Shown here piece by piece: positions 1 to 64,000 of a stretch of DNA of 64,000 nucleotides. The notes under the pieces are model-generated. The model did no database searches, was not told the origin of the DNA, and saw only the letters and a list, made by a program, of their open reading frames with translations. The translations under genes and the position numbers were made by a program. How positions within the stretch are numbered: the first letter of the stretch is position 1; the number at the start of each line of letters is the position of its first letter. The DNA is from Agroathelia rolfsii (lineage: Eukaryota > Basidiomycota > Agaricomycetes > Amylocorticiales > Amylocorticiaceae): the NCBI GenBank assembly GCA_018343915.1, contig JABRWF010000004.1, forward strand, positions 3,844,001 to 3,908,000. Direction: 5' to 3'.

Positions 1-1822
1 CTATAACGTGCAAAGAAACGTAGTACACAGGCATGAGCCACCAGTGACTTCTACTCCGGTTCAAGTCTTATTCCATGACGTGGAGCGTGAATTTATTGTG
101 GTTAATAAACCTGGAAGCATAGTAAGCTGGCCGATACATTATATCGTTGATTCCAGCTGACTGGGGGGTAGCCCGTACATGCTTCTGGTAGATATTTCCG
201 TAACAGTCTCATAGAAATACTTCAAGATGAATTTGGTTTTGACAAGGCATATCGTAGGTTTCGAAACTTAAAAAATCTGCACCGTTACTCAAATCATAAT
301 TAGCTGTCAACAGATTAGATCGGCTTACTTCGGGACTCATGATCATTCCCTTATCATCTGAACGAGCACGTATGGTCGCGGAAGAGTTTGCAGCTGGGTC
401 TGTTAAGAAGGAATATATTGCAAGATGCAAAGGCGAATTTCCAGAGTAAGATCAAAATCTTGCTGGCCTGACAATATCTTCATTGACAAGAATACAATAG
501 GGGGGAAGTTGTCTGTGAACAGCCATTGCTAACCGTGGATCGTCAAATGGGGTTGAACATTGTCCACCCCGAAGGGAAGCATGCAAAAACCATTTTTAAA
601 CGATTGCATTATGACGCCAACACTAATACTAGCGTCCTCCATTGTAAGTGGCTTGGTTCCTCACCTTTTCTACCGAGATTAATGCAATGATAATCCTCAT
701 TAGGCAGACCGGTGACCGGAAGATGTATTTCCATTATCCTCAGTTAACAATTGATAAATGACTCATGGGAAATACAGCTCATCAAATCCGAGTTCACCTA
801 CAATACCTCGGACACCCTATTGCAAACGACTCTGTTTACTCAGAAGAACGCATTTGGGTGAGTCTCGATGTATCAGAGTGGCTTTTACCCCCATTAACAT
901 ATTTCACCAGGGCCCGAACCTTGGGAAGGGCGGGATCGACATCAACCCAAGCGATGAACGCATGCCCCCCGCCCCTCCGGCGCATATGGCCGCAGACATA
1001 GAAGGAAATCCCGAATCAGTATCTGGGACATTGAACACTGCAGAGAACACCACCACTCTTCCCAGGCTTCTTCCACGCGAGACGGGAGAAGATATTGGCA
1101 TGGGATCCCCTGTTCCGCTGTCCCTGGAGGCTGTCGGAGTGATTACACGTCTGCGTAATATGAAAGTACGTATTGGAGGTGGATTATTAGTCTTCCCTTC
1201 ATTTATATGAGTTAACTCACAGGACGAAGATGAAGACTGGAGCCGCTGGCGAGACGTTGTTTTCCGAGCCAAAGGGAGCTTGAATCCTCGACGTGTGCTG
1301 CCACGGCCTCCACCCATCAAAAAGCGCGGAAAAGGTGGCCCGCAGCCTCCCAAAAAATCTGTTCTTAACCGCCCGCCTAAATCGCTTTTCAAAGATTCGG
1401 CCGCTGAAGTTACTAACACCGATACCATTTCCTCTGCTAACGGAAATTCTAACGAATCGCTGGGGCTGGCTCAAACTTCCGACGCCGTGGAATCATCTCC
1501 TGTGGTGCATACTGTAGTAGCGACGGCCGATGAATCGTCTTTGCCAACTCCCGCCGATGGTTCTGAGGAACCATCCGTGGCCGTGGCCGCCCAGCTGACC
1601 ACTGAAGAAGCGCTCAGCAAGGCGGCAGAAATGATTGAGACCACGTCGACCACTAACGGTATGACCTACTGCCCAGAGTGCTACCTTCCCCTCCATCCAG
1701 ATCCAAAGCCTGAGAAGCTATACATATTCTTGCATGCCCTGCGGTATACAACCAGCCTAGGCTGTTTTGAGACGGAGATGCCGGAGTGGTCGGCTCCTGG
1801 TTGGACTTGGGATATGGACTAA
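1..1822 (+). CDS. RluA-family RNA pseudouridine synthase (Pus8/Pus9-like), 5' partial
   Basis: The coding sequence is already open at base 1, so the true start lies outside the window. The protein should isomerise uridine to pseudouridine in RNA; the closest fungal forms (Rib2/Pus8 and Pus9) act on tRNA position 32. Exons read VVNKPGSI (to about 128), [13 protein letters not shown] (from about 174), [12 protein letters not shown] (from about 316; holds the catalytic Asp of the RLD motif), a VHPEGK block (about 501-640) and [14 protein letters not shown] (about 780-820), the usual order of RluA motifs. Further exons from 911 and 1223 encode a Pro/Ser/Thr-rich extension that ends in a CPEC pair and a Trp-rich tail, and the stop is at 1820-1822. 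Introns are 45-70 nt. The family assignment is firm; the exact target position is inferred. Confidence 0.85.
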
Positions 1823-2135
1823 TCTAGGTATGATCATGATCTTAAGCTTCTCTTTACAAGAACGCACAAAAAAAGGGTGTAATGCAATCATATTGCTAGG
1901 TAGATGCGATTCGTGGCATTTGATCGAAATAATAAAATACACATGAGACGTTAATAAGCTAGGACACAGAAAGAAAAGAAGACAGACAGACAACCAGACG
2001 ACAGATGCATGGACAAATCAAAGACTTACAAAGCCTAGTAGTTATGTGGTCGACGTAAGAAAAAGAAGAGGGAACTTTACACTATGAGCGTTCCATACAT
2101 GGCAAAAGAAAGCGGCTTTTTGTTAGGTTCTCTGT
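1823..2135. other. Intergenic, convergent 3' ends
   Basis: This gap lies between the stops of the pseudouridine synthase and Pat1, which converge. It is A-rich and holds both 3' ends. I see no further gene. Confidence 0.6.
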
Positions 2136-5100
2136 CTAGAAACCGCTCATCTGTGAACTGTCCAGTCCGATGGCGTGTAGCAATAAATTGATGTTTCCAA
2201 GCTTCAGCAAACGCTCCTCCTCATTGGTAACATATCCCTTGTTCACAGCATGGACATTTTCAAGAATTTTTCCTCTGAGGGCCAGGACGATCTGTTTGTG
2301 GTCTTCCTCACTCGTCAGTTGCGCGATGGACGCAAGGAGTTGCCAGGTCGGCTGGTCCATGATGTCGAGCCTTGGGTAGTGAACGTCAGGGTAGTCAGGA
2401 GCGATGCGAGTGGAAGGGAACAGATTTGCGAAGTGCGGTAGGAGTCGATCAAGAAGGATCGCAAGGAGTTTGAACCTGTATCGGACACCGTTAGCATACT
2501 GTCAAACAGGATACGGAAATAAGAGAACGGTACCATTCATGAGCAGCCTCAGTTGTTGGCATTTCTGTAGGATCCGTAGTCGTTTTGATGTTCTCGACCC
2601 GATGCATAAATAGCGTGAGCAGAGTTTGGCCCGGCTATTAGAGTCTTTTAGTAAATCTCCTATCTCTCCCAATGTGTGATACTTACCCTGGTTTGGGCGA
2701 TGGTGACAATGTCCTGAGTGTCTAACCAAATTCCTAGCATTCCGTTGACCATTTCCAGACCAAAGCCGGCTATGGTAGGCACCATACTCTGTATCACATG
2801 ACTCTCAAATGCCTGCGTCTGTTTTTGGGCTTCCAGTCTTTCATCGCTGTCCTCAATAGTATCCAGACGCCTCGCCATTTTGAATACATCCAATTGTTGG
2901 AAGTTGGCGATAATCAGGGTGAGAATGTTCTGCGTTTGAAGGGGGGTAATAAGCCTGATAAGACGTGGAATGAATCGCTTGCCCTTTATGGGTGCAAGAA
3001 GGGAGATGAATGGATGTGGATCGCTGAAGCCATAAAACTATAGTTAGTATAGTGGCAAGTATTAATGACGCTACTCGCACCTATATTTAATGGGGAGGTT
3101 GACGCGGAAACCCTCCCAGAGCCTCTGCACCAGTGCGTTGTGCATGCTTTCCCTATGCAATCCTTAGAGACATACCCAATATAATAGATATGGTACAAAC
3201 CATTCATTGAATACCGCGTCTTCTACGTCTTCTTCAGGCTGGTCACGCCGTAGCTGCTCTATCTCCAATAATATGTCGTACATTGATTCCAAGATGATCA
3301 GAGCTTGCCTATGCGTGAGAGGCTCATGCATGCCGTTCGTCTGACAATAAATATGAGTGATGGCTATTGTCCATAACAGTGATTGGGGGGCATACGAAGG
3401 TCTCTGGATCGATCTGTGCTGCATTGTGGGCTTGAGGGCTATCTGAAGGGCTTGCCTAGAGGTTGTGACGTGTCATTGGTTGTTTCTAAAGGCGATGACT
3501 TCACCGACAAACCTCATCAACCTGAAGCACCTGTCGAGGTGCCGCCTTGTAGCTTCGGCCAGAAGTTTTACCGAGCGCCCCCTGTAGATTGTTTACGGCT
3601 GATGAAGCAATTTTTATGGATGTAACTCGTCTAGCCACTTTCAAGTGTACTTACGGTTCTGCCCCTTCTCCTTCTCTCGTAAACGCGAGTTAGCTAACAG
3701 CCTGTCGACTTGAGCTTCCATCCTTTGCATAGCGCGCTGTGGGCGGTTCGCAGCCATGCCGGAGTTGATTTTGCCCAAGGCAATACCACCACTAGAGCCG
3801 AACTTGAGAACCCCGTTGTCTACAGCTGCGGCACCGGCACGGGAACGAAGGATAGCGTCATAAACTTGCGCATAAAAGTCCTCCGTGTACGGATCGGGCG
3901 CTACAAGCTGGGACACTTGAATACGAGTGATGAAGTCTTTATCGCCTTGGGTCATCAGATCGTTGTTTCGAGACTAAGTTGTACCGACAATTGTCAAGAC
4001 TCAAATCAGATGAAGATGGGCGATATAACCGACCATGGCAGCAATCTTTTCAGCCTTTCTTTTCCTTCGATCTTCCATTTTTTCCGCTTCTATAATTTTG
4101 CGCATTGCCTCCGCCCGGACTTCCTCTTGATTTGCCCTGGACATACCATGGAACATGGCCTTTGCGGCCTGAGACATGAGACGTTGCTGCGATTGAATAT
4201 CATGCGGCATGTTCGGGATATTCTGACCCAATGAGGGATTAACGTCAAAGGGTGATTGTCCGCGTGGAATTTGTGCCATGTGCTGCTGCTGTTGCTGTTG
4301 CTGTTGCTGTTGTCGCAAACGCGCCATCTGAGCTGCTTGTAACTCGGCGAGTGCGAGATGAGACTGCTGCGCCTGAAGAGGGACATCATCAGGATATTGC
4401 TGATGGGGAGACTCGCGCCCCATCATCAATCGATAGAGACCTTCCCGCTCAAGACGCTGCAGCTGTTGCTGTTTCTCTCTCGCCTGCTGTTGCTGAAGGG
4501 CAATGATCTGCTCTTGCAGTTGGTGCTGAAATCGGGGTGACTGGGTTCCAGGAAGCATTCGCGGTGGGGGCGTGTTGCGGTACTGCTGCTGGTGCTGAAG
4601 GGGTGGCTGATGTTGTGGTAATCCTTGTTGCTGGAGCTGAAGCTGCTGGAACTGGGATAACATCCTTGATTCTTGAAGCTCTCTTAACCGTAGTTGCTCC
4701 AGTTGCATTCGCTCAGTCTCCCTGATGAGCGCTTCATGTCTCTGGGCCTCGCGGGTAGACCCTGCTCGCATTCCCTCTTCAATTTCTCGCAGGGTAGGAC
4801 CAGCGTTCGGAGTGATATTTCGCATGATATTGTGACCATTAGAGGCACTCATAGGAGAGCTGCTAGGCCATAGCGATTCCAATGAAGGGGTAAGATGAGT
4901 TGCTGCTTCAACATCTTAGGATCATGATTTCTTCATAAGTGCATGATGCACGTACGCGTCTGAGTAGCTGATCTTTGTTGGTGCTGATACAGCAACGGCT
5001 GCTGTTGCCTCTGCTGCTGATGCTGCTGCTGTAGCTGATCCTGGGGAAATAGGGCCTCAATGGACTGTAGATGTGTAACTCTGGATGGTAAACCATCGGT

Positions 5101-5383
5101 TGGTAAAGCAGAGGCGGAAAAATCAAAGTCCTTGTCTAGACTCTTTGATAAGAATCGCGATTTGGCGTTCACATGGCCTAACATCCATACCAACTTTGCC
5201 CGTGTCGCCAAAAGTATCATCGTTGAGCTCATCGCCGGTTTCCTGTAACCTGGCGGCTAGGTCCTCGTCGTCTTCGTTGTCTTCACGTATTTCTTCGAGA
5301 CCACCATTCGAGGACCCAGCAAGATACCTAGCTCTTTCCGCTTCAAGATCGAAACCGGGCTCTGGAAGACCAAAAAACGACAT
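2136..5383 (-). CDS. PAT1: Pat1, deadenylation-dependent mRNA-decapping factor
   Basis: Pat1 links mRNA deadenylation to decapping in P-bodies by binding Lsm1-7, Dcp2 and Dhh1. The start at 5383 gives MSFFGL, the family's typical N-terminus, followed by an acidic segment. A long Gln-rich stretch follows, with CAG/CTG-type repeats near 4970-5040 and 4280-4700. The exon at 3641-3955 encodes ITRIQVSQL and DPYTEDFYAQVY, a signature of the central Pat1 region. The exons to the stop at 2136 carry the alpha-helical C-terminal domain, including FNEWFVPYLL (about 3185) and the final LLKLGNINLLLHAIGLD. At least eight short introns are needed. The gene diverges from SPT5 across 247 bp. Confidence 0.9.
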
Positions 5384-5630
5384 TATCGAGCACGACCGCC
5401 GAGCGAGGCGTTCGGCAAAGCAATCAACTGGACTTGGGCGGGGTAGTCTGTGTTCAAAGTTGTAGCCTTGCTTGCCTATAGAGACCGTGATTGTGACATG
5501 TGTGACGTTACTGTAACATGTAACGCACATCACAGCATCACGCTCGAATTGGAATGCATCCAAGGCATTCATTGGCCCGAGCGGCAGCAGCATCTGGAAC
5601 ACCAGCACCACTCCTTGTCCTCTAACTGTC
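5384..5630. promoter_or_regulatory. Shared promoter region of PAT1 and SPT5
   Basis: This 247-bp gap separates two divergent start codons, so both promoters must share it. It holds a perfect short palindrome, GTTACTGTAAC (5507-5517), directly followed by a second copy of the half-site (CATGTAAC) and flanked by ACATG motifs. No clear TATA box is visible. Confidence 0.5.
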
Positions 5631-8600
5631 ATGTCCGACTACGAAAATGACTACAATGATCAGGCCGTAGACGAGGAGGCGCGTCCGGCTGAGGAATATG
5701 ACGACGAAGATCAAGACGAGGACTTGCCAACAGACCCGAGACGAGGAAGGAGACATGACGATGAAGACGATGAGGAGGACGAAGATGAAGACGATGAGGA
5801 GGATGAAGAAGAGGAAGAGGAGGACCAGGGGACTTCGAGAGGCCGCAAACGGGCTAAGGTAGATATCTGTCTTGGCTATTACCCGCATAGCTCCTGACCA
5901 CTTGCCAATATAGCATCGACACAAACCTGCAGCCTCACGCTTCATTGACTTTGAGGCTACTGTTGCTAGTGATGAAGAAGAGGAGGACGAAGAAGAAGAA
6001 TATGGCAGAGGCTCGTCCTCATATCCATTCACTCATTGAAATCAGCTTATATTTGGTCATAGACGAATTCATTGCGGAACCTGGTCTTGATGACGAGGAG
6101 GATACATCTCGGACGGCTGCTCGCCATGCAAGATTCGACATGGGTCGGGATGACTTTGACGATGCTCAGCTGGCCAAGTTGGCTGAAGACATTGCACAGC
6201 GCCACAAGCAGTCCGGAGCACGATATACGGGGGACATGAATGAAGTACCCCAACGTCTGCTTATGCCGTCTGTGCATGACGCCAACCTTTGGCAAGTCAG
6301 AGTCAAGGTAATTGCTTACGTTCTCACGATATGATATTCTTTATTAAGCATTGCTATAGCCAGGTAGAGAGCGAGAGATCGTCTTCAGCCTCATGCGCAA
6401 GGCAATCGACCTCCAGTACAGTGCCAACCCAATTCACATTCTTTCGGCTTTCCAGCGTGACTCCTTGCCTGGTATGATCTACGTCGAAGCCCGCAGCTCC
6501 CAGCAAGTTGGAAAAGCCATTGCTGGCCTCGTTGGTGTCTATCCTAGCCGTGGTTTCACGCTGGTGCCCATTGAGGAAATGGCAAGCCTCCTGCAAATCA
6601 AGAAGCAGGACATTACAGTTGCGCTCAACACTTGGGTGCGCATCAAGCGTGGAAAATACCAAGGCGACCTTGCCCAGGTCATTGACATCTCGAGCGAAAA
6701 CGGCGAAGACATCGGTCTCAAGTTTATCCCCCGTATTGATCTCAATCCCAAAGATGAGACATTGGCTGGCGGAAAGCGTAAAAAGGGCACGGTCATCGGT
6801 ACATCAACGAGCATGCGCCCACCTCAACGATTCTTCAACTACGAGGAAGTCGTTAAGGTTTATGGACGTAAACAAGTCGCCAAACGCAATCAGGTTTATG
6901 TCTTCCAGAATGACACATATAAGGATGGATTCATCGAAAAAGACTTCAAGCTCAGTGCTCTCCAGCTTGATGATGTCAATCCCTCGCTAGACGAGATCAC
7001 TCGCTTCACGCGTGGTGTTGAGGGTCGTGAAGACGAGAAAGTAGACCTCTCTATTATCGCTGAGGCGTCCAGAAAGGCGGCAGTTGCAGTGTTGCAACCG
7101 GGCGATCACGTCGAAGTGTTCGAGGGAGAGCAGTCCGGTGTCGAAGGCACTGTCCATGCCGTCAATCAGGATGTTGTCACCATCACGGCTGCGGGTGTTG
7201 ACCTGGAAGGTCAGCGCATTGATGTACCCGCTCGTAGTGTGCGCAAGCGCTTCAAGCCAGGTGACCACGTCAAAGTGATGGCGGGTCAAAATGAAGGTGA
7301 AACCGGTCTGGTCGTTTCGATTCATGACAATGTTGTCACCTTCCTATCAGACATGTCGATGCAAGAGGTTTGTGTTCTATATGACTTTTTGTACTTTGCT
7401 TCTCAATTAGCCACAGGTTTCTGTATTTTCAAAAGACCTGCGGACTGCTGCAGAAGTCGGGTCAGGATCTAACACAGTGGGCAATTATGAACTTCATGAT
7501 TTGGTCCAACTTGAGTAAGTGTGTCTGGATTCGATATGAACTTCCTTTTTTCGTTAATCACAAACTTTGCAGTTCTCAAACAGTCGGCGTAATCTTCAAA
7601 ACTGAGCGCGATTCATTCCGTGTCCTTGACCAAAATGGCCAAATCCGCTTGGTCCAGCCTCATCAAATATCCATGCGAAAGGATACCGAGAGGGCAATTG
7701 CCACCGACGCAGAAGGCCATGAAATTCGCAAGAATGACAACATGAAGGAGATTGAGGGCGAGGTAAGCCAAACAATCCAAAAGATCGGTCCTGCGACATC
7801 CTTATGGACATTCTTACTCAGGGTCGTCGCGGTCGTGTTTTGCATGTGTATCAATCTTTTTATGCGTTCCTCCACAACCGCGAAGTTACCGAGAATGGTG
7901 GCGTCTTTGTAGCTCGTGCACGTTCTCTGCAGTCGGTGGCACCAAAAGGAAACCTCATAAAACCTGGAACGGACCTGTCTAAGATGAACCCTGCCCTCAG
8001 CGGTGGTGCGTCGGGTGGTATGGTTGGCTCTGGCAACATGGGCCGTGGTCCTCGAGACCGTTTAATCGGTGTTCTTGTCGTCGTGATCAAAGGTCCACAC
8101 AAAGGCTACATAGGTATTATCAAGGATACTAACGGTCCTATCGCTCGGGTGGAGCTCAACACTGGCAACAAAATCATTTCGATTGACAAGGAAAAGCTCC
8201 GTAGACGAAAGTAAGTGTATTCAGAGTTAATTTCCTTCCTGATTTTGACAGTTTCGCCTAAACATCCATTCCTGTAGTCCAAACACAGGTCAGAACGAAC
8301 CTTTAGAAGGACCTTTTAATAACATGGGTCCCCCAAGCAGAGCGCCCAATGGAGGCATGGGCCACCAGAACGGCTCCCGCACGCCAGGATGGGCGGCTGT
8401 AGGTCGAACACCAAATCCATACGCTCAAAACGATGGACGCACACCAGCCTGGAACGCTGCCTCGCGCACCCCGAACCCTTATGCAGACAACGGCAAGACA
8501 CCGGCTTGGAACGCATCTTCACGCACGCCCAATCCATGTGCAGATGGCGGGCGTACACCTGCCTGGAACGCATCCGCCTCTACGCCCACGCACAATAACT

Positions 8601-9469
8601 GGGGCGGTGCAACCCCTGCTAGAAACTCTTGGGGAGGTGCAACTCCAAGGGCTAACAACGGCTGGGGGGGCAATACGGAGGATAGCACCAGCTGGGGGGG
8701 GGCATGGGTGCGCTTGTTTTTTTTTTCGGGTTTTATTACACATACATGTCTAATTTTTTTCTATTGTAACGCAGAGCGCACCCACGCCCGCGGCTGCGCC
8801 TACGCCTGCTACTGCGCCTACACCAGGTGCATATGGCGGCTTCTCTGCACCGACGCCAGGAGACACGTACGGTTTCTCAGCACCAACACCGGGTGATATC
8901 TATGGCCATGCAATTTCGGCGCCAACACCAGGTGCACCGCTTACTTCCGCGGAAGATCCTGCAGGTGAGCATATTACCATTATTTTATAAACTTGTTTGA
9001 TACTCAGAATTTTTTTCTCTGTAACGTTCTAGAATCGGATTGGTTGACCCAGCAATCGTCCAACTACAACCCTGCCGGTACTCTAACACAGCTGAGCGGC
9101 ACTCGCGGCGATGGTGATCACCCCATTTGGTACAACGGCGAACACGAAGGCAAGCGGGGCAAAATCAAGAGCGTGCTCGTCGCCGCCCATGGCCTGCCTT
9201 CGACGGCGCAAGTCGAGTTTGATGACGGCCAGGAGGTGACGGTGCCGGTGGAGTACCTGCAGATGATCCACCCCTCACGCACGGACGATCGCGCGCTCGT
9301 CGTCCGTGGTGATCGGTTGGGAGAGACCTTCATCGTGCGGGGTGATTACGAGGATTACGATGACACCACGAACGATTCGGAGGGCGGTGTGTTGCTGGTG
9401 TCACCCCAGGGACAGACGAGCACGTTTTACTTCCCACGGCATTTGCTTGCGAAGATGGCTCCTGAGTGA
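5631..9469 (+). CDS. SPT5: Transcription elongation factor Spt5
   Basis: Spt5, the large DSIF subunit, binds RNA polymerase II with Spt4 and couples elongation to mRNA processing. The start at 5631 gives MSDYENDYND and a long Asp/Glu-rich N-terminus. An NGN domain follows (from about 6290; MRKAIDLQYS, PGMIYVEARS, GVYPSRGFTLVP), then several KOW repeats: WVRIKRGKYQGDLAQV, PGDHVEVFEGEQSGVEGTV, PGDHVKVMAGQNEGETG, and near 8060 LIGVLVVVIKGPHKGY. The C-terminal region (about 8330-8700) has near-repeats of SRTPNPYA and GRTPAWNA, then a second type, SAPTPGDxYG (about 8770-8950), and a final KOW-like domain ending in MAPE at 9469. At least eight introns are required. The splice near 6010-6060 is not resolved because the two exons are in different frames. 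Confidence 0.93.
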
Positions 9470-9862
9470 TAATGGTGCTCAGAAACAATTTTTTTGCGCA
9501 TACATACATACATTATATTTAGTCCTGCTCTGTACATCAGTTTTGTTTGTGATGCTTAACCTGAAATTTTATTGTCCGTTCTTGGGTATCCATCGGCTGA
9601 AAGGACCCGCCCGCGTCAGGTCAGCCACCGGGACGTACGGAAGCAGACGATGTAATCACATATATTGCATGACTAATCGATGTAGATGAAGCAATAATAT
9701 AAGGTAAAAAAAAAAAAAAAAGAAGGCTATTAATCATTCGTACGTAGATAGCATTGCGAATGCAAACATAAGTGTGTTGGAAATGGTCAGGGAATCAGCT
9801 GAGAAGGTTCGACGTCCGTCTATGATTTAGGCAGGTAAAAAGAAAATAGCAGCGGTCTATCG
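9470..9862. other. Intergenic, convergent 3' ends
   Basis: This gap lies between the 3' ends of SPT5 and the mitochondrial carrier. It holds a poly-A run near 9705 and no recognisable gene. Confidence 0.6.
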
Positions 9863-11175
9863 CTATGAGTCGCGGATGGCCGCCTCTGGAGAAAATGAGA
9901 AGGGTGAGATTTTGCACTTAAGACAAGCATAGAAGATAAACGTACTGAAGAATTCATAGGATAGCCAACTTAATGCATTGCTGGGCATAAACGTCAACAC
10001 TCGCGGTGACAAGCCCCGCGCGAGACCCTTCACGCCCTCGCGGGCGAGGATGATACGAAAAGCGTCGACCATCCCCCTCGCACTCCGTATCTCCACGTCC
10101 GCCGATGAACCGCGGGTTTGGAGCAGCGTCTTGGCAACGTCCAGGGGCGTCGTTACGGCAGCTGCTACACCACCGGACACAGCGCCTGCTAGCATGTGTG
10201 TAACGGGCGAGTATGTATTCGTGGGGTTAAGCAACGCCTTGGTCTGTTCGTACACAGTGAACTGCACCGCCGTGAATGGCACAGTCATGGTGAGCGTGGT
10301 GGGGTATGATACATAGAACGCCGCGAGGCCCTCAGTACGGTATACGGTGCGCGCGCAACTGGCTATTGAGTGGAAGGTGGAACCGTGGACTTGCATGCGC
10401 TGTTTTATTACTGTTTGGGGAAATGATTAGAATTATCAGATATGCCGGTGCTACAGGCTGAGTGGTGTGAACTATGCGAACTCACCATCGAACGGGTTCA
10501 TCAATGCGTCACTTGCGATGGTGGCAGACGCACCTGCTACAGCTGTGAAGGAAGAACCTGCGTAAGCACCGCTGGCAAGAGATTACGAAGCGGGAAATCG
10601 AGTCATTTTCACGCACAAGTCGCTATCCAATGGTTCGCTCCTGGTCCATTGCCACCCGCAAGCTCCTTCACGGCCTCATATGCGCCAAAGTGAACTGCAT
10701 GAGCTGGTCCAGCACCGAGTATGACGGATGATACACCGCGCCAGAGGGCACGCATGCCCTCTGTCGAGGATATCCTTGAGAAAGCGTGTCCTACACCGGT
10801 GTATACGGCCGCTGGAGAGGCAGAGAAGACCTGCATCCGAGTCTACAGAGGAAGTCCTTGAGCATAGGTCCAGCTTGAGGGCTTAGCAGGTTGAATACAC
10901 ACTTTGATTGAGTCAATGGGGAACATGACGGCGTGCTCCGTAATACCAGCCTAGGAACCACAGTAAGTCAGCGAATAGGTTCCATACTTTACTACGAGCG
11001 TAGTAAGTTATAAAAATATTTACCAGGGCACCAGCCAACATGTTAATCTGGACATTTGCCAACAAATATTTCAGTGAGGCCTGGCAGAGAGACGAGACAG
11101 AAATGCACGTACACCAAGGCCGGCATTGGGCGACAGGGCCTCGTAGTCGATCTCGTGTGCATGGTGGGGCTCCAT
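9863..11175 (-). CDS. MRS3/4: Mitochondrial carrier, mitoferrin (Mrs3/Mrs4) type
   Basis: This is an inner-membrane SLC25 carrier of the mitoferrin group, which imports iron into mitochondria. The start at 11175 gives MEPHHAHEIDYEAL. Further exons read NMLAGAL and AGITEHAVMFPIDSIK, the first mitochondrial carrier signature (Px[DE]xxK), then TGVGHAFSRISSTEGMRALW and LGAGPAHAVHFGAYEAVKEL, which resemble fungal Mrs3/4 very closely. The second half has VPFTAVQFTVYEQTK and the third signature PLDVAKTLLQTRG. The last exon ends in AAIRDS at 9863. The last intron (9886-9945) is 60 nt, in frame and free of stops, so retaining it would add 20 residues to the same C-terminus. Iron as substrate is inferred from the family match. 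Confidence 0.88.
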
Positions 11176-11503
11176 TATGTTCTTCTGTACACACAGACGT
11201 AGACCTGAGACAGAGACGGACAGAAAGAGCGCTGGCCCAAGGCGCAAGAAAGAACGAGTTGGCGACGACTGGCCGACGCGCGACGAAAGCCGATTGGGCG
11301 ATGACTGCAAAAGGCCAACCACAAAATCCCTTCCGCGAGACACACACACACAAGTGGGCACAAAACAAGTGCGTTCGTTCTTACATCATATAGATATACA
11401 CATACATATATTATTATCTACGGTGCCGATACCGGACTCATTTTCCACTTTTTTTAATCGGCCGGCGTGGTGCGTCGCACACCCCTATCCTGGAACCGGC
11501 CTT

Positions 11504-12730
11504 TTATAATGCGGCCTGTTGCGCAGCTAGCCTGTCGTGCTCCTCGATATCCCTGCGGCGCAGTAATCAGATAAGGACTTCATTTGGAATATACACGAAA
11601 CGCTTACTGAGCCTCCCACGGATAATCAAGCCTAATCATGGTTGCCGGCAATCAGCCAATCAGCGAGCGGAAAGATATGATTTGACAGAGATGCTTACCA
11701 GACATCATGGACTTCCTGGCCCACAAAGTATCTGAGTGAAGTAAGATGAGTTTGATGGGGTTATGGGTGAGAGACGTAGACATACGGAACATCCGCCGGA
11801 AGACTACCGAGCTTCTCCTTCCTTTTGTTGTGGACGACGAAGATCGCAAACTTGGTTCGCTTGGCCTCACGTTCCTCTTCGGGGAAGGCCTCAAGTTCAC
11901 GTTCAACATCCTTCTGGAGCTCCGAGATGGCATACCTGTTTTTCTCGATGGTAAGAGGCATGTATTGTCCGTAAGATTGAATAAATTATGACTGACTGCA
12001 GTGTCTTGCGCGAATCATCTACCTCATCCTATAAACCTGATCATCAGTGGGGTTTATGATTACGGATCCACTGTACGCACGATCACCAATGCCCTCCTGC
12101 CGAGGAGGAACTTGCCGGATTCGGGACCTCTGCAATACAAAACAAGCAATCAAGCATTAACCATGTCTTCACAGCGGACGATAACTCACAGCCATTGAGT
12201 ACGAATGACTTCGGATCCAATCTGTTCCGCCGTCGTTCCTGGGAGAGACTCGTAGAGAGACAGGCCAATGGCGTGGATGGGTATATTGCGCTTGGTGCTA
12301 GCATCCTTCAAAAACGTACGCTATATGCGTAATTATACAGTGAATAAGTACAGAGCCCGGTGATCTTGAAATAGAAGTGCAGGCGAACCATAACACGCGC
12401 GGGGAAGAATCCACTACATAGACATCGAGATCACAATGTGTGCGTGACATGCAGAAAATTTACAAAGATGATGTGGTACGAACCCTCCACCTGCGAATCC
12501 ATCCATCTGTAAGTATTTAAAAAAGATAAAAACACCTTGCTATACACGCACCGATCGCAATGAAGACATCAGGCTTGAAATCCACGATCTGAGCCGCCGA
12601 GTTTTTGATGAGATTATGAATCTCGTTGTAGGTCTTTTAGGTAAAATGTTGCATCAGAAAACAAGATCAAAATCGATAATACTCAGAAAAAAGGAAAGCC
12701 TACGCAGCGATGGTGAGGAGGCTCAGCCAT
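11504..12730 (-). CDS. HPT1: Hypoxanthine/xanthine-guanine phosphoribosyltransferase (yeast Hpt1-like)
   Basis: This is a type I phosphoribosyltransferase of purine salvage, which joins a purine base to PRPP. The first exon (MAEPPHHRC, from 12730) joins TYNEIHNLIKNSA and FKPDVFIAIG. A 7-nt microexon (12484-12490) is needed to rebuild the conserved AIGGGGFFPARV. Later exons give RTFLKDASTKRNIPIHAIG, LSLYESLPG, EVIRTQWL, GRRALVIDEVDDSRKTLQ (the PRPP-binding loop), YAISELQKDVEREL, FAIFVVHNKRKEKLGSLP, YFVGQEVHDVW, LDYPWEAQ and DIEEHDRLAAQQAAL, ending at 11504. The order and spacing match yeast Hpt1 along its whole length. About nine introns interrupt a protein of about 210 residues, which is dense. 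Base preference among purines cannot be read from the sequence. Confidence 0.9.
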
Positions 12731-13808
12731 GTCGACAAATAGTGATAAGTAAGCAAGGAGATAAGTGAAAAGTTGAAACGTTGAAGTCCTGTGTTTGGAG
12801 ACAACAGAAAACGAAAGAGGGCTCGTGTGACGGAGTCACGAGATCACAGACAAGAGATGATTTGAAAGAACCTACAGCACATACACACACATCAGCTGTC
12901 TTATATACGTTTCCCAATTAATTTCTATTCCCTTCCAATCTATTACATCAGCGGCTGTCCAGGGCCCGGCGAGCGCGAAAGAAAAGATAAGCAAAATACC
13001 ACTCGATTGATATAAGACTGGCAAACATCGGGCCGCACCTGACTGTAAGTGACGCACCGTCACAGCTCGTAATCTGCTTTTGCCACCGGAAGCATTTTCA
13101 ATCTGGGCGCGCATACAGCATACATCGAAGTGTTTTCAGCTTGTTGTAGGACGATAAGTCTGCGCGCCCTGTTTTGTCATTTGCCATTTACCATATTACA
13201 TGGGGCTGGTAGTGAACTTTCCTTTTATTCCTGCCCCTAAATCTAAACCACGATAAAAATCGGGACAAAAAGTCCCAGAGGAGGAGGAGTAGGAGTAAGT
13301 AAAATGGATTATATGCTGGGGAGGGCGATTCTAAAGACCTAAGTACTATCAAAAAGTTCCTTTGTAAATCCTTCATCTTGAGCACAGATATGGGGTGATT
13401 TAAAAAAAATTAAAATTACCTTTTCACAATTGGGATGCTGTCAGTAAATACTCGGATAGAAATGATAGTCTATTTTCAATCACCACTAACATTCTTTAAA
13501 TTATTATTTAATGCGATTTTTAGTCGCATGCTGCCTCGACGCTTATCTTGATCAATCGCAATATCTTCATCAACAATCAAATTACCAAAGCGTTTGATAT
13601 GGGTTTTGGAGAATATCCAACATGAAATCAATAGCATCCAGAATACTGACTCCTATGACTATCGATGACGACGACGATCTTGGCAGATTGGTACAAACGT
13701 TTCCGCAAACACAAGCGGTAGATGTACTAACTTTTATTTTTATCGTAGACCCCAAGTTCACCCGTATACAGGCTTTATCGCAAGCCGGCACTCAAGATAC
13801 ATGGCTCA
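12731..13808. other. Intergenic region, no gene seen
   Basis: This is about 1.1 kb between the purine phosphoribosyltransferase and the next + strand gene. A frame open from 13622 (MKSIASRIL) lacks conserved features and is abandoned by the better downstream exon model. It may belong to the 5' leader of the next gene. Confidence 0.4.
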
Positions 13809-15033
13809 ATGACCTCTCAGAGGCTGATACCAAAACCGCCAAGGCTGCCGAATTGTGGCCTGCGAAGGGCACTGGCACTGCATCATGGTACTGACGAATT
13901 GATCAGTAAGGAGCTTTATCTGCGTATTAAGGTAAACTGATCAAAATTTCATGCTTTGCTGTTATAACTAAGAGTTTACCTTTCACTTGCTTGTTCTTGC
14001 ATACACTAGGGCGCCGTATTGAAATGTCTTGAGAGTCACCCAAAAATCGATCGAAAAATCCCATTATCTAAGCAGCCAGATCGGCGCCAAATCAATATGG
14101 TTTTACGCCAGGTAGGTCTGATTACTTTGACAGCAGTTTCTTTTATGTCAGAATATGGTTTCTTATCATGCTATATCAACTAGATGGCCGAAGCAGAACC
14201 CTATCTCAAAAAATTCGAAAATAATTGGGCTGCAAAAGAGTTCTTAAGGCGGAGTTTAGGGTCGTTGAATCGATCTGGAATTCAGTATCACAGTAGTGCA
14301 AGAACTGAGAAGAGAGCCATCCAAGATCCGGTACGTATTCTTTGCATCATTGCTTTATGGCTTGTATTTTCAACTTGAATTCTTACTTTTAATAAGACTA
14401 TGCATGCAGAGTCCACATTAGAGTCCAATGATAGCAATGGGCTAAACCATAATGTTCCAGGACCTGAGTTATCTCTAGAGAATCGTCAGGAAAATACACA
14501 AGTGGGACGGCTTATTGTTAAGAAAGTCATACCTGTTCTACCACAGAATCTAAATGTGTCGGTAGAGGTATATTCTCATAACTAAATTTTGGTATTCTCA
14601 CATGGCATTGCTAATAGCTTACCAGGGGAGCCTCGTATATCCACCAGCAGTCACATCTTGGGTATGTCATCGTTTCTTAACCTGTTTCAACTGTGTTGGG
14701 TAGCATATGTCTGTCATAAAGCACTGAATGCACCTTTTCATACACTAGCCTGCCACGGCGCAGATGTCACAAACCTACCTTCCAGTATCCGGTGGCAGTC
14801 ATGATATCACGCCGGGGCAGTACAATTGGCTGGTAGGTGATTTTTTTTAAATAATGAATGTGTATAAGCTACAGTATTTTTAGCAATTCGAATTTCCATG
14901 TGAAAATGGGGATGAAGTCGAGATTGATATTAAAATCAATCGGTCTGAAGGATTAATTTATTACGGCTTATGGGTCACTGATGCCTATTTCTACAGAGTT
15001 AAAAAGTACCACCTGGAGAACACGATTATGTGA
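13809..15033 (+). CDS. Hypothetical protein, multi-exon
   Basis: I do not recognise this protein. An exon model with consistent GT-AG sites joins MTSQRLIPKPPRLPNCGLRR (start 13809), HHGTDELISKELYLRIK, GAVLKCLESHPKIDRKIPLS, MVLRQ, MAEAEPYLKKFENNWAAKE (14184), a Ser/Asn-rich linker, GSLVYPPAVTSW, a segment reading LPVSGGSHDITPGQYNWL, and a last exon QFEFPCENGDEVEIDIKINR to the stop TGA at 15031-15033. The continuity of frame across six introns supports a real gene. The mostly charged N-terminal half could be helical, while the last 50 residues look beta-rich and globular. The start codon is the least certain point, since a longer N-terminal exon could be spliced in from upstream. Confidence 0.5.
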
Positions 15034-16425
15034 AGCCCAGGTCCTTTGCGCCCCCACCCCCTCATCTAATTTGTTAACTTTGAGAGTTATCGAAAGGGGT
15101 TCCGAGTCCATGTTTATTCTGTCAGATCACTTTGCAACGACAAAAGGCCTATACAATTTTTCCGTCCAAAGAAATAGCTTTTCAATGCATTTGCTATCTG
15201 AATATTAATTGTAGGAGTACAAAATAGTGCAGGCAAAATCATCGATTAGCGGACGTTTATGAATATGCGTACATGTATTAGTGCATGTATCGTGTTTCGT
15301 CGAGTCCACGCCTCACTGGTAACGGATGATCAAGATATTGCATGATTAATATTCAACATGCTATACGCTCCTGGCACGAGTCCTACTACACATGTACATG
15401 TGATACAATCATGCATCCATTGAGAGAATAATAGTTAAATGCTCAACGTTCAACAATGGACGCCTCTTTATAGGGTAGCAATTCTAACGTAATCTATATA
15501 CAGCATGAATATGCACGTCCTAGGAAATTGCCACTTTAAGTCCAGAATATGCATGCATTGGCGTATAAGCTTATAAGTACCGACTATCTAAGAGCAGGGT
15601 GGAAATATGCATCAGGTTTTTGTAAATGACGGACTAAACTTAATTACATGCCAAACTGAGATTTACTTGGTATATTCATGACACAACTTGGACTTCTTAC
15701 ACATACACATTATAAATGCTTCTATCTGTTGAATGGATGGAGTATATATTGAAGGCGGGTTGCGCCGGAAGATATGTAAATGGCAACATTGCGTGAATAT
15801 CGTAGCGAGAGATGTTAGCTTGTCTACGTCTTTTGTTTGCCACTGGAGAAAATATTTCCAGCTACCAGACGCTTATTAAAGGAAGCAATCATAGAAGTCT
15901 TTTGGTGATGAAATAAATGTCGTGACTTCTTGATAGCGCCAAATTTCTTAGCCTTAGACAGCAACTGTAGGAGTTGTGTTGCTAGGATGCGTGAAGGATT
16001 AAATTAAAATGAATAAACCAGGACGACACAGCCACTTCTAATGATTTGAGGAATCAAACTTGTCTTTCTAGGCATTACTCCGCATCCATTCTGACGGCAG
16101 CACCGCCTTTTCAATGAGCTGGTTCCTTAGACCGTAGGCATACTCTGCCCTCGTTGTTCCTGATGATTTTAGAAAAGAACTTAGAGATAACCTAGAAAGA
16201 CACTTGCACCTGCGCACACATGAGTAGAATAAAGCTACGATCCACACATAAATTGATAGGGTTTGTCCTCCTTGACCACAAACCCGCTATTAGTGCAATT
16301 GAATCCATAAATAAATAAAAAACCTGGATGAGTGTTCATGGACTCATGGTTGATACCGATGGTGACGGGAGTCAGAAAAGAAGTTTCTCTGTCCGGAAGC
16401 AGAATCGACGACGATGTCACGACAG
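15034..16425. other. Long AT-rich intergenic region
   Basis: This is about 1.4 kb without a convincing coding frame on either strand. Short TGCATG/ACATGT words recur between about 15250 and 15560. From about 16340 the sequence becomes similar to the regions upstream of the three other Gly-rich paralogues. A short minus-strand frame at 16235-16507 lies in that shared block and is probably not a gene. Confidence 0.5.
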
Positions 16426-16732
16426 TCACGTCAACATCACCAGCGACCGCCACAGTTACTGTCATGGTCCCTGCATAATCTTCGGTTTCAAGTTCATACT
16501 TTGTCAATGGACCTTCCTGGTTGCATCATGGGTTCTCCAGCTATACGAAATGCCTGTAATATTTTGGCTTCCACTAGATATATAAACGGCTCATTCGACT
16601 TCTAATCATCACTAAACCCCTGTCTCAATCACTCGGCGAGTGCTCCGAGTCTCAGCCTTTGAACTACTATCATTTAACCCATCCATCCTCATTCTCTTGT
16701 ACTTCTCATCGCTCACTTTTAACTCACGAAAA
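16340..16732 (+). promoter_or_regulatory. Promoter block of Gly-rich paralogue 1
   Basis: The block is shared in sequence with the upstream regions of the other paralogues, most clearly with that of copy 4. It holds TCACGTCA (16426-16433, a bZIP/CRE-like site), a TATA box (16579-16586) and a near-palindrome CACTC-GGC-GAGTG (16630-16642) lying 91 bp before the ATG, so probably in the 5' leader. These elements keep their order and approximate spacing in the other copies. Confidence 0.65.
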
Positions 16733-17863
16733 ATGACCAACTTCACTCGTATTACTTCTTTGCTTTTTGTTGCCATTGCTGCATCTCATATGACGTCGGC
16801 CTCCGTCATCCCAGTCAAACGAGGGATTTTCGGAGGCATTGGTGCTGATGCTGGTCTTGATGCTAGCGCCGGCCTCGACGCTGGAGCTGGCCTTGATGCC
16901 TGCGACGATACTGATACTGGGCTCGACGCTGGCCCAGGGCTTGATGCAGGAGCTGGACTCGATACGGGCGCTGGCCTTGACACTGGAGCCGGACTTGGTG
17001 GAGATGCAGGCTTTGGAATCGGATTCGGTATCGGCGGAAGCGGTGGTCTCGGTGGTAGCACTGGCCCTGGCGGCAGCAGCAATCTCAGCGGAAGTGGTGG
17101 TGCCAGCGGAAGCACTGGATCCGGTAATGATGCAGGGCCCAGTGGCTCGGCAGGCGCCTCAGAAAACTCAAGCCTGTCTGGACAGGAGGGAGCATCACCT
17201 ACAGCTTCGTCATCCTGGAGCGAGTCCAGCCAATCAATTTCTTGGGGTGGTGATCCCCCCTCTTCGCCAGATTCCTCTTCGAACTCTCCTGGCCACTCCC
17301 ACCCCCTCATGCCTGTTACCTCTAGCGCTCCAATAGCAGCGGCATCGCCCTCCGAAAGCACGCCGGCATCTACTCCAGATGACCAATCGGGCTCGCCTTC
17401 ATCGTCTGGCGCATCTCCCGATTCCGACTCCTCGTCAAGCCCCTCGGGCCAGCAGGGCTCATCTTCTAGCTCGTGGAACCAGTCGAGCCAATCAAGTTCA
17501 GAGTCCTCCAACCAAAATGGCCAACAGAACCAATCCGGCTCTTCAAACCAAACCTCTCAATCGAGCTCGACCACCGGAGATAGCAAGCACGGTTCTCACA
17601 CCAGCTCCTCGAACGCCTCGAGCTCATCGGATCAATCAAGCTCGTCTGGTAACGCCCAAGGATCGTCGGGTCAATCTTCCGACTCTAGTCAGTCAAGCCA
17701 CTCGGAGCAGTACGGGCATCCTGGGGACGCACAATGGAGCTACTACAGCACTTACGCGTACACAAGCGGATATGCGCAGTCGACGCAGACTTCGCAGTCG
17801 ACGTCTACAGCTTATTCGAGCCAATCGAGCCAGTCGAGCTCGTCGAGCGAGCAGTACTACTAA
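16733..17863 (+). CDS. Secreted Gly/Ser-rich silk-like repeat protein, copy 1
   Basis: The gene is intronless and encodes 376 residues. A signal peptide (residues 1 to about 24) is followed by a short pro-segment SVIPVKR with a Kex2-type Lys-Arg at 29-30. Residues of about 35-110 are Gly-rich, built from GAGLDA-like hexapeptides and a GFGIGFGIGG segment, with a single Cys in a CDD motif. Next come Ser-rich tracts with SWSESSQSISWGG and GHSHPLMP blocks that only copy 4 shares, then SSNQNGQQNQ stretches, and the conserved cap QYGHPGDAQW, STYAYTSGYAQSTQ, ending SSEQYY. An upstream in-frame ATG at 16640 would bury the signal peptide and is not used here. No catalytic domain is visible. A structural or surface-coat role in the wall, hyphal sheath or fruiting body is inferred only. 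Confidence 0.8.
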   Translation: MTNFTRITSLLFVAIAASHMTSASVIPVKRGIFGGIGADAGLDASAGLDAGAGLDACDDTDTGLDAGPGLDAGAGLDTGAGLDTGAGLGGDAGFGIGFGIGGSGGLGGSTGPGGSSNLSGSGGASGSTGSGNDAGPSGSAGASENSSLSGQEGASPTASSSWSESSQSISWGGDPPSSPDSSSNSPGHSHPLMPVTSSAPIAAASPSESTPASTPDDQSGSPSSSGASPDSDSSSSPSGQQGSSSSSWNQSSQSSSESSNQNGQQNQSGSSNQTSQSSSTTGDSKHGSHTSSSNASSSSDQSSSSGNAQGSSGQSSDSSQSSHSEQYGHPGDAQWSYYSTYAYTSGYAQSTQTSQSTSTAYSSQSSQSSSSSEQYY

Positions 17864-18238
17864 TCCAAGAGTGGAATATTTCTTTCTGGACGCTTCGATG
17901 TCACTGATTTAGTTGATCAATCCTCTATTTTTTTTTTCTTTGCCATTCTCATTCGATGCTTCGAAACTTTCCTCCTTGCCTTTCATTCTCATTCACTTGT
18001 ACGCGCAATCCTGATTTCTTCAGATGCCACCTGTAAATTGTTGCATGTATGCATGTAGGTAGTATACCCGCCATCTGTTTATCCACCTACGGTAATGTAT
18101 AACAATTGTTGAGCTACGCTAGAAAGGCATGAGTCGCCTCTATTGGTACTAATAAGCAACATGACATCATTAAACTCGATCAATTACAAGTCAAAACACT
18201 TATACGAGCAATATTCACGCGGTTCTGATATCTATGCT
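17864..18238. terminator. 3' flank of copy 1 with conserved hairpin
   Basis: The 3' flank holds a T-rich tract and a short inverted repeat, GTAGGT (18055-18060) with ACCTAC (18085-18090), around TAGTATACCCG. It is followed by TAATGTATAACAA. Related sequence follows copy 2 (26720-26757), and weaker versions follow copies 3 (about 29185) and 4 (about 35849). This may be a 3' UTR or polyadenylation signal. Confidence 0.4.
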
Positions 18239-19834
18239 TCACACAACATGTTCCACCCCCTGCGGGAAAGCATAGCCTCCTTGCCTTCGCACCTGAAAAA
18301 AATAAGAAATTAGGTGCTGGAAAATCTCTAGTGCGAGACACTTTGTGCACTTACTTCGTCAAAGATTTCCATTTCCAGTAGACTCTTATCATGGCCCCAG
18401 ATTTCGCTCTCTAATTTCCCATCCCGCACACATCGAGCCACTTCATCTGCTTGGAAATGCCATCCAACACCGACATAATCGAATTTCCATGTCTCCTCTC
18501 GTTCCGAAAAGCCTGTTCCCTTGTCGTTGTGATATTTGACCGTAAAAGATCTCGGGCTATAGATTGGAGCGCCGATAACGATGGAGCCTCGGGAATAGCG
18601 AATCGTCACTCCTGGATCGGTGTTGACTGCATTGATGCTACAGGTGAGTATCGCCTGAGCTGCCAGCTCCGATGAAGGTGCTGAAGATGATGGTGAAAAT
18701 GTGAGCGTAAAGGATGTGTTGCTATCAACATTAGTCAAAGGTGTTTTGAGCATTGTTCCGCTGATCGTAGATGGCTTGGCTTTGTGATTGAGGGGATGCT
18801 CATACAGTGCCAAGATTGCCTGAGAACCGGTGTTAAATCTCAAGTTTTAAATTTATCATGGCCGTATACTCACCCAAATCAACGGATATGGACCACTATG
18901 GATCCAATAAAATGAGCTTTCAATAGTCAGTGAGAAGAAATTCACCTACAGATCGAGCAATCCCCCTCCTCCAAGGTTTGGATCGAGAATCCTGTTCGTT
19001 TTGGGAATTTCTAGTATCGAAAATAAGTAGACGGCAATATTTTTCCGTCTTGAAAAAAACATGCTTACTCTCGATATCAAAGTCGCCGGACAGATCAGCA
19101 TGAAGTACGATGGGCACCCCCAGCACCCCACTTTCTGCTATTTCTTTCACCTTCTTTGTCAATGGCTGGAAACGAGTCCACATTGCCTCCATGAAAAATA
19201 CGTTGTTCTCATTTGCAGCTTTAATCAGAGCACGAAGCTCTGCTGCGTTGGAAGTCACCGGTTTCTCGCAGAGAACATGTTTCTTCGCTTGAATCGCTTC
19301 AAGAGCGTTCGGATAATGATATGTATGTGGAGTGCCTAAAGAACACATCTTAGTGTTTTGTTTTACCCCAACCAGAACATGTTTTCGGCTACCTATGTAC
19401 ACGGCATCGACATCCTAACAAAACGGAATAAGATAAGACTGCAGCTACAAATCCGGGACAAAACATGCCTTATCATCGAAAACTTCTGTATAACTTCCGT
19501 ATGCCTTTACAGACTCGTCTCCGGGGATTTGTTCTTTGATGAATACTTGAGCCTTTTCAACACTGCGGGAGCCTACAGCAACGATCTTATGTGAAACATC
19601 ATGCACGTCTCGTCTGTTGTATTTTTGAGATGCAATGGTCAAACGGTAAGTTGAATTACTTGTGATAACTAACGTCTTTGGGTCTCTGAGAAGGTCCTAT
19701 GATTATTCCCGGTAAATAATTGGTTTCATTTTCTGGGTGTAAGTGGGTTTGGAGCTTACATTGACAAACTTGATGGCAATAGCACCAGTAGAAATAATGC
19801 CCCAGCGCAATTGTGTGGGCTGGACCGTCGTCAT
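18239..19834 (-). CDS. Gfo/Idh/MocA-family NAD(P)-dependent dehydrogenase (dihydrodiol/xylose dehydrogenase-like)
   Basis: This is a soluble oxidoreductase that oxidises a sugar or diol with NAD(P). The start at 19834 gives MTTVQPTQLRWGIISTGAIA, containing the Rossmann GIISTGxIA loop. Later exons read VHDVSHKIVAVGSRSVEKA, AYGSYTEVFDD, then YIGTPHTYHYPNALEAIQA and HVLCEKPVTSN, whose EKP motif carries the conserved catalytic Lys. Then come FMEAMWTRFQPL and DPNLGGGGLLDLGPYPLIW, which is typical of the dimeric dihydrodiol dehydrogenase/D-xylose dehydrogenase branch. The C-terminal domain runs to EHVV at 18239. The gene diverges from the OHCU decarboxylase across 356 bp. The substrate cannot be read from the sequence. 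Confidence 0.85.
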
Positions 19835-20190
19835 GGTGGTACAGCGCAGAGAATACTATGAGGCAATGTTCGGCGTAAAGACTGATGCTGGCCTCCTGAG
19901 ATTTCAAGATAAGAGGCGAAATCGACGATGATGACGAAACCATCGGAAAAACATGCTTCTGTATCACATTCCTACACCGTGACTATCACTGACGGGGGTT
20001 TGTCTGCGGCAGTTTGTTTCCGCCTTTATCTGTGTTTGTTCATCACCGGAAGTAAGTTCCAGCACTGATCTCTATTAGGTAGCACTGGCGATAATCTGCG
20101 TTCTCTGTAGCGTCAATTCAGAAATAACCGAGATAAGACAAACTACACTCGCAGCTTATAGGTGAAAATCACCAGGCTACCACAGAAACC
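19835..20190. promoter_or_regulatory. Divergent promoter region
   Basis: This 356-bp gap lies between the start of the Gfo/Idh/MocA dehydrogenase (minus) and that of the OHCU decarboxylase (plus). I see no clear TATA box or repeated operator. Confidence 0.35.
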
Positions 20191-20802
20191 ATGTCTGGAA
20201 ACAAAGGCAACTTGAAATCATTATCAGAATTATCAGAAGATCCGCGAGCCCTCGACGATACCTTGTCTGCCTTATTTGAACCCTCCATGGTTCTACATGA
20301 AATCCTCGTTCCTTCTTTGATCCAGGGCCTTGAAACCCAAAATAATCAACTGGACTCCTATGAGCAACTTGTTGATAGGGCCGTTGCTGTAATCCAATCA
20401 TGGGACGTGTCGCTTCAGGCTAAATTCATCGCCGGCCATCCGAGAATAGGGGAAACGAAGAACCTCAGTACGTTTTCCGCCCGCGAGCAGGGAAACACTA
20501 GCGCCGCACCTACGACCCCGCCTGAGGTGCTGGCCCGACTCGGGCATCTAAATAGGTGTTATGAGCACGTTTATCCCGGGCTCATATACATTACATTCGT
20601 CAACGGCCGCAGCCGTGCAACTATCGCGGAGGAGATGGAGATCAGGCTCGGACTTGAACATTCCCTGGATCCCAAATCGCCAGATCCCAGTAGCCTCAAC
20701 CCAAAGGTGATAGAAAGCGACGAATGGAAGGCAGAGTTGGGGCGTGCTGTTATCGACATCGGCTTGATCGCAAAAAGTAGATTGAAAACCTTGATCAATT
20801 GA
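20191..20802 (+). CDS. 2-oxo-4-hydroxy-4-carboxy-5-ureidoimidazoline (OHCU) decarboxylase
   Basis: This enzyme of uric acid breakdown converts OHCU to S-allantoin after urate oxidase and HIU hydrolase. A single exon encodes 203 residues. The motif FIAGHPRIGE (about residues 79-88) carries the catalytic His and Glu. It is followed by LGHLNRCYEHVYPGLIYITF and VNGRSRATIAEEMEIRL, the two signature blocks of the family. The length is usual for fungal members. There is no peroxisomal SKL-type ending (the protein ends in TLIN), so a cytosolic location is possible. No other purine catabolism gene is adjacent. Confidence 0.9.
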   Translation: MSGNKGNLKSLSELSEDPRALDDTLSALFEPSMVLHEILVPSLIQGLETQNNQLDSYEQLVDRAVAVIQSWDVSLQAKFIAGHPRIGETKNLSTFSAREQGNTSAAPTTPPEVLARLGHLNRCYEHVYPGLIYITFVNGRSRATIAEEMEIRLGLEHSLDPKSPDPSSLNPKVIESDEWKAELGRAVIDIGLIAKSRLKTLIN

Positions 20803-20993
20803 AACATTATCCTTTTTTCGCAGAAATTGTAATACATGAGAGGATATTGACGAATTTGAGTATAGTCCATCAGAAAAGCTACGCAAACAGTAAAGCGGAG
20901 CAAAGCAGAAAAAATAAGACAGAAAGACGAAGATAATAACACAAGTAATCAAAAACTACTCTTTTCAAAAATATAGTCCAAATATTAAAAACA

Positions 20994-21743
20994 TCAGGCG
21001 ATCGAGTATGCTCTCGAAGGGGGTGGAGGCTTAGGCGTCGGAGTCGTAGACTAAACAAGGAATGATCAGTCATCGAAAACCCAAGGCAAAGAAAAAGTCA
21101 TCGTACTCCTGCATGTCTAGCATTGGATGCCTGAGTGGCAATCTGCTGGAGTACCTTATCCACTAGTATGCTACAATTAGATACAGTTTGCGCTCTTTTG
21201 GCTCGAAAGGCTTCCAGGCGTTCCTGACGACGTTGTTCTGCCTGCTTTGCCCATGCCTCGCGCTCCTTGGCACGTTTCTCTTGTGATTCCCGGAGTGTTT
21301 CGACACTCTTCACGACCCTAACGTCCCTATCAATGACACGACTGTCATATATCTACCAGCAGTCAGAACATGATCACGATTGCCGGAGAGGAAACACGGT
21401 GTCCTACCCGACGCTTGATAGGATCGCCTAAGACTTCGAAAGCTTTGCAAACCTGATAAGATGTATCAATAAATGATCGACAAGACATATACGTAAAAGA
21501 ACGTCAAACCTGTTGAAACCTGAATGTTGCTGCCTCCCTTGAGGCACTACTAACTTCGGGGCCGAGCTTATCAGGATGGGTTTTCAATACCTGCTGCTTG
21601 TACGCCTTGCGAACTATCAATGGCAGCTGTAAGCGATCCAAATAAGGTGGTGTATTCCAAGACTATGCTAGCTCACCTTCTTCAGTGGTTGCGTGCCTTT
21701 CTATCCCTAGTATATCGTAGAAAGTGCGCGCTGCGGAGGACAT
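20994..21743 (-). CDS. J-domain (DnaJ-like) protein with coiled-coil tail
   Basis: This is a probable Hsp70 co-chaperone. The start at 21743 gives MSSAARTFYDILGIERHATT. After an intron the sequence VRKAYKQQVLKTHPDKLGPE contains the essential HPD motif, followed by FRFQQVCKAFEVLGDPIKRRIYDSR, a complete N-terminal J domain. The rest is a highly charged helical segment (EKRAKEREAWAKQAEQRRQE), probably a coiled coil. A terminal exon after an intron near 21050-21100 gives a Pro-rich end STTPTPKPPPPSRAY with a stop at 20994. Read-through of that intron stops at once (HAGVR, 21098). The architecture resembles small spliceosome- or ribosome-associated J-proteins, but I cannot assign one. Confidence 0.75.
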
Positions 21744-22076
21744 ACCGAAAACACTTCAAGCTACAAACGCTACAAGGAAACTTTTGAGATTAGCGGTATA
21801 AGGTGAGATGATGAAACAGGAAGGCTCAGGATAATCTAATTCGGTCAAATCAGGGGAGTAAACGTCTTAGGCTATTGTCAAATGGACACCGTGGGAAGTT
21901 CACAAGTTATAGAGGAAAGAAATCCAAGTTCAAGCAGTTCAACATGCAATCCCGTGATCGTTCGCAATAATGACGGAGTTTAAGAAAGCTCTTATCTCGG
22001 ACCGTACCTCCGGTGCCTTAATGACCCATGCCAAGGACTGTTCTCTGACCAGCTCCCAAGACGGTGAGGATAACAT
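21744..22076. other. Intergenic, no gene seen
   Basis: This gap lies between the J-protein start and the RPC4 stop. It is AT-rich and must hold the J-protein promoter. No clear TATA box is visible. Confidence 0.4.
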
Positions 22077-23646
22077 TCAAGTGGTATCCATAGTATACAT
22101 TCCCTCGCCTGTAACAACCTTTCTATTCATCTCAGCGAGTTCACTTGCTTCCTTTTCCTCCATCGCTTGCAACAATGCATCAACATCTGGTGATATTGTA
22201 AAACGTTTGTTCACTTCGCCAATGGCGCAGAGTCGCTGCTTTTTCGAGTCCGTGTAGACAGCCTCTTGATAGAAAGAGGGCTGTGTTGATGCGTTTACCT
22301 ATGAATGGATTAGAGAGGAAAATGTGACTGGGTGAAGAGAATCTAACCTCGAGGAGAATGTTGTTTTGCAAACGAATCTTAACGGCCCCGCTTCGATAAA
22401 ATTCGAGTTGCCCAATCGTACCATCTACTTTCTTCGCGGTAGACGTTTGCGCATCCCCTTCTTGTTTGACGGATGTTTCCGACTTTACATCAGCAGCAAA
22501 TGAAACACGTTTGCCTCCAGCAGCGTCTGACTCTATTGTAGCGTCTTGATCGATTTCCATATTTGAACCAGATGTCCAGTCGGGGAAAGGTGCAGGAAAC
22601 GCAAATACGTATAGGCGATTGTTTTTGAATCCTTCGTCATCCTATTCAAATATATAAGGAAGATACTGAAGACAGGGTCTACGGGCACATACCTCCATCG
22701 TTTCTGCTCGCGAAAAGTCCTCAATTATGTCCTCGAGCTCTTCCTCTTCTTCGCTCTCGCTCAGGTCCAGAGCATTCGCTAGATCAACCTCACCCGCGGC
22801 GGCGGCCTTCTCCATATCAATGACTTCCTCCATTTTGGTTGTTGCTAGCGGTTTGCGATGAGACATATTCATTAATCATCATAACCATGAAACTTACCGG
22901 CTCCACTAAGAGGCTTTTCAACCTCGACCTTGATTGCCTTCTTCGCCTTTTTGTTTCCTTCGCGTTCCCTTTTTAGACTCTCTGGAGCCATCCAATCCAT
23001 CCTCCCTACATGATCCATGTCGATAATTTCTACGCCATCATCAGGCTCCGAGTATACCTCTTCTTCCTCGTCGATAGGTTTTTCATCTTTCGATTTGACA
23101 TCGTCGTCCCTGATATATCCCCTATCTTTTGCCCCAGAAGAAACCTCCCCCTTCCCAGACCCTACTCCATCCCCAGTAGCTGACAGGGGGGGCGCAGGAG
23201 CGAAATTACTGCGCGAAGGTACACCGCGGCGGGTGGAGGGACCACCCATTGAGGGACCCATGGCGAACGGACCGCTGGCGACCATCTCTACCGACGGTCT
23301 TGGGCCAGAATCACCCCTTCCACGACCTCTTCCATCACCACGGCCTCGTCCTCTACCGCGAGCGGGAGCAGTGACAGGAGCTGGTTCCGCTGGTTGTTCC
23401 TGGACAATCAATCAGTTTCAGAGATACGAGCAGAAAAAGGAGTCAAGACGCACCTGTTTGGCCTCTTCCTTCTTACGACGTGGCGCAAGGATTGGAGTGA
23501 ACCTCAACTTTGGTGTGTTCGTTGGGCGTTTGGCCAAACTTGGAATCACTTTTCGTTGTGGTGTAGGCTGAGAAGGATCTTGGTCAATATCAGTATTTCA
23601 GAACGTCGCCAAATCGAAGGCGCATGCCTGCCTCGCCGTCAGCCAT
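22077..23646 (-). CDS. RPC53: RNA polymerase III subunit RPC4 (Rpc53)
   Basis: RPC4 is a TFIIF-like subunit of RNA polymerase III involved in termination and reinitiation. MADGEAGMRLRFGD (start 23646) is joined to PTPQRKVIPSLAKRPT and RFTPILAPRRKKEEAKQ. A long Gly-Arg-rich then acidic region follows (RGRGRGRGDGRGRG; DEEEEVYSEPDDG), then VEVEKPLSGA. The conserved C-terminal module reads RLYVFPAPFPDW, GTIGQLEFYRSGAVKIRLQN, ASTQPSFYQEAVYTDS and GEVNKRFTISPDVDALLQ, the family signature. The stop is at 22077. The first intron would be only about 37 nt, so the N-terminal join is uncertain. Confidence 0.85.
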
Positions 23647-24599
23647 TTTGGTTGATTGAGATTGATTGTAGGGTGATGTACAAGGGAGTCGTGTAGGTGA
23701 TGGTGATGGAAATTGTAGAAGAGCGAGTTACAAACAATCTGAAAACAAATTGATGGTGTCTGATCTTTCCGCATGCAAATGTTTCCGCTGACTCCGCGAC
23801 GCGCCGCCGCATACATTCTTGTCGATTCAGCTGCTAGTGACTCCCCCTCTTGCCCGGGTCATCCCTCACGATACACTATGCAGCGCTTCTTCAATGCGGA
23901 CTTTAATTTACTGAGGAGCTGCTGCTATTGGAGCTATCACAAATCAAGACGGTTCAATTCTGATAAAATATCTAGTCAAGTAGTCTACTACTAGTCCTAT
24001 GGACGACTCGGATACCACCAATGCAGCTCGCGCTGGCCTTGCCGTCACCGCTGGTTGCACTCAACTCGCTATTTCATGGCGATGATGCATTAACCCTCCT
24101 ACTCATATCGATGCAAATCATGAATATGAATGAACGTCTTGCACCATGCACGAAAAATAACTATGCATACTTTAGTGACACTTATTACTCTCCATCTAAA
24201 CTCCCTCCGAACATCTGTCATATTCCTGCCCCTAGCCAAATCACACTTGATTCTATCTCTAGAATAACACGCCTCTACGTGAGGGTCGATTGCAACAGGC
24301 TGCTCTGATGATGCGTGTGACAGGTCTTCACAGGTCCAAGTGAGAGTGTGTTGCGAGCGACCATGTCCACGATCACCGCCAGTACGCCGCATGGTCAGCG
24401 TACCAGCACCCGTACAATAAAGTCTAGACCAGGAATCGAGACAAAAGATTGAATGTTGATCGAGCTGTTACACTTACTGGTAACTATCTGTAGGCTCATG
24501 ACAATATTGGAATGACGACTTGACATTTGATTTCATCATCGACCAAGAATATAGTCAACAACGAAATGAAATCATGAGTCCGATGGACGATAAAACCAA
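23647..24599. other. Intergenic, no gene seen
   Basis: This is about 950 bp with only short overlapping frames on both strands (24021-24308, 24099-24392) that show no conserved motif or consistent splicing. Confidence 0.4.
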
Positions 24600-25661
24600 C
24601 ATGTTTGAATTAATCGAAGCGGGGTCAACTCTCCGTCGGTTGCTTCTTGCCCAGTCAGCGACGATCGGATGCAAGAAAATGTGATTTCAGGGATTCAAGC
24701 CATTCAATCACAGCTATTCAAGAAGATTTTGATGTCACTGGCGCTTTTGCTGAGACAAAAAGAACAGTATCATTGACAGTCTGTTGCTTAATTCTGCACT
24801 TCAAGACAGTGTAACTATACTCAATGGATTCTTCGAACAAGACATTGATAGGTCCGACGACTGTTGAGCATGGTGCAGTATGCTCAGTATAGTTAAAGAG
24901 TAGTGACAAGGTCTCGCGGGAGTCGAAATGGCATTCTCCATTGGCAATACAAGAGGCTAACATTAATTTTAGCTCAGAGTGCATAGATACAAAACCGATA
25001 ACCATGCGATCGGAGTTGCCAGGGGAGTTGCAGTTACATATGCATTGGACACGTTTCCACAGGAAGTGCTGTGTTTTATGATCATTGAGACGATAGCCTG
25101 GAATGTCTATGCTGTGTTTTATACTCACGAGGTAACTGCACAGAGAGAAACAGGGCGGACGGGAAATTACTTTTGATTGTTCAACGATCAACTCGCAGCC
25201 GGAAGGCAGTAGCCACTCGTGTAACTCTTCTAATGGTAACTTGATACCGAAAAACATTTTCACTGACAAGTTCTTGAAAGTTGAAAACAGGATGCCGTTT
25301 AACGCAATCTGATGCATATATCAGCAACGTCAACCACCTTCCCGTCATGATCATGATTCAAGTTACCGCGTCACTGCTGCTAGTTCCTGTGAAGACTTGT
25401 TTTGCAAACTTGCACCTTCTAGTCAATTTCGTGCTCTGGCCGTCAGATCTCCAAGTGCATGACATACATACAACACTACATATTTCGCTGGGTATATAAG
25501 CTGCTCATTCTCTAAATTTTGGTCATTACCAATCCACTCAATCTCATCTCAATCCGAGTCACTCTGCGAGTGCTCCAAATCCCATCCGTCTTTGAACAAT
25601 AATCTTCCAATCCATTATCATTCTCTTATAACTTGAACTCACTCGCTCTTTACCCACAAAA
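24600..25661 (+). repeat. Duplicated upstream block and promoter, paralogue 2
   Basis: From about 24600 the sequence resembles blocks upstream of copies 3 (27215) and 4 (32680): TTTCAGGGATT (24687), a CTGCCCTGTTTC-type region (reverse strand, near 25150) and AGACTTGTTTTGCA (25394). Near the gene lie a degenerate CRE-like site (about 25325), a TATA box (25493-25500) and the near-palindrome CACTC-TGC-GAGTG (25560-25572), 90 bp before the ATG. Confidence 0.6.
24718..25317 (-). CDS. Doubtful hypothetical ORF inside the duplicated upstream block
   Basis: An uninterrupted frame of 199 codons reads MHQIALNGILFSTFKNLSVK and LPLEELHEWLLPSGCELIVE at its N-terminus, then becomes Cys/Ser-rich without repeats. 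I do not recognise it. Plausible intron borders (GTAATT...TGCAG near 25160, and GTGAGT near 25130) could shorten it. The homologous sequence upstream of copies 3 and 4 is closed by stops and shifts, so it is either a true gene whose remnants were copied with the promoter block, or a chance frame. Its ATG lies about 345 bp from copy 2 in divergent orientation. Confidence 0.3.
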   Translation of the reverse strand: MHQIALNGILFSTFKNLSVKMFFGIKLPLEELHEWLLPSGCELIVEQSKVISRPPCFSLCSYLVSIKHSIDIPGYRLNDHKTQHFLWKRVQCICNCNSPGNSDRMVIGFVSMHSELKLMLASCIANGECHFDSRETLSLLFNYTEHTAPCSTVVGPINVLFEESIEYSYTVLKCRIKQQTVNDTVLFVSAKAPVTSKSS

Positions 25662-26513
25662 ATGATCAACTTCACTCGTTTCACTTCCTTGATTTTTGTC
25701 GCTATTGCTGCGACTCATATTACTTCGGCCTCCGTCATTCCAGTCAAACGAAGATTTTTCAAGATCGGTATTGTTGATGCCGATGGTATTTTTGACGCAG
25801 GAACCAACCTGCGCGCTGATGCTGGTCTTGATGGCCGTGACGATACTAGTGCTGGACTCGGATTCGACGCTGGTGCTGGTTTTGATGCTGGTGCCGGATT
25901 CGATGCTGGTGCTGGTTTTGACGCAGGTGCCGGGCTTGATATTGGTGCCGGCTTTGGCGCTGGTGCAGGGCTCAGCACAGGAGCTGGTTTAGACATAGGC
26001 GCAGGTATTGGCGCCGGAGCAGGTCTCGGAATTGGCGCTGGCATTAGCATTGGTGCAGGTGCCGATCTTGGGGAAAGCGCTGGCCTCAGTGGAAGTGGTA
26101 ATGTGGGCGGAAGCGGTAGTGCCAACTCTGGTGGAAGTTCAGGCTCCGGATGGGGCACAAGTACTGGCGGTAGTGGCTCATCAAATGCCTCGGGATATTC
26201 AAGCTCGTCAAGCTCAGGCTCCGGATGGGACACGAGTACTGGTAGCAGTAGCTCATCAAGTGCCTCTGGATATTCAAGCTCGTCAAGTCAGTCGAATTCG
26301 TCTGGTAGTGCCCAGGGATCGTCGGGCGAGTCTTCGTCTTCTGGGTACTCTGCCAGTGCCAGTGGGTCGAGCATTTCGGACCAGTACGGGTACTCCGGAG
26401 ACGGACAATGGGGCTACTACAGCTCTTACGCGTACACGAGCGGGTATGCGCAGTCGACGACCCAGTCTGCTTATTCGAGCCAGTCGACGGGGTCAAGCGA
26501 GGAGTGCCGTTAA
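25662..26513 (+). CDS. Secreted Gly/Ser-rich silk-like repeat protein, copy 2
   Basis: The gene is intronless and encodes 283 residues. The signal and pro-region (MINFTRFTSL to SASVIPVKR, with an extra Arg at 31) match the other copies. The Gly-rich region (about 50-150) is the most regular of the four, with about fifteen GAGFDA/GAGLDI-type hexapeptides such as FDAGAGFDAGAGFDAGAG. A compact Ser-rich region contains two near-copies of SGSGWGTSTGGS. The cap is DQYGYSGDGQWGYYSSYAYT and SGYAQSTTQSAYSSQS. The last residues are SSEECR, where the others end in EQYY, so this copy has a C-terminal Cys. The Ser-Pro blocks of copies 1 and 4 are absent. Function is unknown; an extracellular structural protein is inferred. 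Confidence 0.78.
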   Translation: MINFTRFTSLIFVAIAATHITSASVIPVKRRFFKIGIVDADGIFDAGTNLRADAGLDGRDDTSAGLGFDAGAGFDAGAGFDAGAGFDAGAGLDIGAGFGAGAGLSTGAGLDIGAGIGAGAGLGIGAGISIGAGADLGESAGLSGSGNVGGSGSANSGGSSGSGWGTSTGGSGSSNASGYSSSSSSGSGWDTSTGSSSSSSASGYSSSSSQSNSSGSAQGSSGESSSSGYSASASGSSISDQYGYSGDGQWGYYSSYAYTSGYAQSTTQSAYSSQSTGSSEECR

Positions 26514-27214
26514 TCAAAGAAGGGATGCTTTTTTCTTTTACAAATACGGTTCTTTGATGTCATTTCTCTCGTACTTTATTTGATTAATAATCCTGGCATT
26601 CTGTTCGTTTTTTTTTTAAATGGCGTTTGAAACTGTCTTTTTTTTGCTTTACACCTTTGTTTTTCGTTCTTTTAGGTTGGATGACACATGTAAACTTGAA
26701 TCGTTGTTGCAGTTGCATATAGGTAGTAGTATACCCGTCCATTCGTTGAACCACCTAAAATAATGTGCAACAAATGTGGAATCAGGTTAAGAGCTAAAAA
26801 CTATTATTGATATCAAATGATTTAGCATCTCTAGTTACTACTTGCGATAAGGACTTGAAGTCAATCAACCCAAGGTCCTGCAGCTGCTGCCAACTTGATG
26901 CTTTCAAACAGTTTAACAATTCTACATTTAAGCGATTGATCAGTGCATGAGATATTTCGGAGACATGAAGATATTAAAGGTGAAGCAGTGCCTCTATTTG
27001 AGTATTTATCAATGCATGTAGTAGCCTAACTATGAAATGACAGTTGTGATTGTTCAAAAGTTCTTCTAGAACCAAACGAGATCATGATTGCTGTGTTTCT
27101 CAACACTAATAATTTCCTCATTGCTGTAGTATTCAAATATAAACTCCAACGTGCTTCTTTCGGCTATCAGACACCTCGTGTGGCCATTCTAGACCGAATC
27201 GACGTAGCCTATTG
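26514..27214. other. 3' flank of copy 2
   Basis: This region is T-rich and has no gene. It carries the conserved 3' inverted repeat TAGGT (26720-26724) with ACCTA (26753-26757) around a GTAGTATACCCG core, followed by TAATGTGCAACAA. Confidence 0.45.
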
Positions 27215-28312
27215 ACAAGCCGACCCCCATGCTCGTACCAGAGTTGATCATAGTGTCCGCGTAGTTCTCATGTCAAAGAAGAACGAGTTCCAACCGTATC
27301 CATGGCAGAGACCATGAAGCTTGAAGCTTTGTTGGCTACTTGTACTTTTTTCCGGTTAGCGATAATAGGGTGGACGAAAACACAATTTCAGGGATTTGAT
27401 TAATTATCACTGCTCGGAAGGTTCTTCATGTGACCAACACCGTTAATGAGATGAAGGGTCAAAAGAAGGGATTCGGCGTTATGCATTGACGCCATTAATA
27501 CTCTATTGTTTAATAGAGAAAAAGCCACTCTGCAAAAACAGTGTAGAAAAACACAAGTGACTATTGAGACAAGTTGGGAGTGTTGGTCGGAAAGCTATAC
27601 ACGCCAGTAGTGCGGTAAGGTCAAAATACTTGAACGCTGACAGGAAAGCCCTGCTTGAGTTGGGAAGTCACACCGGGGCCAGAGAATGACGAAAATTCAC
27701 TCTAGTCTAAAGTATAGACATCAAGCCGGCGGAGCATACACTGCCAGTGCCATACAATCGAGGTTACCAGGGGTATTATTATTTCACATTCATGAGGTGA
27801 TTATTCACAGAAAAAGGACAGCAGGGTAATTGCTTCAACGGTTCAACCTGAAGCCGCAGGGGAACTCTTCTTGTGCTGGTGGCAATATACCGGACCGGAG
27901 GAGGGTTTCACTCTTGGTGGTAGTAAGTTCCTGAAAGTTACCTGCTTCCGAAGGCGTGGACGACGACCATTCACGTCAGCACGTCACCGTCACTAACGAC
28001 TGCCACCACTACGGTTATGATCATAGTAGTAATCCCTGAGAAAACTTGTTTTAGACATTTGGACCTCGGTTTTATACTCTAACAGCTATATCATAGGATC
28101 TCCAAGTATACGATGCCTCTATAATGTTATGGGTTCTGCTAGGTATATAAGCTGGCTGTTTTCTGGCCTTTGGTCATCATCAATCTACCCCAACTCATCT
28201 CAACCACCCGTCGAGTGCTCCAAATCTCATCAGTCTTTTTTTGAACTAAAATCATCCAACCCGCCCACTATCACTCTCTTCAAACTCGTCACTCACTCAT
28301 AACTCACGAAAA
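27215..28312 (+). repeat. Duplicated upstream block and promoter, paralogue 3
   Basis: The region from about 27215 aligns by eye with 32680-33953: ACACAATTTCAGGGATTT (27381), GGTTCTTCATGTGA (27420), GGGTCAAAAGAAG, and CATCAAGCCGGCGGAG. Near the gene lie TCACGTCA (27971-27978), a TATA box (28144-28151) and a degenerate copy of the leader palindrome, CACCC-GTC-GAGTG (28205-28217), 96 bp before the ATG. Confidence 0.65.
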
Positions 28313-28987
28313 ATGAACACCTTCACTCATCTTACTTCTTTGATTTTTGTCGCTATTACTGCGTCCCAAATAACATCAGCCTCCGTCGTCCCAGTCAAAC
28401 GAACATTATATGGCGGTGCCGGTCTTGAGGCTGACGCAGGCCTGGATGCCGGTGCCAGTCTGGGTGCTGGTGCTGGTTTCGGTGGATATGGGGCTTTAGG
28501 TGCTGACGCAGGTCTTGCTGCTGGCGCGGACTTCGGTGCTGGTGCTGGCCTCGACGCTGGTGCTGGCTTCGGCGCAGGAGTCGGCCTCGATGCGGGTGCT
28601 GGAATTGGTGCTGGTGCAGGCTTTGGAATCGGCTTCGGCATTGGTGGAGGCGCAGGCCTTGGCGGAGGTGCTGGCCTTGACGGAAGCGGCACCGCCGGTT
28701 CTGGTGGAAGCTCAGAATCCGGATCCGGTATGAGCGCTAGTGGCAGCTACGGTAGCCCAGCAGGCGCCTCAGGAAACTCGGATGGATCGAATTCGTCCGG
28801 CAGCAATCAAGGATCGTCGGGCGCGTCTTCCGAGTCGATCGAGTCGAGCGAATCGGAGCAGTACGGAAACCCTGGAGAGGGACAATGGGGCTACTACAGT
28901 TCTTACTCGTACACGAGCGGGTATGCGCAATCAACCCAGTCGGCTTATTCAAGCCAGGCGACCCGTGGAAGCGAGCAATATTATTAA
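28313..28987 (+). CDS. Secreted Gly/Ser-rich silk-like repeat protein, copy 3
   Basis: This is the shortest copy: intronless, 224 residues. The N-terminus MNTFTHLTSLIFVAI to SASVVPVKR ends in the Kex2-type Lys-Arg at 29-30, and the mature protein starts TLYGGAGLEADAG, close to copy 4. The Gly-rich region (31-130) alternates LDAGAG, FGAGAG and IGAGAG hexapeptides and ends in GFGIGFGIGGGAGLGGG. A short Ser/Asn-rich linker leads to the cap EQYGNPGEGQWGYYSSYSYT, SGYAQSTQ and ends in GSEQYY. It has no cysteine in the mature part. It gives the minimal architecture of the family: signal, pro-site, Gly repeat, short Ser linker and cap. Confidence 0.78.
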   Translation: MNTFTHLTSLIFVAITASQITSASVVPVKRTLYGGAGLEADAGLDAGASLGAGAGFGGYGALGADAGLAAGADFGAGAGLDAGAGFGAGVGLDAGAGIGAGAGFGIGFGIGGGAGLGGGAGLDGSGTAGSGGSSESGSGMSASGSYGSPAGASGNSDGSNSSGSNQGSSGASSESIESSESEQYGNPGEGQWGYYSSYSYTSGYAQSTQSAYSSQATRGSEQYY

Positions 28988-29649
28988 TCAAAGGGGGCTA
29001 CTTTTTTTCGGAATATGGTTCTTTGATATCATTTATCTTTCTTTGTGCTAGTTGATCACTCGATTTAGTTCTTTTCTTTTTAATTTCACATTTGGAAACC
29101 TTTGTTTACTTTTCACCTTCACTCACTCGAGCGTTTCTGATTTTTTTTTTCGAGTTGAATTACACCTGTAAATTGTTGTTGCGTATAGGTAGTGGTATAA
29201 GCTTTATGCATTTCCTTAACACATGTTGAACTTGATAAGCGCTTTTTTTAGATGCTTTGAAGAGGGCAATAGGAATGGTACCCCATTTACTCTCATTCAG
29301 TTGGTTTTGTCTGGGTAGTACTATCCCGGTAGGTTACTGTGATATTCACGAACAGGTCATATCCTATACCTCAACTCTTCCAGATAATTTAATAATACTT
29401 TCAGTTCCAGGCTAAGTTCCGATTTTTTAATCTTTTCTCACTGAATACGCTGATCTCAACAAAGTCCATGTGCCGAACTCGCAACGAATTCCAATCTTTA
29501 TTGCTCACAACACTTGACTCTAGCCTCCGAGACATATTATGTTCATGATGACACCAACCCAGATTTATTCATGACAAGTTAGACTGTCACCAGCTTTCCT
29601 TCGCCTCGTGGGCTATCTATCTGGGATAAAAGAGTAGCTCAGCTTCCCA
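28988..29649. other. 3' flank of copy 3
   Basis: This stretch contains T-rich tracts and one half of the conserved 3' element (ATAGGTAGTGGTATA, near 29184). No gene is seen. Confidence 0.4.
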
Positions 29650-29741
29650 TGCGGACGTTTAGTCAGCTAACAAACCTCATCCTTCCCTACCTAAACAAGG
29701 CATGCTTACAACAAATGCCTCTGATATTACGCCATAGTACC

Positions 29742-30450
29742 TATTCGGAGGTGCTCGCAATATATGGCCTGTTGAAGTTTTCTACGTCGGCTTAGGTGAG
29801 GATTCGTCTCTTATGCCCCACTTAAGGCGTCTACGTATTATAATACCCGACGTGCACATCCAGGTATCTCCCCCTAGTTTTTCGGCTTTGAGTCAGTTTT
29901 TATGCACTAGGAAGACATCTCTAAAGCCCTTGGATATAGAGTTAAATCCACGAAGCTGGCCAGATTTTCCAGCTCTCCTTCCCTCCTTGAATCAATTCCA
30001 TGTTCTTGGAATTGGTCCCAGTACAATACATATATATGTTCCATTCCTGACCAGATGGAATCTCTGGCTGGTCATTTATCGCCGGACATGCGGGCTCTGC
30101 GACTCAGCATAAGTGAGGCTCAGACTGGCCCATGGATTCTTCATAGATTGGTACGTGTGTATTGCCAGTATATTTTCACTACATCTTCTTTCTCAGCGAC
30201 ATTATTTAGTTGGCGTATATTGATACTTTTACAAATCTGGAATTCATTCATATTAACACCCCATGGACACAAGTTTGTGCAGTAGAGGATGTTTACCATC
30301 TAAATCGACTTGAAATGGCTATACTCGATATGCATGTGTGGGAGCTTCGACGTAATCAGATGGAACGGTATCGCCTTACTTATAGCCGTCATGGAAGTTT
30401 CAGTTCCAATCTACTTAAGACTTTCCAAGCGCAAAAGCTGCTTGGCTGAC
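29742..30450 (+). pseudogene. F-box/LRR-like fragment
   Basis: Translated segments read FGGARNIWPVEVFYVGLGED, MPHLRRLRIIIPDVHIQ, LKPLDIELNPRSWPDFPALL, then MESLAGHLSPDMRALRLSIS and, after an intron at about 30151-30211, LAYIDTFTNLEFIHINTPWT to the stop after QKLLG (30450). The leucine-spaced pattern (LRRLRI, MRALRL, LEFIHI) is that of the LRR-like half of Agaricomycete F-box proteins. No F-box is found upstream, and joining the two halves needs a short or odd splice near 30020-30055. It is therefore best read as a 5'-truncated relic sitting between duplicated copies 3 and 4. Confidence 0.4.
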
Positions 30451-31156
30451 AACGCAGTTAACTTGAAGCCTTGATCACAATAAGTTGACGGGCCATTCCC
30501 CTAGACTGAATGATCAATCCAGGTGGCATGGGCTCGCTGTACTTACCCTGAGCGATGCCGTTAGCTTTAAAATGTGCGTTGCTCAGGTACGATTGGTCTA
30601 CGCACCCCCATAAACCACTGTCAAAAACAGTCCTAAATAACCTATGGCAATATTCTGCAATTATTAGCATCCAAATGCGAGCTCTTGTACTTTAAAGTAT
30701 CCGTCAAGGGATCTTTGTCACTGTATTGCTACTTACTGAGCACTATGATGAGCTGCTAAGGTTAACTCGCAAGAGCTTATGGCATTTCGTCATTGAATCG
30801 CCAATGAATGTGCCTCAGAGGATCGTGGACGACTGTTACAATGACAAACGACTAATTCCGGGTCCGGAATAGCTACTAAGTTCTTAGACACGTGGCTTAC
30901 TAGTACATCTGACACTTTATTGGGTACTGGTGTAGGGCCTGGGTTATGAACAATGCGGATTTCCCGCTTATCGGCAACTACAGCTGAATAATCATGACCA
31001 CTCATGATTGCTCATGCATGAGCATGCATGACTCAATGGTTGCTGTTCTCCCCCATAAATGGAGCACTAATATCGCATCTACAGTTACTGAATCACCATC
31101 ACACCCCTCGTTCATTTATCAACTGCGATTGCTACTCGATTGAGGACTGTGTAATC
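30451..31156. other. Intergenic, no gene seen
   Basis: This is about 700 bp, including the NmrA-like gene's promoter. TGCATGAGCATGCATGACTC (31014-31033) is a small repeated ATGCATG motif. Confidence 0.4.
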
Positions 31157-32412
31157 ATGTCAAAATTAATTGTTGTTCTCGGTGCTACGGGCATTCAGGT
31201 CTGTACAACATTCTTATGGACACTCACAGCTTTCTCACTATTACTATCTAATGCAGGGCGGCTCTGTCATCAGAGCTTTGCTCGAAGATAAAACAACGCA
31301 ATGGAAGATAAGGGCTATAAGCCGCGATCCAGCCAAACCTGCTGCAAAAGCACTGGAGTCACAAGGTATTGAGGTTGTACAAGCGGATGTTAACGACAAG
31401 GACTCGCTCATCGCTGCATTTAGGGTCAGTGCGATGGCTCATTTGCATGTTTTTACAGAATGACTAAATAACCCGAATTGGATATAGGGTGCTAACGTTG
31501 TATTTGGTGTGACTGACTTTGTGGGAATCTTCTTCCGTGAACTCACCCGCGAGAATGTTACACCTGCGTTCCCCGGCCAAACGGTCAACGAGCGCGCATA
31601 CGATGCTGAAGTTGCGAATGGAAGGAATATTGTCGACGCCGTTGACAGCATCGCAGACACAACACTAGAACGGTTCATTTGGTCGGAGCTGCCTGCCACA
31701 AAACGCATCAGTAATGGAAAATACACCCAGGTGTATCATTTCGACTCCAAAGCGGAAGTTACGGACTACATTAAATCGAAGCCTAATGTGGCGGCCAAAA
31801 CTTCCTATCTCCAGGTTACAATATATTTGAATAACTGGGAGTGGTCAAAAGTACTTCTGCCTGTCCGGGTATGTTTTTTTTTTAAGATTGATGCTTCATG
31901 GATTGATGAATGTACTCAAATGACAACCCCAGGCTTCGGATGGTGTGTTAGAGCTTAGACTGAGTGCTTCCCCGAGCGCCACTTACCCATTTATCGATGC
32001 GATTAAGGATACTGGCAAGTTCGCCAAGGCGCTCCTGGCCCTTCCTGCGGGACAGACGCTTCTCGCTGTCTCAGAGGAAGTTTCCTGGCCAGATTATGTT
32101 GCCATCTGGAGCAAGGTCACCGGCAAAACTATTCGGTATAAGCAAGTCTCTCCTGAAGAGTTTGTCACCACTGCACCGGCCAGTCTTGGTGAAGAAATAA
32201 GACAAATGTATGATTACATAGGAGAGTTTGGGTTTAGTGGCCATCAATCTGGGGTTCTTCGACCTAAAGACGTGAGTATTTCGCTTTATAACTTGAATCG
32301 TGTTACTTTACGATATTTAAACTAATATTTTGACTAGTTGGGCCTTGATAAGAGCGCCACGACTATTGAGGAATACATGCGATCTGTTAATTGGTCGTCT
32401 GTACTGGCGTGA
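31157..32412 (+). CDS. NmrA-like NAD(P)-binding protein
   Basis: This is an atypical short-chain dehydrogenase of the NmrA/HSCARG group, thought to sense NADP/NADPH or act as a reductase. The start at 31157 gives MSKLIVVLGATGIQ, joined after the first intron to GGSVIRALLEDKTTQWKIRA; GATGIQGG is the dinucleotide-binding loop. Further parts read AISRDPAKPAAKAL, VVQADVNDKDSLIAAF, GANVVFGVTDF, NIVDAVDSIADTTLERFIWS, VYHFDSKAEVTDYIKSK, then WPDYVAIWSKVTGKTIRY and the last exon LGLDKSATTIEEYMRSVNWS, with a stop at 32412. Four introns keep the frame. The length (about 330 residues) fits the family. A regulatory role would be inference. Confidence 0.82.
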
Positions 32413-32679
32413 ATTATTCACCACCCTTGTTTCAGGGTGCTCCCTATTGATAGTGGATTTCTGGTATCGAATCGCACGGTGTAATTTGCAATATAGCACT
32501 GAAAATCATATTTTTATTTTATCCTGGAGTTTCTCCTCTGACATTCCATCAATTCCTAATATTGAGGGAAAATGATTTCGCGCATTTAAAAAATCGTGGT
32601 CATGGTGCTAGTTTTGTTTAGCATATAATAGCATATATCCTGTCTTACACTTTTACAATTGACTCGTATATATCACATT

Positions 32680-33953
32680 TGACAAGCTGAGTCCCATGAT
32701 GCTCGAGCCAGAGCCTGTGTCCGTGTTCATCTTAATCTGCCGAATTCCCACTTCGTCCAAGATGGGGCTTCGATCGTATCCATGGAAGGGGACATGAGGC
32801 CGTGTCGGTTACTTCTTGTGCAGTCAGCGACGGTAGGACGGATGAAAACACAATTTCAGGGATTTAATGATTACTGCCCGGGAGGGTTCTTCATGTGATT
32901 AATATCATTGATGAGATTAAGGGTCAAAAGAAGAGAGTTATACATTAATGCCATTGGCGGGTTATCGTCTGATCCAAGAGAAAATCTCACGGCGGCAAGA
33001 AAGCGTAGAAATGCATAACAGACTATTGGGATAAGTCGAAAGTATCTGGATCTGCAGTTCGAAACGCCATACAGGCGAGCGGTACAGTGATATTAACGTC
33101 TTTAAATGCTAACAAAAAGAGCCTGCTCGAGTTGAGAAGACACTTCAGGGTCAGGGAATTACGAAAAATTATTTTAGGCTAGAGTGCATAGACATCAAGC
33201 CGGCGGAGTGTACATTCGGGGTTGCCAGGGGGGTTATTATTATTTCACAGATATGAGATGATTATTCAGAGGAACAGGGCGGCAGGGAAATTGCTTTCGA
33301 CAACGGTACAACTTGAAGCTGCAGTGCAGCCTGGGTAACCCTCTCGCGTAAACTATTCTAGTAGCAGTATTATCAGCGGCCTACTGGTGCAAGAGCAGTC
33401 AAATTCATAGTAGTAGCGGAAAGCTCGAGGGAAGAACAGTGAGATAGGTTGTGTATTTGCCTCATTCAAACAGATCACTGGTATGAAATGAGAGACCCTC
33501 CGAGCTCGTCCTAAGTCGTTCAGACTGTCATTGCGTTTGTCGGTTGGTGCGGAAGAAAAGAAGCTTCCTTGAAATTTGTCCGGAAGCAGGATCGACGACG
33601 ACGTCACACAAGTCACGTCACCGTCACCAGCGACCGCCACAGTTACCATCATCATAATCACAACAATCATCCTGGTCCCTGCGTAATTTCACTGTTTGTC
33701 TTGCACATCTGGTTTCATAACTCTCAGCCCAGATCTTTCGTAGTCACGTCATGGGCTCTTCGAACCGTACGACATATCTGCAATGCTATCGACTCTGCTG
33801 GGTATATAAGCCGCTCATTCTCTGCTCTCTGGCCATCATCAAAAACCACTTGTTTCAATCACTCAGCGAGTGCACTCAGTCTTTTCAGAATTTGTCTTCC
33901 AACCCATTATCATTCTCTCATATCTCTCTTCACTTACTCTTAACTCACGAACA
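32680..33953 (+). repeat. Duplicated upstream block and promoter, paralogue 4
   Basis: The block aligns by eye with 27215-28312 over about 1.2 kb. Near the gene are TCACGTCA (33613-33620), a TATA box (33803-33810) and the near-palindrome CACTC-AGC-GAGTG (33860-33872), 82 bp before the ATG. A minus-strand frame (33353-33670) shares the AVAGDxDVT...TSSSILLPD segment with the block upstream of copy 1. It probably reflects duplicated DNA and not a protein. Confidence 0.65.
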
Positions 33954-35663
33954 ATGACCAACTTCACTCGTCTTACTTCTTTGCTTTTTGTCGCCATTGT
34001 TGCGTCACACATGACTTCGGTCTCCGCTATCCCAGTCAAACGAACACTATGGGGTGGTGCCGGTCTTGAGGCTGGTGCCGGTCTAGGTGGTGGGCTTGAT
34101 GACTGTGACGATGCTGGTGCTGGCCTTGGTGCTGGTGCAGGGCTCGACGCAGGAGCTGGCTTCGGAGCTGGTGCTGGCCTTAGTGCTGGCGCAGGGCTCG
34201 ACGCAGGAGCTGGCTTCGGAGCTGGTGCTGGGCTTGGTTTCGGTGCTGGGGCAGGCCTCGACGCAGGAGCAGGCCTCGATGCGGGTGCAGGTCTTGACGC
34301 TGGCGCTGGACTTGGCGGTGGTGCAGGCTTTGGCATTGGATTTGGTATTGGTGGAAGCGGCGGCCTTGGTGGGAGCGCTGGCTTTGGTGGAGGCGCTGGT
34401 CTCGACGGCGGCGCGGGCCTTGGCATTGGATTCGGCATTGGTGGAAGCGGCGGCCTTGGTGGAAGTGCCAGTCTTGGTGGTCACGCTGGCCTTAGTGGCA
34501 GCGGTAGCGCTGGTCTTGGTGGAAACGGTGGTGCTAGCGGAAGCGGCAGCGTTAGCTCTGGTGAAAGCTCTGGGTCCGGTGTCAGTGCTGGTGGCAGCAT
34601 CTCCGGGTCCGGTGTCAGCGCTGGTGGCAATGGTTCTGGCTCACCAAGCCCCTCAGGAAACTCGAGCCCATCTGGCCCTGGACAGGAGGGACCATCGCCT
34701 ACGGATTCTTCGTCTTGGAGCGAGTCCAGCCAATCCGTCTCTTGGGGCGGTTATTCACCCTCTTCCCCGGATCTGTCTTCTCCGAAATCGCCTGGTCATT
34801 CGCACCCCCTCATGCCTGCTAACTCTGGCACACCTACAGGAGAAGCATCATCCCCCGAGAGCACACCGGCCCCTACTCCTAACAATCAATCTGGCTCATC
34901 TTCGCCTTCGTCGTCCAGCCCATCTGACTCCAGCCCCTCTGGCCCACAGGCCTCGTCATCTGACTCCCCTTCGTCATCCAGTCCGTCTGGCTCTGGCTCT
35001 TCCGGACCTTCTAGCCCCTCTGGCCCGCAAGATTCACCATCTGGCTCTCCTTCATCGTCCGGCCCATCTGACTCGGGCTCTGCTGGACCTTCAGGGCCCT
35101 CTGGCGACCAAGGCTCACCATCTGGCTCTCCCTCATCCCCCAGCCCGTCCTCCAGCTCCGGTTCCGGCTCTGTCTCCATGTCCGGCTCCTCGTCGGGCCC
35201 CGCGGGCCCGCAGGGCGCATCCTCCGGCTCGGGGAGCCAATCTTCCAACCAAAACGGCCAGCAGAACAGTTCCTCGAGCCAGTCTTCGCAGTCGAGCTCC
35301 GAATCCTCGAACCAGAACGGCCAACAGAACCAGTCTAGCTCCTCGAACCAGTCCTCGCAGTCGAGCTCGACGACCGGAAACGGCAAACACGGCTCTCATA
35401 CCAGCTCCTCAAACGCTTCGAGCTCATCGGACCAGTCGAACTCATCTGGCAGCGCTCAAGGGTCGTCTGGCCAGACCTCCAACTCGAGCCAGACGAGCCA
35501 CTCGGAGCAGTACGGACATCCTGGTGATGCCCAGTGGAGTTACTACAGCACTTATGCTTACACGAGCGGATACGCGCAGTCGACCCAGACTGCACAGGCG
35601 ACGTCGACAGCTCATTCCAGCCAGTCGAGCCAGTCGAGCTCTTGGAGCGAGCAGTACTATTAA
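33954..35663 (+). CDS. Secreted Gly/Ser-rich silk-like repeat protein, copy 4
   Basis: This is the longest copy: intronless, 569 residues. The N-terminus MTNFTRLTSLLFVAI to SAIPVKR has the Lys-Arg at 29-30. The Gly-rich region (about 33-230) includes a 54-bp direct repeat (34141 and 34195) and a 90-bp direct repeat of the GIGFGIGGSGGLGGS segment (34332 and 34422), showing recent internal expansion. A single Cys lies in a DDCDD motif. The Ser/Pro/Gly region (about 240-450) carries many SGSPSSSGPSDSG-like units plus the SWSESSQSVSWGG and GHSHPLMP blocks shared with copy 1. Then come SSNQNGQQN repeats and the cap (515-569), ending WSEQYY. No enzyme domain is present. An upstream in-frame ATG (33870) lies in the leader and is not chosen. 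Confidence 0.8.
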   Translation: MTNFTRLTSLLFVAIVASHMTSVSAIPVKRTLWGGAGLEAGAGLGGGLDDCDDAGAGLGAGAGLDAGAGFGAGAGLSAGAGLDAGAGFGAGAGLGFGAGAGLDAGAGLDAGAGLDAGAGLGGGAGFGIGFGIGGSGGLGGSAGFGGGAGLDGGAGLGIGFGIGGSGGLGGSASLGGHAGLSGSGSAGLGGNGGASGSGSVSSGESSGSGVSAGGSISGSGVSAGGNGSGSPSPSGNSSPSGPGQEGPSPTDSSSWSESSQSVSWGGYSPSSPDLSSPKSPGHSHPLMPANSGTPTGEASSPESTPAPTPNNQSGSSSPSSSSPSDSSPSGPQASSSDSPSSSSPSGSGSSGPSSPSGPQDSPSGSPSSSGPSDSGSAGPSGPSGDQGSPSGSPSSPSPSSSSGSGSVSMSGSSSGPAGPQGASSGSGSQSSNQNGQQNSSSSQSSQSSSESSNQNGQQNQSSSSNQSSQSSSTTGNGKHGSHTSSSNASSSSDQSNSSGSAQGSSGQTSNSSQTSHSEQYGHPGDAQWSYYSTYAYTSGYAQSTQTAQATSTAHSSQSSQSSSWSEQYY

Positions 35664-36422
35664 ACGTTTTCTTCCTCTTTCTTGATTTTTGATACCAATT
35701 TCTCTTTCGCAATGTGTTGGTTAATTAATCCCTCCGTTCGATTTCTTTCTTTTCTTTTCTTCTCAATTTGAATTTGATGCATGGAAACCTTCTTTTCTCG
35801 CTTTCGCCTTTTTTTTTCTTTGGTATCATTTGGAACTTGTTTTCACACATAGGTAGTAGCAGTATACACGATTATATGTCGACCCGCTTGCGATAATGTA
35901 CAACAATTTTGCTCCTTGACTAAAACGGTGTGAGGACGGTTACCATTGAGACTCATTAATCCATTACACCTGCGTCTGCAAACAACCCAACGGCTTGAAC
36001 TCCAACGCACCGAGCTCCTTATGTGTGTGTCTTTAATAGTAAGAGTCTGCGTAAGACCTAAGAAAGACTATTTCTTTTTAGGCTTGCATTTATTTTTATA
36101 CATCTCGTTTTCTTCATTACTCACGCTACGCATCGACCAAGACAAACCATCATGATGGGACTACCAACACTGATGATTCAAGCTATTCACCAACACACCA
36201 CAGAATTTAAAGGCATAATGCATGAAGATTAAAAGATGAATTACTACTTACTTACTTCTACCTAAGTATTTACTAGTAGTAGCCAGACTATGAACTGACG
36301 GTTTTGAATGTTCAAATGTCCATCGTTGAAAACAAATGAGATACATGCTCGCTATGTTCAAGTGAATGAGTGTGATGTGACAAATTTTACTGGGAAGAAA
36401 GATAGAAAGAAAGAAAGAAAAA
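35664..36422. other. 3' flank of copy 4
   Basis: This region is pyrimidine-rich and then AT-rich. It contains a version of the 3' element (ATAGGTAGTAGCAGTATAC, about 35848) and TAATGTACAACAA. No gene is visible before the anoctamin stop at 36423. Confidence 0.4.
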
Positions 36423-39060
36423 TCAATCATCCTTGATAGACCTCTGAATCTCCTCCAAGCCCTCATCACGCATCCAGAACCCGTCATCTTCCTCCTCTTC
36501 CTCCTCCTCATATTCCTCGGGTCCCTCTTGAACAGTCGCCATCCCACTGACCGCACTCATCGGCGGTGGCGGCAAATGCCCATCGACATCCTCTACCCTC
36601 ACATCCGGCGTCGTCGGCCCCGGGATAGGGAACACAAACGAAGACACACTGCTCCTCATGCGCGTCCTGCTCCCACTGCGCCTCTCATCCTGCGGCACAG
36701 CAATCTTCTTCAAGAACGCTTCTTTGACCTTGCGCTCCGCCATCTCCGTCTCGTGCACCTCCTTGCTCCCGCGCCAGAACACGCGCTCGATGATGTGCCT
36801 GATAAGCCGACGGACGAGCATGTGCGCGTGGCTAGCACCGAACGCGACAAGGAGCGCGACGAGCAGGATCTCGCGCGTATCGTTGCTAAAGACGAGGTGG
36901 TGATGCTCATGCGAGAACGCAGTCTCGTGCAGGTGCTCGTACGTGTGCGGCGTGTGGGCGAGCGGACGGAAGAGGTAGACGAGCGCCGAGTTTGTGAGTG
37001 CCGCAAGCCAGGAGAGGAATGAGAGTGTCTCGAGCCAGGGGCCAATCGTGTCCGTCCGGGTCGGAATCGCGCGGCGGTGATGCACGGTGATTTTAAACGC
37101 GTCGCCGCGGTTTTCGAACCAGTTGTTGAAGAATAGAGGGACTGGAGAAGAAGGAAAAGAACGACACATCAGGAAAAGGAAAAGAAAGAAAAGGCTTATA
37201 TGAGGATACCACTAACCCGAAGCAATAGGCCAAATAGCAGACCACAAGGAAATGTACCCAAACTGGGTCACCATCTCACTATAATCCGCAAATAGTTCAT
37301 ACTCTGTCAACACCACCTCACCGCGCACGCGCTCCAAAAATTCTCTTTCCTCCTTGCTCGCCTGCGCTGCCGCGATCGACGGTGTGCGGGACAACGTACC
37401 CGGTGTGGGCGAATTCGGTGTAGATGCCGTATCGCCCTCGTCGCTATTGTCATCCTCAAACCCTACGCGCTTCTTGCGCCCACCGGTCATCTTCCGCTGG
37501 CCGCTCCGGATTGAGTCGACGTATCGCATGATAAACGGCAGGCCGAGCTCCATGAACGCATTCACGCCCGAGTTAGTCACCGCGTACGCGTACATCTGGT
37601 CCTGTAGCCGTCCTGCGTTGAGCTTTCCTTTGGAAGCAACAGCGTCGACGGAAAACAGGCTTTGGTCGTGTGCGTGGAAGAGGCTCTGGAGTTTCGTCAT
37701 GATACTCGCACCAAAGGGAACGTATAAGAAGGCGGAGAGTGCCATGTTGAGGTATGCAACTAAGGCAGAGACGGCGAAGGATTTGATCGTTAATGAGGCT
37801 TCGTGGGTTGATTTGTGCTTATGATTCTCCCATGCCGTGAAGCTGCGCGCATACTTTTCATACATGCTTGTGATTGGCGTCACGAATGCGAGGAAGAGGA
37901 TAGTAGGCGCCAGAGACTACGGAGGGATTATGCATGAGTACCTTTTGAAGTAAATCAATATCAACAACCCACAATGAATTTAGCCCCTGGACCGGTATAA
38001 ATCTGAGTAATGAATGCTTCAAAGACAAAGAGGAGCGTGACGATAACAGACACCAACAGGCCAAACCCGCCAATGACAGGAGCACTTGCTGCGACGCGCA
38101 GGTCACGGTGCCACCATTTGGTCGACTGCGACTCGTCGTGGTACTGCGCGCGGCGTTTTTCGACACGGAAGGAGCCACGTGTGCCCCACCGGACGGAGAG
38201 GATACGTTCGTAGACGCGCCACCACTCTACGAACCCAGTTGCCCATAGACAGAGCAGGATGGAGTAACTCCATGAATAGGGAAGCAAGAATACATGAGCG
38301 AAAAGGCCAATAATGGAGGGTATGATGAGTGCACGGGTATAACATGCTAGGAATTCAAAATACAATGCCACAGAGTCGCCAAACTGGAGGATGCCTGTTA
38401 GTACGGCATGCGCCACAAAAAAAAAAAAGGTGGAAGGGGTGTAGCACATACGTGTTCTCTGATTTTATTTACATGGATGGGCATGATAGTACCGGCCTTT
38501 CTGAAAGACCTCATCCAAGCTTCGTTGAAGTCGCGATCGTGGAGTGCCATGACGCTCTCGACCAGGTCCCACGGCTCGATACCAGGTGTGATGCCCAGAC
38601 CGCCCTCGGCCTCGCTGGAGGTGATGAAATCGTGCACGAGACGGATGCGCTCTGCGGCTGTGATGGGTGCATTATCGAGTTCTTCGATGGTAGTCGGGAT
38701 GGTCGACGTAGGCAGGTTGAACAAGAAATCGGAATGACTGGAGACGGAGACGGGCGTTTATTTTGTCAATGTCAACGGGTTCATCGGGCACATGGATCGG
38801 TTATTAACAAGATGGACTTACCGCTCCGTTTGCACGAGACGAGATAGAACATCAGGGGGACACCATACGAGCACGAGTAGATGACCTTCTCTCTCTCCCC
38901 GCTTTCCCACTGCACGCAGACCAGATGCGGCAAGGGTGTTAACGAGGCGTGTGTACTGGGCCTCTGCCTTTTGGGCGTCCTGGCGGGCCTCCTGCTTGGA
39001 GTAAGAAGCCCTTACTTCGCCGTTGAAGACGACGACGAGATCCACGTCAGGCGGGGCCAT
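36423..39060 (-). CDS. Anoctamin/TMEM16-family membrane protein (Ist2-like)
   Basis: Fungal TMEM16 proteins are Ca-dependent lipid scramblases or ER-plasma membrane tethers. The start at 39060 gives MAPPDVDLVVVFNGEVRAS, a small cytosolic alpha/beta domain. The exon at about 38450-38730 reads IRLVHDFITSSEAEGGLGI. The membrane part begins FGDSVALYFEFLACYTRALI, matching the family's first transmembrane helix, followed by FLLPYSWSYSILLCLWATG, WWRVYERILSVRWG, VIGGFGLLVSVIVTLLFVF and several more spans. YAYAVTNSGVNAFMELGLPF and FADYSEMVTQFGYISLWSAI, both conserved in fungal members, lie before PLFFNNWFENRGDAFKI. The C-terminal cytosolic tail is Ser/Arg- then Glu-rich and ends KDD at 36423. Scramblase activity is inferred. 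Confidence 0.85.
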
Positions 39061-39651
39061 TGCGTGGACGTCGACTGGAGTGGTGTGGGATGTTGGACAA
39101 GAAGAGATGGGAACACCGTGACTGCGCGGTGTGCATGATACGCCGACGAGTGCGTGCTATATATGACGTCGTCCCCATTCAGTCTTGCCTATTTCAGGCG
39201 TGCTTCCGGGCTCCGATTGATGCATGTGCCAAGCAGGCGCTAATGGTCTTCACAGCAACAACATCCGCTGGTAAACACCTATTACATGTAACCAATTATT
39301 TGCATTGCAGTCTAAACAACATCAAAAAACAGGGCTGTTGTACACCATCCCCTCTGTAGCTAAAATACAAATACAACCCGTGTAACGATAAAAAAAAAAC
39401 AAATGAACGGCTCTGTGGGGTCAGAAGTATGTGGGTGAGTATATACAATAAAATAGTGTCTTTTCGTCGTCAAGTGGGTCGTAGTTCATGATCCTCCAAA
39501 GAAAATGAAGAAAAAAAATAAAATCATTCATCCCTCTCCCAAGAAGAAGAATCAGCAAATGGGAGGAGAGAGAATCGTAGGTCGTCTTTTTTTAGTCGTC
39601 GTCAAGAAAAAAATAATAAAATAAAAAAGGGGCGAAAGAGACCAGCCTTGG
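39061..39651. other. Intergenic, no gene seen
   Basis: This region lies upstream of the anoctamin gene and downstream of the next minus-strand gene. It is A-rich with several poly-A runs (39390, 39510, 39605). Confidence 0.4.
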
Positions 39652-40844
39652 TCATGATCGGTTGGCGAGATATTTAGCTCTCGCTCTTTCCATTAGTTCT
39701 CGTAGCTCCGGGCTCTCCCACGAGGACGGATCCTCCTTCGCGGGCGCTAGAGCTTGCGGCATGCCGAGACTCTCGACCGATGCAGCGGCCCCAAAGGACT
39801 TGGGCGAAACCTGGTTGTTGTGAGCCGCCATAGACGGCGACGCATGTACGGCGATATCGCGTGGTCGGTGCCTGCGCTTTATTGAACCAGGGCGCGACCG
39901 TGATGGGCCGGCGGAGGCAGAGGTAGAGGGTACCATATCATCGTCGTCTTCGACCCAGGCGCCGCTACCATCGTCCACCTCATCTTCCTTGGCATCGCTC
40001 ATAACGACAATTTCGCGCCCTAGGGCCCTCTTGGCCTCCTCGAGCAGGCTTGAGACCTTATCGCCGATCCAATCCATCTAAATCACGTGTGAGCCCATGT
40101 GAAGTAATCTAATCAGAGCAAATGTAAGCACCTGATCCGCATCGTCCTCTTCATCATCCATTTCTGCATCAAAGTCTTGAGAAAGCGAAAACGATGAGCG
40201 CCCGGGCGAAGTGCTCAGGGGTGGGTTGACAAATGCATTGGCGGCCTGCTGACGCTGACGCACAGAGCGCCGCTGCCTCTCAATAGCGGTGCGCTTGCTG
40301 ACTGAGCTTGTGTGTGCATGGCGCCCTCGACGCACTGATCTGGGCGTTGCGGGCGTCACTTTGGCTTGAGGCTCCTAATAGAGGGGAGGGGGTGCGAACA
40401 ATCAGACACTAGAACCATTATAATCACATGACGCGGAGGAACCGCGGCGGATTTCCTCACCTGCTCCAGAGCAGGTGTAACAGCAGCGGTGGTGGTTGTG
40501 GGTACTGCTGTTGTAAGTGGAGAGTCCTCCTTCTCTTGGTAGGGCGGCGGCGGCGGCATCATATGGTGCGGCTCTTCGAGCTGTAGCTCATTACGTTTCT
40601 TGCCACGATCGCGCCATCTAAAGAGAGAGCACGCAAGCGCATATATGTCAGACCGACTCCAATCCATACACCATATGCCTGATAGCGACCGCAGCACTTA
40701 CAGACGGTAGACGGTAATGCCAACCGCAGTACCAATGAGCGCCGCCGAAATCGCCGTCGAGACGATCGAACCAGCGAACGTGCGACGGCGTTTGGCGGGC
40801 GGGAGCTCTACATTGATAGAGATAGTCGTCAACGGACGGCTCAT
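39652..40844 (-). CDS. Hypothetical single-span membrane protein
   Basis: I do not recognise this protein. The start at 40844 gives MSRPLTTISINVELPPAKRR, followed by a probable membrane segment SIVSTAISAALIGTAVGITV. Next exons encode WRDRGKKRNELQLEEPHHMM, a Pro/Thr-rich stretch, a basic stretch (SVRRGRHAHTSSVSKRTAIE, RQRRSVRQRQQ), an acidic stretch (DAEMDDEEDDADQ), then MDWIGDKVSSLLEEAKRALG and a C-terminal helix SPELRELMERARAKYLANRS to the stop at 39652. Three introns keep one frame. Apart from the ends it looks disordered. The short lumenal N-terminus and single span suggest an anchored protein of an internal membrane or mitochondrion; this is inference. Confidence 0.55.
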
Positions 40845-41215
40845 AAGTTTACGGAAAACAAATGTAACAAAAAATAATAGTGAAAATGAAATGCGTGAAC
40901 AGAAAGAAGAAAAAAAGCAGCTGGTGGTAGTGGTTGAAGGTGAAGTGGTTGAATGGATTCGCATGGGGCACGCGTGCCGAGGTAATTAAACAGTTGGGAG
41001 GGAGACTTGTCTGACTCGGTGTGGGAAAGGGGTGTGGCCAGACTTCGAATAATCGGCAAAGGAGCAAGCGGTGTGCAAGGCGTGCTGCTGCAAGGCCTCG
41101 CGTGATGTTGCAGGAAAAGGTACTGCACAAAAACACGAGCACAAGCACGTGCACAGCACACGGCGAGCCAGCTCCCCCCAAGGCGCAGATTGAGAGGTTC
41201 CGAAGGGCCAAAACT

Positions 41216-41624
41216 CACCTTCGATTATGTCTTGCTCCTCGCGGCCGTATTGTGCATTCTCCCACCCGGCTTCCCTCATCTCCTCATAATTCGAGGATGC
41301 ACCCTGGTAGCCTCCTGTCGTTGTTGTTGTTGCGCAGCTGGGCTCTCCCATTGTTGGTGTCCATCCGCGACTTCGTGGGCTAGGCGCTACAATCGGCATT
41401 GGGGACACAGATCGTCGTCTTTTCTTCAATACAGAGGGCGAGAATGTGTCTTCAGGAGGTGCAGGACGTGGTGGAAGTCTAGGTTTCTTCTCTCTCTGCT
41501 GCTGTAGTTTCTGTTGTTGCTGTTGCTGGAATTGTTGTTGTCGCTGCCTTTGTTGCTGCAGCAAGAATGGATTGGAAAGCCCAGTGACAGGAAGATTGAA
41601 GGTGAATGGGATGAGTGAAGACAT
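41216..41624 (-). CDS. Hypothetical Gln-rich disordered protein
   Basis: I do not recognise this protein. The start at 41624 gives MSSLIPFTFNLPVTGLSNPF, then a run of Gln/Arg (QQQRQRQQQFQQQQQQ), a Pro-rich basic stretch KKPRLPPRPAPPEDTFSPSV, and KKRRRSVSPMPIVAPSPRSR, resembling a nuclear localisation signal and SP phosphosites. The exon ends at YGREEQDIIE, where GTGAGT (about 41214-41219 on the minus strand) makes a donor. The next exon was not found with confidence; reading through would give a Cys-rich tail ending near 40986. Because of this the 3' end is open. A nuclear regulatory role would be a guess. Confidence 0.4.
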
Positions 41625-42402
41625 TATTACTGGTCGTATATGTGGTTCGTGAAATAATGCTACAAGAAATTGGACAGTGGGTCCTGTGTTTCTGGTGGGT
41701 CGTGGCCTCCTCAAGTGCGTTCGGCGTGTTGTAGAAGGCAAGTTTGGTTGGAATTCGCCGCCTGCACAACAAAGGGCTGCTTTCGGTAATTGTGTATCAT
41801 TTGCTTCCGGGCACGTGCTACTTGCAGACCGCATACATCCATCATCACCATCAATCCTCTTTCCGGCTCAATAAAGCTAAATTACGTACAGTCATTTTGG
41901 TTTTGATCAGTGTAGATGTTTGCCGAAAAATCTCACATCTCTCTTACTGCTATCGAAAGAGAGAGAAAAAAAGGCTAGCGATCGGTTGTTCTCCGTCTGA
42001 CGACAATATACATCATGGCTTGCCTGAGTGCTCCAAGATCAGACCGTTGCATACATTTGCCATGTTCTTTTCTTCATTTCCGCATCACGATCTCTCAATA
42101 AATCACTCCAACTTTTTATCGGATCATGATAAACCCTTTGCCAGTCATCCGGGTACATGAAGCGAGAAACTGTACTGCCTCGAGGAAACCGCTCCGCTAA
42201 CAATACCAGAAACGTATGAACCGGCCTCATTGTTCGCTATCAGTCGCATAAAATACATCTCATTGGTCCATGTTCTGGAAGTTTCATACATGTACATGTA
42301 CTAATATACAAGCAACGAAGAAATAAGTAATACATTTTTCGGACCTTTTACACTTCCATCTGTTGTACACACTCCTTCCTAGCGTGATCCAGACCTCCCG
42401 CA
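41625..42402. other. Intergenic, no gene seen
   Basis: This region is AT-rich with several short frames on both strands and none coherent. It includes the promoter of the Gln-rich gene. Confidence 0.4.
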
Positions 42403-43744
42403 TCAAGGGAGCACGTGTTGATTAAAGAAAGGAATGATACTCGTCTGCGTGGCATTGTAAGGCGTGACGCCACCGTCGGCACCATCGATATTGGGCCAGG
42501 AGTGTCCAAGGTTGTTGACGCTGTATCCATCGAACGGACCGTACGTCCAGGCGTACTCGGTCGTCTCCGGTAGTGGCTCTGTGACGGCGGCTGTGAGAGC
42601 GGTCGACTCGTCTGAGGGGGTATTGAGGCCTGCCCAGTCTTGTCTCCACTGGGTAATACTCGGGAGGGCATCTATAAGTGATGTGTATTGTTTCAATAAC
42701 TGTATGTAAAGATATAATAAAGGAAGGAAGCATACATGAAGTGTCTCCGTTCAAGTCTGTGCGGCCCGCATATGGGGCAGTGGTATCATTCAGACCATGG
42801 AAGTGAATGATAGGAAGAGCGCGGCTGCCGGTAACTTTGCACTGGTTTGCCAAATCAAGACCCAGAGTGCCGTTGTATAGTGCGGGGGAGACAGGCGCAA
42901 ATGCGGCGAAGAGAGCAGCCGTAGAAGGTGTGCATGCAAGAAGGTTCACAAACCCGCCACCCTAAGTATAGCATATATTTGGGCTTAGCAACAGCAAAAT
43001 GTACCGATGGTGGCGAAATGGCTTACATTGCTCTTTCCAGAAGCATATATGCGCTTCGTATCAACGGATAAGTTTTCAGTCAGGGCTTGGACCATAACAT
43101 GAACAAACGTGATCTATATGATAAGCATATGATCAAGTGAGTGATGGCATCCCATTCCAGGGGAGAAGGTCCTTACATCATCTACATTGGCCTATCGTTG
43201 TTCCTGGTCAGAACCAAGGCTCCATGCCAAAGAGAGCGGCTGACGACACACATACCGGAGAATAGGGGGCGCCTTGCCAGGCTCGTTTCCACTCATTCCC
43301 TGTTTTTCCTAGACCGGGAGCTGCATCGGGATATACGGCGATGATGGGCTGGGTATGCGATATTTCTCCTCAGAAACATGGCAGATACAACCACGGAAAA
43401 ACTCTGACCTTATTATTAATAGTAATGTTTGAATCGGAGAAGCCCGAAATATACTCTTGGAAGGTATCGTTGTCTCCGTAGCCGTGGAAGCTGAAGACTA
43501 AAGGATACTCGACGCTAGAGTCATAGGACGGTGGAAGGTGAACGTAGAACGACCGTGTCAGCACCGCCGTAGGGTTAATGCCAACTTCAGGCCCTTCATA
43601 GGCGAGGTCGAAGGTAATATTGGCATGGCCGCTATCGTCAAAATCCCATGCACTGGTGGTAACACGCTTGGCTGGTAATGTCAAAGCATGCAGCCCAGAA
43701 GCAAGGTAAAATGCAATAGAGATTATCGATAAAAGACGAAACAT
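42403..43744 (-). CDS. Secreted feruloyl esterase/PHB depolymerase-like alpha/beta hydrolase
   Basis: This is an extracellular serine esterase of the LpqC/feruloyl esterase group, which cuts ester links in plant cell wall or polyester substrates. A signal peptide (MFRLLSIISIAFYLASGLHA) opens the protein at 43744. RSFYVHLPPSYDSSVEYPLV and FSFHGYGD start the hydrolase core. Later exons read PIIAVYPDAAPGLGKTGNEW, ITFVHVMVQALTENLSVDTK, and RIYASGKSN joined to GGGFVNLLACTP, which together form the nucleophile elbow G-K-S-N-G-G. Then come LPIIHFHGLNDTTAPY and, in the last exon, VNNLGHSWPN with the catalytic His. The stop is at 42403. Five introns keep the frame. Ferulate versus other esters cannot be decided from the sequence. 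Confidence 0.85.
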
Positions 43745-44989
43745 GGGAGTACTGGTGAGAAGAGGAATGAGGTGTTTGGTCTGTCTCCTCTTCAGTCATT
43801 TCTCTGTCCTCTTTATAGGAGTAGAATGGCTGACATTAGCATTTGTACCGGAGCTAGGAATTGGGGGAATCTCCAGTGATAATCCAGGGGATGAAAGAGA
43901 GAGATCAGCGCTCAGCAGCCGAGTGAAACCCCATGACTTGGTGATTGGGTATATGACTTGAGACGGCCCCCGGACCTGAATAGCACTTTTTGGAGCGCAA
44001 AGGTGTACATCTGTCCAATATAGACATCGACATCTCAAAAAAACACAAAAGACTGATGATGCTAGTGGCGACAACAGCCTGCGGTAGTAGTCGCTTAATT
44101 ACCGAAAATGGTTGCCAAGAGCGAAATATAGATTTTAGAGAAATTCTATGCTCAAATTCAGTCCTTATCAGCAATTGGGGGCATTTGCAGTATGCTATTG
44201 GTATTCAGTCGCGTTTGACGGGGCTCTGAGTATCGAGTTGATGAGTAGCCGTGCCAAGTTTCGGCCGTCCCGGTCAGCCACAACACCGACGTCACGGGTT
44301 CAGCCACTCAAGCCATTTCAGGGGCAAAGCTCCGGCGTTCGTCGCTCTGCTGAATTTCATCCATTTTTGTGTTTATTTTGTTTTCTGTTTCTCGTCGTCC
44401 GGTTCACTTCAGAAACACATCTCAGTTTTGCTCATGATGTAGAACCATGCAAACGTTGACTAGCCCAAACGTCCGGCATCTTTCAATGAGAAGGTTATAT
44501 ACCTCATATCTTGCCTCTCTGAAGTGTCTTAGTGGCTCGCTGCCGTCACTTCAGCTCTGCTACGGTCACCAAACTAATGCAGACTGCTTCATCACATCTT
44601 GCCGTCATCTCAAGGCTTCCAGCTGACCCAGCGCCGCTCGACGGCTATGCTCCAATCAGGCTCGTGTCCTGTCCCCTGGAGTCTCTATAGTCCTTCAGTG
44701 CCCTTTTACACGTCACACGATGCTTTCACATTCTCTAACTCCTACTGCGGAGGTCACGTCGACAGGCCTCTTAGACCCGAAGATACGTGTCTCGCTACCT
44801 TTCGCCGTCTCCTTAGCGAACAACGGAGCTTCGCTGCTGTTGTTTTTCCCTTTCATTTTGTCGTAATGACCCAGCGCTACGAAGACTTTGTGATCTGGAA
44901 TCTCTTCCGTGCGGCCCGGGTGATCATATTAGCTAAAACTGCCATGTCTATTTTTTCGTTCCTCTCTTAACCGCTCTGAGCCGGATAAA
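43745..44989. other. Intergenic, no gene seen
   Basis: This is about 1.2 kb upstream of the esterase. Frames at 44148-44459 and 44599-44970 are open on the + strand but show no motif, splice continuity or likely start context. Confidence 0.4.
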
Positions 44990-45790
44990 AATGGCATACA
45001 TCCACCTCAGCGCGTTTCGATCGGTAGACTGACGGCCTTCCCACCAGCTGTCCTGTAGCCCTCCCATGTGAAACTTGCCGCATTGATACTTCTATGACCT
45101 TCATAATAGTATGCAATCAATTTTATCCGTGCCCGTGCGCCGTCATCGGACCCATCGCTCTCGTCACTGCCAGCTATTGTGTCACCCCAGAAACTATCAA
45201 TACATCAAGCTGTATAGATTGTGGCATTTTGTGTTAAGATTAATTGCCAAGATATCGCCTAGTTTTGACGCCCTTGGGCCAGTGCCAGGGTGTTAGGGTA
45301 ACAGCAGTAGCGAATTCACATTGTGGGGATGACCTGTAGATTCTCAAAATACCTACGTATATTGTTATATCACTCGTCATACCGCCAATCTCGGTAGATA
45401 GAGATCATAGCTGCAAGGAACAACACTTCAGCCCACTTGAGCTCATGACCACGTTTTGCTGACGTGAATCATTATTCTTGCTTTTGAGCTCCGACACGCC
45501 GGCCGCTTTTGGCGCCACAGCTGCCGTATCGACGCGTTTGTGGATCGGAATCAAATCCTTCGGAACCGATGAGCGACTCGTGCGCAGCTGGCCACCAGCG
45601 TGGCCCAGCGGCGCCGTAATGATATTATACGCTTGCGAGTGCGTACGGCGTCCAATAATATCTTCAGTATTTAAGCAAGGAGGGTTACTTGATTTTGGAA
45701 GACATCAGCCTACAGTTGCATACCTCACGTACACAACACAACTCTTTTTCTTAACCAACAAATACCGGTACTCGTTCAACTTTCTTCATC
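44990..45790 (+). repeat. Duplicated promoter block of small His/Trp protein A
   Basis: Similar by eye to 49600-50390: TACATCCACCTCAGCGCG (44997) with TACATCCATCTCAGCGCG (49609), a TCACCCCAGAA segment, CTCCGACACGCCGGCCG (45488) with CTCCGACATGCCGGCCG (50058), and GCTTGCGAGTGCGTACGGCG (45630) with the matching copy at 50227. TACAGTTG and CACAACWC words follow just before the start codon. An AT-rich TATTTAA box precedes both genes (45669; 50273). Confidence 0.6.
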
Positions 45791-46434
45791 ATGCATCCCG
45801 GTCATTATCACGCATTCGGCGGACACCATGGATTCCATGGCGGCCCCTCCCGCCTTCTATGGTTTATACTTGGTGGCGTGTTTGCTTCATGGTGGTGGCG
45901 TTACAAGTATACCCAGCATATTGAGGGCAACTGGAGTGCCTGCAACAGGCATCATATACACCGACGAGGTGCCGTTCAAGATCGCGCATACAAGACTGAG
46001 CCCGGGCACCAGCATGAGCAGCAATCTCAATGGCTACCAGCTGATTTACCCCCTCTTCCTACCCAGGAAGATAGATTTCGAGCACTCGGAGCCCAAGCTG
46101 TTGATAACGTTAGTGCTATATTTTACCACTTTACTCTAGATTTTCGCATATTGAAAATCTTGTTTCTCCAATCAGATGACCGAAATCTCCGAAGCGACGC
46201 TCGATGGCATACTTACAGCCGTACAATCGCTGAAGATGGTGAATATATGCGCTTTTCCTCGTACTTGGGCTAAAAAAAACTGATATCCCCGTAATACAGA
46301 AACTAGCTGAGAATAGACTTGCTCGTGCCAAAGGTCAGCTAGAGCAGCAGCAGCAGGAGACGGTGCAATCTCGATCATCGAGCCCCTCTCTACCATCGAG
46401 CCCTCGCGGATGGGATGATGTAAAGCACGTGTAG
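45791..46434 (+). CDS. Small His/Trp-rich single-span protein with Gln-rich tail, copy A
   Basis: I do not recognise the family. Three exons: the first (45791 to about 46107) reads MHPGHYHAFGGHHGFHGGPS, a His/Gly-rich head, then a probable membrane segment RLLWFILGGVFASWWW, then a His/Arg-rich part with CNRHHIHRRGAVQDRAY and LPPLPTQEDRFRALGAQAVD. The second exon (about 46175-46236) reads MTEISEATLDGILTAVQSLK. The third (from about 46300) reads KLAENRLARAKGQLEQQQQE, then Ser-rich RSSSPSLPSSPRGWDDVKHV and stops at 46434. The last two exons form a charged helix. The gene is paralogous to the one at 50391 with the same intron positions. The His-rich head might bind metal; this is speculation. Confidence 0.65.
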
Positions 46435-47567
46435 ATTCTGGCATAACAAGATTGTTTAACTACAGTATTTATACATATCTCCGTGTATATTTTTACTTAG
46501 ATAGGCGTTGCCTGTCTTATTTATTCGTTTCACCCTTTCCTTCATCTGTGCCATACTTCGCATACGCATTCACACGGATTGAATTTCTGAATCTGAATCG
46601 GATGAGGCTAATATTACCTCTTTCCTTGAATTTCTCCCTATGATGTTAAATGGAAAAGCTTCACTCAGAGCTATTGGCAGAGAAGATATACATCTCAAAC
46701 GTCGTCCAGCCAAAATCATGTTATTTGCTGCTGCGGTCAAATAGTATATCGGAAAAGGGGTTATATTGCTTACCTAAAGGGTAGTGATTTTGATCTAATA
46801 GAATGCCGCCGATTGAATCAAAAGCACCATCATCAACGACCAGAGTACTAGTAGAGCCTGGCCATTCATATTCATGTATATATATTCGTAGTCCATCATA
46901 TGCTCTTATATCTCAGTGCCCAGTACTCAGCGCCCGACCATCATTATCCAACCACAAATGCTCGATGTTTGGGGAATTCAGACTCTCCGAGTCGCTACGT
47001 GGCTGTGGCGCTAGTTTCCCTGAGGTAGGCTCTGAGTTCGCTGATGTTCAATTACAGTACAGCGGTGCTTATTAGCCGAGTCTGTGGTTATCTCGGGCTG
47101 ATTGGTGGCAACCTGACTCTAGCTGCCTCATGAACTCTCATAGGCACCCATTTGCTGTATAATCCATTGTTCCTTGGCAAAAAAAAATGGATCCTGTGAT
47201 CTTAGGGGCTCACTGTATTGACTTGTTACAATTGGGTATCTTCTATGTTATGAGCCGAGTATGACATTTCTTGCTAACAGGTGGGTTCAAATCGCATATT
47301 GTAGAGTTTCTCAGATTTCGACCTAAGTCGGAGCATGCCGCTTTTTCTCTGAGTAGGAATGATTGAGGCTATCAAGACAACTCACAGTTCCCCGGCATTC
47401 GGTGTTAGTGGTTGAGCTTGACGGTTCTGCCTACATCTGAAATAAAATAAAAATATTTGGCTTGCACGTAGATACATAAAAGAGTTCTATCATCCTCAAT
47501 ATGTTCATCATCCTACTCCAAACATTTCAACTTTCCCGCTAACCAAACTAATATTTTTGATACAAGC
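46435..47567. other. Intergenic, no gene seen
   Basis: This is 1.1 kb of AT-rich sequence between small protein A and the OYE-like gene. No repeated block or motif was identified apart from general AT-richness. Confidence 0.4.
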
Positions 47568-49253
47568 ATGTTGAATATCTCACCCCTTCTGCAACCCGCA
47601 TCCCTGGGCACTCTCAAGCTTCGAAATCGCATACACATGGGCGCACTCACAAGAAATCGCTCTAAAGGCAATGTACCCTCTGACATACAGGTTGAACATT
47701 ATCGTCAGCGAGCTAGGGGAGGTGCAGGTCTCATTATCACCGAAGGCATTCTCATCGTCCAACAAGGGTACTCCTGAAATCACATCTGACCATTTGTATA
47801 ATTCCTCAATCACAAATTATAGGAGTCATTATCCTAATGCTCCTGGGATATGGTCCCAAGAGCACATCTGTGCATGGAAAAAAGTGATAGATGCCGTGCA
47901 TGTTGAGGGCGGCGCTATCTATGCCCAGCTGTGGCATGGTAATTATTATTATTATTCCATATCAGAAGTTCATTCTTTTAAATCCTGCGTTAGTCGGCCG
48001 TATAGCACATCCTGAAGCTCCAGAGCGGCTTGCATCTGGGCAGGTAAGTTTCAGAATGGCATCAAACTCTGTCTGTTGTGAAGCTAATATGTTTCCTAGC
48101 CTGTGTATGCGCCTTCCGCAATTGCTCCGGTATCCAAGAGGAGATTTCGCTTCCTTCCTGGTCAGCCAGGATACCAGACCGTAAGCATTAAATAAGCAAA
48201 ACTTCCAGAGAGAGGATTAAGGTTGCACTTTCAGCCAACGGCTGTCGAAAATCCTCGTTTGATCGTAGAACAATTCCGACAAGCCGCAATCAATGCCAAG
48301 GCAGCAGGTTTTGACGGGATTGAAGTTCATGCTGCGGGTGGATTTTTAATTTCTCAGGTCTGCTGCGACTTTGAGCACTCTGTAGCTATAACAAATAGCT
48401 AAATTTTCTTTCGTCCAGTTTCTTTCTACGCATTCCAATGTAACGTTAAATTCTATCTTCTTCGAATATGATACTGACATTTTCTATGCAGAAGCGTACC
48501 GACGGCTACGGCAGAACTGTAGAGGGCCGCTCTCGTTTTGGCTTGGAAGTACTAAAAGCAGTTACAGATGTATGGGGTCCTCACCGAGTCGGGGTAAAGC
48601 TCATGCCCGCTGGAGGCATCAATGATGCTGCGTTCGTCTTTGACTTGATACTTTTCAGGGTAGTTTTCTAAACGACTGATATTACTATAATTTTAGGATG
48701 CCGCTAGACGATGCAATTAAGACATATAGTTATTTTATCGGAGAGGCTGATAAACTAGGTCTAGCATATATTCAGCTTATGCTTCATATTGATGCCCGGC
48801 GTGCCTTCGACCCGACGGCTGAGACGCCCGATGTGCCACATGACGTGTTGGAGACCTATCGCCCTTTTATTAAGGTGAGAATTGACTCAATCTCTCTCGA
48901 TACTCATAGACTCGGCTAAATACATGGTCTGGTCAATAGAACACTCCTATATTCATCAATGGTAGTGTTAATCTTGAAAATGCAGCTAAACTTGTTAGTG
49001 AGGGAACCATTGGGGGTGTGATCCTTGCTCGGCGTAAGTAAACTCTCCCTTCTATCAGCCCTTTTTCAATGCTCAAATAATCTCCTCAGCATGGATTTCA
49101 ATGCCTGATGTAGTCAGGCGTTTAGAAAGGGGACTTCCTCTTGATGTTCCCATAGATATAAAGACCCAGTATACTAACGAAGACCAGGCCAGGGGGTACA
49201 ATGATTACCCTGCAGTAACTGAGTTATTGGCGGCCGCCCAAAGAAGGTCATGA
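47568..49253 (+). CDS. Old Yellow Enzyme-family flavin oxidoreductase with altered active site
   Basis: The family is FMN-dependent NADPH:enone reductases with a TIM-barrel fold. The start at 47568 gives MLNISPLLQPASLGTLKLRN and HMGALTRNRSKGNVP, keeping the FMN-contacting Thr of the LTR motif. Later exons give YRQRARGGAGLIITEGILIV, PGIWSQEHICAWKKVIDAVH, GGAIYAQLWH, VGRIAHPEAPERLASGQ, PTAVENPRLIVEQFRQAAIN, AAGFDGIEVHAAGGFLISQF, KRTDGYGRTVEGRSRFGLEV, VGVKLMPAGGINDA, a TPIFINGSVNLENAAKLVSE block, GGVILARPWISMPDVVRRLE and the stop at 49253. About eight introns keep the frame. The usual H-x-x-N-G-Y motif reads H-A-A-G-G-F: the second ligand-binding residue (Asn) and the proton-donating Tyr are replaced by Gly and Phe. 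Function is therefore uncertain. Confidence 0.85.
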
Positions 49254-49599
49254 TGGAAGGAAATATAGTTCGGCCATTGTGTTTTGCTTCCAGGACACGA
49301 TGCAGATTTGGAATCATGTTTCTAATCTTATTATTCATAAATGCAAGCGGCCTGATTCAAACTACAAGTTATACCTAGTGGCAAAGTGCAGTTTAGACCT
49401 CACCAAAACCGGGTCTGGATTTTAGGTATGTGGATTGGACTGTCATGCATGACCTAAGTTGAGGTGAATAAAGTGACACTACAATGTATATCTGCCGTAA
49501 GAAGCTGTAAACTCTCATTCGTATGGGCTAGATGATAATAATACTACAACTCCACCTGTTGCGTCTACTTTTTCGATTGCTCTTTACCCTGAACTGGAT
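49254..49599. other. Intergenic, no gene seen
   Basis: This is the 3' flank of the OYE-like gene, AT-rich, running up to the duplicated promoter block that starts near 49600. Confidence 0.4.
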
Positions 49600-50390
49600 A
49601 TAAGCGGTATACATCCATCTCAGCGCGTTTTGTTCGTCAGACTGATGGTCTTCCATACACCCATCATACTATTCTCTAATGAACACTAACCTTTGTATTG
49701 CATGTAGTTGTATTTGTCACGGTGATCCGTAATTGTTCTCTCTGTTGTCAACTACAATATCACCCCAGAATCATTTATATACCGTGACTGAATTCAGTTG
49801 CATGGCTTTGATGCATCTAATGATGAAAAACCACTACAATGTCGGTATTTGTAACTACTATTGCTAGAGTGCCAAGGTTTTAACATACAAAATGCTTTGC
49901 AGTCATGATTTGAATAGCCTAAAGACTCTTAGGATCATATATCCAGATATCACATTTTATATTTCCCCGTTATATCTGATCTCGGCGGAACAACACAAAT
50001 TCAGTCCAATATGTGTATGACCGCATTCGGCTCACGTAAGTCATTTTCATGTTTCCCTCCGACATGCCGGCCGTTCTCAATGCAACAGGTGCCGCGACGC
50101 GTTGGTGAGTCGGAACCATCTTCCCGTGAAGATTTGTCATGGCCGACCGGTGAGGGGATCAGCTAAGCCGCTGTTACTGTTAGTTACCGTGGCCCAACGG
50201 CGCCATAGTAATGCAGCCCGAGTACGCTTGCGAGTACGTGCGGCGTCTTATGCTTCGAAATAGCATAATAAATATTTAAAAAGACCAGCGGCAATTGACG
50301 CTGGAAGATATCAGCCTACAGTTGTACATCTCGTACACAACTCGCTTCTTTTCCCTCACCTAATAACCACTCCATCCAGCTTTTCTCACC
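49600..50390 (+). repeat. Duplicated promoter block of small His/Trp protein B
   Basis: The second copy of the block at 44990-45790 shares CATCTCAGCGCG, ATATCACCCCAGAA, CGACATGCCGGCCG and the CTTGCGAGTACGTGCGGCG segment. The two copies differ by many substitutions and small indels, so the duplication is not recent. Confidence 0.6.
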
Positions 50391-50997
50391 ATGTATCCCG
50401 GTCACTGGCACTATCACTGGCACAGATTCGGCGGATACCGTAGATTCCATGGCGGTCCATCTCGCCTTTTATGGTTCATATTCGGTGGCGTTACTGCTTC
50501 CTGGTGGTACCATCACAAGCATACCACTTACATTGAGGGAAGCAGTTGGGGCGCCTGCAACAGGCACCACATGCATAGATGGAGCGCCATTCGTGACCGT
50601 GCAAACAACTCTGAATCTGGCAATGAAGTAGCAGTACCGCCCAAGTGGCAGCAACAAGGGCAGCCAGTCCAATTGCTACCAACTGGTCTGCCGCCACTTC
50701 CAGCTGAGGAAGACAAGTTTCGAGCGTTCGGAAATCAAGCCGTTGATAGCGTTAGTATCTTTATTAATATCTCAGGATCTTCATGTGCTAACTGTTGTTA
50801 CCCCAATGGTTAGATGAGCGAATTCTCCGAAGCAACACTCGACAATATTCTTTCGACCGTACAAGCTCTGAAGGTAGTAAGTATATGCGCCTGTATTTCT
50901 TGTACCTGTAACTAGAAAGTAACATCCTCGTCATTATAGAAACTTGCTGAAAATCGTCTTGCACGTGCCAAAGAGCAGCTGGATCAGCAGCAACAAC

Positions 50998-51031
<34 letters not shown>

Positions 51032-51098
51032 ACAAGAGACTGTGCAATCCCCACCATCGAGTTCTCGCGGATGGGATACTTTGAAGCGCTTGATATAG
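50391..51098 (+). CDS. Small His/Trp-rich single-span protein with poly-Gln tail, copy B
   Basis: Paralogue of the gene at 45791 with the same three-exon layout. Exon one reads MYPGHWHYHWHRFGGYRRFH, then GGPSRLLWFIFGGVTASWWY (probable membrane segment), then HHKHTTYIEGSSWGACNRHH and LPPLPAEEDKFRAFGNQAVD. Exon two (about 50814-50874) reads MSEFSEATLDNILSTVQALK. Exon three reads KLAENRLARAKEQLDQ followed by a nearly pure Gln run coded by a CAA microsatellite (50988-51034), then ETVQSPPSSSRGWDTLKRLI and the stop at 51098. The conserved parts, the head, membrane segment, ATLD helix and LAENRLARAK helix, outline what selection keeps. The Gln run is about three times longer than in copy A. Confidence 0.65.
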
Positions 51099-51437
51099 TG
51101 TTGGTCTAACCAACATCTTCAACTGGTCGTACTATATTTTTGCATCTGTATTTTTACCATAAACATTTTGTCATTTAGATACTTATCTATATCATTCCCT
51201 TCTCCTTCGGTGTGCTATGTTTTGTGTTTGCATGAAATAAACTAATTATTACATTTCGGAATACGCCGGCGGAAAGCGAGTTAATCGATGAATACAGAGC
51301 ATTAACACAACAAATTAATGATACCTAAGTGCATATTAAACTATGTACATTCAGAGTCCAGAAAATTTGATTCAAATCATAAACAAACCAAGAGCAGTCA
51401 TCGGGTGATAGATCGTTGTATCACAGCTCACACAACA

Positions 51438-54400
51438 CTAGAAGTGGCTTTGAGAATCTCCCTCGGGTAATCCCCCGAAGCTGCGATAGAATCCGCGCCA
51501 AAAATCGTCTTGTGAGTCCATTGCGTCCATGGTTGGCGGAGGCAGTGGCCTGTATACACCGCTATTCCTCCCATCGTTACTGGGGAAGTTCGCCGGCGAG
51601 AGGGTGTACGATGACACTGCAGGCCCGCGCCGTTCATTCGACAGCTGAGGTCTGATCTGCTCTGCGGAAGGTGGTGTGAACTGAAAGCTGAAATTGAAGT
51701 TCTGGGCCTCTGCTTGAGCAGCTTCCCCCGTCGGCGCATTCTCCTCGAACGCTTGGCATTCTTGCTGCATGGGAGACTCTTCACAAGCCGACGAAACAGG
51801 AGAGTCTTGCCTACGCTTGATGAAGGACTTATACCCTTCAAGAATATCAAGAGGATCGAGGCCATGAGCCGAAGGACATTCGAGCGGTCTCGGCTTAAAA
51901 CCCTTGTTTCCAAAAGACGCACGGGCCCGGTTTGTTAACTTGGTCAAAAAGTTCTGACAGGTAGTCATAATGTTAATAAGGATGGATCGATAAGTTGTCA
52001 AAATAATTAAGCGGGAAGCTTACGAGCGTTTCAGGTGGCCTGCTGCGAACAGAACCAATTCTGTAAAGTTCTAAACCAGCCTCCAGAATCTGAAAGGCAT
52101 CCTGAGACATTCCACATTTGGGACTTTGTACAACAAGAGCCCCGAGAACAATCTGTCGAAAAGAATATACCATTAGTTATTATCGGAATGATGAAGATAG
52201 ATGGACATATCCTACACAGGATGAAAATATCCCCGACCAGAAGTTCCATATCATGCCCACTCGTTCAGGGTGGATAGGCTGTAAGCCTTCCATAGCTAAT
52301 ATTAAGCGAGTAGCACTCCTGAAGACGGCCACAACCGAGAGCTGCATGTGTTACAGTCCATCAGCTCCAAAAAGCAGACATAAAAACCAATAATAAACTA
52401 ACGGCGTAACGATGGGACATAGGATCTTCTGAAGCCTCACGGATTGCCCGTGTGAAGTAGCTACGATGAATATGGAGCAGGCCTGCATTGAGAAGAAGGA
52501 AACCAGTTATTAGTAAGTTAATTTGGTCACAATTAGAAAACAGAAATGAGTGCATACTGCTCTCCTTTATGTATAGGCAGGCAAATTCCTGAAGCGCCGT
52601 CTGCGCATTCAATGACCAATGATAGCCCTTGACACTCTTGTCCATATCTAACAACGGTGGGTGGATATCCGTTGCGTAGGGGAAGCTTCGTATCTTCCTG
52701 TCAACTGCTTCAAGGCTATTATAGTCCTTCTTGTGATTAGTAGATCGGGGGCCAAATGTATGGTCAATTGCTGCAGAAAGGCATGTCGCTGCAAAACGAT
52801 GATGCCAATATGTCCCTATATTCAAATGAGTAAAATTTTTAAAAGCATGGGCGAAAAATGCATGCATAGTTCTGAATGATTAAGCCCGGGTGATGCACGA
52901 GTTTGATGAATGTCTGGGCTATCAGGGAATTGACAATTGCTGTGCCGTAGGAACAGGGCCGGTGGACGACCGTTTAGGAAACTCTAGCAAATATGCAGTG
53001 ACGTCAGGAGAGACACCAAAGGTAGAAATAACATGACCGACACCGAATGTCTCATATGTAAAGAATTGCCAGTACATGTATCTTCTGCGTTGAGTTTCAT
53101 CGGGAGGAAGATTCCATGTTGAGCTATCGCGATCTAAAAGATGGTTAGAAAAACATCTATCTTGAACTTATCCTGCACATAGAAATTATACTCACGCAGA
53201 CCAATCTATCGATATATTCCAGCTTTCTTAGCATTGTGTGACAAGATAAACAACTGCATGTACTTACAGTGTGAGCCACCCTTGCACAGATACCGTTGAG
53301 CACCCAGCGCCATTCGCTTGAGTCACTTCCGCGCATATTTAGACCAAAGTGCATGAAGAGCATATGCAGGAAGAGACTTTGAACGGTAGCACAATTTGCT
53401 TGCGTAACAAGAGGCCGAGCGCTCAACGATGCACGCGCAAGAGCCTGATATACTCGTCTTTCCATCTCCGGATCGCTCAAAAAGTCGTCTTTATCATCAT
53501 AATGCATTCCGATAGCGAGGATGATATAAAAGACCGACAGACGGTGTTCATGAATCTTGACCGGGGGTTGAGCGTACAATGGTGCGATGATATTTTCCTC
53601 TAGGTCTGTACGTGTGATAGGATTGAACCTATAAATAGAGGTCAGACACTCGGCAGAAAGACTCGGGTTAGCACACGTACATCCAGGACCCATGTTCATA
53701 GTAAAGATCAACAAGATGCTCCGTCCGTTCTCGTGGAGGACGGTACTCGACAAGAAGTTGATATGTTTGAACCGGGTCTTCATTAGTATCATCTTGAGGG
53801 CGAGTATGTAGGCCGAACGGGAATGCGTTACTCTGGAGCATAATCTCGGATGGTAGATCGAGGGGATGTGGGAGTGGTGCTGTGAACCTCTTGATATTGG
53901 TGTCTGTTGGCTTCAGAAAGATCAGATGCATGATGGAAATAATGTCGTAAATGGGGCTTACGTTCATTAGATCCTTTAGATACTATGTGCCAAAGCCGGG
54001 CTGGCGTCAGACAAGCAAGACAACATTGGCGTGAGAATAGAGTATGCACCTCTGAACTAGCACATTCACTCCTATAGACTGAGTTGCCGTCCTCGCCCAT
54101 TGATAGCAGGCCCAGCGCATGGGTGACATTGTTCACTTCTGCAGGGTCATAGCCATCCGAAGACGAGCTTGAATCACTATTTGACGGAGAAGAGGTGGAG
54201 ACGGCAGTGTGTCCTATTCTGGCTTTCAAGTCTGCCAACTCCGTTTCTAGTTCATGGATACGCGCCGCTTGAGATTTGACTTGTTCCGTCAGTTCTTGAA
54301 CTCGGACTTTCAGGTATCTGAGAGGAAGGGGGGTTTTAGGCAATCACATGGAAACAATAGGGCTGACATACACATTGCCCTTAGTTGCTGCGAGGGTTCC

Positions 54401-54913
54401 TGGAGTGTGCGTCTATCAGTCGTCACACCAATGTGCATGAGAATCTGGAAGGGAATGGTACCATTCGGACAAAGGTGGGCGCAATTTCTCTTGATACATG
54501 ATTGACACGGAACTGTCCTGTTACAATGTTACCGATACAATGAGCTCCTCCCACAAGCATGGACTCGTCCGTATCTCAAAGATATCGGTTTCCGGTAATG
54601 GCTTACCTATCACACTTCAATTTACTTCTCCGGCATTCAGCACACGATTGGATGGTACTCTGTTTTAAGGGGAAATATTCAACACTCGGTAATACAGTAA
54701 TAATAAAACAGATGTGCGAACCCTGGCCTGATCTTCATTTTGGTCTCTCGGACGCTTTGCGCCGACTACGCCCTGAGAAGATGCGGTTGGGGGTAACGAG
54801 TTCGAGCTCGCAGTATCGAGGTGGAGATGATGAGACATTGGCATTTGCACAGCAAGACAGGCGCCGGTTTGGTGTGGGCTCACTGCAGGCGGTGGCGGCT
54901 GGACACCCAACAC
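51438..54913 (-). CDS. Fungal Zn2Cys6 transcription factor
   Basis: This is a nuclear DNA-binding regulator of the Gal4 type. The start at 54913 gives MLGVQPPPPAVSPHQTGACL and, after a Ser-rich part, KRPRDQNEDQAR. Splicing then rebuilds the zinc cluster: SCAECRRSKLKCDR, TVPCQSCIKRNCAHLCPNG, TLAATKGN. All six cysteines and the basidiomycete-style CPNG end are present. A coiled coil follows (VRVQELTEQVKSQAARIHEL). The long middle region (about 54000-52000) has the pattern of the fungal-specific transcription factor domain, including HEHRLSVFYIILAIGMHYDD and AECLTSIYRFNPITRTDLEE. The last exon is disordered (FNFSFQFTPPSAEQIRPQLS) and ends SQSHF at 51438. About twelve introns. Its targets are unknown. 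Confidence 0.8.
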
Positions 54914-55344
54914 ACGAGTTACGGATTTATTTAAGAGTATAGTTGGTTAAGAGTATTACAGAACGGCGCTTAGTGAGCAGTGTAGGCGAGGAACGTCGAG
55001 CCGGGCAGTGCGCTTGATCAGCCATTCCGGCTTTATCGGATATCTTCGATGCGGTCGTTGGTCAAGGTCAAATGTTGGTGTAATACTTGGTAAGACCGGA
55101 AAAATGCAATGATGGCTACGGATAAATTGATCACCATAAAACCACTTTTCTTGCAGCCAAACAGCTCTGGGCGCTTTGCAGGCACTTTGCTCTCGGTTAT
55201 GGCTCGGGCATGTTCGTCCTGCCCGAAGACTCAAGTTTGTAATGATAGAACACGTCAAGTTACTCATACATGCGTCATACAACTCCTATAATAATGCTAC
55301 AGGTCCAACAAAGCACGAAAAAAGGCCATACTTGAGATTCCATC
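54914..55344. other. Intergenic, no gene seen
   Basis: This gap lies between the transcription factor start and the F-box protein stop. The region must hold the factor's promoter. No clear motif is seen. Confidence 0.4.
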
Positions 55345-56590
55345 TTACCACCATACATCCCTCCATCGTTTCCCAGAATATTGGCGTAGGCGGCCTTCCG
55401 ACTGGAGCAAAGGCAGGCGCTGGCAAACCATCTGATACAACTCATCCCAATCCAACTTTCTTTTGGGATGTGTCACGTTTCTAAAGTCGATGATACACTG
55501 AACAGACACAAACCGGGGCTGAGCAAGGACGACCTCCAGCCCTGACCAGTCCATCGAATCTAAATCTTGGCCACCTGTTACGGTCAGCATCATTTCTACT
55601 TCGACCAAGTTTGGAGAGACGACATTGTCTATCAGCTCGGGAATGCAGCTTTTCTCTATAAGTGCCCTCTCGCTCAAAGGTATATTCTTGAAACGCAAGA
55701 CACGGATATGACTAGCCTTGGCCAGATCGATGCAGTTCAGACATTCTGCGGATGAAGACCATGTCAAAAACCAAATTTTGGATATAGTGAAATCAACGTA
55801 ACCTGCACTCGTGCCGGCTTCGCTCCGGGAAAACAAAATGGATAGTGCGCTCAGCGTGGGCCCGTGAGCTTGCATTATATAGTTGTGTTGAGACGGCGCA
55901 TTAAATGTAAGCGGTAGTTGAACCTCGTCAAGTTGGTATGGGAAGACTGTTTGTTTGAGAAGCCAAGAGCCCAGTCCGCGCTTTACCACGACATTATTCA
56001 GGCGTAATGGTAAGTGACGAAGCCGAAGCATCCTGGATATTTCATGATCGCTGAGGTCTCGGTTGAGTGCCGAAAGGACACCGTCGAGCACAGTCAATTT
56101 ACACAGCGATGGGAAAGAGCTGAGCAGCTCCATTGCCTCAGCGGGTGTGGTAAAGACCACTCTATTGAGCCTGAGATCGCTTACTGTCTGGAACATGTTG
56201 AAGATTTCCACGCCAGGATACCCTGTTCCGAACAGTTCAAGAATTTGCAAATGTGGAAAATGACCCGCAAGATCCCGCATGGCTTCGGCGAGCTGTGGTT
56301 CAGTCGCCATGAATTTAGTCAACCTGATTATGCGCACATTGTCCGCCATGCTAGGGAAGTCTGCGCCAAGAATGGAGGCATTGTTGAGCACCTGAAGAAG
56401 TGCATAGATAGATCCCGTTTGTAATTGAACAAGAATGCGATGGAAGAGGTGGTATCGGGCACGAAAGGCCCAGTCTTTGCATGTCAGAGAACAGTTTTTG
56501 AGCGCCTCCTTGTCGCCTTGGAGAAAATCAATGACATAGTCGAGTGTCTCTGGAGGCAATAAGAGTACAGCACGCCAGTATATACTGTCA
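55345..56590 (-). CDS. F-box/LRR-like protein, start unresolved
   Basis: This is a probable substrate adaptor of an SCF ubiquitin ligase. A single open exon of about 410 codons begins LLLPPETLDYVIDFLQGDKE and NCSLTCKDWAFRARYHLFHR, the F-box typical of Agaricomycete families, followed by LRR-like segments (IRLTKFMATEPQLAEAMRDL, FPHLQILELF, LRLNRVVF, ASHIRVLRFKNIPLSER) and a Trp-ending tail, with a stop at 55345. The frame stays open upstream to a TAG near 56630 without an in-frame ATG. The start must lie in an undetected upstream exon, or the gene is 5'-truncated. Such genes turn over quickly in these fungi, so its function cannot be inferred. Confidence 0.65.
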
Positions 56591-56829
56591 GTGCTAGCAC
56601 TAGACGTTGATGCAATACATTGTCTGTACTAGGCAAAGTAGCTTAATTCCAAGTTCGATATCACACAAGTGGATTGTCAGATTTATACGCTTACTTGGAT
56701 ACTTGAAGTCGATTGTGAGTTACCCATATCACTTTGGCCTAAGATGTCTTGTTGTGTGCGATTTCTTCGTACTGGTGCCTTTGCTTGTGAGCTAGTTGAG
56801 CGTAGGCTTCCAGCTGGTAGATACAGTAG

Positions 56830-56907
56830 TACTGTAGTTGTCAGACCATAAGTTCAAGCCGGTCAGAGCGTTACGCGTTACGAACTTGTGGTCTGGCAAC
56901 TACAGTA
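56830..56907. repeat. 78-bp hairpin (inverted repeat)
   Basis: Arms at 56830-56855 and 56882-56907 (26 bp each) are inverted copies with two mismatches, separated by 26 bp. The arm begins TACTGTAGTTG and ends AAGTTC. The spacer contains a tandem GCGTTAC GCGTTAC. It lies in non-coding sequence between the F-box gene and the next gene. It could be a minimal MITE relic, an RNA hairpin or a protein-binding site. Confidence 0.6.
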
Positions 56908-57886
56908 ATCATCCTGAATTGCTTCAATTTATGCGCATTTTCATCAACGCACGCAATCAAAGCGGACCGCCAAGAGTCAGGCGTCGAAAGCAAAATAAAA
57001 TACTTAAAATTAAAATGCGCTGCAATAATCACTAGCATTGATTCACTGTGGTGCCAGCACTCAGATTCTTAGATTATCCACACACGGCGGCAGCCAATAT
57101 ATGTACTCAAAAACTTATTGCTACGTAAGGTTCAAAGGTTCTCAACTTGAAAGGGCTATCAGAATTTTCTCTGGAATTCGAGGTATAGGTAATTAGCATG
57201 AGTGTAGGGCCCCACACAATAAACAAATAAAATAAATGTCCTGCATACAAGGTTATGTGGACTGGCTTCTCCCCTATGAAATATGATTATAGATAATTTC
57301 AACACCATATTGTGAATTACTGAGGCCTTGATTCATAAACGGCCTGTTCTGTTCCACTAATGACATGCTTCGATTCATGGACCACAGAATTGCTGGTGGA
57401 ATGGGGTGTGAGTTGGTCTTGTCACGTTGCTCAGGCCAGGCGAAGCATTGCCGATGGAGAGATCTTGTCGATTGCCAAACCAGGCACGTCGAGCGGAACT
57501 GAGGATGGTGCGAATAGCCTCGTTTTTTGTGGGAGCTGCTGTTGCATTACAAGGTCAAGAAGCTGATTTTCATAGGCAGATGGTCTATAAGCATCGGCCG
57601 AACCATAGTTAACGGACACAGAAGCAGACGGTCTATGTACAAGTGTTGTGGATGACCAGATAGACGTAGCACTCGATGCTAGACCACCGAGGGAATCATT
57701 GTAGAGGATCACGTGTCAAAAGATTGGCATGCACCAATAAGGGATATAGCGTAAGGAGAGAGGAGTCGTTCTTTATACAGACCGCCCATTTTTGTCGCAC
57801 ACACACTCGTTTCGCGTAGTTGCGCCATCATTTCTTCTTCTACCTTACAATCTTCTCTCTTGTTGCTCATTCTATTCGCTCCAATA
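56908..57886. other. Intergenic or 3' part of a doubtful gene
   Basis: Mostly non-coding. A minus-strand frame at 57431-57712 (SIWSSTTLVHRPSASVSVNY, GSADAYRPSAYENQLLDLVM) has a Ser/Tyr composition like the exon at 57887-58367 and may be a further exon of that gene. Confidence 0.3.
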
Positions 57887-59161
57887 TCATCTGCGCTTCC
57901 GAGTGCCATGCTTCCTCCGCGTGCCCATTGACGATGACTCGGGTGGGCTCGACCCCCGATGATCAGCCTTGACAGCAGGGGGGTTATGCTTAGGTATTTC
58001 AAAGCTAGATGGTCCATAGACAGATGATCCATAGGTAGATGATCCAGGGGCAGATGATTTATCATGATAGACATATGATCCAGCAATGCTTTGGGCATAT
58101 ATAGAATCGCCGTCATCTGAGATGTTTCTGGTGGGCCGAGTGCCAGAGGTTGAGTCCTCTAGTGCTGCTTGATCATTGGGGGGTATTGGCTTGTGTGGGA
58201 TTTCTCGATCTTGATTCCAGAGACGTGGAAGGTATAATGCAGCGGTATACAGTCCCCGATGATTGGGTTGGTTGTCTATTACTCTGTACGAATGATCTTC
58301 AAGCTCACCAGGGTCAGAGGAAATGTGTGTAGAATCGTCAAGTTTGAATATGGTGTCCTCTGGCTTCTATCTATTTAATAGTGGCCCAGTCTCGGCATGA
58401 ATCAAACGGCTGTCAACTCCTGGGAAATCGAGGAAGCATTCGCTGCCTATAAGCTGAACGAAGCCGCCGTGTCGCTGTCTGACTCCGCCACTAGTGCAGA
58501 TTTTGTATCGCTATCACTCACTGATACTTCTTCCAATTTGTCAGAAAGTATTAGGGTCAAGAGACTTCGACTTGAAAACTCACTGTGATTACTGCGCGTT
58601 AAATTATGCTCTCGAGACTGACTAAATATTTCTCCAGTGTTAGCTGGATCATGCATCTCGATTTTTAGAGATAACGGCTCGATTGCATTCTCAGAGGTAG
58701 ATCTTGGCGAGCTGTCAGAGTTAGATTCATAAAAGTCAATGTCATGGTAAAGCGGCATCGGGATCCATCTGGGCTACTATCCAGATCACTAGAGTAATAA
58801 AAATCGATATCCAGTGAGAGCGGTCCTGGAGGGATCTCGGGGCTGCTTGAAGTTATCTCGTCGTCCTTAGTATTTGCTGACCAGACGCAGATCACTAATT
58901 TGCTGATGAGGAAGATCTATCCTAAAAGCATACCTATGTCCTCAGTGTCCTATGAGGAAAGCAAATGAGCCCCATTGTGCATTCCAAGGGGCAGTTACTA
59001 CTCACCATCTTAGATGGCAATGTGGCAACAAGGTCATTGCCGCAAAAGGAAGTGCCTCCTTCGGCGGAGTTCGTAATAATGTCAACCACTTCCTCGGCTG
59101 GTCCCGACCCCCAGATTATAATAAAAAGCCTGGCCTCAAGGGCAATAGCTATAACCCTCAT
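57887..59161 (-). CDS. Doubtful Ser/Asp-rich disordered gene, possibly broken
   Basis: I do not recognise it. A possible start at 59161 gives MRVIAIALEARLFIIIWGSG, then EEVVDIITNSAEGGTSFCGN and LVATLPSKM followed by a clear GTGAGT donor. After two short introns the frame reads VICVWSANTKDDEITSSSPE and PGPLSLDIDFYYSSDLDSSP. A second, similar unit (MPLYHDIDFYESNSDSSP) follows 68 bp later in a shifted frame. A separate open exon at 57887-58367 reads KPEDTIFKLDDSTHISSDPG, SYVYHDKSSAPGSSTYGSSV and YGPSSFEIPKHNPPAVKADH, ending in a basic tail MGTRRKHGTRKRR. The composition is that of a disordered fungal protein. The frame change may mean a pseudogene, an unseen intron or a sequence error. Confidence 0.3.
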
Positions 59162-59241
59162 CTTTATTTCGCGTTTTCTTGTCTGTATTATCCTCTGTGC
59201 ACGATTTGCTACCTTCTGTCATCTGTATCAACTTTAGCTGA

Positions 59242-60519
59242 ATGTTACTCATGACCACTGGCAATAAGCCTAAAACTACCAAGGCATCTGCCCCATTTGA
59301 CAATGCCTCAGGCTCGGATGTCGTATTGCGTTCTTCAGACAACATAGATTTCTACTGCCTGAAAGCATTTCTCGCGTTTTCCTCGGCCGTCTTTAAAGAC
59401 ATGTTTGATGTGCCACAATGCCCACAACCCACCACCGCCGCCGCCCAAATCAACGGCAATAGCAGCAAGAACGGCGAAGACTGGACAGAAGACGGCAAAC
59501 CGATCATGCGCGTGAGCGAAAAGAGCGCGACGCTCTACCGCCTCCTCGCATATAGCTACCCTTTATTCATGGCGACCGACGGCCCACCGGGGCTCGACAC
59601 GCTCGATGACGCGCTCGCCGTGCACGAGGCGGCGCACAAGTACCAAATGGAGCGCGTGGAAGATTACGTGCTGGAAAAGATCACGTCTCCGCCTCTGATC
59701 GAGGAAAACCCGGTGCGGGTGTACGCGATCGCGTACCAGCGCGGGCTCACCGCCATCGTCACCAAGGCCGCGCAGTTCACGCTCGGCAGGCCTATCCTCG
59801 GCGCGCGCTACCCCGAGCTGCGGAGTACGCCGGCGATCGCGCTGCACAAGCTGCACGAGTACCACACCGCGTGCAGGGAGCGCGCGGTCGCGCTCGCGAC
59901 GCGGCCCGAGCAGGTGCTGCCGCAGGACATTCGCAGGGCGCGCCGCATGAGCCTGATGCCCCAGGGCGCTGCGGCTGGCACGCGGAGCCTACCCGCGAGC
60001 CCGGTGAGTGCTACACGCCCGCCGCTGCTGTGGCGCGAGTACGTGTGGAACTCGAGCGGGGACTCGCACAAGGTGACGTGCGAGACGGCGAGGATGCCAG
60101 AGTCCGCGATGCGCTCGCGCAAGTGGTGGGTTGATTTTATGACGCAGGTGATTAGCGCGTTGGAGAAGCATCCTGTGGGCACTTCGGTCAAGGATCTCGT
60201 TAGTGGGGCGTTGCAGAACGCGAGCCATTGCGAGTATTGTCGCGGTCGTGTTTTTGATGAGCTGCCAAGGTTTACGGATATGCTGGCGCAGCATATTGAC
60301 AAGGCTGTCTCTGAAGTGAGTTGTGCTCTTTTCCTTGAGAGACGTACTTCCCAACTAAATCCCTCATGATAGATTGCTGTCGATCTGAGTGGCGATCTGG
60401 ATCCGCCTCAACCTTCGACGCCACCGATGATCCCACACGTTCATGCATCTATCCAAAAATCTTTCGAGGGATCCGACTGGCTCATGTCTGCAGCAGAGCA
60501 GAGCGGCGTGCAGTGGTGA
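59242..60519 (+). CDS. BTB/POZ domain protein
   Basis: BTB proteins act as interaction adaptors, often for Cul3 ubiquitin ligases. The start at 59242 gives MLLMTTGNKPKTTKASAPFD (a second Met at 59251 is equally possible). The BTB fold follows: SGSDVVLRSSDNIDFYCLKA, FLAFSSAVFKDMFDVP, a low-complexity insert, then PIMRVSEKSATLYRLLAYSY, LDTLDDALAVHEAAHKYQME and RVEDYVLEKI. The C-terminal half contains AYQRGLTAIVTKAAQFTLGR and HCEYCRGRVFDELPRFTDML, common in Agaricomycete BTB proteins. One intron (about 60316-60371) joins IAVDLSGDLDPPQPSTPPMI to the stop at 60519. The exon is clearly richer in GC (59550-60160) than its surroundings. It starts head to head with the doubtful minus-strand gene. Confidence 0.8.
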
Positions 60520-60825
60520 CAGCCAACAGTTAATGAGGGAGGGGGGATGCTCACATGTACTATCATCAGTTTACACGTATCTTACATATATAGTTCTTAT
60601 CGGCGGACGTTTTCGACATTTACAACAATTCTTCACATTAGAGGATACTATTTTATTGTGTACCATCATCATTTATTGTATGTAACGATCAGAGCTATAT
60701 AGTACAAAAAAGGGGAGGGTATGAGCAAACAAGGAAAATAGGTATACATGGCATAGGTGGAAGAAGAAGAAGAAAAAGCAATAAGTTATCCCAAAAACGT
60801 GTCCCATCCCCTGAATAGTCAACAC

Positions 60826-62205
60826 CTAAATCTTCATGCCTCCAATAATACTAGGCTTCGCGTTCCAACCTGTCGAAGCAGGAACGCCTAGTGCTGTTGC
60901 GAGCAGATCCCGACAGTTACGCAGCCGCTCCCTGCGCGCAACAAACCACGAGCTCGTGTCGCACGGGACCGCCAAGGGCATAGCGACAGTCCCACGCTCG
61001 CGCGCCGTGGCCACCGTCTTGGCGAGCGTCTCCACTTCGACGTCCGAGTCTATATCGTTCAGATTCTCCTCCGCATCCGCGCCCGTCTTGTCAGCCGCCG
61101 TAGCCGTCTTCTTCGCCGTGATCTTTTTCTTCTTCTTGACGTCGCCAATAGGCTGTCCATCCGGTCCAAGCGTCACCGTGCCACCACCACCACCACCACC
61201 ACCAGCGGCTCCACCAGCACTACCACCAGCACCAGAGCCATCGGCGCTGGCGCCAGCAGCCCCACCGGCAGCGCCCGCCGACGCCGCCTTGGCCTTCTTC
61301 TTCTTCGCCTTCTTCTCAGCATCCAGATCGATCCCCCCTGCGGCAGCCGCCTCTCGCGCGAGCCTGAGCTTCTCAGCCTTTTCGCGCTCGGCTTTCTCCT
61401 TGCGCTCAGCCTTGGTCTCGCGCTTGACGGGCTCGATAAAGTTTGGGTTGTTGGCTCGGTTCCAGTCGAGGAGGAGCTCGTCAAACGGGCGCGAGCGGCC
61501 GATGATGGCGCGCTTGGCACCCATCGAGTGCGACTTGCACGTCAGCGAGCGCGTGCAGGGCAGGCCTTTGTCGTTGATCACGCCGCAGTGCTTGTCGTAG
61601 TCGACGGGGCCCTTGAAGCGACCTTTACCGTTCACGCTCGGCGCGTATTTGGCGCGCTTTTTGCCCGGCTGCGTGGGGTCGTCGCCGCCATTGCCGATAT
61701 CGGCGTGGTCGGCCTTGCGTTTGCCATGGATGTCTGGATTGCAGCAGCGGCGGCGGCAGCGACGGCGACGGCGAAATGTGAGAGCTGGCCACTTGCATGC
61801 ACAGCAAGATATTGACCTTACCTGTCGCATCTTTGCCACCTTTCTTTGCATGGCCCTTGCGTATCTTGTCACAATTGCCTATGAACAGGTCAGTCAGGAC
61901 TTTATGCTCGGAATTTGGAAATACAAAAAAGTGGGCTCGAGTGTACCAGCATGTTCAGCGAGTGAGCTCTGTATGACCGGCTTGTAGCAATCGCTACAGA
62001 TGATGATGCCCACTTCGGGCTCCATGGGATGCACACCAAACACCTTCATATCCAGAGAGGAGAGATGAACGGTTGGCAGCTGTGGTTGATCATCCTTGCC
62101 CGCCGTGGAGGATCTGGTGGCACTGGGGGACTCGGTAGGTGATGGAATTGTCCAAGAGAACGGCAGGAGGGTACTGGAGAGTGGCTTGAGGCTCAGACCG
62201 GTCAT
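60826..62205 (-). CDS. SGF73: SAGA complex subunit Sgf73 (SCA7-domain, ataxin-7-like)
   Basis: Sgf73 anchors the deubiquitinase module to the SAGA coactivator. The start at 62205 gives MTGLSLKPLSSTLLPFSW. The first exon contains EVGIIICSDCYKPVIQSSLA, ending in EHAG and joined to NCDKIRKGHAKKGGKDAT, a zinc-finger-like segment. After a further intron the sequence DIHGKRKADHADIGNGGDDP leads to the SCA7 domain KGPVDYDKHCGVINDKGLPC, TRSLTCKSHSMGAKRAIIGR, SRPFDELLLDWNRANNPNFI, with the zinc ligands C, C, C and H in place. A Lys/Glu helix, an Ala/Gly-rich tract with a poly-Gly run (61185-61206) and lysine runs follow. A conserved C-terminus WFVARRERLRNCRDLLATAL ends MKI at 60826. Confidence 0.9.
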
Positions 62206-63407
62206 ACTGCAATGCCCTCGAGATTGTATCTATCAATGTATGGGTATGTGCAGCACCCAGTGATAGACTGTTGTTGGAATCAGCAGCAGAGATTTCAAGT
62301 TGGGCGCCTAGTAGTCACTAGTAAGACAGACTTGGACAGTCAACGACGTAGTTGGTCAGCCACCGGAAGCAAAGCAGCACTTGGACTAACCATATAAGTG
62401 TTCGGCCACAGCGGCGAGTACTGACTACTACTGCTAAATAATATTACTACTGCCCCACTTTCCCAGTAAATGGAATGGTCTATAGTCTAGATATCATCAT
62501 CGCCAGATCGTGTGATTCGCCGAGCCTACCACCTAGCATTCAAACTAGTAATATATTGTATATACAGTTAGCAGCCAATTTACAGGCCCCTTGCCATTCA
62601 AGTGGAAGCACCAAGTACTAGAGGCACCGAGAGACTTTCTCAGCACACAGATCCCCGTCGAGTGAAACAAATTCATCGACATGTTCACAAGGATTCCAAA
62701 ACATGTCGCATCGTCACTTTCACGATCGCATCCCCCACCCCACTTCACCCAAGCCAGGGTCCGCTGCAGCTTGCGACGATATCCTATAGGCCGCCAAAGC
62801 CCTGGAATGAGCCTGATTGTGACTGAAGTAGGCTAGAATCCTCCACGATGCCGTTTCGACGCAGAACAAAATCAAGACGTTGCTACCGTTTAGTAGGGCA
62901 AGATTATCTGCCTTGTACTATTCCCGTCCCCTCTTGCATCATCATGCTACTATTAGCTAGCACCTCACAGTGACTTTGTTGTCTGTCAAGGCACTGGGAT
63001 AAATTGACACAACATTATTAGCATCAAGTACTGCGCAGCCCTTGGGGTTCTAACGTCTGACGCTGACACGGTCATCCCGTCTATGACTATGAACATGATG
63101 AACATGAGAATTCGGGATGGCAGCAATGTTGCAGCACGAGATCTCTCTGTCCACGGCCTGATTCCAACCAACCCGCCGTCCGCCGATAGCCCGGTCGAGT
63201 AACCCTTTAGGTCGCCCTCCAGCGATCATCATCAACCTCTTCGGTCCGAGTTACGCCTCGTCGTCCGCGGTATAAGAGCTATTCAGGGACTTCATAGCCC
63301 CAGCCTGAGCTCAATATTCCCCCTTTCCTCTGCTTCCTCTTTCAGTCATTGCTCTTGGGCTTGATCCTAATCACACCAACGTAGTACCACTTACGACTGA
63401 ACCAGCC
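62206..63407. other. Intergenic, no gene seen
   Basis: This is about 1.2 kb between the divergent starts of SGF73 and the monooxygenase, so both promoters lie here. A TATA-like GGTATAAGAG (63269-63278) lies about 130 bp before the monooxygenase ATG. No gene is visible. Confidence 0.45.
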
Positions 63408-64000
63408 ATGTACCATCCCGCCGCCCCGCTCTCTCTGGACGTGATCATAATAGGTGCTGGTGAGTACTCGATCCTTGCTCCGCATGTATATTGAATGCAT
63501 ACCCGTAGGATCCACTTTCCCCTCCTAGGCTTTGCGGGCCTATCGGCAGCATACACACTCAGCCGCTCCGGTCACCGTGTACGAGTGCTGGAGAAACAGC
63601 CCAGTCTCGCATACAACGTATGCGATGAAACCACCTTATCCGCCAACGGCGCGTAATCTCATAAGCTGGCTTTCTGCTTTTTTTTCTTCTTTCTCTTTCT
63701 GTAGCCAGGTGCAGCATTGCGAGTTCCACCAAACATGAGCAAAATCCTCGTCGATTGGGGACTGGAAGAGCAGTTGGCTGCCATATCAACCCCATCAAAG
63801 ACCACAAGCTTTACACAAAGTATGTGGAAAAACATCTGGAGCTAACCTTTTCTCTCTCTCACACACATTCGGGTTGTTTTAGTGCAAACGGGAGAAACAA
63901 TGGGGTATCTCCACTGGCCAGACGAACTTATTAGCATGTCTGGAGGCAAATTCGTCATTGCACATGTGTGTTGCATTCAGTTCTCTTTTACTTGATTTTT
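63408..64000 (+). CDS. FAD-dependent monooxygenase (salicylate hydroxylase-like), 3' partial
   Basis: The gene is cut by the window end. The start at 63408 gives MYHPAAPLSLDVIIIGAG, joined after a first intron to FAGLSAAYTLSRSGHRVRVL; together these form the FAD-binding GxGxxG fold of group A flavin hydroxylases. EKQPSLAYN follows, then after a second intron PGAALRVPPNMSKILVDWGL, which carries the usual G-A-G/A-L-P-N pattern of the family. Then come EEQLAAISTPSKTTSFTQ and, in the fourth exon, MQTGETMGYLHWPDELISMS and GGKFVIAH up to a GTGTGT donor near 63969. The C-terminal DG motif and substrate domain are outside the window, so the substrate cannot be judged. Confidence 0.82.

Follow-up and report, generated by a model that had tools for sequence, protein, structure and literature searches.

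Four intronless plus-strand genes (g1–g4) in a 64-kb window of the Agroathelia rolfsii genome, the window being the whole stretch of 64,000 nucleotides that was analyzed, encode proteins of one common layout, in which a leader with KR as its last residues is followed by a Gly-rich core, then a Ser-rich linker and, at the C-terminus, a cap rich in Tyr and Gln (Table 1). We propose, as a moderately probable reading, that the cluster is a small, apparently lineage-restricted family of secreted block proteins from which a coat or fibre is assembled. Secretion of the products, their assembly and their role are what we infer from sequence features.

Table 1. Genes, upstream elements and protein blocks of the cluster, in window coordinates.
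Feature	Position	Strand	Details
g1 repeat protein, 376 aa	16733..17863	+	open frame, shared leader and cap; C5 copy 419 aa
g1 TATATAA promoter-like box	16579..16585	+	-154 from ATG
g1 CGAGTGC conserved element	16637..16643	+	-96
g1 core	16823..17065	+	residues 31-111
g1 Tyr/Gln-rich cap	17708..17860	+	residues 326-376
g2, 283 aa	25662..26513	+	open frame, leader and cap; C5 copy 235 aa
g2 TATATAA box	25493..25499	+	-169
g2 CGAGTGC	25567..25573	+	-95
g2 core	25752..26102	+	residues 31-147; 83-residue uninterrupted alternation
g2 cap	26382..26510	+	residues 241-283
g3, 224 aa	28313..28987	+	open frame, leader and cap; C5 copy 248 aa
g3 TATATAA box	28144..28150	+	-169
g3 CGAGTGC	28212..28218	+	-101
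g3 core	28403..28693	+	residues 31-127
g3 cap	28859..28984	+	residues 183-224
g4, 569 aa	33954..35663	+	open frame, leader and cap; C5 copy 732 aa
g4 TATATAA box	33803..33809	+	-151
g4 CGAGTGC	33867..33873	+	-87
g4 core	34044..34526	+	residues 31-191
g4 cap	35508..35660	+	residues 519-569

The cluster extends from the ATG of g1 to the stop of g4 (16733–35663), and uninterrupted open frames bear out the claim of an earlier note on this DNA that it holds four intronless genes on the same strand. The cluster does not form an uninterrupted array; other genes are interspersed between g1 and g4, including a Gfo/Idh/MocA oxidoreductase, an NmrA-like gene and an OHCU decarboxylase. The shortest member in the window, g3, is devoid of Cys. 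Rfam (gathering threshold) and tRNA searches gave no match within the 64-kb window, and a simple scan 3' of the four stops found no polyadenylation signal.

All four genes are found again, intact and in the same order, on the collinear chromosome C5, with different repeat lengths, and the two chromosomes carrying the cluster look homologous. Between the window and C5 copies, dN/dS is 0.157 (g1), 0.323 (g2, the highest of the four), 0.138 (g3) and 0.160 (g4), and the corresponding values for the last 60 alignment columns are 0.04, 0.25, 0.08 and 0.03; the C-terminal residues of g2 read EECR in the window and EWY in the C5 copy. Over the last 125 codons, window g1 and g4 are separated by a dN of 0.055 at a dS of 1.5. 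The sense frame contains no stop in any of the four copy pairs, as compared with 9–24 stops per pair in the wobble-sharing antisense frame, where dN/dS (0.13–0.35) is similar to that of the sense frame. Based on the intact C5 copies, the low dN/dS and the restriction of a stop-free frame to the sense direction, g1–g4 are real genes under constraint.

We analyzed the cores of eight sequences, four from the window and four from C5, with the core end fixed by a composition rule, which gives lengths of 81–183 residues. Gly, Asp, Ser or Asn alternates with a non-Gly residue, mostly Ala, Leu, Phe or Ile, and the longest unbroken alternation, counting G/D/S/N as the small face, spans 31–83 residues per sequence (n = 8), compared with 17–22 for shuffled cores under the same count (1000 shuffles each). 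The silk-like Gly alternation with Leu/Phe and Asp described previously thus stands, the runs exceeding the shuffle maximum of 22 throughout; with Gly as the only small residue, they measure 9–29 residues. Period 2 is the strongest of periods 2–12 in all eight cores. A 6-residue phase is marked in five of them (equalled by at most 1 of 2000 shuffles), and in the cores of window g1, window g4 and C5 g2 it was equalled by 157–364 of 2000 shuffles. The commonest hexads are LDAGAG (20), FGAGAG (10) and LGAGAG (9) among 132 units tallied in the eight proteins, where the picking method makes all of the 25 commonest begin with L, F, I or V.

The alternation separates two faces of distinct character, with Kyte-Doolittle means of −0.5 to −1.6 for the first and +1.6 to +2.9 for the second; the contrast in hydropathy between them is stronger than in the GAGAGS unit, whose second face averages 0.93. 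Asp recurs on the Gly face, where it would resist tight silk-type stacking. Length differences between copies are even in 9/9 gaps within the core and in 4/10 outside it (Fisher two-sided P = 0.011), a result from 19 gaps that depends on the alignment and on the chosen core boundary. If the strand reading holds, even-only changes are expected, because the facing of the strands has to be preserved even though length is free to drift, but slippage in 2-residue steps may account for part of them.

The flanking blocks are also shared, as the earlier note had stated. In the first 30 residues, which end in P-V-K-R, 18 positions are identical in all four proteins, and the Tyr/Gln-rich C-terminal cap is strongly conserved. 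The leader has a hydrophobic stretch at approximately residues 9–18, as read from the sequence, and AlphaFold2 models residues 3–18 of g3 as a helix at a pLDDT of about 51. From residue 31 onward, dibasic sites (KR, RR, KK, RK) are absent from all eight proteins. The signal-like N-terminus together with a single Kex2-type KR makes secretion plausible. The mature parts contain 0–3 Lys, 0–4 Arg and 0–1 Cys and are net negative by residue count. The Ser+Thr share of the second half is 31–49 percent across the proteins. Window and C5 copies differ freely in linker length, by 111 residues in g4, the member with the longest Ser/Pro/Gln linker.

In the mechanism that we propose, passage through the secretory pathway would remove the leader, and a Kex2-type protease would cut the pro-segment once, after KR30. 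The core would then pack as amphipathic beta-strands, with one face formed by Ala/Leu/Phe/Ile and the opposite face by Gly/Asp. The Ser/Thr-rich linker, probably O-mannosylated, would keep the chains hydrated. Association would be driven by the Tyr-rich cap, or the cap would become oxidatively cross-linked. Hyphae, spores or fruiting tissue may bear the end product as a coat, sheath or fibre. Oxidative cross-linking is possible since multicopper-oxidase domains occur in the genome (19 matches to Cu-oxidase_3, laccases and others pooled). Searches of the genome for the tyrosinase and hydrophobin families gave no match, but all 14 control genomes were equally empty, and we claim absence for neither family.

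Two elements recur in all eight upstream regions of the window and C5 copies: TATATAA, between −151 and −172, and CGAGTGC, between −84 and −104. As signs of high expression, the codon data give a mixed picture. GCG, ACG and GTG are avoided more in g1–g4 than in neighbouring genes, as they are in a reference gene that we take to be EF2, which lends weak support to good expression of g1–g4. Codon use is neighbour-like rather than EF2-like for Gln and largely for Ser, and unlike both for Ile, and GC3 (0.50–0.52) lies below that of the neighbours and EF2 (0.60 and 0.66).

Pfam, cap, profile and PDB searches brought up no homologue of known function. The four window proteins match no Pfam family, a homology search with the cap only (g3 residues 178–224) gave no candidate, and a PDB search with g3 alone gave two matches, the better with an E-value of 0.16. 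A profile built from four sequences, two each of g2 and g3, returned seven matches (E 6.7e-7 to 5.3e-4) among the 7987 candidates that share most 5-residue words, a capped design queried with g2 and g3 only that may miss distant fungal relatives. These matches (P0121, two proteins of the CIS tube Pfam family and four short anonymous frames) were rejected as homologues: as judged by eye, all are rich in Gly/Ala and lack the cap. P0121, a 428-aa JGI metagenome protein, shares a signal-like start and GAGAGFGAGAG-type stretches with g1–g4, but contains two long non-repetitive stretches and, on reading, neither Tyr/Gln cap nor Ser-rich linker; the identity of 34 percent extends over 24 percent of the query, and the resemblance is probably one of composition. 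One neighbouring gene, unlike g1–g4, matches many Agaricomycete relatives, and the family is apparently lineage-restricted. The earlier note knew of no named fungal family with this layout, and with neither a Pfam family nor a convincing homologue we concur. Among the openly licensed PubMed Central papers listed, judged by title and term counts, none describes a fungal silk-like family, which is weak as evidence of absence.

AlphaFold2 placed 0 of 224 residues of g3 (seven sequences) and 0 of 110 residues of a regular core alone at pLDDT ≥70, which fits disorder as well as an assembly that AlphaFold2 cannot model. We considered a left-handed beta-helix because LDAGAG fits its hexapeptide motif, [LIVF][GAED]xx[STAV]x (Phe was added here to the known pattern). 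The motif occurs 8–18 times per core, as compared with shuffle means of 2.7–6.1, but AlphaFold2 builds no solenoid on the 110 core residues and the window proteins have no Pfam match.

A fungal silk in the proper sense is conceivable though doubtful. It would be an independently evolved family of secreted, fibre-forming proteins, with an amphipathic Gly/Asp-X beta core as the solid phase and with assembly set off by the conserved Tyr/Gln cap, a part that terminal domains play in spider silks. Since the contrast in hydropathy between the core faces exceeds that in GAGAGS, an amphipathic coat with surface activity suggests itself nearly as readily as a silk thread. The core would then form an amyloid-like film over air-water or hydrophobic interfaces, in the role of a hydrophobin or of Rep1 of Ustilago maydis, whose peptides form surface-active amyloid-like fibrils (PMC4617103, consulted in part). 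The strong contrast between the two faces speaks for such a film, but the mature parts, free of dibasic sites in 8/8 proteins, are not cleaved into peptides and the Ser-rich part is large and hydrophilic; the empty hydrophobin search, at first sight favourable, proves nothing given the equally empty controls. We hold a film of this surface-active kind to be unlikely. A disordered glycosylated mucilage or adhesive, in which the linker is O-mannosylated and the Tyr-rich cap glues hyphae to the substrate with no beta assembly, would account for the Ser+Thr content, the absence of a confident AlphaFold2 fold and the free variation in linker length, but leaves the 31–83 residue alternation and the even-only core indels unexplained, and we rate it as distinctly unlikely.

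The length polymorphism between copies recalls Rsp3, a repetitive effector of Ustilago maydis that is length-polymorphic in field isolates (PMC5923269, consulted in part). It is nevertheless very improbable that g1–g4 encode repetitive secreted effectors, or host/partner-interaction proteins, with repeats of polymorphic length, as judged by purifying selection throughout rather than diversification, the scarcity of Cys and the lack of a Pfam or known-effector match. Finally, low-complexity DNA without a protein product, or a Pro-rich antisense frame as the real gene, could appeal to open antisense stretches and to the antisense dN/dS, but the stop counts and the conservation of leader, cap and upstream boxes in the sense direction already contradict it, leaving it practically no probability.

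If g1–g4 assemble as we propose, they represent a silk-type block design attained in a fungus, with no shown link to animal silks: alternating small and large residues in mostly 6-residue units, a hydrophilic spacer and a conserved end cap. A true fungal silk would be a separate origin of this design outside animals, and a mucilage or surface coat would still be an orphan family of non-hydrophobin extracellular proteins, a class that we judge to be poorly catalogued in fungi. The family is readily testable, with four small intronless genes and natural copy pairs that differ in core length, and its mature proteins, nearly free of Lys, Arg and Cys, may offer a short genetically encoded material.

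Among known systems, Rep1 has 12 repeats of 34–55 aa with Kex2 sites between them and is cut into peptides (PMC4617103, consulted in part). Like Rep1, g1–g4 encode basidiomycete proteins with amphipathic repeats, presumably secreted, for which a surface coat is a possible role, but their units are mostly of 6 residues and their single KR lies ahead of the core, with no internal Kex2 site. KEX2-processed repeat proteins (KEPs) are widespread in fungi and have been detected in several agaricomycetes (PMC9769878, consulted in part); the survey criterion was KR/RR or KK cleavage yielding at least four fragments (PMC6339444, consulted in part). A signal-like region, internal repeats and a Kex2-type KR are common to KEPs and g1–g4, whereas no Kex2 site separates the repeats in any of the eight proteins. 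With fungal hydrophobins the family would share secretion and possibly a surface-active role. Hydrophobins carry an eight-Cys pattern, in contrast to the 0–1 Cys of the mature g1–g4 parts, and none of the window proteins matches a Pfam family. The heavy chain of Bombyx mori silk fibroin is built of GAGAGS repeats, and shares with g1–g4 the alternate Gly, a repetitive core, conserved ends and, if our reading is right, secretion. The differences are LDAGAG, FGAGAG and LGAGAG units with Leu/Phe/Ile and Asp, a core of only 81–183 residues by the composition rule and a separate Ser-rich linker; no GAGAGS array was seen in the eight translations, and no sequence homology with fibroin is shown. "Silk-like" is, for g1–g4, a description of layout, not of membership.

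The four intronless repeat-protein genes, g1–g4, occupy the positions proposed in the earlier note, each as an uninterrupted frame on the plus strand. Alignment of the four window proteins reveals a common 30-residue leader with a P-V-K-R end and a common C-terminal block around QW(S/G)YYS(T/S)Y(A/S)YTSGYAQST, with an extra Ser/Pro block present in g1 and g4 and absent from g2 and g3. The mature parts (residue 31 onward) contain no dibasic sites, 0–3 Lys, 0–4 Arg, 0–1 Cys and 0–11 N-glycosylation sequons, and carry a net charge of −14 to −29 by residue count; in window g2, KRR spans the presumed cut site. Ser and Thr together account for 31–49 percent of the second half of the proteins, and the C-terminal cap (42–51 residues) holds 8–9 Tyr and 5–8 Gln. 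A GPI anchor is unlikely because no hydrophobic C-terminus was seen in the sequences as read.

Repeat-protein genes of the window and the frames in the insert on the collinear contig C5
Feature	Location	Strand	Description
g1	16733-17863	+	open frame, 376 aa (C5 copy, 419 aa)
g2	25662-26513	+	open frame, 283 aa (C5 copy, 235 aa)
g3	28313-28987	+	open frame, 224 aa (C5 copy, 248 aa)
g4	33954-35663	+	open frame, 569 aa (C5 copy, 732 aa)
NACHT/NPHP3_N frame and adjacent frame	C5:582577-585331	minus	506 aa; adjacent frame, seven WD40 stretches, 375 aa; in 8.4-kb C5 insert

The genome comprises 37.67 Mb in 8 contigs, and the window corresponds to C4:3844001–3908000. Cap and leader queries each returned 8 matches: g1–g4 and four on C5, where the copies lie on the minus strand in an order mirrored relative to the window. 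With the core query, 20 candidates were scored; 11 matched at E up to 0.001, every one within the same 8 genes, and the remaining 9 failed the threshold. All eight frames are open. OHCU decarboxylase is present as a single copy on C4 and a single copy on C5, and multicopper-oxidase matches are mirrored (C4:515700, 1207088 and 1399964 versus C5:3849926, 3128485 and 2936934). Window 1–46433 is collinear with C5:623016–570001, where the compared C5 stretch stops, with breaks at window gaps 12828–15851 and 29200–32656 and at the C5 insert. Identity between window and C5 is 90–92 percent in three large flanking blocks, 83 percent in a 0.5-kb piece adjoining the insert, and 79–88 percent in blocks within the cluster. 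From the OHCU copies, the mirrored oxidase matches and the collinearity, C4 and C5 appear to be a homologous pair, which we interpret as the putative haplotypes of a dikaryotic or diploid genome.

The 8.4-kb C5 stretch is missing from the window at the corresponding place (~36003), downstream of g4; judged by their domains, its NACHT/WD40 frames are a STAND/NLR-type gene differing between C4 and C5. Inside the cluster, the 3.5-kb stretch at window 29200–32656, which lies between g3 and g4 and carries an NmrA-like gene, is a second presence/absence difference, with no match of at least 300 bp at E up to 1e-20 in C5:570001–630000. The g2 copies also differ at their ends: g1, g3 and g4 end in QYY in both copies, and window g2 (26462–26530) has lost the cap's terminal Tyr, ending in EECR versus EWY on C5.

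Between copies, dN/dS is 0.157, 0.323, 0.138 and 0.160 for g1–g4, respectively, and 0.04, 0.25, 0.08 and 0.03 over the last 60 alignment columns; for window g1 versus g4, the last 125 codons give dN 0.055 and dS 1.5. The wobble-sharing antisense frame yields similar dN/dS (0.13–0.35), but contains 9–24 stops per copy pair versus 0 in the sense frame, which marks the Pro-rich antisense ORFs as by-products. On these comparisons, g1–g4 are real, constrained genes. The 3′ end of g4 (window 35276–35666) matches C5:604568–604958, in the C5 copy of g1, at 86 percent identity. Synonymous distances between g1 and g4 copies, taken over the last 125 codons, vary from 0.75 to 1.50, a hint of exchange between the g1 and g4 genes or of uneven rates.

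TATATAA (−151 to −172 from the ATG) and CGAGTGC (−84 to −104) occur in 8/8 upstream regions. Synonymous distances of 0.86–1.53 across the six window gene pairs make conservation of these boxes likelier than recent copying, which suggests co-regulation. Codon use leans partly toward that of a gene we take to be EF2, with GCG, ACG and GTG avoided; Gln and largely Ser codons are neighbour-like, Ile codons resemble neither neighbours nor EF2, and GC3 is lower than in both.

When G, D, S and N are allowed on the small face and any residue but Gly on the opposite one, alternation continues without a break for up to 31, 83, 41 and 69 residues in window g1–g4 and, on C5, for up to 67, 65, 49 and 79; shuffled cores (1000 per core) reach maxima of 17–22, and with Gly alone as the small face the runs shrink to 9–29. 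Successive large hydrophobic or aromatic residues are separated by an even distance in 172/194 spacings summed over the eight cores, and period 2 is the strongest of periods 2–12 in all eight. A 6-residue phase exceeds shuffles in five cores and not in the other three. Core length differences between copies (16, 14, 16, 2, 12, 12, 4, 6 and 10 residues) are even in 9/9, versus 4/10 outside the core (Fisher two-sided P 0.011), although two (12 in g3, 10 in g4) fall close to the C-terminal core boundary, whose position is set by a composition rule. If slippage is not the cause, even-only gaps would mean that residue facing matters and the number of units does not.

AlphaFold2 on g3 (7 sequences) gave a mean pLDDT of 39.8, with residues 3–18 as the sole helix; a 110-residue regular core from the C5 copy of g1, modelled alone, gave a mean of 44.6 and no fold. 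The models lend no support to a left-handed beta-helix, a fold that LDAGAG units would fit at motif level. We lean, by a modest degree, toward secreted block proteins whose alternating, amphipathic core would mediate assembly into a coat, sheath or fibre outside the cell; the linker would be hydrophilic, and the cap would associate or be cross-linked. The nearest rival, a surface-active film of repellent type, seems rather improbable, and an unstructured mucilage or adhesive slightly more so.

No Pfam model matched g1–g4 at E up to 1; within the window, Rfam gave nothing at gathering score and no tRNA was found. The cap query returned no candidate homologues from the protein database, and a profile of g2 and g3 sequences gave seven, apparently compositional, matches. 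P0122 and P0127, found with this profile, both carry PF19266, and one of them, from Piscinibacter, is named CIS tube protein; their long Gly-rich alternating stretches apparently arose independently. OHCU decarboxylase (20191–20802) served as a control: its top match is a metagenome protein (74 percent identity), the other 119 among the best 120 of 372 matches show 52–60 percent, and those listed with species names are presumably Agaricomycetes, which places the window in a mushroom-class basidiomycete with no close named relative among these matches. Agaricomycete proteins are thus present in the database, so a form of the repeat family recognisable by short exact words shared with g2 or g3 probably does not occur widely.

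The openly licensed literature searched yielded no account of a silk-like protein family in fungi. Comparison was made with passages on the Ustilago maydis repellent Rep1 (PMC4617103), criteria for KEX2-processed repeat proteins (PMC6339444), such proteins in fungi (PMC9769878) and the length-polymorphic repetitive effector Rsp3 (PMC5923269). Tested against four families (fibroins, KEPs, repellents and hydrophobins), the proteins lack at least one defining feature of each. Mean hydropathy over the longest runs ranges from −0.5 to −1.6 for the small face and from +1.6 to +2.9 for the opposite face, compared with −0.4 and +0.93 for the faces of the GAGAGS unit.
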